Shown here piece after piece: positions 1 through 34,384 of a DNA stretch of 34,384 bases. The DNA comes from a virus. The stretch's first letter is position 1; each line of letters begins with the position of its first letter. Under the pieces are notes generated by a model that worked only from the letters and a program-made list of their open reading frames with translations, searched no databases and was not told the origin of the DNA. The stretch covers positions 1 to 34,384 of IMG/VR virus record IMGVR_UViG_3300007871_000068. The stretch is one strand, 5' to 3'. The position numbers were made by a program, and so were the translations under genes.

Positions 1-128
1 CCCAGGCCGTTGCGCTTGAGAACGAGCTTCAGACAGCCCTACACTCGACCCTAGAGGTTGTAAAAGATGTAACGGATGGGGAGGAAAAGCCCTCTCATCC
101 CCTTTTCAAGGACTATGACAATGAGTGA
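1..128 (+). CDS. partial CDS, C-terminal 41 residues of an unknown protein
   Basis: Reading from base 3, an open frame runs from the window edge to TGA at 126-128; the start lies outside the window. The visible tail is charged and ends KPSHPLFKDYDNE. I do not recognise it. The stop overlaps the next start in an 8-base ATGAGTGA, the same arrangement seen at several other junctions here. This supports both this frame and the start chosen for the next gene, and suggests one transcript. Confidence 0.65.
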   Translation, partial: QAVALENELQTALHSTLEVVKDVTDGEEKPSHPLFKDYDNE

Positions 129-537
129 AGAAGAGAACTTCGACAAGGACGGATTAGGCAACCCTATCATGTCCAGCGGGACGATAGCAAATGCTACGGA
201 CGAGCAGCTGGCAGGAGAGAAAGAAGAACTGGATCCCGAGCAGGTTGAGGCAGCTCAGCGTATGTACCTCTCTGAGGTCATGCGACAGCTTTCCAACTCT
301 GAGAGATTCAAGCGTTTCTTCGAGATCAACTATCAGGTACAGACGTACTTTGACAAGGAAAAGCAAACCTTCGACATTAGGCTCATTGAGCTTCCACCTG
401 AGTTGGCCTCTAAGAGGCTTCACGAGTTGGCCACTAAGCATGTAGAAGCGCATACACCTATGGTGGAAACCGCCACTATGGCTGACGTAGCTGCTCTCAA
501 CGACTTCGAGAAGCGAAATCCCGAGGTAAAGAAGTAA
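121..537 (+). CDS. hypothetical acidic protein, 138 aa
   Basis: The start at 121 is preferred over in-frame ATGs at 76 and 115 because AAGGA at 108-112 lies 8 bases upstream and the ATG overlaps the previous stop. The first 40 residues are acidic and probably disordered. Residues about 40-138 look helical with alternating charge and end in a basic KKs tail. No recognised domain and no membrane segment. It is followed by a TAATG junction with the next gene. It lies at the upstream end of the visible virion and packaging unit, so an accessory virion or assembly role is possible but not shown. Confidence 0.75.
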   Translation: MSEEENFDKDGLGNPIMSSGTIANATDEQLAGEKEELDPEQVEAAQRMYLSEVMRQLSNSERFKRFFEINYQVQTYFDKEKQTFDIRLIELPPELASKRLHELATKHVEAHTPMVETATMADVAALNDFEKRNPEVKK

Positions 538-752
538 TGACCAAAACCGAGTTTGCAAACCTAGCCGAATGTGAAGGCTGGGAACACGTTCTAACGTCTG
601 TTGGTCCTGGGCAACTCGATGATGCAGGCCTGGCCGAGGCTCTATCGGACGCTCAGGAAGCTTTCAAGATTCTTGTGGAAGCAACCCCAGAGGCAACATA
701 CACTTTCTTTGATGACGATGAGGATGATTTAGAAGAATTGGATTTTGGCTAA
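537..752 (+). CDS. hypothetical acidic protein, 71 aa
   Basis: The ATG overlaps the previous stop by one base (TAATG), so translation is probably coupled. The protein is strongly acidic, with a C-terminal run of Asp and Glu (FFDDDEDDLEELDFG). Such tails occur in DNA mimics, chaperones and scaffolds, but nothing here decides between them. Residues about 25-50 are probably helical. Its stop overlaps the TTG start of the following gene by 8 bases. Confidence 0.7.
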   Translation: MTKTEFANLAECEGWEHVLTSVGPGQLDDAGLAEALSDAQEAFKILVEATPEATYTFFDDDEDDLEELDFG

Positions 753-1407
753 GACGAGTGCAATCAAAGTAGGACAAACCTACGGGTCGTGGCTGGTGTT
801 GGAGGATCACGGACGCAAGTTCTATTGTGTCTGTACCGCCTGTGGGAAGACTAACAAGTTCCTTCCCGGCTACAACCTCACTTCTGGGAGAACCAGAATG
901 TGCAAAGCGTGCGCGACTAGGCTAAAGAGGGAAACTCACGGCATGTCGGACTCCCCAGAGTACAATACTTGGGTGCATATGAACCAACGCTGCCACAATC
1001 CTAAGAACAAGGACTACCCGCAGTACGGAGGTCGAGGCATCACAGTTTACCCTCTGTGGAGAAACAGTTTTGAGGCTTTCTACATGATGATAGGGAAGCG
1101 CCCCCACATAGACGATACCATTGAGCGTATCGACTACAACAAAAGTTACGTGCCTGGGAATGTCAAATGGGCTTCTCGGCAGGAACAAGTGCTCAACAAG
1201 AGTGACAATGTGAATCTAGAGATAGATGGCGTTACTAAAACGGTATCCCAGTGGGCTGCAGACAGCCCCGTGAGCGGCTTTACCATATACAAGAGAATCA
1301 AGAGAGGATGGCTAGAAACTTATGGCCCCTATAAAACAGTATTCGAGCCATCCGCAAAAACAGTGGAGTTGGCCCCCACCCCCGACGACGAAACCGAAGA
1401 TGATTAG
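745..1407 (+). CDS. HNH-like homing-type DNA-binding protein with zinc ribbon and C-terminal HTH, 220 aa
   Basis: The start is TTG at 745 with AGAAG upstream, overlapping the previous stop by 8 bases. Residues 25-60 hold two cysteine clusters (CVCTAC at 28-33 and CKAC at 53-56), probably a zinc ribbon. Residues 65-145 carry the phage and free-standing HNH/AP2-associated signature: HG, EYNTW..M..RC, YGGRGI at 94-99, then RID....YVPGNVKWAS. Residues 158-195 (DGVTKTVSQWA...I..RIKRGW) resemble the helix-turn-helix at the end of such proteins. Members are common solitary genes in phage genomes and probably nick or bind DNA. A classic catalytic HNH triad is not obvious, so nuclease activity is inferred. 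Confidence 0.7.
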   Translation: MAKTSAIKVGQTYGSWLVLEDHGRKFYCVCTACGKTNKFLPGYNLTSGRTRMCKACATRLKRETHGMSDSPEYNTWVHMNQRCHNPKNKDYPQYGGRGITVYPLWRNSFEAFYMMIGKRPHIDDTIERIDYNKSYVPGNVKWASRQEQVLNKSDNVNLEIDGVTKTVSQWAADSPVSGFTIYKRIKRGWLETYGPYKTVFEPSAKTVELAPTPDDETEDD

Positions 1408-1846
1408 GAAGGCCGAGACCGTGGTATGCTATGAATGTGGAAACTACTTCACTCCGACCGGCCTCAGTATGCACGAGGGAAGCGAGAAGTGTCGCCTGAC
1501 CAAGCTAGCCAAGCCCCTGAAGGTGGAGACTCTTGAAGAACAAGCACGAATGCAGGCCAAAGGAAAGGCTTGTATCGCCAAGAACGTAGCCAAGGCCATA
1601 TACTCCAGAAACCTGGAGCACATGTGCGGCTTGGAAAAGGCCAAGACAAAGCTTTTACACACCGACATGGATTGCGCGGTACTCGAAGAGTATTGGGTCC
1701 ATGAGTGGGTGTTTCGTATTTGGGAGCAACAGAACAGGACCGGATATACCAGAACGGCCTACTCCCTGTTAGAAAACCTCAATAGGATGCCTAAGGACGA
1801 GCGTGAAAGCGAAATCGGCCTAATCATGCTAGGAATGTACGCCTGA
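1400..1846 (+). CDS. zinc-finger N-terminus fused to a conserved helical domain with LxLLG-type tail, 148 aa
   Basis: ATG at 1400 overlaps the HNH-like stop by 8 bases (ATGATTAG); longer readings would run through that gene. Residues 10-32 hold a C2HC-like finger (CYECGNYF, then H and C). Residues about 58-148 form a helical domain shared with two minus-strand genes (16816-17307 and 17889-18431). Common points are AKA..R.L, CG(L/I)...K(T)KLL, W...WV..(I/M), a basic R then Y..L, and the tail SEIGLIML. Those two paralogues lack the zinc finger. Function unknown. The AGGA over the Leu-Gly codons of the tail lies 11 bases before the next ATG. Confidence 0.75.
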   Translation: MIRKAETVVCYECGNYFTPTGLSMHEGSEKCRLTKLAKPLKVETLEEQARMQAKGKACIAKNVAKAIYSRNLEHMCGLEKAKTKLLHTDMDCAVLEEYWVHEWVFRIWEQQNRTGYTRTAYSLLENLNRMPKDERESEIGLIMLGMYA

Positions 1847-2349
1847 TGGCTAGAGCAGGAATCAACTCCCGTGACAAGGGCGCTAGAGGCGAAGGCCAAG
1901 TTTGTGCTCTCCTAAAGAAGTGGTGGGGCTCTGACTTTGCGAGAACTCCCAGCTCCGGTGGGTTCAAAACCAAGAAGTTCCGAGAGGACTGGAATGCCGA
2001 GGGCGATGTTGTCACGCCTGACGAGACGTTTCCGTTCTCAGTGGAAGTGAAGTGGCAGGAGGATTGGACCCTAGACCAGCTTCTGACAGCGCCCAAGAAT
2101 AAGATCTGGGACTGGTGGGAACAGGCTAAGCGAGAGACAGCCTCAGACAAGCTGCCCTTATTGGTGTTCAAGAAGAACCGACACCCCTGGTTCGTTATGA
2201 TGACAGAGAACGGTATAGCCACCGCTCCACAAACAGACTTTATGAAAAGCTCAATGATACGAGTTACCGACAGGCAAGGCCAGACAGCCTATATCAGGTT
2301 GTTTGACGACTTGCTGAAAGAGCACAAGAAGCTCTGGGAGCGAACATGA
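1846..2349 (+). CDS. PD-(D/E)XK-type nuclease, Holliday-junction-resolvase-like, 167 aa
   Basis: The order of conserved residues fits a small PD-(D/E)XK enzyme: RGEGQV with Glu16, then a Ser/Gly-rich loop (TPSSGG at 34-39), GD at 53-54, and VEVK at 66-69, giving the E-x-K signature (Glu67, Lys69). Asp54, Glu67 and Lys69 would bind the metal. Known relatives resolve branched DNA or act in recombination and packaging of phage genomes. Start and stop are shared with neighbours (TGATG and ATGA), so it belongs to the same operon. Resolvase is the best guess; another structure-specific endonuclease is possible. Confidence 0.7.
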   Translation: MARAGINSRDKGARGEGQVCALLKKWWGSDFARTPSSGGFKTKKFREDWNAEGDVVTPDETFPFSVEVKWQEDWTLDQLLTAPKNKIWDWWEQAKRETASDKLPLLVFKKNRHPWFVMMTENGIATAPQTDFMKSSMIRVTDRQGQTAYIRLFDDLLKEHKKLWERT

Positions 2350-2456
2350 CCAAGAAGAAGTCAAAGAAGCAAATGGAAGAAGAACTTCCCCGGTGCAAAG
2401 AGTGCGGGAAGATCATCCTAGTCTGTGTTTGTGAGAAGAACGAGCTGAAGAAGTGA
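2346..2456 (+). CDS. zinc-ribbon mini-protein, 36 aa
   Basis: A 36-codon frame begins in an ATGA overlap with the nuclease and ends in a GTGA overlap with the next gene, which makes it very likely real. It has a Lys-rich N-terminus and CxxC followed by CxC (CKECGKIILVCVC), enough to bind one zinc. Function unknown. It may assist the adjacent nuclease or act as a small nucleic-acid-binding peptide. Confidence 0.7.
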   Translation: MTKKKSKKQMEEELPRCKECGKIILVCVCEKNELKK

Positions 2457-3238
2457 GCACAAAGGGGCGTACAAAGTTTGTTGTGGCGGGATCGCATCCC
2501 CTGCTTGGGTTGGTGAGGAATCACTTTATCCAGAAGGGGCTTGCCCTAGTCCCGTGGGATGACGAGCCAGACTTCTGTCTGATCGGAGCAGGATTGGAGA
2601 ATGAGGAACATCCACCTCTTGCCCAGCTGGAACTCCAGAAGATGCAGGTGGAGAACCTGCCTGTGCTCCTACTGTCTGTCTCTGATATCTGCCTTCTGGG
2701 GGAGGAGCCTAGGGAGGAAAACGCAGTGGGCTATCCTATGTACCTGCCAGCTGAAGATAGAAGCGCTTTCCTTTATGCTATGGCAGCTGAGCACTTATTC
2801 TTGGAGAGGGATGGCCGCTCCATCGTGGTTCGCCCCTTCAATGTCTACGGCCCTGATATTACTGGGGACCTGGTACACGAGTCTCTTGCCCTGTCCCGAA
2901 AGAGCGCGGTTCTGGTGAATCCCAAGGGAAAGTGGACATCCACCTCCTTTATACACCAGGAGGACTTTCTCAAGTGCCTGGACCTGCTCCTAGCCAAGAA
3001 AGCCGATGGAATCTTCAATGTAGGCTCTCCTGAGTCCGTTACCTACGTGAACCTCCTCAGAAACGTTTGGAAGTTCGTAAATGGGGGAGGTTCGGAGCCT
3101 CATATTGCCCAGGCACCGTCTAAGGGCGATATGGAGAATGAAGCACCCAGCGTATTAAAGCTCCACAAGACCATAGGCTGGCTTCCTAGCACCTCTCTGA
3201 GATCCAGGATATTCAAAATGGTGGAAGACGGCAAATAG
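2453..3238 (+). CDS. extended-SDR / NAD-dependent epimerase-dehydratase-like protein, apparently lacking the catalytic lysine, 261 aa
   Basis: GTG start overlaps the previous stop (GTGA). The extended SDR (nucleotide-sugar epimerase) layout is visible: a beta strand and a modified Gly motif AGSHPLLG at 12-19, LLLSVS at 72-77 in the position of the active-site Ser, RPFNVYGP at 127-134, IHQEDF later, and a GIFNVGS segment typical of the substrate domain. In the YxxxK position Tyr108 is followed four residues on by Ala112, so the usual catalytic Lys is absent. The protein is shorter than the usual 300 or more residues. It may be a pseudo-enzyme or binding protein, or the alignment may hide the Lys. 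Confidence 0.7.
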   Translation: MSTKGRTKFVVAGSHPLLGLVRNHFIQKGLALVPWDDEPDFCLIGAGLENEEHPPLAQLELQKMQVENLPVLLLSVSDICLLGEEPREENAVGYPMYLPAEDRSAFLYAMAAEHLFLERDGRSIVVRPFNVYGPDITGDLVHESLALSRKSAVLVNPKGKWTSTSFIHQEDFLKCLDLLLAKKADGIFNVGSPESVTYVNLLRNVWKFVNGGGSEPHIAQAPSKGDMENEAPSVLKLHKTIGWLPSTSLRSRIFKMVEDGK

Positions 3239-3251
3239 ATAGTCGTATTAC

Positions 3252-3280
3252 TTGTTTATTACACCTTCGCGTGGTAAACT
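3252..3280 (+). promoter_or_regulatory. weak sigma70-like promoter candidate upstream of 3299
   Basis: TTGTTT at 3252-3257 and TAAACT at 3275-3280 are separated by 17 bases in the 60-base gap after the SDR-like gene. The match is only 3/6 and 4/6. A plausible Shine-Dalgarno, AGAAGG, follows at 3283-3288. Confidence 0.3.
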
Positions 3281-3298
3281 ATAGAAGGTTCTATATCA

Positions 3299-3535
3299 GT
3301 GATATACTTCTATAGAGAGTTTCGAAGCGAAGTCCTGTCAGACCCCATGGGCTTCACTCATGCTGATTTAGAGGCTAGAGAACTCAGCAGGACCAATGCC
3401 TCCGGTTTATCGGAGATGGTTACGTACCAAGATGGCACTTTGTTAGTGGTTGCTACCTATCTTAGGGGCAAGAAACGATACCAAGGGCTAAAATCAAACC
3501 AAGCGGCAAAGAATAACTTGCCACCCACGGCGTAA
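3299..3535 (+). CDS. hypothetical protein, 78 aa
   Basis: GTG start at 3299 is chosen because AGAAGG at 3283-3288 lies 10 bases upstream; an internal ATG at 3347 is the alternative. The protein is mixed-charge, with a basic C-terminal third (RGKKRYQGLKSNQAAKNN). No domain is recognised. It stands alone between two intergenic gaps. Its last codons overlap the strong promoter at 3518-3546, and its TAA lies in the loop of a small hairpin (3527-3541). Confidence 0.55.
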   Translation: MIYFYREFRSEVLSDPMGFTHADLEARELSRTNASGLSEMVTYQDGTLLVVATYLRGKKRYQGLKSNQAAKNNLPPTA

Positions 3536-3546
3536 AGCCGTATAAT
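3518..3546 (+). promoter_or_regulatory. near-consensus sigma70-type promoter for the virion gene block
   Basis: TTGCCA at 3518-3523, a 17-base spacer, and a perfect TATAAT at 3541-3546. Transcription would start near 3553, about 75 bases before the ATG at 3629. A 5-bp hairpin (ACGGC/GCCGT, 3527-3541) lies inside the spacer and a 10-bp inverted repeat follows immediately, so regulation is likely. It probably drives the large virion proteins. Confidence 0.75.
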
Positions 3547-3549
3547 TAC

Positions 3550-3591
3550 AAGCAGTTGCAGCCCAACGTATAAGCGGCAAAGCAACTGCTT
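3550..3591 (+). repeat. 10-bp inverted repeat at the start of the virion-gene leader
   Basis: AAGCAGTTGC (3550-3559) and GCAACTGCTT (3582-3591) are perfect inverted copies separated by 22 bases. The loop includes AAGCGGCAAAG, which also occurs as a direct repeat near 3501-3511. The element overlaps the predicted transcription start, so it could be an operator or an mRNA stem-loop. Confidence 0.7.
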
Positions 3592-3628
3592 CCATATACC
3601 CGACCGATAAAGATAAGGACATTTTACT

Positions 3629-5797
3629 ATGGCAATGGTAGACGCAGACTGGAGCATTGACCGTGCGACAGGCAATATTAGATACATCGGAGATGACCAC
3701 ACCTTGGATGGTGGCTCCCCTTCCTACGCTACAGTAATTCAGTTTCACCGTTGGGTCCAGGACTTCGCGGATAACGAGGCTTACGACTCTGGCGGAGCTG
3801 ATACAGATAACATCGAAGTCGATATCATCGACAAGAACCCATCTAACAGATCTACGGATAACATTATCACGTTGGTCAATGGGTTCAATGTGGATGCAAC
3901 AGCTATTGAGCACCTTTATGATGGAACGATCATTCAGGGCTCTGGTCCAACCGAGGAACGATGGGACGGTATCGTTAACTTTGGTCAGCCTAGCGCGCAC
4001 ATTCAGCTTCTTCAGGACGGCTCTGTCCTTTCTGATGACTACTGGAACTATGGTTTTGCACAGGGCAATGCCACAACTCCGGGCAGCGCCACTGTACTGA
4101 CTGACACCGGGCTTTCGCTGACAGTTGATGAGTTTGTTGGATACACCATCAAGAATATCACTGATGGCTCTCGCGGAATCATCACCTCGAACACAGCTAA
4201 TACCGTTACTGTTGCTGAGCTTTACGGCGGCACGCTTGACACTTGGACGATAGCAGACGCCTACCACATCGCAGTTCCTCTTAACGGCGACTCTGGTGCT
4301 GGTATTTCCCACCGCTTCATGGTGAAGACTCGCGAGTTCGGTGTGGACATTGACCGTAGACGATTGGTCGGTACGACTCGTCGTTACGGCAACACTTACG
4401 GTGAGTTCAAGATCAACGGTACATCGCAGGGCAACAACGTTCTGGCTTTGTCCGACTCTGGCGACTTGAATAACACCACATCGTGGGCAACTATTGACGC
4501 CCTTGTTGACATCACCAATACAGAAGGCTTGCGCCTGATTGATATTTCCGGTGATGGCACTGACGAGGAATACTACTCTGAGTGGGACCGTGGCGGTAAC
4601 ACCATTAACGTATTCTACGAGTACCTGAAGCTGATGTCCGCTGATGCAACAGCAGAGACACTCCAGGGCGAGAATGGTGAGTTGCATCGTGGTGTTACGC
4701 ACTCCGTTCCTTACGACCTTGAGACAGGCGCACCAACTACGGCTACCAATGACAAGCATGTCTATGGTACGTTGATTAATACCGGCGCTGTCGGAACTGG
4801 TCCTTTCGTTGTTGGTGAGGCAGTCCATGAGGACACGGATCCTCCAGTATGGAAGGGTCGAGTACTTGGCGTTGACACGGTTGGCCCTTCGCTCATCGTT
4901 GATATCGAGTTCGGTACAGTCGGCACGGAAGCATTCACCGGACAAACCTCCGGTGCTACAGCTACAGCCACAACGAGCACAGCTCAGCTTTCCGCTGGTG
5001 AAATGAAGGTCTTGGCCTTTGATGACCAGGGAACTTCTGGTGTCTTCTACCCACAGGTTACAAAGGGCATTGCTCCTCTTGATAACACGCTTGTATATGA
5101 CGCAACGGATCACACGGACTTCTACACGCTGAGTGCAAACGCAACTGAGCGAGCGGTATCCACCCCATTCGTTGGTGCTTCCACAGGCTCGGCACTGATT
5201 GGTGCTTACGGTCTTGGTCTTGAAGCAGCAGATACTGCAGCTGCAGATACGTACTTCGATCTTTCGAACACGGCTATTACGCCTCCTAACACGGTTACCT
5301 TCACCGTGTCTGGATTCATCTCCGGTGACTACGTGCTCTGCACTGAGGATAACGGCGGTGATATCAACTTCACGCAGATGACTTCTGATGGAACATCCCT
5401 TACGGGTGCTGCCGTTGATACCGTTGGTGTTGTTGCAATCCCATCCGATACTCCTCTAACGGCTGGCTCTAAGGGTGGTATCCGTATTGAGCGTGCTGAT
5501 GGCCTTTACAGCCTTCACAGGTATACATCTCTTGACCTTACCCTGGACGAGTTCACGATCCCATCGTTCGACTTCTCGTCCAACAACGCAACTCACCCCT
5601 TCAATGTGTTCGTGTCCTACCTGGACCTCGTAACTGCATTGACTTCGGAGAACTTCGCCTACGTTTACAGCTCTGACAGAACTCACTTTGTTCGAGTACG
5701 AGACGGAGGAGCCACACCTATTAAGACCGCAGAAGCAACAGGTACAATGACCAACACAGGCGGTGTTGCTTCGGTCAACCGTATTGATGATGTCTAA
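3629..5797 (+). CDS. large virion structural protein, probably tail- or surface-associated, 722 aa
   Basis: AAGGA at 3615-3619 precedes the ATG by 9 bases. The sequence is rich in Thr, Gly, Asp and Val with short predicted beta strands and almost no Cys, as in phage surface and tail proteins. The N-terminal stretch (DWSIDRATGNIRYIGDD; later NIITLVNGFN and HLYDGTIIQ) resembles a family often annotated as virion structural in environmental phages. A segment near 170-200 (GYTIKNITDGSRG...NTVTV) and the GQTSGATATATT region near 440 look like short binding or linker modules. It follows a strong promoter and precedes another beta-rich protein. Its exact place in the virion is unknown. Confidence 0.7.
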   Translation: MAMVDADWSIDRATGNIRYIGDDHTLDGGSPSYATVIQFHRWVQDFADNEAYDSGGADTDNIEVDIIDKNPSNRSTDNIITLVNGFNVDATAIEHLYDGTIIQGSGPTEERWDGIVNFGQPSAHIQLLQDGSVLSDDYWNYGFAQGNATTPGSATVLTDTGLSLTVDEFVGYTIKNITDGSRGIITSNTANTVTVAELYGGTLDTWTIADAYHIAVPLNGDSGAGISHRFMVKTREFGVDIDRRRLVGTTRRYGNTYGEFKINGTSQGNNVLALSDSGDLNNTTSWATIDALVDITNTEGLRLIDISGDGTDEEYYSEWDRGGNTINVFYEYLKLMSADATAETLQGENGELHRGVTHSVPYDLETGAPTTATNDKHVYGTLINTGAVGTGPFVVGEAVHEDTDPPVWKGRVLGVDTVGPSLIVDIEFGTVGTEAFTGQTSGATATATTSTAQLSAGEMKVLAFDDQGTSGVFYPQVTKGIAPLDNTLVYDATDHTDFYTLSANATERAVSTPFVGASTGSALIGAYGLGLEAADTAAADTYFDLSNTAITPPNTVTFTVSGFISGDYVLCTEDNGGDINFTQMTSDGTSLTGAAVDTVGVVAIPSDTPLTAGSKGGIRIERADGLYSLHRYTSLDLTLDEFTIPSFDFSSNNATHPFNVFVSYLDLVTALTSENFAYVYSSDRTHFVRVRDGGATPIKTAEATGTMTNTGGVASVNRIDDV

Positions 5798-5824
5798 TGT
5801 TGCGGCCCGAGGATAGGACATTAG
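5794..5824 (+). other. stem-loop between two virion genes
   Basis: CTAATGT (5794-5800) pairs perfectly with ACATTAG (5818-5824) around a 17-base GC-rich loop. The TAA stop of the upstream gene lies in the left arm. There is no U-tract, so this is not a classic terminator; it may protect or process the mRNA. The remaining 37 bases before the next start hold a weak Shine-Dalgarno (TTGAAG). Confidence 0.45.
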
Positions 5825-5861
5825 CTGCCTATTCTAAAGGCGGTGAATGGGTTGAAGCATA

Positions 5862-7718
5862 ATGGCAGTTCCAACTTATGGCACTGATCTAGCCCTTATT
5901 GATGATGCACAGGCTGTAGGCTCCTACTCGGCAACGGGTGGAGGTGCGGCTGCGCTCAATGATGAGACTGATTACTTCATCAACAACACGCAGTGTATCT
6001 CGAAGAATGGTTTCACGGCTACAACGAAGGGCATCATCCACGATGACGTAGCCGCGCCGACTATTACTGCGGGCGATTGCGTCTTTATATGGGCTCGTCA
6101 GGCGAACCGCAACATCTTGGACACCATCGCCAATAGCGGTGGTGCGGTTATCATGGGGACCTCCAATGCGAACTACGACTTTTGGAACGTAGACGGTTCT
6201 AACGCCGAAGGTTCTAACCTTCTCTCGTGGATCACGTATGCAGTAGACCCCACGGCTACCGCAGACGGAACGGTCGGTACTCCGGGTACCTACGATCACT
6301 TCGGATTCCGTTGGAAGATTCTTGGTTCGGGCTCTCTGAAGGGCGCACCCAACGCAGTAGGTGTCTCGCGACACGGTCGCGAGCTGACTGTCATTGATGG
6401 GCAGGCCGCAAACTATGGCACCTTCCTGGGCGCGGGTACCTTCGACTCTGACATTACTCGACGATGGGGCATCCTCACTCCCGTTTCGGGTGGTTACTGG
6501 TTCCACGGCGCTTTCGTTATGGGAACGGTCGCAACATCGGTTGACTTCCGCGACTCTGACAGAAACATAAACGTCCTAGACGACCCACACGCACCTACAG
6601 GATTCAACGAGTTCGAGATTAGGAATGCGTCGAGTAACGTCGAGTGGACGAACATTGTTATCAAGCACCTTGGAGCGAACACGAACCCTTCGCTTCTCAC
6701 CCTCAACGTTGGCACGTTCACCGGCTTGCTTTGCCAGTTTGATGGAATGTCAACTACTACGTTCTCCTCCACACAGAGCTGTACCTTTTCCACATGGTCG
6801 AACAGCGACCGCATCAACTTGAACGAGGCCGACATCTCTGGGTCGAGCATCCTCACCCCGACCGTCGCAGCGGACGAGGGCGCGGTTTTTGACGACCGCA
6901 CGACTACCGGCGCAACGAACATCTCTGAGCTTGATAACTGCGAGTTCTCTATAGGAACCAACTCTCATCACGCCATCCGATTTGGTACAGGCGTGGATGA
7001 TGATATTACTCTCACAGGTATTGAGTTCACAGGCTTCTCTGCTACAGCAGACGCTACAAACGCTACTCTTCGTTTCGATGCCACCACAGGCACGATGAAC
7101 GTCAACTTGGTTGACTGCACAGTAGATGGCAACCCTGCAACTACAGCTAACGTTGGTGTGGATGATGCAGCTGGTATTGTAGTAACCCTTGTCGTTGACC
7201 CCAAGACCACTAAACTCACCATCACAGAGGCTGATGGCACTTTCATTGAGAATGCCAGAGTGTTCTTGGAGACCGCAGACAATGGTGGAGGCTCCGGTTT
7301 TCCTTACCAAGCGGCTACTTCCACCTTGACACAAGCCGCAGGCGTGGCTACATTAACAGCGAGTGCGGCACATGGATTGGATACGGGCGATAAGGTTGTC
7401 GTTCGTGGTGCAGCTGAGCAGCCGTACAACGCTGTTGCATCTATCACTGTCACAAGCACAACTGTATTCACTTATGCAGTTGATTCAGGAGCTACAACAC
7501 CTGCTGGTGGAACACCAGTATTCTCATACGTCCCTATTCAGGGACTAACTAACGCAAGCGGCGTAATCCAGTCCTCAAAGACATGGCCCGCTTCACAGTC
7601 CCTAAAAGGCTATGCGCGCAAGAGTTCAGCTTCACCTTACTTTAAACAATCAGCGATTAGTATTGCCGATGCCAGTGGTGGCACCGACTTACAAGTTGCA
7701 TTACAACCGGACGAATAA
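5862..7718 (+). CDS. virion structural protein with C-terminal beta-sandwich modules, 618 aa
   Basis: The protein is rich in Thr, Ala, Gly and Asn with repeating beta-strand patterns and no signal peptide. Residues about 490-545 (AGVATLTASAAHGLDTGDKVVVRG, continuing to TVFTYAVDSG) match a recurring phage-tail module that alternates 'AHGL.TGD.V...G' with '..TFTY.V'. Around 440-480 a segment (TKLTITEADGTFIENARVF) resembles carboxypeptidase-regulatory or Ig-like folds. With the 722-aa protein it probably forms an exposed tail or capsid-decoration structure. No catalytic motif is seen. An AATGGCAG start with weak upstream Shine-Dalgarno is used. Confidence 0.65.
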   Translation: MAVPTYGTDLALIDDAQAVGSYSATGGGAAALNDETDYFINNTQCISKNGFTATTKGIIHDDVAAPTITAGDCVFIWARQANRNILDTIANSGGAVIMGTSNANYDFWNVDGSNAEGSNLLSWITYAVDPTATADGTVGTPGTYDHFGFRWKILGSGSLKGAPNAVGVSRHGRELTVIDGQAANYGTFLGAGTFDSDITRRWGILTPVSGGYWFHGAFVMGTVATSVDFRDSDRNINVLDDPHAPTGFNEFEIRNASSNVEWTNIVIKHLGANTNPSLLTLNVGTFTGLLCQFDGMSTTTFSSTQSCTFSTWSNSDRINLNEADISGSSILTPTVAADEGAVFDDRTTTGATNISELDNCEFSIGTNSHHAIRFGTGVDDDITLTGIEFTGFSATADATNATLRFDATTGTMNVNLVDCTVDGNPATTANVGVDDAAGIVVTLVVDPKTTKLTITEADGTFIENARVFLETADNGGGSGFPYQAATSTLTQAAGVATLTASAAHGLDTGDKVVVRGAAEQPYNAVASITVTSTTVFTYAVDSGATTPAGGTPVFSYVPIQGLTNASGVIQSSKTWPASQSLKGYARKSSASPYFKQSAISIADASGGTDLQVALQPDE

Positions 7719-7720
7719 CA

Positions 7721-8047
7721 ATGACCATTGGATCCACGAGCGGAAAAGAACCAGATCACATCGAAGACGGCGACCTCAAGACGCTGGACGAAATGAGGGG
7801 TGCTATGAAGGACCTGCACAAGGCTAAGCTCTCGTTGAATGAGAAGGCCACTGTCGAAGGTGTCATGGTTCAGATAGACGTGCTGAGGCAGCAGATGGAA
7901 ATGCAGGGCGAGCAGATGAATAGGCTCATCGGGATGTACACCACGATGCGAGACGAGTTCGACCAGTACAAGAGGCAGCGTGTCATCGAGCTACAGTCTT
8001 GGCTAGCCAATGGTGGGTCTACTACACCCGAAGATATGGAGAAGTAA
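7721..8047 (+). CDS. coiled-coil protein, 108 aa
   Basis: The ATG comes two bases after the previous stop. Residues about 20-85 have heptad-like spacing of Leu, Met, Val and Ile among charged residues (VMVQIDVLRQQMEMQGEQMN), typical of a long coiled coil. The ends are polar. Lying between beta-rich virion proteins it could be a chaperone, trimerisation or linker component of the same structure. No enzymatic motif. Confidence 0.65.
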   Translation: MTIGSTSGKEPDHIEDGDLKTLDEMRGAMKDLHKAKLSLNEKATVEGVMVQIDVLRQQMEMQGEQMNRLIGMYTTMRDEFDQYKRQRVIELQSWLANGGSTTPEDMEK

Positions 8048-8053
8048 ACTCCC

Positions 8054-8833
8054 GTGGCTCTCAGTCTCGACCCAGCAACAAAGGTGATTACGATTCCGCA
8101 AGCAGATTTGACGTTTGTGTCGGGAACGTTGTACGAGCTGGATACTAATGCTTTTCGCCTAAATGTATTGGCGTTGATATCTAGTGAGCCTTATATCTGG
8201 ATGCCAGATGCCTATATCCACAATACTGAGGTAACTGTGGCAGGGACTACCTTTGCCCGCACCTTGGAATTTATCAATGGATATAGCGTAGAGTTTGAGA
8301 ACCTTTCCTATTCCGTGCGCCTTTCTGGTTCGAACAATAACATCTTTGATGTTGAAAATGGTATCCTAGTACAGAATCTTGTACAGGTTATTGCACAAAA
8401 CTCCGGTGGTCTAATCGTCAGTGTCCCAGCTCTCACAGCTCAGGAAACTGCGGACGCAGTATGGACCCCACCAGCTACCGATTACACAGACCCGCTAACT
8501 ATGGGCGGCAAGCTGTTCACAACCCTTGCTGCTTTGCCTACAGATACGCGAGATGCTGTTTGGACAGCCGCAACCACCTTGTACTCCGATGATACTAAGA
8601 TGGGCGGCAAGATTCTGGCAGACCTAACCGCCCTTCTTACTGCTCTTAGTGGCGGGGTGGATTTGTCACCTACGCAGACACTTCAGCTCAAAGAGATTTG
8701 GCAGGTTCTGGGCCTAGACCCAGCCAACGTGCTTACAGTATCCAAGACCCTACGAACAGCAGGTACAGCTGTTACACAAACAATCCAAGAGGATGTTCCA
8801 GTCGCAGGCTCGGTGCGCGTAACTAAGACATAA
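8054..8833 (+). CDS. phage virion/tail-associated structural protein with duplicated DAVWT segment, 259 aa
   Basis: GTG start with GGAGAAG at 8038-8044. The N-terminal 130 residues match from memory a widespread phage family: SLDPATKVITIP, LYELDTNAFRL, HNTEVTVAGTTFARTLEFINGYSVEFE, then a SGSNNNIFDV segment. It is usually annotated as a tail or virion structural protein. The C-terminal part holds two copies of a short repeat, DAVWT..(A/P)(A/P)T..Y.D...MGGK, at about residues 133-152 and 171-190, a type of repeat found in stalk regions of phage fibres. The function within the virion is not settled. Confidence 0.7.
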   Translation: MALSLDPATKVITIPQADLTFVSGTLYELDTNAFRLNVLALISSEPYIWMPDAYIHNTEVTVAGTTFARTLEFINGYSVEFENLSYSVRLSGSNNNIFDVENGILVQNLVQVIAQNSGGLIVSVPALTAQETADAVWTPPATDYTDPLTMGGKLFTTLAALPTDTRDAVWTAATTLYSDDTKMGGKILADLTALLTALSGGVDLSPTQTLQLKEIWQVLGLDPANVLTVSKTLRTAGTAVTQTIQEDVPVAGSVRVTKT

Positions 8834-9246
8834 TGGCTACCATAACTGTCATAGCTGACCCACTATCTATTGCTACCCATGGCCTACTTGATGGGTCGTT
8901 TGGTACGGCTATACGTGGTTGGATCATCTATGAGGAGATTCAAGACATCGTATCCGTTCCCCTGGCCCCAGGCTGGTGGGTTCGTAGAGACGAGACAGAG
9001 CAGTGGTACGGCCCCTTATCCTACAGGGATGCTAACCACCAGGCTAGAACTATGACCAAGCCTAAATACCTCACCAATGCTATTACCGTTGAGTATGCGC
9101 AGGTTGGTCAGGTTGTTGGCGCGCGTCCAGGGGATCCTTCCACCTTGCAGCCCGAGATGAAGGTTGTATACTTGTACGAGAACGGCAAGCAGTACCTTGG
9201 TGGCCGAATGGCCGAGTTCAACAAAGACAAGGTTCCGGTAACATGA
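8833..9246 (+). CDS. hypothetical virion-block protein, 137 aa
   Basis: The ATG overlaps the previous stop (TAATG) and the stop overlaps the RNase HII start (ATGA), so the three are translated together. The protein is beta-rich with many aromatic residues (GWWVRRDETEQWYGPLSY). It has no signal peptide or catalytic motif. Position suggests a further tail component; unrelated function is possible. Confidence 0.6.
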   Translation: MATITVIADPLSIATHGLLDGSFGTAIRGWIIYEEIQDIVSVPLAPGWWVRRDETEQWYGPLSYRDANHQARTMTKPKYLTNAITVEYAQVGQVVGARPGDPSTLQPEMKVVYLYENGKQYLGGRMAEFNKDKVPVT

Positions 9247-9896
9247 CAGCGGCTAAGGTATACGCCGACTACCAGACGTATGTAGACCTGCTTCTTGAGC
9301 AGAGGCCTACGCGCATCATTGGGTTTGACGAGACAGGCAATGGAGCTATAGCTGGTCCGCTGGCTGTAGGTGCATGCGCTCTTGAGCTTGACTTCTCAAA
9401 GAAGGTCAAAGACTCTAAGCGCTATTCTGATTCGTCCCGCCTAAAGGCGTATGCGATGGTGAAAGCCGAGTCTCTTAGTAGCAAGACGTTCTATGCGTAT
9501 CCTGATGCCATTCTGGAGCACGGACATGCGGCTTCTCTCACCGACCTTTACACACAAGCCCTTACATATATGTATGAGGAGTATGGAGACGCTGGGCTTT
9601 ACATCTTGGACGGAAACCAGGTTGTTCAGGGCCTAGACATCCCGCATACAGCTTTAGTGAAAGCCGATGACTTTATTCCAGCAGTGTCAGCCGCTTCTAT
9701 TGTGGCTAAGGTAGATCGTGATTATATTATGCAAAGCATACAGCCCGATCCCTGGCACTTTGAAAGGTCCAAAGGGTATCCGACCCCCGACCACCTTAGG
9801 GTGCTCGCTGCGAGGGGTCCTATAGAGGGCATACACAGAATGAATATCGAAAAGGTTCAGAAAGCCTTCGATAAAGTAGGATGGTACAAAGAATAA
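9243..9896 (+). CDS. rnhB: ribonuclease HII, with GNG in place of the GRG motif, 217 aa
   Basis: The order of RNase HII motifs is complete. GFDETGNGAIAGP supplies Asp29 and Glu30, KDSKRYSD follows, then ILDGN with Asp123, KADD with the fourth acidic position (Asp142), SAASIVAKVDRD, and the C-terminal KGYPTPDHLRVL...HRMN. The enzyme cleaves RNA in RNA-DNA hybrids at single ribonucleotides or primers. The canonical Gly-Arg-Gly that reads the 2'-hydroxyl is Gly32-Asn33-Gly34, an unusual change (RNase HIII has GKG). Length is normal for the family. It would remove primers or misincorporated ribonucleotides from phage DNA. Its presence among virion genes is odd. Confidence 0.88.
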   Translation: MTAAKVYADYQTYVDLLLEQRPTRIIGFDETGNGAIAGPLAVGACALELDFSKKVKDSKRYSDSSRLKAYAMVKAESLSSKTFYAYPDAILEHGHAASLTDLYTQALTYMYEEYGDAGLYILDGNQVVQGLDIPHTALVKADDFIPAVSAASIVAKVDRDYIMQSIQPDPWHFERSKGYPTPDHLRVLAARGPIEGIHRMNIEKVQKAFDKVGWYKE

Positions 9897-9900
9897 GACA

Positions 9901-10101
9901 ATGCAAAAGCCGATAGAACAAATCAAGCACGGAGACAAAATCCTTGCAGCAATGGAAGAAGAAGCCCTCTTCTTCGTTGAGGATATCCGCAGGGCTACTG
10001 GCTTAGACAAGAAAACTCTACAAAGTGCTCTGTCTAGGCTACTCAAGAACCGCTACCTATACAAGAATGATAGGGGCCAGTGGTTTAGGTTAGAGGACTA
10101 A
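9901..10101 (+). CDS. winged helix-turn-helix DNA-binding protein, 66 aa
   Basis: Residues 8-60 show a compact winged-helix pattern: helix 1 (IKHGDKILAAM), helix 2 (FVEDIRRATG), recognition helix (DKKTLQSALSRLLKNRYL) and a wing (YKNDRGQWFRL). This resembles MarR- or replication-regulator-like wHTH domains. It consists of the DNA-binding domain alone, so it may act as a small repressor or activator. One possible target is the promoter at 3518-3546 or 19282-19310; that is inference. Confidence 0.7.
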   Translation: MQKPIEQIKHGDKILAAMEEEALFFVEDIRRATGLDKKTLQSALSRLLKNRYLYKNDRGQWFRLED

Positions 10102-10114
10102 GAGTAGGGACAAC

Positions 10115-11086
10115 ATGGGGAAAAAGATATCACTATACGGTGTGGAGGACTGGTCCTCTGGTCACCATTTGGCCGCGTTAGAAGCTTACATCGCTAAGGG
10201 GCACTCGTGCGCCACCAACAGCGTGCAAACAGCTGTACAAGCGTGCCTTGAGCTTTTGGGTACCCGGTCTTCTATAGTTCCGGTTATCCTTCCAGTAACA
10301 GCTCCGCCCGACACCTTAGCTGGTGTGCTGAGAGCGGGAGCACACCCTATGCTTCTGGACATTGATGAGGACACTCTTCAAATGGATCCAGCACAGCTCA
10401 GGGATGCCATAGCTTTGTTGGCTGAGGATGAGAGGGTGCCAATTGTCCTTTTCAATCGGCCATTTGGCAGTCCTGTTTCGCCAGACTTGCTGGTGCAGGT
10501 AGACGAGCTATGCTCTATTTGTGACTCGCGCCTGGTTCCCCACCCTGATTTGGTGGAGGAGGACCTGCCCGCAGTGTTCAATATCTTTGACCTGACACCG
10601 ATTTGTGGCAATGGAGCAGTAGTTGTTCATGCCTTCCCCAAGCAGATGGCACAGCTCAGAGCCGTCAGAAACGGGCCTATGGGCCTCGCTGGGGCACTCT
10701 CCGAGGTCCAAGCCAAGAACGTATTGGCTCACCTAAAGAGCTACCCACTTGAGATAAGTCTTTATAAGAGCATGGTTTGTAGCTATCTTGAAGAGCCAGA
10801 AGCTCCAGAGCATCTATTGCATAGCAAATGGCCCGCTCCCCTGTGGTTCCGAGTTCCTAATGCTCGCAAAGCCGTGGCCCAACTGGCTTCCTATGGTATT
10901 GAAGCAGCGGTGGGCCTAACTCCTCTATACATCCTTGAAGAGGTTAGGAATAGGTACCAAGAGGAGCCTGAGTATCCTGTAGCCGATAAGCTACAGAACA
11001 GTTTTGTATGTGTCCCAACCCACCAGAATGTGCAGGGCCACGAGAAGAAGATTATCCAGCACATCAACGAGGTACAAAGTGAGTAA
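10115..11086 (+). CDS. DegT/DnrJ/EryC1-type aminotransferase fold, lacking the PLP lysine, 323 aa
   Basis: AGGGAC upstream of ATG. The DegT/StrS sugar-aminotransferase layout is visible: NSVQTAVQACLELLG, the 'DTLAGVLRAGAHPMLLDID..TLQMDP' strand-helix pattern (split here), NRPFGSP, and the late FNIFDL...GNGAVVV at 155-170 followed by RAVRNG. In active members a Lys binds PLP inside the stretch equivalent to 155-165; here it reads FNIFDLTPICG with no Lys. The protein is also somewhat short (350-400 is usual). It could be a pseudo-enzyme or ligand-binding protein. It may pair with the equally degenerate SDR-like protein at 2453. Confidence 0.7.
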   Translation: MGKKISLYGVEDWSSGHHLAALEAYIAKGHSCATNSVQTAVQACLELLGTRSSIVPVILPVTAPPDTLAGVLRAGAHPMLLDIDEDTLQMDPAQLRDAIALLAEDERVPIVLFNRPFGSPVSPDLLVQVDELCSICDSRLVPHPDLVEEDLPAVFNIFDLTPICGNGAVVVHAFPKQMAQLRAVRNGPMGLAGALSEVQAKNVLAHLKSYPLEISLYKSMVCSYLEEPEAPEHLLHSKWPAPLWFRVPNARKAVAQLASYGIEAAVGLTPLYILEEVRNRYQEEPEYPVADKLQNSFVCVPTHQNVQGHEKKIIQHINEVQSE

Positions 11087-11900
11087 GAAGAACGTAGCTG
11101 TCCATATGCCCGAGATGATCCCTACGGAGCTTCTCACAGAGCACCCCCGAAACTCTAATAAGCAGTCTAAGCACATGTTTAAACAACTTAGGGAATCCAT
11201 TCGGGAACAAGGATTTGATGAGACCCTTACCGTGGTTCCCCGAGATGACGGGAATGATGGGTATTGGATCGTGGCAGGAAACCATCGCTTCCGAGCTGGG
11301 GTAGCAGAGGGAATGGATGAGTTCCCCGGTGTGGTCCGAAAGGATTGGGATGCCGTGCAGCAGCAGATTGAGATAGTTCGCAGAAACTATGTTCGTGGCG
11401 CAATCGACAAAGATGCTTTCACCATCGCTGTCAACGCTTTGTCCGCCGAGCAAGAGGTTACGGTAGCTGAGATCCGAGAGGCTATGGGCTTTGAGGACAC
11501 TGAGGCATTCCTTGACTACTACAAGGAAGAGAACGAGCGCCAAGAGAGAGCTATGGCTGCAGCAGTCGAGCACCGCAGTAGCGCACCCGCTATCAACATG
11601 ATTGATGACATGGGACTCGTGCTGTCCACAATCTTCGAGGAGCACGGGGACACAGTTCCTTACAGCTTTCTCATCTTCCCCGCCGGGGGTAGATCCCACA
11701 TGTTTTGTGCAGCTACACCCGCTTTGGTGCGTAGCCTCACATCTGTAGCTGAGTATTGTATCGCAAATCACCTGGATATCAACGTTGTTTTGGGCGGATT
11801 GCTCACGATTGGCATAGATACCAGCGGTATGATAGGCTCTAAGGAAGTAATTGAGGCGGGCTCCGTGGACCTGGACAAGGAACCTAAAGAAGAGTTCTAA
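11079..11900 (+). CDS. ParB/Srx-like nuclease-domain protein, 273 aa
   Basis: GTG at 11079 is preferred because CGAGG lies 6 bases upstream and it overlaps the previous stop by 8 bases (GTGAGTAA). Residues 10-110 match the ParB-like domain: IPTELLTEHPRNSN, LRESIREQGFDETLTVVP, GYWIVAGNHRFRAG (the G-x-H-R motif), then IEIVRRNYVRG. Residues 115-165 could be a helix-turn-helix part. The C-terminal 80 residues are not recognised. In phages such proteins are found near terminase genes and may act in DNA binding, nicking or packaging. The upstream position to TerL fits that. Confidence 0.75.
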   Translation: MSKKNVAVHMPEMIPTELLTEHPRNSNKQSKHMFKQLRESIREQGFDETLTVVPRDDGNDGYWIVAGNHRFRAGVAEGMDEFPGVVRKDWDAVQQQIEIVRRNYVRGAIDKDAFTIAVNALSAEQEVTVAEIREAMGFEDTEAFLDYYKEENERQERAMAAAVEHRSSAPAINMIDDMGLVLSTIFEEHGDTVPYSFLIFPAGGRSHMFCAATPALVRSLTSVAEYCIANHLDINVVLGGLLTIGIDTSGMIGSKEVIEAGSVDLDKEPKEEF

Positions 11901-12121
11901 TGAAACGATACCAAAACTGCTCCTGGCCCGTAAAGCTATGGCGCTGCCGATGGCACCTCCTTAGGCCCTTCTGGGCTATCAGGTTCTACTGGTACAGCGA
12001 TAAGAGGACCACGACCTTCTCTGATGCGTGGAGCTATGCTCATGGCTGGGCTCACTACTGCATGGAGTGGTGGTACACCCACGATGAGGTCCGAGATCAA
12101 ATGAAAGACAAGTTTAGATGA
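11900..12121 (+). CDS. hypothetical Trp/Tyr-rich basic protein, 73 aa
   Basis: Begins in a TAATG overlap and ends in an ATGA overlap with terminase. It is very rich in Trp (9), Tyr, His and Arg, e.g. KLWRCRWHLLRPFWAIRFYWY, followed by an HGWAHYCMEWWYTH segment that could bind metal. No membrane stretch is long enough to be convincing. Its position just before TerL suggests a small packaging or DNA-binding accessory. Confidence 0.6.
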   Translation: MKRYQNCSWPVKLWRCRWHLLRPFWAIRFYWYSDKRTTTFSDAWSYAHGWAHYCMEWWYTHDEVRDQMKDKFR

Positions 12122-13851
12122 CCGTAGAGATACATACTCCGAGCCCTATTATTAGGCCAGAGGACATCACAATGGACGACCTTAGAAACCTTTCTAAGGA
12201 CTCGTTTCCGCTGTGGTGCCTGGCTCATGGAGCTGAGGTCGATAACAACCCTGTGGAGTTCGAACACCATAGGTATCTCCTACCTGTCTATGCAGACCAG
12301 TCCAATGAGGTCGTGCTCGCTAAAGCAGCACAGCTTGGAGCTACTGTTTGGATGATGCTCCGCATCCTGTGGTGGCTGCACGCTCACCCAGGGCGTAAAG
12401 CAGGGCTGTACATGCCCAATAAGGAGCTTGTGGACAACACCTCCGCCGACCGTCTCACCCCGCTCATGCAGTCTGTGCCTCCTATTCGTGAGATATCTGA
12501 TGTGAACGACAAGCTGGGCCTACGAAAGGTTGGGAAGTCGTCTTTCTACCTCTTACACCTGGGGGGTAAGTCAGCAAAGGACTCCGTGCCTTTGGACTAC
12601 GTTAGCTTCGACGAGATTCGTCTCTGTAGTGACAAGGATATCGACCAGACGATGGAACGTATCGCTCACTCACCCTACAAGATGAAGCTATTCGCTTCTA
12701 CTACAGGTTTACCAGGGTCGAACATCGACATGCGGTTCAACCTGGGCCGCCAGTATACGTGGCAAGCCAAGTGTGGCTGCCCCGATGGCTGCAACTTAGC
12801 CAGAACATTCCCTGACTGCATCGTTCCTGATGACCCAAGGCGACCCGGTGAGGTCTACCTTCGCTGCCCCAAGTGCAAGTACGAGATCAAGAACCCTCAG
12901 AACGGGCGCTATGAGTCTCACAACCCAGGGGCAGACTACAACAGCTACCATGTGTCCCAGCTGGTGTCCAGGTTCATTACTCCTAAAGAGATTTGGGACT
13001 TCTGGAAGAGAACCACTAACCGTGCTGAGTTCTACAATGCTAAACTGGGCCTTCCCTACGTGGATGCCGAGAACATGGGCATTACCCTGCCGCTCCTCAA
13101 AGCTGCCGTGGATGATAGCCTCCCGTGGGCCGAGCCCCGGAAGCAGGCAAGCAAGTGTGCTATGGGCGTTGACCAGGGCGCTGGTTACTTGATGGTGACT
13201 ATCTCTGATCTGAAGGAAGGTAAGAAGCGCATACGCCACGTTGAGATCATCGAGCAGCACAACCCCGCCTATCGTGGCCCTGAGGGGGAGATCCTTAGCC
13301 CCTTCAACCGTTTGGGAGAGCTAATGCATGAGTTCAATATAGGATTGGCTGTGGTGGATTACATGCCTAACACAAATGATGCCCTACAATTCGCTCGTCA
13401 GTTCCCAGGGCGCGTATTCCTCGCCTACTACTCCAGGGATGCCAAGGAAGTTGTGCAGTGGAACGACAAGAAGCAATACAAGGATACGATTCGGAAAGCT
13501 GGGCCTTTTCTCAAGTTCAAGCACACCTGTCAGATAGGTAGGTTCCCCTCCCTGGATTATATGTTCGGTGAGTTGAAGTCGGGTGCTTATGTCATACCTG
13601 ACCCCGAGCGCCTACGTCAAATGGCTTACGATGAGAAGACCAACATCTTGGTTCCAATGGCTCCTTGTCAGCTTTTGTTCAACCACCTCACCCGCCTGGT
13701 GAAGCAGTGGCACGAAACGAACGAAGAGACAGGTGATGGAAAATGGCAGTGGGTCTACGCAGGAGGAGATCCTCATTTGGCTCACTCGCTTAACTACTGT
13801 AACGTTGCGTTAGAGCGAATGAAGAGACAAACCCTCTTCACATTCGCCTAA
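12118..13851 (+). CDS. terL: terminase large subunit, GpA family, 577 aa
   Basis: This is the ATP-driven DNA-packaging motor and nuclease. The Walker A-like motif KAAQLGATVW (69-78) is of the deviant GpA type. Walker B is YVSFDE (161-166), followed by a motif III-like ASTTG at 193-197. Cysteines at 219, 221, 225, 250 and 253 form the zinc-binding insert typical of GpA (CPKC at 250-253). The RNase H-like nuclease domain begins GVDQG (Asp352) and VVDYMP (Asp414). Length is close to the family's usual size. It begins in an ATGA overlap with the small gene before it. The phage probably packages by a lambda-A-like mechanism. No small subunit is adjacent; see 18421-19044. Confidence 0.9.
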   Translation: MTVEIHTPSPIIRPEDITMDDLRNLSKDSFPLWCLAHGAEVDNNPVEFEHHRYLLPVYADQSNEVVLAKAAQLGATVWMMLRILWWLHAHPGRKAGLYMPNKELVDNTSADRLTPLMQSVPPIREISDVNDKLGLRKVGKSSFYLLHLGGKSAKDSVPLDYVSFDEIRLCSDKDIDQTMERIAHSPYKMKLFASTTGLPGSNIDMRFNLGRQYTWQAKCGCPDGCNLARTFPDCIVPDDPRRPGEVYLRCPKCKYEIKNPQNGRYESHNPGADYNSYHVSQLVSRFITPKEIWDFWKRTTNRAEFYNAKLGLPYVDAENMGITLPLLKAAVDDSLPWAEPRKQASKCAMGVDQGAGYLMVTISDLKEGKKRIRHVEIIEQHNPAYRGPEGEILSPFNRLGELMHEFNIGLAVVDYMPNTNDALQFARQFPGRVFLAYYSRDAKEVVQWNDKKQYKDTIRKAGPFLKFKHTCQIGRFPSLDYMFGELKSGAYVIPDPERLRQMAYDEKTNILVPMAPCQLLFNHLTRLVKQWHETNEETGDGKWQWVYAGGDPHLAHSLNYCNVALERMKRQTLFTFA

Positions 13852-13869
13852 ACAAAGGGGATTTGTACC

Positions 13870-14112
13870 GTGCCATATATCAAACAAGAAGACAGACTAC
13901 CAATACCAGAAATGATTCCTGAGTCTGCAGGAGACCTAAACTACCTTTTCACTAAGCTCATACAAGAGTACATTGACGAGCGAGGTGGATTGAGCTATGC
14001 TATAATTAACGAAGTAGTAGGTGTTCTCGAATGCGCCAAGCTAGAGCTGTATAGGCGGCTAGCGGCACCTTACGAAGACGAAAAGAGAGAGCTGAATGGG
14101 GATGTCTACTGA
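13870..14112 (+). CDS. DUF6899-like conserved phage protein, 80 aa
   Basis: GTG start with AAAGGGGAT upstream. The sequence begins MPYIKQEDR and contains AGDLNYLFTKLI, SYAIINEVVGVLECAKLELYRR and a C-terminal PYEDEKRELNGDVY. I recognise this pattern from a small conserved family often near phage terminase or replication genes; the DUF number is from memory. No function is established. It is probably a helical cytoplasmic protein. Confidence 0.7.
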   Translation: MPYIKQEDRLPIPEMIPESAGDLNYLFTKLIQEYIDERGGLSYAIINEVVGVLECAKLELYRRLAAPYEDEKRELNGDVY

Positions 14113-14120
14113 ACATCCCC
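14098..14120 (+). other. perfect 8-bp stem-loop carrying the stop codon in its loop
   Basis: GGGGATGT (14098-14105) pairs with ACATCCCC (14113-14120); the loop CTACTGA includes the TGA stop of the upstream gene. No U-tract follows, so it is more likely an RNA-stability or translation-spacing element than a terminator. Confidence 0.5.
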
Positions 14121-14189
14121 CCAGTGCCCCATCTACAACACCTCTTTCCCGGCCCTACAAGGGGTCATACAGCGGACTATAAGCCCACC

Positions 14190-14468
14190 ATGACCTCCAC
14201 CCCCTTCAAGCCCAAATCGGCCCCTAAGAAGGCCCCGAGTGTTACTCTTACCCAAGAGGAAGAAACCTGCAACCGTCTCCTAGACGAGGTTAGGAGCCTT
14301 CACAGACAGCTTTATGAGGTTCGCTTTGAGGTGAACAAGGCTGGACCTGACTTTGACAGAATGTCTGTAGTAGGTGGTGTTCAGAAGATCACGAAAGATA
14401 TGCGCGAAGCACAAGCTAACGTCCGTAAGCTCGAAAAAGAGCTGGACAAGATGATAAAGAATTCCTAG
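14190..14468 (+). CDS. hypothetical coiled-coil protein, 92 aa
   Basis: The start is uncertain: ATG at 14190 gives 92 aa, and an in-frame GTG at 14124 would add 22 Pro/His-rich residues; neither has a clear Shine-Dalgarno. The N-terminus is Pro/Lys-rich (KPKSAPKKAP). Residues about 25-90 are a charged coiled coil ending in KLEKELDKMIKNS. Unknown function; it sits between terminase and the lipoprotein. Confidence 0.6.
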   Translation: MTSTPFKPKSAPKKAPSVTLTQEEETCNRLLDEVRSLHRQLYEVRFEVNKAGPDFDRMSVVGGVQKITKDMREAQANVRKLEKELDKMIKNS

Positions 14469-14484
14469 AGGAGAGATAGATAAG

Positions 14485-14970
14485 ATGAGACTGTTACAAA
14501 TACTAGCTCTTTCATTTTTGGTGTTAGCTGCTGGCTGCCCCAAAGAGAAGCGAGCCCTAAACATTGCGAGAAAGTCCGTTGAGATTTCAGCGCAGACTGT
14601 TCAACTTGCTGACCTACAGGTTAGCTTTCTTTACCAAGATGCAGCAGAGACTTGTCTCGCGTCTTGGGACACCCGCGCCTCCTACGATGCTTGTATCGCG
14701 AAGTGGGACAAGACCGTACTAGCCGTCAACGCGATGAAGATCTCTCTTCTATCGCTGGAGACCGCTCTGGACGCATGGGAAGCTGGTAGCCCCAACGGAA
14801 GAGACAATCTTCTAGGTGCTGCGGCATGCTTCGTTGAAACCATGGTAAACGTTCAAAGCTTGTTAGCTGTTCTGGGAACAGATGTTCCTGCCATTAACCA
14901 AGGCCTCGCTACTGTATCCGGCATGTTCGGTGAAGGTGGCATTGCCTGCCCACAAGGAGTTACACCATGA
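14485..14970 (+). CDS. phage-encoded lipoprotein, 161 aa
   Basis: GGAGAG precedes the ATG. Residues 1-18 are a type II signal peptide: basic start, a hydrophobic core, and lipobox LAAGC with Cys18. The mature part is mostly helical with paired Cys (ETCLASW..., YDACIAKW) that may form disulfides in the periplasm. It would be anchored in the envelope of a Gram-negative host. Candidate roles are lysis (outer spanin-like), receptor masking or superinfection exclusion; none is shown. A 61-aa gene overlaps its stop (ATGA). Confidence 0.75.
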   Translation: MRLLQILALSFLVLAAGCPKEKRALNIARKSVEISAQTVQLADLQVSFLYQDAAETCLASWDTRASYDACIAKWDKTVLAVNAMKISLLSLETALDAWEAGSPNGRDNLLGAAACFVETMVNVQSLLAVLGTDVPAINQGLATVSGMFGEGGIACPQGVTP

Positions 14971-15152
14971 ATTGGTCATCAGTAACTAAAATCATCCCAT
15001 CCGTTATCTCGTTCGTAGGTAGCATGATTGGTACCCGCAAGCGCCCACCTAAGAGAGCCGACGAGATCCTAGGCGGTGCTGACGAGCTTACAGAGTCCCA
15101 GAAAGCAAAGGCCGCTGCAGATGCTGCAGCTGATGCTAAATTCGGCAAGTAA
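14967..15152 (+). CDS. small hydrophobic-N-terminus protein, 61 aa
   Basis: ATGA overlap with the lipoprotein gene. Residues 5-22 (SVTKIIPSVISFVGSMIG) form a moderately hydrophobic, possibly amphipathic helix. They are followed by a basic patch (TRKRPPKR) and an Ala/Lys-rich helix. It may associate with the membrane together with the lipoprotein. A holin or inner-spanin role is conceivable, but the hydrophobic segment is weak. Confidence 0.6.
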   Translation: MNWSSVTKIIPSVISFVGSMIGTRKRPPKRADEILGGADELTESQKAKAAADAAADAKFGK

Positions 15153-15220
15153 TGCTGCGTAAGACGATCCTGTCAGCTATACTAAAGACTCACTCTTTAC
15201 CAACACAGGAGAACCCTTAA
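15152..15220 (+). CDS. possible 22-aa peptide
   Basis: A frame of 22 codons sits exactly between two TAATG junctions: its ATG overlaps the previous stop and its TAA overlaps the next ATG. The sequence is basic and hydrophobic (MLRKTILSAILKTH). The perfect chaining favours translation, but it may only be a leader with the Shine-Dalgarno of the next gene embedded. Confidence 0.4.
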   Translation: MLRKTILSAILKTHSLPTQENP

Positions 15221-15327
15221 TGCGGCTCACAACCAAAGATAAGATCGTAATGGTCTTCGTTCCCATTCTATCAACTGTGGGACTATATGCAGCTCTTGCT
15301 TACAAACACCTCTGGTGGCCCTTCTAA
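15220..15327 (+). CDS. single-span membrane mini-protein, 35 aa
   Basis: Strong Shine-Dalgarno AGGAGA at 15207-15212. The peptide MRLTTKDKIVMVFVPI... has a basic N-terminus and one transmembrane helix from about residue 8 to 27, ending KHLWWPF. It lies in a run of tiny membrane genes at the end of the plus-strand unit. A lysis or membrane-modifying role is plausible but unproven. Confidence 0.6.
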   Translation: MRLTTKDKIVMVFVPILSTVGLYAALAYKHLWWPF

Positions 15328-15423
15328 ATGCTCATAGGAGACATCGTAACTTTCTTAACATGCTTAATCTTTGCCCCACCCTTTGTAGTGTGGGCTATTC
15401 ACCACCTCAGTAGGAAGAAATGA
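15328..15423 (+). CDS. single-span membrane mini-protein, 31 aa
   Basis: The ATG directly follows the previous stop. Residues 3-24 (IGDIVTFLTCLIFAPPFVVW) are one hydrophobic helix with a Pro pair, followed by a basic end HHLSRKK. Topology would be N-out/C-in by the positive-inside rule. No family recognised. Confidence 0.5.
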   Translation: MLIGDIVTFLTCLIFAPPFVVWAIHHLSRKK

Positions 15424-15425
15424 TT

Positions 15426-15581
15426 ATGACAAACATCTTTATTGACATTCTCGGAGAGACCGAGGACGAGCCAAAAGAGAAGAGGGTAGCCGAGCCAGTG
15501 CCTGTAGCCAGGCCCGACCGCCAACTCAGAAAGCAAGTAATCAATATTGATGGTGAGGTTATTGACGACCCTTACGCTTAG
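15426..15581 (+). CDS. small charged protein, 51 aa, last gene of the plus-strand unit
   Basis: ATG at 15426 has AGGAAG (15412-15417) 8 bases upstream; an ATG at 15420 that overlaps the previous stop is too close to it. The protein begins MTNIFIDILGETEDE and ends IDGEVIDDPYA, with a basic, Pro-rich middle. No function recognised. The terminator begins 14 bases after its stop. Confidence 0.6.
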   Translation: MTNIFIDILGETEDEPKEKRVAEPVPVARPDRQLRKQVINIDGEVIDDPYA

Positions 15582-15595
15582 ACACCCGACAAGAC

Positions 15596-15630
15596 AAAAA
15601 GGCCCCTAGGATCACTCCTAGGGGCCTTTT
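15596..15630. terminator. bidirectional intrinsic terminator between convergent units
   Basis: A perfect 11-bp stem GGCCCCTAGGA / TCCTAGGGGCC (15601-15611 and 15616-15626) with a TCAC tetraloop is flanked by five A on the left and four T on the right. It can therefore stop transcription in both directions. It lies 14 bases after the last plus-strand gene and just before the end of the last minus-strand gene. Confidence 0.95.
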
Positions 15631-15635
15631 CCAAT

Positions 15636-15908
15636 TCAGCCGTGGATGGACAGCATCGCTAGGGCTATTATCTCGGGGTCTGTAAGTTGCTCCACGAAAT
15701 CCTGGTCGAATATACCAGTGTCCAGAGACATATAGCCTGTATCATCTTGAATAAGAGCGGCTAGGCCCCCAGGGGTGTCTTGTATCTCTACAAACCTAAA
15801 GCAGTAGTCTGGCTGGTCTGTTTGTTTGACTACCCAGTACGTCTCGCGCTGCAGATCCGTGCCTCCACAAGTGCGGAAGTAGGGGTCTCTAGTAGGCCTC
15901 GAAGACAT
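15636..15908 (-). CDS. beta-barrel-like mini-protein, outlying member of the LxLLG-tail family, 90 aa
   Basis: Last gene of the minus-strand unit. The middle (ETYWVVKQ...YCFRFVEIQ) and end (QLTDPEIIALAML) follow the pattern of the tandem array at 24286-26198: aromatic plus Trp, V-rich strand, a Gly turn, then D-P-E and L-x-M-L. It has no downstream gene, and the Gly of the LLG motif is replaced (MLSIHG). That fits the idea that the Gly codon serves as a ribosome-binding site elsewhere. It overlaps the previous gene by 20 bases. Confidence 0.6.
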   Translation of the reverse strand: MSSRPTRDPYFRTCGGTDLQRETYWVVKQTDQPDYCFRFVEIQDTPGGLAALIQDDTGYMSLDTGIFDQDFVEQLTDPEIIALAMLSIHG

Positions 15909-16395
15909 CTCGCTTAGGGAAGTAAATGATATGGTCGGTTTCAGTGTCGCCCTCGAAGGTAAAGACAGAGAGTTCGATATTCTCTTTGCGTGGGTCGTGG
16001 CCCTCGTTCCGGGCTTCGCTCAGCCAAGCAGCCATAATCCAAGGGGCAGGCACATTAGCCTCGTGGACAAGCAGAAAGCAGGTGTTCACAGAGCACGTAG
16101 ACTCCGCCCAACCGTCCATGTCGGCAACCGCGCGCATACCTGCGTCCTCGTACCAGTTACAAAGCTTTGTGCCTGAGCGAAATGGAGCTTTGTCAACTTT
16201 TCCTACTACAATAATAGGTTCAGTGACCACCACAATGTTCTCCTCCAACACCGGAGCATTAGGCACAGCAGGTCCAATCTCCGCTGTGGGTACAGGATCC
16301 GGGAACGCAGGCCCCACTTGGTTAGCCTTGTAGACAATAAAGCCTACTAGTGCGATGCAAACCATGCCTGCTATTACTTGTTTCTTATTATCCAT
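15889..16395 (-). CDS. membrane-anchored periplasmic protein, 168 aa
   Basis: Start at 16395 (MDNKKQVIAGMV) is chosen because it overlaps the previous stop by 8 bases (ATGGATAA) and has AAGGA upstream; longer readings lie inside that gene. Residues 6-23 form one transmembrane helix. A Pro/Val linker (26-65) leads to a periplasmic domain with several Cys (KLCNWYED, STCSVNTCF) that may be disulfide-linked. No family recognised; an envelope role is likely. Confidence 0.65.
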   Translation of the reverse strand: MDNKKQVIAGMVCIALVGFIVYKANQVGPAFPDPVPTAEIGPAVPNAPVLEENIVVVTEPIIVVGKVDKAPFRSGTKLCNWYEDAGMRAVADMDGWAESTCSVNTCFLLVHEANVPAPWIMAAWLSEARNEGHDPRKENIELSVFTFEGDTETDHIIYFPKRDVFEAY

Positions 16396-16819
16396 TTTCG
16401 TCGTCCTTCTCCATAATCTCTGTGTCATCGTCCCAAGAGACAGTTTCCTCTTGTTCAAGTTGTTTACCTCTCCAGTTGTCATAAGGTGCGCCTTGCACAA
16501 TCTCGTGTTGAATAAAGGCGGCGGCCTTCATGTCTTGGAGCATCATTTCTAGTTCGGTGATGAGTTCATCAAGGGTTTCTCCCATAGGAACCTCGGGGTC
16601 AGTGTAACCAAGCCCTGGGTACTCCTCGCAGACGTGGTAGAGCGTTTGCCCACCAGCCTTGACCACAAGGGGCGCATAGCGCCAATGAAACTCCTCTTCT
16701 CCCTCTTCCGTGATTACTTCTTTAGTCTTGTCCATCCTCTTATAATCCTTACTCAGAAACCAGCGCAGTGCGTGCATCCAAAATGGGTGGGGCAAATGCG
16801 GTGGGTGCCAATTCTTCAT
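16388..16819 (-). CDS. hypothetical acidic protein, 143 aa
   Basis: Starts in an ATGA overlap with the upstream gene. The N-terminus is rich in His, Pro and Trp (KNWHPPHLPHPFW). The middle carries a beta-like segment (PLVVKAGGQTLYHVCEEYPG) and a helix (LDELITELEMMLQDM), and the C-terminus is very acidic (DDDTEIMEKDDENG). No recognised domain. Confidence 0.6.
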   Translation of the reverse strand: MKNWHPPHLPHPFWMHALRWFLSKDYKRMDKTKEVITEEGEEEFHWRYAPLVVKAGGQTLYHVCEEYPGLGYTDPEVPMGETLDELITELEMMLQDMKAAAFIQHEIVQGAPYDNWRGKQLEQEETVSWDDDTEIMEKDDENG

Positions 16820-17307
16820 ATAACTTCTAACATCAGCAAACCAATCACTTCTTGAATATCACCATGATCGTGCAACTCCGCAAGGGGCTCTAGCCTCTTA
16901 TAGAAGATTTGTCGCTTCATATGCGCGTTATCCGCTCGGTGCATGAGGTCTACGAACCAGGCATCAGCCCACCATTGGGTCTTAGGCTTGATCTCGTACT
17001 GGAGATACTCAACGCTGGTGTATGCCTGCATGAGCCCAATGGCATGTCCCACCTTCCTGCGTTCTAAAGCTTTAGCAATCCTGGTGTCCACAAACCGCTT
17101 ACCAGACTTCTCTAGCTGGTTCCAAATAGCTATTGCGGAGTCACAGTGAACATCAACGCTGTCGATCTGTCTCTCGATAGCAGCTAGCTCCTTCTTGCAC
17201 TTAATGGAGCGAGCCTCAGCTTTGATAATGCTGGACTTCTTGTACTGGGCGAGCTGTCGAAGCTCGCTCTTTACATCCTGTCGCCATTTCTTCCAAATAC
17301 GTGCCAT
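16816..17307 (-). CDS. helical protein with the conserved C-terminal domain of 1400-1846 and 17889-18431, 163 aa
   Basis: The start at 17307 overlaps the stop of a 49-aa gene (TAATG) and has AGGAG four bases upstream; a longer reading would cover that gene. Residues 1-65 are basic coiled coil. Residues about 75-163 align with the other two paralogues at AKALERR, IGL...T, W.DAW, R..FY..L and the tail EVIGLLML. Conserved Cys of the others (CGL) is replaced by Ile-Gly here. Function unknown. Confidence 0.65.
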   Translation of the reverse strand: MARIWKKWRQDVKSELRQLAQYKKSSIIKAEARSIKCKKELAAIERQIDSVDVHCDSAIAIWNQLEKSGKRFVDTRIAKALERRKVGHAIGLMQAYTSVEYLQYEIKPKTQWWADAWFVDLMHRADNAHMKRQIFYKRLEPLAELHDHGDIQEVIGLLMLEVI

Positions 17308-17456
17308 TAGCTCCTCAAAAGTAGTGCTCTCTCTACTTGCTCCAGCAATATGCGCATCGTCACACACTTGTCAATGTATTCTGTCTTACCAGAATGGGAG
17401 ATTCTTGCCTTCCACTGTCCATCCCTAGTCTTGTATACATGTATATCAGCGTTCAT
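17307..17456 (-). CDS. small beta-hairpin/helix protein, 49 aa
   Basis: A 49-codon frame is linked to both neighbours by TAATG junctions. The sequence starts MNADIHVYKTRDGQWKARIS and then a helix (MRILLEQVERALLLRS). The pattern of three strands followed by a helix resembles AP2-like or other small nucleic-acid-binding folds, but no match is claimed. Confidence 0.65.
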   Translation of the reverse strand: MNADIHVYKTRDGQWKARISHSGKTEYIDKCVTMRILLEQVERALLLRS

Positions 17457-17887
17457 TAGTGTAGTCCCTCGGTAGCCGGTTCATAAGGTGTGAAGTCTGT
17501 GATTAGGTCGCCCAAGGTCAGGTCTTGCGTAGAGCCACCAGGCACCGTGAGAGTCACCATTGGCTCCCAACCCTCTCCGTGGAGTCTTGGAAAAACGTGT
17601 ACAATGTAACAAGCAGACGGATCGGGGTCATCCTTGAAGCGCCACTCTGCGGTGCCAAACAACTGCTCCAGCTTCTTACACACCAGGTCAGGAAGATTGA
17701 TAACTGTAGGGGCCTCTGTGGGTACAGTCTCCACCGGCTTGCGCCTGTTGAAGAAAGCTTTGAAACGCTGCCACCGGGTCGCAGTTGTTTGTTCCACTGC
17801 ATCCGCAAGGAAGCCGTCCAGGTCTATATCGAAGGCTTCGCTGCCATCATCTGGGATAAACACGAAGCGTCCTTTGATTCCATGCAT
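17456..17887 (-). CDS. hypothetical protein, 143 aa
   Basis: Start at 17887 is preferred because GGAGAG lies 8 bases upstream, across the end of the preceding gene. The protein opens with a beta segment (GIKGRFVFIPDDGS). It then has an amphipathic basic helix (RWQRFKAFFNRRKP) and a domain rich in short strands (YIVHVFPRLHGEGWEPMVTLTVPGG split here). No signal peptide and no known motif. Confidence 0.6.
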   Translation of the reverse strand: MHGIKGRFVFIPDDGSEAFDIDLDGFLADAVEQTTATRWQRFKAFFNRRKPVETVPTEAPTVINLPDLVCKKLEQLFGTAEWRFKDDPDPSACYIVHVFPRLHGEGWEPMVTLTVPGGSTQDLTLGDLITDFTPYEPATEGLH

Positions 17888-17888
17888 G

Positions 17889-18431
17889 TTATTGTCTCTC
17901 CAAGATGAGTAGCCCAGCTTCTGATTGAATGCTCTCGGGGTCATCTTTGTATTGCGCTATGTTGTCGTAGAACACTTTTCTCTTTTGTGCGGAGAAGCCA
18001 GCATCTTTCATGCCCTTGACCATATCTCCTACCCAGGAGGGAGCCCAATGAGCGTCGAGTAGCTCCACTTTGTCCACTCGACATAGGAGCTTGGTCTTCA
18101 CAATGAGGATACCACACGTCTCCTGAAGGTCCCGTGCTATCAAAGCTTTAGCAGTCTTGCCATCGAGCCTCTTGTAGCCCTTCTTGGCCATATTGAACAT
18201 ACGCTTGTTAGCGAGGGTGTTCAGCTTGTCCAAGGTATCCGCCTTCTCGTTGAAGTCATCAGCCTGTGCTTGGTGGCGTGCTGCCTTCTGTCGGAAGTAT
18301 TCCTTGCGAAGCTGTACGTCCTTCATCCCAAACACGTCTGGTAGGTTGGGCGGGAAGCTCCTCTTCTTAGCAGTTCGCATTGGTGCCCCATGCGAGTTGA
18401 CCACCCCATAAGGATCTGAATCATACGCCAT
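17889..18431 (-). CDS. helical protein with conserved C-terminal domain and LLIL tail, 180 aa
   Basis: The start at 18431 has AAGGA at a usable distance and overlaps the HTH-gene stop by 11 bases. Residues 1-85 are basic with a coiled coil (KEYFRQKAARHQAQADDFN). Residues about 92-180 match the proteins at 1400-1846 and 16816-17307: TAKALIARDLQETCGI, KTKLL, a W..SWV motif, R..FYDNI and SEAGLLIL. GGAG of the tail codons provides the Shine-Dalgarno of the next gene. Unknown role, possibly DNA or RNA binding. Confidence 0.65.
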   Translation of the reverse strand: MAYDSDPYGVVNSHGAPMRTAKKRSFPPNLPDVFGMKDVQLRKEYFRQKAARHQAQADDFNEKADTLDKLNTLANKRMFNMAKKGYKRLDGKTAKALIARDLQETCGILIVKTKLLCRVDKVELLDAHWAPSWVGDMVKGMKDAGFSAQKRKVFYDNIAQYKDDPESIQSEAGLLILERQ

Positions 18432-19044
18432 CGTCGTCATCCTTATCTTCCCAGTCAGCATCTTCTATGTCAGCCTCAAGCTGGGGGGCCTCGGGTTCCT
18501 CTAGCTTGTTTAGGGAGCCGTGAATCACGCCACGCAATCGCATCTGCTTTTCCTTCTCGTCCATGTTGTCAAACTCCTCAAAGAAGGGAGCGACCTTGAG
18601 CGTGTGATCGTGCTCGATGGCCTTACGGGCGAGGATGCCAAGATCCATCATTAACTTATTGCTCTTATCACGAGAGGTCATAACCGTATCTAAAGCTTTA
18701 TTAGCCGCTGCTGGGTTCGTGTCCTTATGCTTGAAGAACATCTCCCACGCACGCTGCTCTACCTCGGAATAGAGGGAGACAGTCTCACCTACTACCTGCT
18801 CCTGATCAATGGTGCGACCGATGGCGGCATACACTTCACGGATCTTCTTTAGCTGCGCATTGATATAGGGCTGGCTAACCTCCTCCAACTGGGCAATCGC
18901 CGTCTGGGTGAGCCCCCGAAGTTTGTAGTTCACGATCCTGCGCTGTCGCTCGTTGAGTTCGGCGGGCGGGTCTTTTATCATGTCGTCCATAGCCGCTGCT
19001 AAGTCGGTAGGATTCCTGATTAGTCTGTCATCCTTCTTTGTCAT
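18421..19044 (-). CDS. helix-turn-helix protein, possible terminase small subunit, 207 aa
   Basis: Shine-Dalgarno AGAGGA and an ATG overlapping the upstream gene by 17 bases. Residues 29-68 form a sigma/LuxR-type HTH (ELNERQRRIVNYKLRGLTQ, then AIAQLEEVSQPYINAQLKKI). Residues 85-150 are helical with a TPR-like 'ANKALDTVM...LMMDLGILA' stretch, the HTH-plus-helical layout of many terminase small subunits. The C-terminus is acidic. It could also be a transcription regulator. It lies on the opposite strand to TerL, unlike the usual pairing. Confidence 0.5.
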   Translation of the reverse strand: MTKKDDRLIRNPTDLAAAMDDMIKDPPAELNERQRRIVNYKLRGLTQTAIAQLEEVSQPYINAQLKKIREVYAAIGRTIDQEQVVGETVSLYSEVEQRAWEMFFKHKDTNPAAANKALDTVMTSRDKSNKLMMDLGILARKAIEHDHTLKVAPFFEEFDNMDEKEKQMRLRGVIHGSLNKLEEPEAPQLEADIEDADWEDKDDDDGV

Positions 19045-19228
19045 CAGTTTCCTCTTCGTGGGTACAGCTGCTTTTGTCAGTGCAGATCGGACACTCGAAT
19101 ACGAGACAATCTACTTCCTCTAGCTGCTCGTCCGTATCGTCCAGGTCGGGCTTCTTTGTGCCAGGGCTATGAGCGCCTTGGTGCCTACTCCACGCTCCCA
19201 CTGCCTGTGCTGACCTACGTTTCGTCAT
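19028..19228 (-). CDS. small acidic Cys-containing protein, 66 aa, first gene behind the internal promoter
   Basis: ATG at 19228 is preferred because AGGGAGAG lies 5 bases upstream; an in-frame ATG at 19273 would start at the first base or two of the mRNA (leaderless) and add 15 residues. The C-terminal part, ECPICTDKSSCTHEE, looks like a small zinc site. The rest is charged and probably disordered. Confidence 0.6.
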   Translation of the reverse strand: MTKRRSAQAVGAWSRHQGAHSPGTKKPDLDDTDEQLEEVDCLVFECPICTDKSSCTHEEETDDKEG

Positions 19229-19281
19229 AAGTTCTCTCCCTATTGTTTCCTGTAATTCGTCCCATTTACTCATGTTATAGC

Positions 19282-19310
19282 ATTATAAGTACTATAGTAC
19301 TGGGAGTCAA
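19282..19310 (-). promoter_or_regulatory. strong sigma70-type promoter with internal palindrome
   Basis: On the minus strand TTGACT (19310-19305), a 17-base spacer and a perfect TATAAT (19287-19282). The spacer holds the perfect 14-bp palindrome AGTACTATAGTACT (19288-19301), a likely operator. The -35 box includes the TGA stop of the upstream 45-aa gene. Transcription would begin near 19275. Confidence 0.85.
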
Positions 19311-19444
19311 CTCTTCTTTCCTCTCCACCACTCAGCTTTTTTCTGTAACTCTACTAAATCTTCTGCGTGTGCGGCCAGCAGGGTGAGGGCATCAGCGATA
19401 CGCTTCACGTCTTTAGCCAAATCTGTTAGTGCTGGTATTTTCAT
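19307..19444 (-). CDS. small amphipathic helical protein, 45 aa
   Basis: The frame begins in an ATGA overlap with the lipoprotein stop. The peptide is a single predicted amphipathic helix with Leu/Ile/Ala heptads (LTDLAKDVKRIADALTLLAA), ending in a basic WWRGKKS. It may form a coiled coil. Its stop lies within the -35 box of the downstream promoter. Confidence 0.65.
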   Translation of the reverse strand: MKIPALTDLAKDVKRIADALTLLAAHAEDLVELQKKAEWWRGKKS

Positions 19445-19806
19445 GGGAACCTCTTGTGTGTGTCGGTTTCAGGGCTGTACTCGCGGTACCAGTTGTCCAC
19501 GCAGGTGATCTTGTCTGTTGGTGACGTGGTACAGTCGTATTGAACGGTGCGAACCCAGATGCCGTCGAGCCTCGGGTTAGCGCCATGCTCTACAATGCTT
19601 CGTAGGTAGGTGTCCATGGTATCATAGGTGGTGTACTTCGACTGCACAGTTACAAGGCGGCCAGTACACTCGATATCTAGCGTGCCCATCCACGCCTCCT
19701 GGTAAATGGCCTGGGCCTCGGGCGATAGCGCGCAACGCCCGATGAAAGCCGTGCGGTCACACCCAACTAGGAAAACCAGGGCAATCAATGTAATAAGTGT
19801 TTTCAT
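19441..19806 (-). CDS. lipoprotein with Asp at +2, 121 aa
   Basis: Start at 19806 has AAGGA 7 bases upstream; longer readings cover the preceding small gene. Residues 1-16 are a type II signal peptide with lipobox LVGC (Cys16). Asp17 at +2 is the classic inner-membrane retention signal in enterobacteria. The mature part carries four more Cys (GRC, IEC, YDC, ITC) that could form two disulfides. Function unknown; an envelope-modifying or exclusion role is possible. Confidence 0.7.
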   Translation of the reverse strand: MKTLITLIALVFLVGCDRTAFIGRCALSPEAQAIYQEAWMGTLDIECTGRLVTVQSKYTTYDTMDTYLRSIVEHGANPRLDGIWVRTVQYDCTTSPTDKITCVDNWYREYSPETDTHKRFP

Positions 19807-19807
19807 G

Positions 19808-19915
19808 TTACTTTCCTTCTTTCTTCTTCTTCTTAGTCTTGGCGAATACACACGTATCAGTGCATACACACTTCTTACCGCTGACGCTACAGATAAACTC
19901 TTTCTTCTCACTCAT
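19808..19915 (-). CDS. Cys-rich, Lys-rich mini-protein, 35 aa
   Basis: Starts in an ATGA overlap with the upstream gene and ends one base before the lipoprotein ATG. It holds four Cys in a C-x6-C-x-C-x3-C arrangement (from residue 9) and a Lys-rich tail (AKTKKKKKEGK). It is probably a zinc-binding peptide that may touch nucleic acid. Confidence 0.65.
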   Translation of the reverse strand: MSEKKEFICSVSGKKCVCTDTCVFAKTKKKKKEGK

Positions 19916-20136
19916 ACGTTTCCTAGCAACTCCAGAGCGTAATCGGGGTGGTTCTGACACTCCTCGCACCATTCGGTGAACGGGTGTTCATCTCTGTCTA
20001 TATCCCCAGTCACGTACCGGCGCGGGTTAGGCACTCTAAAATGTGTAGGCAAGTCTGCGCAGGGGACATCCTCTTTGCCGCAGAAGTTGCGAGCAGCAAC
20101 CCCCTTACCCGAATTAATGTGCAGTATGTGGCTCAT
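19912..20136 (-). CDS. zinc-binding mini-protein with LELLG tail, 74 aa
   Basis: Start at 20136 sits in an ATGA overlap with the HerA-like gene. The architecture is shared with 28553-28786, 26539-26787, 26784-27056 and 23084-23512: a strand with His (ILHIN), a Cys-Gly (NFCGKE), about 35 residues, CxxC (CEEC) and a tail HPDYALELLG. Three or four Cys plus His would bind one zinc. The tail codons contain AGGAAA, usable as Shine-Dalgarno of the next gene. Function unknown. Confidence 0.7.
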   Translation of the reverse strand: MSHILHINSGKGVAARNFCGKEDVPCADLPTHFRVPNPRRYVTGDIDRDEHPFTEWCEECQNHPDYALELLGNV

Positions 20137-21521
20137 AGCAGCCCCGTCAGGTAGGCACCCGCAAGCGCAACCACCAGCAAGCCCCAACCTAAGCCAATCA
20201 TTAGGCTCGTGCGAAGAGGATTGCCTAGCTCGACAATCTCATCAGAGATAAGATACTCTTCCTCAATGAGTTGCTCTGTGGCTTCAACCATTGGCTCAGG
20301 GTCAAAGATGTCTACGTTCTCTGTAACAATGGTTTCCGTGTCCTCTTCTTCTACTCGGCCCCGAGCCTTCTCTGCCTCGATGAAGTTAGCTCCGTTGCCG
20401 TATCCCAGGTTGAAGCTGTCGTATAGGTCCACGATTTCCATTGGAACCATCGGGCCTCTAAGCTCACAGTCCACGTTCCTGCTCATAAACATGTTTCCAG
20501 CATCGTGCCTCGCCATCACAAACTCTCGTGGCTTCAGGCCAGCAATGTCTACATCAGCCGACACACCCGCAGCAACCATACCTGCGATCACTCGCTTTCG
20601 GTCCTTATCAGCAGTCATGCGGCCCACGAACCAAGTAGCACAGTTGCTCATGGCCTTGTAGTCGATGTCCACAGGGTTCTGGGTGGCGAGAATCAGGCCG
20701 ACACCAAACGCTCGTGCTTGCTTCAGCAGGAGCATGATGGGTTCCTTCGTGGAAGGGTTAGCTGGGGCCGGTGGGAGCAGGCCAACGCACTCGTCGATTG
20801 CCAGCACCAGTCGAAGCGCATCGCTTCCCTTCTGTGCCTTGGTCCAGCGAAGCACTTCGTTCAGCAGGAAGCTGATAGCGAAGGCTTGTTCTCCCTCGTG
20901 AAGATGTGCGACAGAGTAAACCGTGATTCCCTTGTGAGTCACCAGGTTGTCAATGTCCAAGTCCATCCCGCGTCTCCAAGCCTTGAAGGTGTTAGAGACA
21001 AGCAGGTTGTTCAGCTTGCGAGCCAGGCTCAAGCGAGCCTTAGCAGGGAAAGCCGAATCCAGGGACAGCCCACCAAGCGTGTGAAGGTTGGGCTTGTGAC
21101 AGGTCTGAACCAGGTTCTCCAGTGTGCGCTCTTCCAAAGAGTCCAAAACCGCAGACAGGTATGGGTGCGAGCTACCAGAGATAGGGTCTGGATCCTCTCC
21201 GACCATCGAAAGCAACGCAGCTACAACGCTTGAAGCTTTATCAGGATCCTCCAGGTCTGCCAGAACGTTCACTGCCTCGCCGTGAGTAGCTCCAGGGGTC
21301 AGGCATCGAACCTGCCACTTCACCTCTTGAAGTGCCACGTTCACCATATCTCCCTTGATATCCACCAGGATAACGGGAACCTCTGCGTGGTAGAGTTCTT
21401 CTACCATGCCCACCAGGAGTCCGGTCTTACCAGAGCCCGTGGAACCAAAGACAGCCGCGTGTGTGGTCAAGGCGTCATGGTTCAGTGTGAGAACGTCGTT
21501 GTGTGTGTTTCCTAATTCCAT
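20133..21521 (-). CDS. HerA/FtsK-like P-loop ATPase with C-terminal membrane anchor, 462 aa
   Basis: Start at 21521 (MELGNTHND) follows a strong but slightly distant AAGGAGGA. Walker A is GSTGSGKT (26-33), followed by VDIKGD (53-58), Walker B AIDE (241-244) and the sensor-type ATQNPVD (279-285). This order fits HerA/DUF853-type DNA translocases. Residues about 438-460 (MIGLGWGLLVVALAGAYLTG) form a transmembrane helix. The C-terminal anchor is unusual for HerA and suggests DNA handling at the inner membrane. Packaging is already served by TerL, so DNA entry, segregation or defence are alternatives. Confidence 0.8.
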   Translation of the reverse strand: MELGNTHNDVLTLNHDALTTHAAVFGSTGSGKTGLLVGMVEELYHAEVPVILVDIKGDMVNVALQEVKWQVRCLTPGATHGEAVNVLADLEDPDKASSVVAALLSMVGEDPDPISGSSHPYLSAVLDSLEERTLENLVQTCHKPNLHTLGGLSLDSAFPAKARLSLARKLNNLLVSNTFKAWRRGMDLDIDNLVTHKGITVYSVAHLHEGEQAFAISFLLNEVLRWTKAQKGSDALRLVLAIDECVGLLPPAPANPSTKEPIMLLLKQARAFGVGLILATQNPVDIDYKAMSNCATWFVGRMTADKDRKRVIAGMVAAGVSADVDIAGLKPREFVMARHDAGNMFMSRNVDCELRGPMVPMEIVDLYDSFNLGYGNGANFIEAEKARGRVEEEDTETIVTENVDIFDPEPMVEATEQLIEEEYLISDEIVELGNPLRTSLMIGLGWGLLVVALAGAYLTGLL

Positions 21522-21540
21522 GTTGTTACTCTCTTCCTCC

Positions 21541-22095
21541 TTAGATATGACAGTCAATGACTGTGATAAGTGTGTCTGGGTGAAGGTTGTCCATCTGTGC
21601 TCGAAAGGCTCGTTCCCATTCTTTCTCTCCCGCGTTGCCGTGGGACGTGCCAAACCATCCCATTGACCCTATTTCGTGCCACCCGTTGTCGTTTAGTACT
21701 GCGAATGTAGGCTCTAACTTAGCCAAGTCAACGTCCTTAGCTGGGGACGAGTCCGCATGATTGCCGTCCTTTAGTGGGAGATAGTCCCCCCATCGTCCGC
21801 CTTCTTCGTACCAATCCCATTTGGCGTTGGTGTTACAGGTGCGTCCGTACCGACCGTCCTGCTCCTCGTAGCCCCAATAGCCTTCTGCGTACTCCTGAAT
21901 GTTTTTGTAGTCCTCCTCGCTACCTCCTCTACCTAGAACAGTCAAGGGATAGTCCTTCCAAGCAGCCTCGACCTCCTCTGTCTCGTCTACAAACTCCAGA
22001 AACTCAGGGGGCACAGTATCCATATTGTTTTCCTGATAGGGTTCCATTCGCTCGTCAACGTTGTCTCCGATTACTAGTACGCAGAAGTGGCTCAT
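21541..22095 (-). CDS. conserved phage protein of the MSHFxVLVIG type, 184 aa
   Basis: Start ATG at 22095 with GGAGGAGAG upstream. The opening MSHFCVLVIG and the later KWDWYEEGGRW motif (about residues 90-100) match from memory a protein family found in many phages and some bacteria. It is annotated only as hypothetical. It is acidic and rich in aromatic residues, with no catalytic triad visible. It lies 19 bases upstream of the HerA-like ATPase and is probably co-transcribed with it. Confidence 0.7.
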   Translation of the reverse strand: MSHFCVLVIGDNVDERMEPYQENNMDTVPPEFLEFVDETEEVEAAWKDYPLTVLGRGGSEEDYKNIQEYAEGYWGYEEQDGRYGRTCNTNAKWDWYEEGGRWGDYLPLKDGNHADSSPAKDVDLAKLEPTFAVLNDNGWHEIGSMGWFGTSHGNAGEKEWERAFRAQMDNLHPDTLITVIDCHI

Positions 22096-22096
22096 A

Positions 22097-22261
22097 TTAC
22101 TCTCCTCCAAAGATGTTCTTGAACACGTTTCTCCAGCTAGGCGTGTTCTCCTCGATTTGTGCCTCTAAGGTGCCCCTCTTTGCGATGGCTCTTGCCTCGG
22201 CACATGCCGGGGGAGTTGCGTAGACAGGGCGCGGTGGATTGATCGTCGTTTCTTTACTCAT
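22097..22261 (-). CDS. hypothetical protein, 54 aa
   Basis: The frame begins in an ATGA overlap with the upstream gene and its stop lies one base before the next ATG. It is Pro-rich at the N-terminus (INPPRPVYATPP), with a helical middle and a C-terminal WRNVFKNIFGGE. The GGA-GGA-GAG codons at its end provide the Shine-Dalgarno of the following gene. No function recognised. Confidence 0.65.
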   Translation of the reverse strand: MSKETTINPPRPVYATPPACAEARAIAKRGTLEAQIEENTPSWRNVFKNIFGGE

Positions 22262-22533
22262 CGAATGGCCTCCAGGTCTTGTGTTGAAATAGTAACTTTT
22301 CTTGTGTCGTCTAGGTCGTCCAGGTCAGGTGCGTTTAGTGCATCGTACAGGGACAACAGTTCAAATGTCTCTTCGTCCGTTAGACCACACACGTTCAGGA
22401 TGGAGCGGTCACAGGGATCGCTAAGGTCCAGCTTGATACCGTTCAGGTCTTTCAAAAGCTTCTTGCTCAGTTCTATGTACCTCGACGCTTGCAGCGTTGT
22501 CAGCTTCTTGAGCATGTTTACTGTTTTTCTCAT
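22258..22533 (-). CDS. hypothetical helical protein, 91 aa
   Basis: ATGA junctions on both sides. Residues 1-35 are a basic helix (KKLTTLQASRYIELSKKLLKD). Residues 50-70 (LTDEETFELLSLYDALNAP) are helical and acidic, followed by DDLDD. No motif of known function. Confidence 0.6.
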   Translation of the reverse strand: MRKTVNMLKKLTTLQASRYIELSKKLLKDLNGIKLDLSDPCDRSILNVCGLTDEETFELLSLYDALNAPDLDDLDDTRKVTISTQDLEAIR

Positions 22534-22685
22534 TTCTCTTCCTCGTCTTTCGGTTCGTTTAGGTTCAGTCTCTTTACAAAGTCCTCGGCCTCACCTTGGG
22601 TGGTGAAGCTCACCATTGACGCCATGCGTTGGGTTCGCTTGTCAAAAACGAAGTATGGCCCGTCCCCATGTACCTCGTAAGGCAC
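22530..22685 (-). CDS. hypothetical protein, 51 aa
   Basis: GTG start at 22685, 2 bases after the upstream stop, with GAGG six bases before it; the frame could extend further upstream. It has a short beta-rich domain (YEVHGDGPYFVFDKRTQRMA) and an acidic tail. The layout fits a small adaptor protein but no family is recognised. Confidence 0.55.
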   Translation of the reverse strand: MPYEVHGDGPYFVFDKRTQRMASMVSFTTQGEAEDFVKRLNLNEPKDEEEK

Positions 22686-22687
22686 GA

Positions 22688-22933
22688 CTACCTCAGTGCT
22701 CCGAAGCCAATAGGTGCGTCGGGGTCAGCCTCGGGGTTGACCTGCTCGGGCAGAATATCAACGTTTTCGGGGCAATTCAGCTCTTGGCCAAGTGCCTCGA
22801 ACGACGTTCCGTCTGGTAGCGTGATAGTAAAGCTGTTTCCAAACTCCACCACATCCTTTGCGACGAAGTGGTAGACCTCTCCGTTCTCTGGGTCAGTCCA
22901 CGTAAACTTGTCGCCTGCGTTTAGGTCACTCAT
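22688..22933 (-). CDS. small SH3-like beta protein, 81 aa
   Basis: AAGGAGA lies upstream and the start overlaps the previous stop by 8 bases (ATGAGTGA). The N-terminal half alternates strands and Gly turns (AGDKFTWTDPENGEVYHFV, then a LPDGTSFEAL segment), like the array proteins at 24286-26198. The tail (ADPDAPIGFGAL) is only vaguely like their tail motif, so membership is uncertain. Confidence 0.6.
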   Translation of the reverse strand: MSDLNAGDKFTWTDPENGEVYHFVAKDVVEFGNSFTITLPDGTSFEALGQELNCPENVDILPEQVNPEADPDAPIGFGALR

Positions 22934-23087
22934 TTGCGGTCTCCTTGTCTATGGTGAACATCACCAGTTTTCTAAGTGTTTCTTGAAAGTTCTCTTTAGT
23001 GTGACGGATACCTTGATACATTCCCTCGGGAATGTCAACCGTGACCTTCACTTCATACTTCTTATCCTCGAATACAAATCGTCTCAC
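22926..23087 (-). CDS. hypothetical protein, 53 aa
   Basis: GTG start in a GTGA overlap with the upstream gene and an 8-base ATGAGTGA overlap at the stop. The N-terminal part alternates beta strands (FVFEDKKYEVKVTVDIP) and the C-terminal half is helical (NFQETLRKLVMF). Possibly a small ribbon-helix type DNA-binding protein; not recognised. Confidence 0.6.
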   Translation of the reverse strand: MRRFVFEDKKYEVKVTVDIPEGMYQGIRHTKENFQETLRKLVMFTIDKETANE

Positions 23088-23512
23088 TTCTTACCTGTCC
23101 TCTCTAATACATCTTTCTCTAAGGCAGCATAGTCCGCTGGGCTAAGTATCATCTCAAAGGTTTTAGCCTCTAAAGCGAACCTAATCTTGTCTGTTGCGTC
23201 CTTTACCTCTCTAATAACGTTACTTATGTTGGGCTGGCTGCTACTTAGCCTTCCTGTTTGCGTTCCTACAGAGCTGATACCATCAAAGATGTTACGTACA
23301 TCATCTCCGACGCTACCAAGCAAGAACAAGGTCCAGTCGTCGCTCGCCAGGCAATCCTCACATACTGGTTTACCAGAGTGCTCTACATCAGCCGCAAACA
23401 CCCAGTTGTGCCAGCCTTTCTCACCCACGCGCTTGCCACAGAACGCGGTCCTTGGGGTGGCCCAGTAGTCCTCAGAAGGGGCAATTGCATTCACTATGCA
23501 CCTATGATCCAA
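23084..23512 (-). CDS. zinc-binding mini-domain with internal LFLLG motif plus helical extension, 142 aa
   Basis: TTG start at 23512 has AGAGGAGA five bases upstream; GTG at 23494 is the alternative. Residues 20-70 show the five-member zinc family pattern: TAFCG, about 25 residues, VCEDCLASDDWTLFLLG. Here the motif is internal and followed by about 75 helical residues (VIREVKDATDKIRFALEAKT). This member shows that the LxLLG motif is not tied to a gene end. Confidence 0.65.
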   Translation of the reverse strand: MDHRCIVNAIAPSEDYWATPRTAFCGKRVGEKGWHNWVFAADVEHSGKPVCEDCLASDDWTLFLLGSVGDDVRNIFDGISSVGTQTGRLSSSQPNISNVIREVKDATDKIRFALEAKTFEMILSPADYAALEKDVLERTGKK

Positions 23513-23678
23513 CTGCTCTCCTCTCTAAGAACGCTTCCCTTGTTTTGTAAAGTATTTCTGGGCTCCTGCAATGGTAGTCGGCCTCAAGCCTCCCACATGT
23601 GTAGCAGTAGATGGAGTTGTCCTCCATCACAACCATGCGATTGCCCAACGGCTCGTCGCAGTGGTCACACTTACTCAT
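23502..23678 (-). CDS. zinc-ribbon protein, 58 aa
   Basis: Start at 23678 lies in an 8-base ATGAGTAA overlap with the upstream gene. It has CxxC near the N-terminus (CDHC) and CYTC at about 24-27, a DnaK-suppressor or LIM-like four-Cys ribbon, then a helical basic end. It is probably nucleic-acid or protein binding. Confidence 0.7.
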   Translation of the reverse strand: MSKCDHCDEPLGNRMVVMEDNSIYCYTCGRLEADYHCRSPEILYKTREAFLERRAVGS

Positions 23679-23889
23679 CAGTCGTCTCCTGAATGACGGT
23701 CTGCATCTCAAACGCGCGGATGTCTGGACACTCGAAGGCACAAAGCGTGTTGCTGCTGTACTCATCCATATCAGCGTCCTGAAACGCCAGTTGTACGGCG
23801 GCCTCGATGTTGTCAGCCTCATACATACGTGAGTTCATGTCAAAGTCTCCCTCGGGGAAGACTACATAGGTTTTTGTTTCTCCACTCAT
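23671..23889 (-). CDS. hypothetical protein, 72 aa
   Basis: Start at 23889 (MSGETKTYVVFPEGDF) in an ATGA overlap with the upstream gene. Pattern of strand, turn, helix (NIEAAVQLAFQDADMDEY) and strand resembles the small phage proteins that modulate host enzymes, but there is no specific match. Acidic; two Cys (LCAFEC). Confidence 0.6.
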   Translation of the reverse strand: MSGETKTYVVFPEGDFDMNSRMYEADNIEAAVQLAFQDADMDEYSSNTLCAFECPDIRAFEMQTVIQETTDE

Positions 23890-24068
23890 GTCAGCTCCTC
23901 TACTTCCTCTTCCTCGAACCATTCGTTGTACTCAGTGAGTAGATCCTCGTCGTCCATAGCATCTAGAAAACCTGTAGTGCTTTCATAGTAAAACTCTATG
24001 AGAGCATCCATGTCCAGAGATTCCGTCATGTCCTGGGCCAGCTTCTCTATAAGCTCGTCCCTTGTCAC
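23886..24068 (-). CDS. acidic helical protein, 60 aa
   Basis: GTG start in a GTGA overlap. Very acidic with helices (MTRDELIEKLAQDM; WFEEEEVEELT). DNA-mimic-type composition, although length and charge alone do not prove that. No family recognised. Confidence 0.6.
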   Translation of the reverse strand: MTRDELIEKLAQDMTESLDMDALIEFYYESTTGFLDAMDDEDLLTEYNEWFEEEEVEELT

Positions 24069-24256
24069 GACTTCACCTGTTCCTTAGCTAAAGCTTTAGC
24101 TAGGCGGGCACGCTGCTTCTTAGCACCGATGCCTTTGCCAAGCCTACGGTCTAACAGGGCGATCTTGTCCAGGGTGGACAGGCTGTCATACGCTTCTTGC
24201 CGCTCTTTCGCCTGGACGAAGCGGGTTCCATCTCTATCAGTTCGTTTCTTACTCAT
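24065..24256 (-). CDS. basic helical protein, 63 aa
   Basis: Start at 24256 has AAAGG 9 bases upstream; ATG at 24262 is closer to it and also possible. Strongly basic (KKRTDRDGTR; GKGIGAKKQRARLAKALAKEQ), suggestive of nucleic-acid binding. It lies immediately downstream of the array, with 29 bases between them. Confidence 0.6.
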   Translation of the reverse strand: MSKKRTDRDGTRFVQAKERQEAYDSLSTLDKIALLDRRLGKGIGAKKQRARLAKALAKEQVKS

Positions 24257-24285
24257 CTTCATATACCTTTCGGTTCCAATGTTGT

Positions 24286-24567
24286 TTAGTCTTGTTCGGC
24301 TAAGGCTATTAGCCCTAGCTCCTCTTCTTGTGTTACTCGTTCAAAATATATAGTAAATAGCTTTTTGTCTACACAGTCCCAGTTGTCATAGCTCCCTGTC
24401 GCGACCAGCCCATATTCGATTAGGGTGGGGCGGACTGTCGGCAACCTATCAAACACTTTTACAAAGGTTCCTACGGGGATCCTCATGTGAAGCTCTCTAT
24501 AGGTGTTCCCTTCGTTTTCGCAGGGTTCTACTCTCCTTCTCTTGTAATATGCGTCTCGTGCTACCAT
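24286..24567 (-). CDS. array member 8: beta-barrel-like mini-protein, 93 aa
   Basis: ATG at 24567 follows GGAGG by 7 bases, and the junction reads TTGACAATG. The N-terminus is longer than in the others; the conserved part begins near residue 32 (VGTFVKVFDR). The end (KKLFTIYFERVTQEEELGL, then IALAEQD) resembles array member 24842-25039 (CTIYHPVSEEELPLQLLG). Its tail is diverged: LIALA instead of LLG. It is the last member of the tandem array. Confidence 0.65.
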   Translation of the reverse strand: MVARDAYYKRRRVEPCENEGNTYRELHMRIPVGTFVKVFDRLPTVRPTLIEYGLVATGSYDNWDCVDKKLFTIYFERVTQEEELGLIALAEQD

Positions 24568-24569
24568 TG

Positions 24570-24845
24570 TCAAGCCTCCTGCAACAGCAAAAAGCCTATT
24601 TCGTCTTGGTCTGTGATTAGGTCGTAGTTCTCCATCAATACATCTATATGTTCCTTCCAGTAGGTAATGTAGTCTGGGTCAGGTGCTCCACATCGACGCA
24701 TCTCCGCCTGCACCAACCTCGTTCCAGCATAGCTGGAGCACCTCGTCCAGCCCGCATCTGCACCACTGTACTTCCTTACGTCATACACGTAATACGTGCT
24801 TGTGTTGTTCTTCAACCTCCAAAACTGTCCAACTTCTAGTTTCAT
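24570..24845 (-). CDS. array member 7: beta-barrel-like mini-protein, 91 aa
   Basis: Starts MKLEVGQFWRL, identical to 25042-25302 over 11 residues, followed by the shared STYYVY segment and WKEHIDVL...ITD.DEIG(F/L)LLLQ.A. The two are recent duplicates that differ in the middle. Codons CAG-GAG-G at the tail give the next gene's Shine-Dalgarno. ATGA overlap at its start. Predicted fold: small SH3-like barrel with a helical insertion. Confidence 0.7.
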   Translation of the reverse strand: MKLEVGQFWRLKNNTSTYYVYDVRKYSGADAGWTRCSSYAGTRLVQAEMRRCGAPDPDYITYWKEHIDVLMENYDLITDQDEIGFLLLQEA

Positions 24846-25039
24846 ACGCCCCCCAATAGTTGAAGAGGCAATTCTTCTTCCGACACTGGATGGTAGATGG
24901 TACAGAACACTGATAGTAGTTCATACATCTTATCTCCTTCCGGTAAAGTCTGTATGAGAACCTCGTCGGGGTGATGGCAGTCTATCACTCGGCATAGGCC
25001 CACATGATCTTCCTTCCAATAGGTTCCAAGCTCTGGCAT
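24842..25039 (-). CDS. array member 6: beta-barrel-like mini-protein, 65 aa
   Basis: ATG at 25039 follows a TTGACAATG junction identical to the one after the other MKLEVGQFWRL copy. Pattern: LGTYWKED, LCRVIDC, VLIQTLPEGDKMY and TIYHPVSEEELPLQLLG. Shortest clear member and close to the array consensus. Tail codons TTGGGGGGC overlap its successor's ribosome-binding site. Confidence 0.7.
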   Translation of the reverse strand: MPELGTYWKEDHVGLCRVIDCHHPDEVLIQTLPEGDKMYELLSVFCTIYHPVSEEELPLQLLGGV

Positions 25040-25041
25040 TG

Positions 25042-25302
25042 TCAAGCTCTCTGAAGGAGTAATAGGCCAATTTCATCCTTATCAGTGATTTGATAATAAT
25101 GCTCCTCTAATACGTCTATGTGCTCCTTCCAGTCCTGTATGTAGTCGGCGTCGTGCGGTCCTATCCTTTCTAGCCTAGCTGCTATGTGTTTTTTACCATA
25201 CTCCGACGCTTCCCAAGTGTTGACCCAGCGGTCAATAGCATACACGTAATATGTGCTTGAGTCGTTATTCAACCTCCAAAACTGTCCTACTTCTAGTTTC
25301 AT
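25042..25302 (-). CDS. array member 5: beta-barrel-like mini-protein, 86 aa
   Basis: MKLEVGQFWRLNNDSSTYYVY marks it as a duplicate of 24570-24845 (about half of residues identical by eye). The tail is DKDEIGLLLLQRA. ATGA start overlap with the upstream gene, preceded by the shared TTAGGAGCGGC. Confidence 0.7.
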   Translation of the reverse strand: MKLEVGQFWRLNNDSSTYYVYAIDRWVNTWEASEYGKKHIAARLERIGPHDADYIQDWKEHIDVLEEHYYQITDKDEIGLLLLQRA

Positions 25303-25529
25303 GCCGCTCCTAACAAGTGAAGGGGTATATCCTCCTCATCCACTGGGTCATAAAGGTTTGAGAATAGGTGTATCCATTCTAGATACTCCTCACCAGTATC
25401 AAGAGACACTAGCTCAATCTCTTTCCTGTCAAATCCGACGTGCAAAACCTGACAAAGGTTTCCGTCTCTGTCCAACCAATACGATCCATGCGCCGGGGGC
25501 GGCTCTTGCCAGTCATCTATACTCATCAT
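25299..25529 (-). CDS. array member 4: beta-barrel-like mini-protein, 76 aa
   Basis: Two adjacent ATGs (25529 and 25526) are possible starts. Motifs: HGSYWLDRDG, CQVLHV, IELVSLDTGEEYLEW, then LYDPVDEEDIPLHLLGAA. The final codons and following start read TTAGGAGCGGCATGA, the same 15 bases as at the junction upstream. Confidence 0.7.
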   Translation of the reverse strand: MMSIDDWQEPPPAHGSYWLDRDGNLCQVLHVGFDRKEIELVSLDTGEEYLEWIHLFSNLYDPVDEEDIPLHLLGAA

Positions 25530-25759
25530 GCCGCTCCTAACAGTGCCAGTGGCACTTCTTCAGGGTCTATTTGCTTTAGACGGTTAGCTCTCATCTCGTT
25601 GTAGTTGCAGATCAGCTCAGTACCCTCATTCAGCCTGAGGAGTCTAAACTTAGGGAAGGTGGTTCCTCCGATGCTAGGCCACGTTTCTGTAACCTCATAC
25701 ACGTAAACCTCTCCCTGCCAGAACGATCCCAGGGGCACTGTTTCATATAAGTAGTTCAT
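25526..25759 (-). CDS. array member 3: beta-barrel-like mini-protein, 77 aa
   Basis: TGATG junction with GGGAG seven bases before the ATG. Motifs: LGSFWQGEVYVYEV, KFRLLRLNEGTEL, then IDPEEVPLALLGAA, the cleanest form of the tail. The tail DNA CTGTTAGGAGCGGCATGA encodes both the tail and the next start. Confidence 0.7.
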   Translation of the reverse strand: MNYLYETVPLGSFWQGEVYVYEVTETWPSIGGTTFPKFRLLRLNEGTELICNYNEMRANRLKQIDPEEVPLALLGAA

Positions 25760-25965
25760 CACACTTCTCCCAACAGTGCCAGGGGCACATCTTCAGGGTC
25801 TACAAGTTCTGCCTTTATTGCCAGGTCTGCTGCGTATGTCCAGAAGGAAAAACCTGTATCTAGACGACGCACTAACCCACCACACTTGTCCTCCGTTAGG
25901 ACTACTTGAAAAAGGACTCGATTGTGGAGTCTTTCTCTCCAAAGTTGTCCTTTGACTAGTTCCAT
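25759..25965 (-). CDS. array member 2: beta-barrel-like mini-protein, 68 aa
   Basis: TGATG junction, GGGAG seven bases upstream of ATG; an in-frame GTG one codon earlier exists. Motifs: KGQLWRERLHNR, LFQVV, GGLVRRLDTGFSFW, then LVDPEDVPLALLGEV. The tail is nearly identical to that of the next member although the middles differ. Confidence 0.7.
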   Translation of the reverse strand: MELVKGQLWRERLHNRVLFQVVLTEDKCGGLVRRLDTGFSFWTYAADLAIKAELVDPEDVPLALLGEV

Positions 25966-26198
25966 CACAAATCTCCCAACAGTATCATGCTCATCTCGCT
26001 CTCGTACACAACCTGCATACCATAGAACAGCAGATCCGACATTTCCAACGTGTACTTCTCTCCTGACTGAAGGTTTACGAGCCTGACCTTACGATCCTTC
26101 AGCTTCTCGACAACCTGATAGTACAGGGTTAGGTGGGGTGATAGATTTGGACGACGGTAATACGTACCAACTTCCATGCTTAGGTTAGGGTAACTCAT
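25965..26198 (-). CDS. array member 1: beta-barrel-like mini-protein, 77 aa
   Basis: Start uncertain: 26198 has GGGGG 8 bases upstream, while ATG at 26177 would align best with the other members (MEVGTYYRR). Motifs: VGTYYRRP, LYYQVVEKL, KVRLVNLQSGEKY, then YESEMSMILLGDL. First and most diverged-tail member; it overlaps the upstream gene's end by 14 bases. Confidence 0.6.
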   Translation of the reverse strand: MSYPNLSMEVGTYYRRPNLSPHLTLYYQVVEKLKDRKVRLVNLQSGEKYTLEMSDLLFYGMQVVYESEMSMILLGDL

Positions 26199-26538
26199 CT
26201 TCCTCATCCCCCGTGAATACAAGGGTACTGCCCGAAGCCTCAGCCATAAAGATTTCTGGGGCTATGAAATGCAGGTCTTGTTCGACGGCCACATCATCCA
26301 GGTGCTCAGTAATCGCTGGGCGTGCTTCCCGCAGGCTATCCATTAGGTCCGAGGCCTCCTTTGCTCGCTTGGATAGCGCGCGGAAAGCTGTCATAGCCCC
26401 TCGCGACTCTTCCTCCCTTCCTTCTTTGCGCGCTTCACGCGCTTGGGTCATAGCCTTGTCTGCAAAGAACAAGAAGCGGTGAAACTCACGCCGCACCACT
26501 TCATAATCTGTCATTGTATCTTGTTCACCGAAAAGCAT
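26185..26538 (-). CDS. helical coiled-coil protein, 117 aa
   Basis: GGTGA lies 6 bases before the ATG, which directly follows the upstream stop. Residues 10-80 are an alanine- and arginine-rich helix (DKAMTQAREARKEGREEE). The end is acidic (GDEEDELP). Not an array member. No recognised family. Confidence 0.6.
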   Translation of the reverse strand: MLFGEQDTMTDYEVVRREFHRFLFFADKAMTQAREARKEGREEESRGAMTAFRALSKRAKEASDLMDSLREARPAITEHLDDVAVEQDLHFIAPEIFMAEASGSTLVFTGDEEDELP

Positions 26539-26787
26539 TTACTTCACCGCTTTCATAGTTTGTTGTGCGTGAGTTCGCACACGTCCAGCGTGTTCCACGT
26601 CTACCTTATCAGATAGTAGGTCAAGGCCTAGCTCATCAGACGCTAGGCAGTCAGGACAGAATCCCTCATCCTGTGCTCCATCCACCAACCAAAAGTGTAG
26701 GTGTAGAGCATAGTCAAAGGTGCTGCCGCAGTAAGTCTGAACATCATTGTAGGGATGGTCAGGCTTGGTAATGTGGTAGATAGTCAT
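26539..26787 (-). CDS. zinc-binding mini-protein with internal LDLLS motif, 82 aa
   Basis: Start at 26787 in an ATGA overlap. Pattern: IYHIT, then TYCGS, then CPDCLASDELGLDLLS, followed by about 20 helical residues. Close to the neighbour 26784-27056 in CP(D/E)CLAS(D/S)ELGLD, so the pair is a local duplication. Three Cys and a His could bind zinc. Confidence 0.7.
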   Translation of the reverse strand: MTIYHITKPDHPYNDVQTYCGSTFDYALHLHFWLVDGAQDEGFCPDCLASDELGLDLLSDKVDVEHAGRVRTHAQQTMKAVK

Positions 26788-27056
26788 AGACTTAGAATAT
26801 CCAATCCGAGTTCCGACGACGCCAAGCACTCAGGACAAATGTCCTCCTCGTACTCCGCTCCCATCTTTACATACCAACCGAAGGTATACATAGAATGTTG
26901 GTACGCGCCGCCGAAACTCTCAAAGGTTTCTCCACAATACGAGTAGTCGTAAGTGGTCTGGTGGTTCTTTCCTCCTTCATCAGTCCATTTGTATCGCGTA
27001 TGTCTCTTACTGTTAGTAAGATGAATACGTATTCTCAGGGGTTTCCGGTACGACAT
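26784..27056 (-). CDS. zinc-binding mini-protein with LDILSL C-terminus, 90 aa
   Basis: ATG at 27056 with GGTGA upstream; it overlaps the end of the preceding gene by 44 bases, longer than elsewhere. Pattern: IRIHLTN, YSYCGETF, then CPECLASSELGLDILSL at the very end. Extra residues lie between the strand and the Cys. Paralogue of 26539-26787. Confidence 0.65.
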   Translation of the reverse strand: MSYRKPLRIRIHLTNSKRHTRYKWTDEGGKNHQTTYDYSYCGETFESFGGAYQHSMYTFGWYVKMGAEYEEDICPECLASSELGLDILSL

Positions 27057-27897
27057 ACTCACCAAACCTCACTCCTACAAGTTTCTTGCTGTTCTTACGG
27101 TAGGTGAAGGTAACGCGCTCGCCGTCCTTGTCACGAACATCGTCCTTGTGAAGCCTCATACCTTCCTTGCTAGTAGCCTGCATACCGACGAACGCAACCT
27201 TAGTCATGTTTCGGATGTGACCTGCCGTTTCGTCATGGCCTCTACGACCGTGCTTGCCGCACGGCTCGCACCATCCACCATAGCTACCAGTAACGCGAAA
27301 GGCATTACCTCCGTCGTCCCAATCGTAGCGCACGACCCAATCACCGTCCACACGATCCGCAATCGCTGTGAATGACGTTGGTACATGTTTACGAGAAGTA
27401 GAGTCATACCTTGTGCCTGTCACAAGGTTGAAGGTGTAGCGTCCGTTATCCTCTTGACGGATAGCAAATGCCGTGTTTCGCTCGCCAATGTGACGGACCA
27501 TATACTCACGCAGCTTGCGTGGGATCATGCCTTCTATAGACTTAGCAGCCTCTTTAGCCTCAGCGTCCTGCTTAGCTCTCATACGCAGGCTCTTCTTAGC
27601 CTCCACTTTTTGCTTGAGTGGGCCACCGATGTTACACAGAACAGTGTTCTGATAGACCGATGGTAGGCTGTAGGGGTTCGTCTCTCCGTCCACATGCTTG
27701 ATAAAGCAATCCATGTATCCGAAACAAGTTTTCATGGGGTCAGTACCCAATAGGATTAGCCCGTCCGTCTCTTCCTTATCGGCAGAGCAGGTGGCAAACA
27801 CTGACCCTAAGGTTCCATCCTCGTTCACTTTGACGGTGATCTGATGGTCGTCTCCAAACACACAGTCAATTCTTTGTCTTATTTCTGCATATTCCAT
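27013..27897 (-). CDS. hypothetical protein, 294 aa, with CxxC zinc-like motif
   Basis: GGAG precedes the ATG. The N-terminal half has short strands and Cys (IDCVF, TCSAD, CFGYMDCF). The middle is a basic Ala/Lys coiled coil (KSLRMRAKQDAEAKEAAK), then a beta-rich domain with WCEPCGKHGRRGH at about 210-222, suggesting a zinc site. No enzyme family is recognised. It overlaps the next gene by 44 bases. Confidence 0.65.
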   Translation of the reverse strand: MEYAEIRQRIDCVFGDDHQITVKVNEDGTLGSVFATCSADKEETDGLILLGTDPMKTCFGYMDCFIKHVDGETNPYSLPSVYQNTVLCNIGGPLKQKVEAKKSLRMRAKQDAEAKEAAKSIEGMIPRKLREYMVRHIGERNTAFAIRQEDNGRYTFNLVTGTRYDSTSRKHVPTSFTAIADRVDGDWVVRYDWDDGGNAFRVTGSYGGWCEPCGKHGRRGHDETAGHIRNMTKVAFVGMQATSKEGMRLHKDDVRDKDGERVTFTYRKNSKKLVGVRFGEYVVPETPENTYSSY

Positions 27898-27924
27898 CTT
27901 CGCTTCACTCCTGGTTTGTTGGTT

Positions 27925-28146
27925 TTATACTTCTGAAAGAGCCTCTAGGCCCTCTTCATACGCACTGTAAATAACATTTGATCTTAGGATTTCCAGAATA
28001 CGATTGTATTCGATTTTACGATGTGCTAGCACACCCTTGGCAAACACCAAGCCATCTTCCTCGGCGTGTAGGCTAGGAGGATCTTCATACAGAGCCTCCC
28101 TGATGTCTCCAGCCGCTACTTCATACGAGATTATGAGTCTAATCAT
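27925..28146 (-). CDS. hypothetical protein, 73 aa
   Basis: ATGA start overlap with the upstream gene. A short strand (MIRLIISYEV) is followed by acidic segments and an amphipathic helix (YNRILEILRSNVIYSAYEEG). The end EEGLEALSEV is only loosely like the LxLLG tail. No function recognised. Confidence 0.6.
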   Translation of the reverse strand: MIRLIISYEVAAGDIREALYEDPPSLHAEEDGLVFAKGVLAHRKIEYNRILEILRSNVIYSAYEEGLEALSEV

Positions 28147-28553
28147 AGGTAGTATCCCTCCTCACCAGCGGTCGCAAGCAGCTTCAGCGCACAATCGCCG
28201 CAGTTGTTTGGCCGACGCTTCTTAGTGACCTTGATCCGCTCGCCTTCGATGGTATGCAGCGGAACCCTGTTCTCCTTGCTCCACATGTTGCCCTTGGCAC
28301 ACACATGTTTGTTGCGCATAGTAAAGTAGGTTTCGCCCTTCTCTCGAAAGACGGCATAGCCTAATCCATACTCATCTGCACACTGGTTCATACGATCCCT
28401 AGTCGTAAGGGTATCGTAGCCGCCAGTACGCAGGGTTACATATCCCTTTTCCCACGTAACAACGTCGGTCCAGTGATACCTGCAAACGCTCTCTCCGTCA
28501 GGATTGAGCACAACTTTGGTAGCACGCTTGGTGCTCCACCATTTCTTAGTCAT
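28143..28553 (-). CDS. hypothetical basic protein with Cys pairs, 136 aa
   Basis: TAATG start overlap. Lys/Arg-rich N-terminus (MTKKWWSTKRATK), strands in the middle, and a C-terminal CGDCALKLLATAGE. Its CxxC plus ALKLL resembles the zinc-family end without the acidic tail. Extra single Cys (VCRYHW, HVC) may complete the zinc site. Confidence 0.6.
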   Translation of the reverse strand: MTKKWWSTKRATKVVLNPDGESVCRYHWTDVVTWEKGYVTLRTGGYDTLTTRDRMNQCADEYGLGYAVFREKGETYFTMRNKHVCAKGNMWSKENRVPLHTIEGERIKVTKKRRPNNCGDCALKLLATAGEEGYYL

Positions 28554-28786
28554 TACGACGCTCCCAGTAACAGTAGTGGATAATCAGGGTGTGAAAAACA
28601 TTTAGGGCACGGGACCTCTGAAGCAGGGTCAACCGGGTCCGTTGCTAGGTCGCCAATAAATACGTTGGCATCCATTTGTCGTTGTATAGGATCCAGTCCA
28701 CACAGCGTCAGGGCGGCCCCCTTATTCCAGTCAACCAAACTGGTATAAGGGGACAGATGCAACACTTGCATCTCCGCCTTCGCCAT
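28553..28786 (-). CDS. zinc-binding mini-protein with LLLLG tail, 77 aa
   Basis: GAGG upstream. Pattern: VLHLSPY, TLCGLD, VFIGDLATDP, then CPKCFSHPDYPLLLLGAS. It pairs especially well with 19912-20136 (TGDIDRDE, CEEC, HPDYALELLG), although the two lie 8 kb apart. Tail codons CTGGGAGCG form the Shine-Dalgarno of the next gene. Confidence 0.7.
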   Translation of the reverse strand: MAKAEMQVLHLSPYTSLVDWNKGAALTLCGLDPIQRQMDANVFIGDLATDPVDPASEVPCPKCFSHPDYPLLLLGAS

Positions 28787-28788
28787 TT

Positions 28789-30444
28789 CTAACCAACCTC
28801 AACCAGGTCGTCAACGATTTTGACTACCTTGCAGAAATCTGGAACCTCGTTCACCTTACAGGCATGATGCCCGACCAGACAAACGATTAGCTGTACGCCT
28901 CTTGGCATTGGCTCCTCGGGCCACGGTGTATATCCATCCGTGAACAGCACGATAACATCGGGCGGTGGACGCAGGTCCAACGCAGCTTTGATACCGACGC
29001 GCATATCCGTACCACCACCACCATACATATCAATGTTTCTGACATTTTGGACGGTTTGACCCTTGTCCGCAGCAGCATCGCAGTTGATAAACGTGATAGG
29101 GGTTTGAATAGCCTTTAGAAAGCCTTTAGTCTCTTCCATAGACGCCACAATAGCATCCTTACCCATAGAGCCAGACGTATCCTGCACGATGGCTGCATGG
29201 GGGGTAGAGTTGTGGTGCGACGGTAGAATCACCTTATGGCCCAGGCTTGCGCTTCGACGGCTCAAACGTCTGTAAGAGCGCAGGCTGTCACCAGGAACGG
29301 TGTGCATAGACCGGGAGAGAACCTTTCGCAGTTCCGACTTCCAGTTATACTTGGGCACTCCGAGTTCATCGTCAGCCCACATCTTCCAGCCACCAGGCAG
29401 ATTGCCACGGTTCTTGACGGCTTCCTGGATCTCCTTAGCTACTTCTTTACGAATCATCCGAGCTTCAACCTCGCTCAGACCAGTAGAAGCATTATCAGGA
29501 CCAGGCTCGCCATCCTCGTACCCACGTTCGATTCCATCGGCACCGCTACCGCTGCCAGACTTACCGAATTGGCCACCGTTCTTGCCAGTGCCTTTGCAAT
29601 CGGGACACGGCTTGCCCGTTCCCTTGCTGCTACAGCTTTTGCTACCAGCGCCAGAGCCTTGGCCTTCTTCCGTGCCTTCGCCTCCACCGCCACCGTCGCC
29701 AGCCTCGTCGCCTTCTCCATCTCCAGCGCCTTCAGCGCCGTCGCCTTCTTCGTCGCCCTTGTCGCCCTTATCGCCCTTGTCTCCTGGATCCTCGCCAGTG
29801 CCATCGCAATTCGGACACTTGTTTTTCTCTTCCTCTTCTTGTTGCTTCACTTTCAGACGGTTGTAATACTCTTCTGTGAGCTTACCATCTTCGAAGCCTT
29901 CCGACTGTGGAAGTAGGACGCCAGTCTTAGTGGGCAGATCAATCTCAGTCTGCACGGGTGGCAGACAAAGCTTGTTAGGAACCTTGGGCGCGTTCTGGAA
30001 CACTTCAATCAACCCATCGTTGATCTCCATATCAGCAGCCACGTTCCAAATGTATGCTAGATTACCGTCTAGCACATCATTGTTCTTAGCTCGCTCGTGA
30101 TGCGATCGGAGTAGATGCCACGCCTCGTGACAGATAACACCACCGATGTATGCAATAGGGTGATGCTTCTCCGACCCACAGGACGTGCAGGGGTTCGACG
30201 CGGAAACTTCACTTGCCATCTTGCGGCAACTGTCGAGAAACTCAGGGTTCACATAGCACCTAAAGTACTTGTCAACTGCCATAGTGGGCACGCGGTCAGT
30301 AAAGACGACGTGCAGGCCTCGGATTGCGGGAGCACACAAAGACATAGTGGTGCTAGCTGCGACGATCGCGCTACGCCAAATAGTCTCGTGATTCTCGACC
30401 ACTTCTGCAACCTTACGGTCGCTTACATTTTTACGTTTTGCCAT
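28789..30444 (-). CDS. metallopeptidase-VWA protein (DUF2201-like) with two CxxCxGxG motifs, 551 aa
   Basis: AGGAAAG precedes the ATG. Residues 100-140 carry HEAWH (106-110) and AADMEIND, as in the putative metallopeptidase domain of DUF2201. Residues 205-290 hold two DnaJ-like half fingers, CPNCDGTG (210-217) and CPDCKGTG (280-287), around a Gly/Asp/Glu-rich low-complexity linker with GDKGDKGDKGD. Residues 415-551 are a VWA domain with DTSGSM (422-427), GGGGTD (475-480) and FTDG (501-504), a complete MIDAS metal site. It lies directly downstream of a MoxR ATPase, its normal partner. Together they may remodel or mature a target protein. Confidence 0.85.
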   Translation of the reverse strand: MAKRKNVSDRKVAEVVENHETIWRSAIVAASTTMSLCAPAIRGLHVVFTDRVPTMAVDKYFRCYVNPEFLDSCRKMASEVSASNPCTSCGSEKHHPIAYIGGVICHEAWHLLRSHHERAKNNDVLDGNLAYIWNVAADMEINDGLIEVFQNAPKVPNKLCLPPVQTEIDLPTKTGVLLPQSEGFEDGKLTEEYYNRLKVKQQEEEEKNKCPNCDGTGEDPGDKGDKGDKGDEEGDGAEGAGDGEGDEAGDGGGGGEGTEEGQGSGAGSKSCSSKGTGKPCPDCKGTGKNGGQFGKSGSGSGADGIERGYEDGEPGPDNASTGLSEVEARMIRKEVAKEIQEAVKNRGNLPGGWKMWADDELGVPKYNWKSELRKVLSRSMHTVPGDSLRSYRRLSRRSASLGHKVILPSHHNSTPHAAIVQDTSGSMGKDAIVASMEETKGFLKAIQTPITFINCDAAADKGQTVQNVRNIDMYGGGGTDMRVGIKAALDLRPPPDVIVLFTDGYTPWPEEPMPRGVQLIVCLVGHHACKVNEVPDFCKVVKIVDDLVEVG

Positions 30445-30472
30445 GATACTTTCCTAGGTTGTGTTAGAAAGC

Positions 30473-30500
30473 GCCCCTCCCCCACCATTGAGGGAGAGGC
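30473..30500 (-). terminator. candidate attenuator hairpin between MoxR and VWA genes
   Basis: On the minus strand GCCTCTCCC (30500-30492) pairs with GGGAGGGGC (30481-30473), nine pairs with one G-U, followed by GCTTTCT. The U-tract is short, so it could lower rather than stop transcription into the VWA gene. The rest of the 94-base gap holds nothing else obvious. Confidence 0.4.
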
Positions 30501-30538
30501 TTTGGATATTGAGATGACTAATCTAAGATAATACTTGT

Positions 30539-31708
30539 TTAGGAAGGAAGCAACCCTGCATTACGCAGAATCTCAATGACCTTCTTAGTCTCGGGTGGAC
30601 GCTTTGCGCCAGGAACGATGTTCTTAGCCAAGTGCTTAGCAGCGCTCATGCCCACATCATTCTCTTCGATGAACACAGGCCCAACGATGGCCCATGCGGT
30701 TTCCCATCGCTTGATCTTGTCCTTGTGATCCTGACACGCTGCGACTGCCACAGCCTCAAGAGTAACCGCACGCTGATCGTGCCGCTTAGGAAGCTTTTTG
30801 AGAGCCTTATCAGCATCCTTGAGGAGTTCCTCAGGGTCGGGGAGATTCATGTTGATAACCCACTGCATGAAAGACTCAGCAGCACCGGCACCTACACAAC
30901 CCTCCACCGCAAGGTGAGAGAGATCCGACTCTTTACGCTCACCAAGAGCCATAGTGGCAGCAAGCAGGCGAGCAGCAGTCTCCCACGAACGGGGCGACGG
31001 CCAAGCCTTAGAGACTTCGTGCTCCGGGGGTTCCTCTAGGATTTGCCCAGGGTTACGACGACAGTAGGACACGACAAGAGATCGGGCAACATGCCCAAAC
31101 TTCTCTTCCCAACCCTTTGGCAGAATCTCCACATCGACTGCTAGGCCTTTACCGCCAAGCATATAGTCGAACCACGGTGCCGCTTGCAGCTGCCATTGCA
31201 GCATACACAGGCGGTTGACTGACGCGATCCCCAGACCACGCCCATTAGACGCTTGGTTTTCGGGGTTCATCATTCCCATGATAGCGACCGAGTTGGGGAG
31301 AACATTCTCACCAATCACACCACCCTGGAAAACATTTAGGGTAGCAGCTTCGACGGCTGGACTAACAGATCCAAACTCATCGAACGCTAGCACGCCAGCG
31401 CCAGCCTTGACGATCTGTGAACCAATCTTCAAGGGAAAGAAGGCCGTTATACGTTCTTCCATGATAGGCACAGGCAGCCCCATGATATCCTCAGCCTGAA
31501 TCTGTGGCGCAGAATAGATTTCATAGGGGAATTCGATCTTCAGCCTCTCAGACAACTCCGTGCAAATAGCTTTGACGCCCGCCGTCTTGGCGATGCCAGG
31601 TGAACCAACGAGCATAGGCACGACTCGCTCACCACCTTGCATACCCATCTGCAAGCAGATCGAGAGCAGTCGAACGCTCGTCCGAGTGTTTCCATCATTG
31701 ATATTCAT
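30539..31708 (-). CDS. MoxR-type AAA+ ATPase, 389 aa
   Basis: GGAG eight bases before ATG. Walker A is GSPGIAKT (35-42), Walker B LAFDEFGS (Asp110, Glu111), sensor 1 is MGMMNPEN near 144-151, and a sensor-2-like SPRSWETAARLL occurs later. Typical of MoxR/AAA_5 proteins, which act with VWA proteins as chaperones that activate or assemble metal-dependent enzymes or complexes. The VWA partner is the next gene. In a phage the client may be a virion or host protein. Confidence 0.88.
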   Translation of the reverse strand: MNINDGNTRTSVRLLSICLQMGMQGGERVVPMLVGSPGIAKTAGVKAICTELSERLKIEFPYEIYSAPQIQAEDIMGLPVPIMEERITAFFPLKIGSQIVKAGAGVLAFDEFGSVSPAVEAATLNVFQGGVIGENVLPNSVAIMGMMNPENQASNGRGLGIASVNRLCMLQWQLQAAPWFDYMLGGKGLAVDVEILPKGWEEKFGHVARSLVVSYCRRNPGQILEEPPEHEVSKAWPSPRSWETAARLLAATMALGERKESDLSHLAVEGCVGAGAAESFMQWVINMNLPDPEELLKDADKALKKLPKRHDQRAVTLEAVAVAACQDHKDKIKRWETAWAIVGPVFIEENDVGMSAAKHLAKNIVPGAKRPPETKKVIEILRNAGLLPS

Positions 31709-31739
31709 TTGTTGACTCCGTTTACTTGGTTGTTGTTGG

Positions 31740-31985
31740 TTACTTAGTTATTGGTGGTGCATACTGGAACGCCGTGCGCGACCAGTAGCGTGCTCGTTCC
31801 TCGTCCTTACGTTCTACCGCAGACGCAAGGAAGGTCAAACAGGTTTCGTACAGTTGTGTGTTGTCACATACAATTGGACGCTGCTTTTCAAACTGTGCGC
31901 GCTCTTTGTCCTTGCGCGCTTGAATGAGGCTGTCGAGATATCGACGGACCATAGGGTCAGGTTTGGTTTTCTCAGTCTTTATCAT
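31740..31985 (-). CDS. hypothetical basic helical protein, 81 aa
   Basis: GAGGAG seven bases before the ATG; the start overlaps the previous gene by 14 bases. Helical and basic (RRYLDSLIQARKDKERAQFE). No recognised domain. It lies upstream of the MoxR gene, separated by a 31-base unstructured leader. Confidence 0.6.
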   Translation of the reverse strand: MIKTEKTKPDPMVRRYLDSLIQARKDKERAQFEKQRPIVCDNTQLYETCLTFLASAVERKDEERARYWSRTAFQYAPPITK

Positions 31986-32247
31986 TGTTCAACTCCTCTA
32001 TGATCTTCTCGACTCCTCGCGTCAGGTGATACCTGTTACTCCCACGGTCTAGAAACTCTACAAAAGCTTTATAACACTCATCAGACCTTCCACCATTACC
32101 ACGCCTCTTGCCTTTCAGGATGGGAAACTCATGTATTGTGCTGTTCTCCTGTTTAGCCCAGTGGACCTTAGCTGCAAGGTCATCGCCATCTAGAGCCTTC
32201 TCAAATTCGACAAGGACAGCTTTGTATGCGTTTAGTGCTTCAGTCAT
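31972..32247 (-). CDS. hypothetical helical protein, 91 aa
   Basis: TGATG overlap with the preceding gene, GGAGGA upstream. Helices (ALNAYKAVLVEFEKAL; YKAFVEFLDRGSNRYH) flank a basic loop (KGKRRGNGGRSD). No known motif. Confidence 0.6.
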   Translation of the reverse strand: MTEALNAYKAVLVEFEKALDGDDLAAKVHWAKQENSTIHEFPILKGKRRGNGGRSDECYKAFVEFLDRGSNRYHLTRGVEKIIEELNNDKD

Positions 32248-33224
32248 CAGTCCTCCAATGCGTTGAGGGCTGCCAGGCCCGCGGTTGATTGCGTCTCGGC
32301 CAAACGATCGCGGAGATCATCCAGTCGAGTGTCAAGCGCCGACTCGAAAAGCTCTAGCTTAGCCACTTGGGCAGTTGCGATCTCGGTTTGCGTGTCCAAA
32401 GCCTTATGACCGAGAGGCTTAGCGTCTTTACCCTTAGGGGCGATGGTCTTGCCTACAGCGTCACACACTCTGTCACACTCAGCGACAAAGTTATCAATCA
32501 GGATCTCGACGGCTGCTTGCGATGCAACCTCTGGCTTGAGGATAACGCGCCCGCCTTGCTCGACACGGGTGCGAGTGACAGTAGCCTCGCCAACCGCTAG
32601 CTTGGAGCTATAGCTGTGCGACACTTCCTCTAAAGCTTTACTGACCTTGACCATACGGTTGAGAGCCTCACCCTTTAGGATGTAATAGCTACCACCACGC
32701 GCACGGGTTGCAACACCATTGCACCACGGTACGACGGTTTGCGAAAACCAGATGGACAGGTCTTGGCTACACTTGAACACGCCTTGCCACTCAGCAAAGC
32801 TAGCCTTCACGTCCTTAGCTCTTGGATGGTCCCACGGTGTGACATCCACATACGGAATATCATTCACCTTTTTGACGCGACACGTCAATTCGATGCTGTG
32901 TGCTCGCTTCGTGTTCTGGTGTAGCTGGTTATCCTCTAGCTCCAGCTCGTTCTTATCCTCGAACACAAGCGACCAGCCCTTGCCCTTAGGCAACGGACGA
33001 ACCAGCGTGCGGCTATTGTCCTTGATAGCCTGCATCGCACGCTCTAAACATTTATTAGCAGTTGGCTCCTTGGGCCACTTCTCCTCTGGCACGCCAGCAG
33101 TCTTTAGTGCTTTGTGGAAATCCTCCACTTGCACGGTTGACGCCCAGCCTACCGGCTTGGCTTCGACGAACGCAACACGCTCATCAGTGAGATCGAAATC
33201 TTCGATGGTGATTACTTTGGTCAT
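32247..33224 (-). CDS. 325-aa protein accompanying the MoxR/VWA genes
   Basis: Good Shine-Dalgarno (GAGGAG). N-terminal beta-rich region (RTLVRPLPKGKGWSLVFED), a middle domain with conserved Trp (VTPWDHPRAKD, IWFSQTVVPWCNGVATRARGG) and a C-terminal long helix (LFESALDTRLDDLRDRLAE). In some phages a protein of this size accompanies MoxR and VWA genes; I cannot confirm a named family. It may be the client or adaptor of that ATPase. Confidence 0.65.
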   Translation of the reverse strand: MTKVITIEDFDLTDERVAFVEAKPVGWASTVQVEDFHKALKTAGVPEEKWPKEPTANKCLERAMQAIKDNSRTLVRPLPKGKGWSLVFEDKNELELEDNQLHQNTKRAHSIELTCRVKKVNDIPYVDVTPWDHPRAKDVKASFAEWQGVFKCSQDLSIWFSQTVVPWCNGVATRARGGSYYILKGEALNRMVKVSKALEEVSHSYSSKLAVGEATVTRTRVEQGGRVILKPEVASQAAVEILIDNFVAECDRVCDAVGKTIAPKGKDAKPLGHKALDTQTEIATAQVAKLELFESALDTRLDDLRDRLAETQSTAGLAALNALED

Positions 33225-33227
33225 TGT

Positions 33228-33611
33228 TTAGTTCTCCTCTGACGGAACATAGTCAGCCTCGGCTGACCATTCGGATTTGTCTTGTACCTCACAAAAGTCT
33301 GTGTCGTACTCCTCACCAAGTCCCTTAGCGACTTGGGCAATAGCTTCTTCTTCGCTTCGTGCTTTGATACTGACGGTCGTTACATGCGTCTCGTATCTGT
33401 ATACTGAGTAGATCTGCAACTCAGGCAGATCCTCTTCTTTGTAATACGCCTCACATCCACAGGTGCGACGTTCGGGGCCGAAAGCTGCAACGGTGTCGAT
33501 AGCGTCCGCTTCAGTTTCGCAATCGAAATCCGGTGCCCATTCAGTCGAACAGCCATCCTCATTAGGCACGCCATCGACGGCCCTAGTGTAAACTCTAAAT
33601 ACTTTGGTCAT
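33228..33611 (-). CDS. hypothetical protein, 127 aa, with Cys cluster
   Basis: AGGAG before the ATG. Strand-rich with a TCGCEAYYKEEDLPEL segment (Cys pair at about 52-54) and a helix EEEAIAQVAKGLGEE. Probable soluble protein. No family recognised. Confidence 0.6.
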   Translation of the reverse strand: MTKVFRVYTRAVDGVPNEDGCSTEWAPDFDCETEADAIDTVAAFGPERRTCGCEAYYKEEDLPELQIYSVYRYETHVTTVSIKARSEEEAIAQVAKGLGEEYDTDFCEVQDKSEWSAEADYVPSEEN

Positions 33612-33651
33612 TGGTTGCTCCTGTTGTGGTTGGTGGGGCGCGGTCGATTAT

Positions 33652-34359
33652 CTAGCAGCTACCGACCCAGGTCAAGTTAGCTACTTCACTGTCTAGCCAC
33701 TCTCTGAATTTGGCTACCACGGTATACAACCCGCCTTGCCCACAATAGTCGAGCATATCATCAGGTTGTGGAAATACTGGTAGGGCCGACCGGGTTACTC
33801 CTACAAGGTTGCCAGCTTGGTACATAGGACCACCGCTGTCTCCAAAGCAGGAATCAGGGCCTTGACCTGCCATGATTGAGTTAGGAGCCCAGAAAGCCTC
33901 AATAAAGATGTTTGCCTCACGAAGAATTCCACTCACACCAAATTCATCCATGCCATAGCCTTGGATCAACGCCGCTCCGTATGTAGGCACGCCTAAGGTT
34001 GCAATATCAATAGGCAATTCGCCATCGAGAAACATTAGCGCGAGATCATTGGTTAGAGTAGAGAGATCGAAATCAGGGTGTGGCACATACAATATATTAC
34101 TTCGTACCACATCACCTACCTGGATGTAGGCACGATTACCACAATGCGCAGCCGTTAGGACTACACCAGGGGCGATGTAAGTGCCTGTGCAACCACCTTC
34201 TGCAATCTCAACAGTGCTATGTATAGGCCCAAGGGTTACATCGCGACCCTGAACGATAGATTCACACGCGCTACCTACAGTTGTGAACTGGGGATCTTCT
34301 ATTAGATCTCCACACGCACCTACACTCAGCGCCAGTGCTATTAGAATACAGTTTTTCAT
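33652..34359 (-). CDS. trypsin-like (S1) serine protease lipoprotein, 235 aa
   Basis: Residues 1-16 are a type II signal peptide with lipobox SVGAC (Cys16; +2 is Gly). The S1 triad is complete: TAAHC (His72), NDLAL (Asp105) and GDSGGP (Ser175). Asp169, six residues before the Ser, matches the trypsin pocket Asp189, so cleavage after Arg or Lys is predicted. No propeptide is clear. Homologues are common in delta-proteobacterial and some Vibrio genomes, rare in phages. It would act on the outer face of the inner membrane or outer membrane. ATG follows a TAATG junction with a gene outside the window. Confidence 0.9.
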   Translation of the reverse strand: MKNCILIALALSVGACGDLIEDPQFTTVGSACESIVQGRDVTLGPIHSTVEIAEGGCTGTYIAPGVVLTAAHCGNRAYIQVGDVVRSNILYVPHPDFDLSTLTNDLALMFLDGELPIDIATLGVPTYGAALIQGYGMDEFGVSGILREANIFIEAFWAPNSIMAGQGPDSCFGDSGGPMYQAGNLVGVTRSALPVFPQPDDMLDYCGQGGLYTVVAKFREWLDSEVANLTWVGSC

Positions 34360-34384
34360 TAGCTGGTACGTACTCCATACAGTC
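34359..34384 (-). CDS. possible C-terminal fragment of an upstream gene
   Basis: On the minus strand an open frame ends LYGVRTS followed by TAA that overlaps the protease ATG (TAATG). The frame matches the junction style elsewhere, but only seven residues are visible, so it is uncertain. Confidence 0.3.

Follow-up and report, generated by a model that had tools for sequence, protein, structure and literature searches.

The bacterial beta-clamp-binding motif, QL[SD]LF or in its longer form QLxLxL, begins with Gln. SsrA-type degrons are short, C-terminal and hydrophobic, and hydrophobic C-terminal ends are in general a common kind of degron. In phage T4, the clamp-binding C-termini are interchangeable and bind gp45 (PMC2988020). 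Here we describe a short, mostly C-terminal peptide that is common to 17 small proteins of an uncultured phage. A description of such a motif was not found in the literature.

The sequence analysed, termed here the window, is the whole 34,384-base IMG/VR virus record of this phage. Its rightward half (genes to about 15.5 kb) contains the terminase large subunit, which is 25-29% identical to those of phages of about 90 kb, Aeromonas phage ST4 among them. From 34.4 to 15.6 kb, the leftward half consists mostly of small, densely packed genes with frequent overlaps. All records of this lineage are fragments. One of them, G001 (38,991 bases), matches window positions 2109-19273 at about 99% identity and carries upstream a replication module with a DnaB-like helicase, a DnaG-like primase, a family-A polymerase, a gp32-like SSB and RecA. 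G002 is a more distant relative, with a DNA identity of about 67-75% in its main matched stretches. Position 19273 is the point at which the 99% identity to G001 stops, the last 950 bases of G001 having no match to the window, and it is also the end of the main matched stretches of G002. Other minus-strand ORFs include a HerA/TrwB-like ATPase with a hydrophobic stretch at its end (20133-21653; Pfam DUF87 and HerA_C) and a trypsin-family serine protease with a lipoprotein-like start (33652-34359; Pfam PF00089, E 7.5e-17), which is unusual for a phage. An ATPase matching PHROG 1297 (30539-31708) adjoins an ORF matching PHROG 1314 (28789-30444) that bears HEAWH and a VWA-like DTSGSM..FTDG pattern. 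Scans with the HerA-like and the MoxR-like ATPase found no relatives.

The motif reads x-x-[D/E]-h-[G/P/A/S/T]-L-x-[L/M/I]-L-[G/Q/E/S] in the 17 proteins, and examples of the tails are EEDIPLHLLGAA, SSELGLDILSL and ERESEIGLIMLGMYA. Column 3 is D or E (V or I in two tails), column 4 is hydrophobic and column 5 is always small (G, P, A, S or T). These are followed by L (M, F), any residue, and L, M, I or A in columns 6-8; column 9 is always L, and column 10 is G, Q, E, S or A. The carriers comprise eight barrel paralogues (24286-26222), five putative zinc proteins, three helical proteins and 15636 (Table 1; genes are named by their lower coordinate). Zinc binding is predicted from conserved Cys and His residues only. 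An earlier note on this DNA had listed about 17 small proteins of different architectures with a common tail, and the genes and tails it listed were recovered, with some amendments. All of the proteins carry the motif, which lies 1-3 residues from the C-terminus in 15 of them; in 23084-23512 and 26539-26829, however, a further 76 and 23 residues follow, making the motif internal. The plus-strand gene does carry the tail, but extends over 1322-1846 rather than 1400-1846. ORF 15636 belongs to the set, but as its weakest member (score 14.9).

Table 1. Window ORFs carrying the shared motif, with the motif sequence, the residues that follow it (after the hyphen) and motif codon positions.
Feature	Coordinates	Strand	Motif (codons) and remarks
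SH3-like barrel protein	25299..25529	-	EEDIPLHLLG-AA (25308-25337); AF2 mean pLDDT 85
Barrel paralogue	24842..25045	-	EEELPLQLLG-GV (24851-24880)
Barrel paralogue	25526..25762	-	PEEVPLALLG-AA (25535-25564)
Barrel paralogue	25759..25968	-	PEDVPLALLG-EV (25768-25797)
Barrel paralogue	25965..26222	-	ESEMSMILLG-DL (25974-26003)
Barrel paralogue	24570..24845	-	QDEIGFLLLQ-EA (24579-24608)
Barrel paralogue	25042..25302	-	KDEIGLLLLQ-RA (25051-25080)
Barrel paralogue	24286..24573	-	EEELGLIALA-EQD (24298-24327)
Putative Zn-binding protein (H..CG..CxxC)	28553..28786	-	HPDYPLLLLG-AS (28562-28591)
Putative Zn-binding protein	19912..20187	-	HPDYALELLG-NV (19921-19950)
Putative Zn-binding protein	26784..27065	-	SSELGLDILS-L (26790-26819)
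Putative Zn-binding protein	26539..26829	-	Internal SDELGLDLLS (26611-26640), then 23 residues
Putative Zn-binding protein	23084..23512	-	Internal SDDWTLFLLG (23315-23344), then family-A DNA polymerase-like stretch
Helical family, N-terminal CxxC..H..C	1322..1846	+	ESEIGLIMLG-MYA (1805-1834)
Helical family	17889..18461	-	QSEAGLLILE-RQ (17898-17927)
Helical family	16816..17367	-	QEVIGLLMLE-VI (16825-16854)
Weakest member, body class uncertain	15636..15908	-	PEIIALAMLS-IHG (15648-15677)

Three further minus-strand ORFs, 22688-22933, 27925-28146 and 32247-33224, have possible degenerate tails (DAPIGFGALR, AYEEGLEALSEV and QSTAGLAALNALED). The region 24570-25529 (-) looks as if a pair of genes had been duplicated in tandem, giving 25299/25042 and 24842/24570; the PLxLLG and LLLLQ types of tail alternate along it, and MKLEVGQFWRL is the N-terminus of the second protein of each pair. 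Past its internal motif, 23084-23512 (-) has TGRLSSSQPNISN and a family-A DNA polymerase-like stretch (residues 75-133). The match of this stretch to Pfam (E 3.3e-7) is below the gathering score; phmmer matches it to a polymerase I (E 3.5e-4), and its match to the lineage's own polymerase covers 16 residues only.

Whether the likeness exceeds chance was assessed with score matrices each trained on the tails of one architecture; all other predicted proteins were scanned and 200 shuffles served as the null. With the matrix trained on barrels, the top match was ESEIGLIMLG of 1322 (21.5 bits, compared with a 95% null maximum of 13.4), and five of the best six matches were helical or Zn tails. After 1322 came an internal stretch of 27013, two Zn tails and two helical tails; the 27013 match (EETDGLILLG, at residue 42 of 294) is probably a coincidence. 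Conversely, barrel tails took ranks 1-3 with the Zn-trained matrix and ranks 1-4 with the helix-trained matrix. Several of the lower cross-family matches fall individually under the 95% null maximum, and their weight lies in their number and C-terminal position. A matrix of all tails gave a C-terminal score of at least 8 bits for 18 ORFs in the window and for 0 of 923 background ORFs (drawn from 50 kb of T4, from KP8 and from further contigs, some of them overlapping); since it was trained on the window tails themselves, the independent evidence is that of the leave-one-architecture-out scans. The window has four copies of a strict form, E-[DE]-h-P-L-x-L-L-G-x-x-stop, compared with none expected from shuffles. 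The barrels (8), Zn proteins (5) and helical proteins (3) are each paralogous, which reduces the independent cases to three or four. On this comparison of sequences, a tail common to different architectures, beyond chance, is confirmed.

The earlier note had proposed comparing substitution rates of tail and body; by sequence identity, the tail is the better conserved of the two in each of the three families. Identities of tail and body are 0.45 and 0.21 for the barrels, 0.44 and 0.23 for the Zn proteins, and 0.60 and 0.29 for the helical proteins. Tail identity exceeds body identity in 27 of 28, 10 of 10 and 28 of 28 pairs, respectively (65/66 overall, the pairs being of paralogues and orthologues). 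The orthologues of 1322 and 17889 have bodies 50-59% identical but almost the same tail. The 1322 tail EIGLIMLGMY is identical in L018 and L020 but differently encoded (GAA ATC GGC CTA and GAG ATT GGT CTC), and the 17889 tail EAGLLILERQ is identical in L008; the L021 relative has REIGLILLNIYG. A relative of 16816 keeps 6 of the last 14 residues, with a body about 21% identical (35/169). Such relatives were found for 4 of the 17 tail genes, all of them on fragments of one phage lineage, and for the other 13 none were found in the collections searched. At matching residues in tails of different families, codons are shared 34, 35 and 13 times, compared with 37.7, 28.1 and 11.3 expected. A recent spread of a tail-encoding DNA segment is therefore not supported, cross-family sharing being at the level of chance. 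The conservation of the tail, its persistence through synonymous changes and this chance level of codon sharing argue that selection acts, over the long term, on the peptide; as judged from these alignments, the tail is conserved at the protein level.

Structure predictions were obtained for two of the families. The AlphaFold2 model of 25299, for which the eight paralogues served as input, has a mean pLDDT of 85.2 and a pTM of 0.72. It has strands at residues 17-19, 25-31, 37-42, 48-52 and 61-63 and a helix at 53-59, the five strands and short helix preceding the last strand that mark a small SH3-like barrel. The tail is predicted as a separate helix (65-74) past the last barrel strand, with confidence dropping at the very end. 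In a Foldseek search of BFVD the model came closest to uncharacterised and DUF1653-like proteins of phages (best E about 1e-3). The helical-family model (pLDDT 71) is a helical domain that contains a hairpin, with the tail within the last helix (158-173), and a structure search with it returned nothing significant. In the Zn proteins the motif directly follows CxxC, a position where a helix would be ordinary. An amphipathic helix was considered and rejected: the moment of the 10-mer at 100 degrees is 0.159, compared with 0.234 for shuffles.

Several explanations were weighed. The start of the next gene and the stop of the tail gene often overlap (ATGA), and the Shine-Dalgarno sequence of the next gene then lies in the tail codons, as in TTAGGAGCG over L-G-A in 25526 and CAGGAGG over Q-E-A in 24570. 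Overlap and composition alone could have produced the tail as an artefact: the Shine-Dalgarno sequence would encode the L-G-A or Q-E-A end, and leucine-rich ends are frequent. A Shine-Dalgarno core of at least 4 bases does lie within the tail codons in 9 of the 15 C-terminal cases, mostly at L-G-(A/E/D) or Q-E-A, and the overlap helps explain why column 10 is G, Q or E and why the motif lies at a fixed distance from the end, but not columns 3-9. It leaves the upstream [DE]-h-[GPAST]-L-x-L unexplained, and the tail is kept through synonymous changes, is present where there is no Shine-Dalgarno core and is internal in two genes. The cross-architecture scans and the synonymous conservation have already largely refuted an artefact, which we hardly credit. 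The main rival is an ordinary structural element: each fold would simply end in this helix, which would pack against the rest of the protein or dimerise and would have been inherited by old paralogy within families, with limited convergence of leucine-rich terminal helices accounting for the likeness between them. Old paralogy explains sharing within each family, but not between families. In favour of such a helix, the independent cases number only three or four; moreover, the earlier note had named tails that are just the last strand or helix of unrelated folds as the outcome that would count against it, and this is borne out in part, a terminal helix being predicted in both families modelled. 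Packing alone, however, is not expected to place the same tail on unrelated folds and leaves this sameness unexplained. Cross-family detection is strong, column 5 is always small and column 9 always Leu in all families, and the internal motif before extra sequence in two proteins indicates that it is not only an end effect. The small proteins of phage KP8, including three with matching SH3-like folds, lack the tail. We regard an ordinary helix as unlikely, though it is the most serious competitor.

The earlier note had also suggested a shared partner, a degradation signal or a targeting tag; a shared partner fits better than coincidence, while an ssrA-type degron is disfavoured. The reader of a turnover signal could be a protease of the host, or the phage MoxR-like ATPase (30539-31708) and VWA/HExxH protein (28789-30444) that are encoded just upstream of the tail genes. 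The hydrophobic ends are of a kind common among degrons, and the VWA-like gene, with its HEAWH, its DTSGSM..FTDG and its PHROG match, directly precedes the first tail gene. On the other hand, the last two or three residues vary (AA, GV, EV, DL, EA, RA, EQD, AS, NV, L, MYA, VI, RQ and IHG) and two copies are internal, and these were the grounds on which an ssrA-type degron was rejected. Furthermore, no C-terminal tails were found in G003, which has a VWA-like relative. In the KP8 annotation an AAA ATPase and a metallopeptidase adjoin, yet the small proteins there are without the tail; the VWA query has no match in KP8. A degradation signal seems very improbable. Somewhat less so, but still improbable, is that the partner is a sliding clamp, whether the beta clamp of the host or one of the phage that escaped detection, with the tails acting like the C-termini of T4 gp43, gp55 and gp33. 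The small-L-x-[LF]-L pattern is approximated by these T4 tails (SLDFLFG, SLDFLYEAND and TLDFLL), and a window-trained matrix of 10 columns ranks gp43, gp55 and gp33 at 2, 70 and 82 among 680 T4 ORF ends. With 8 columns, however, the ranks fall to 53, 167 and 199, so they depend on the columns used and are a lead rather than a test. The clamp domains PF02768 and PF09116 were not found in the fragments G000, G001, G002, G005 and G008, the lineage polymerase is of family A and without such a tail, and the Gln of the bacterial clamp motif is absent from all tails.

The motif was also sought outside the window. The search of other viruses proposed in the earlier note was made with the strict DNA pattern; it gave two viral matches, neither at a real gene end. 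Both lie over other genes, antisense to them or in another frame, and were judged to be chance. Among 84,980 bacterial and archaeal genomes the same pattern gave 32 matches, one per stretch, of which one is a scoring ORF end (REDFPLDLLG in L060). A protein search of phage records found no relatives for the Zn protein, the barrel or 1322; nor did a scan with the Zn alignment, or the 1322 alignment against bacterial and archaeal genomes. As far as the collections searched show, the tail seems confined to this phage lineage.

A docking tag is the reading that best suits one peptide on several architectures, long kept and close to the C-terminus. As a docking peptide, the tail would consist of acidic residues followed by h-small-L-x-L-L, predicted helical, and would give many different small proteins encoded in the leftward operon a single binding partner, for which a phage hub protein, a host protein and a sliding clamp are candidates. 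The tail would be old, having spread within families by gene duplication and reached different bodies by fusion or convergence, and the Shine-Dalgarno site of the next gene, where the two genes overlap, may have helped to shape its last residues. Against docking we count that the 10-mer is not amphipathic, its moment being below that of shuffles, that relatives were found for only four of the tail genes, that the tail may pack on its own body, and that a helix right after CxxC would be nothing unusual in the Zn proteins. That the tail binds something, and the same partner for all carriers, is what we infer; a docking tag for one common partner is in our judgement an even call. We put forward more tentatively, and rather doubt, the wider idea that one peptide tag unrelated to those described plugs structurally different small proteins into a single hub. 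If so, effectors could be swapped and duplicated freely with the socket unchanged. Many of the small accessory proteins of phages have no known function, and a tag on 17 such proteins predicts one common partner. Should docking prove true, it would show that proteins of this kind can diversify as plug-in effectors with a socket in common, an idea paralleled in T4 by three proteins and its clamp.

Among known systems, DUF1653-like and other small phage SH3-like barrel proteins share the fold of the window barrel bodies (Foldseek against BFVD), but the KP8 small proteins, the source of three of the fold matches, are unlike the window barrels in having no tail. Like SsrA-type degrons, the window tails are short, C-terminal and hydrophobic, and two end in LLGAA; unlike them, they have variable terminal residues and two internal copies. 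The alternating h-small-L-x-L spacing is common to the bacterial beta-clamp motif and the window tails. The canonical form of that motif was nevertheless rejected, as its initial Gln is found in none of the 17 tails, the aligned position being D or E in most and hydrophobic (V or I) in two. T4 gp43, gp55 and gp33 offer a candidate parallel: there a short acidic-plus-hydrophobic C-terminal epitope is common to otherwise unrelated phage proteins, as it may be in the window. The T4 tails have F where the window tails have L, M or I, and T4 has three proteins with a clamp tail, whereas the window has about 17 small proteins, a lineage polymerase without the tail and no clamp found in the five lineage fragments. 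By analogy, the best reading of the window tails would be that of a lineage-specific docking tail, comparable to the interchangeable clamp-binding C-termini of T4.
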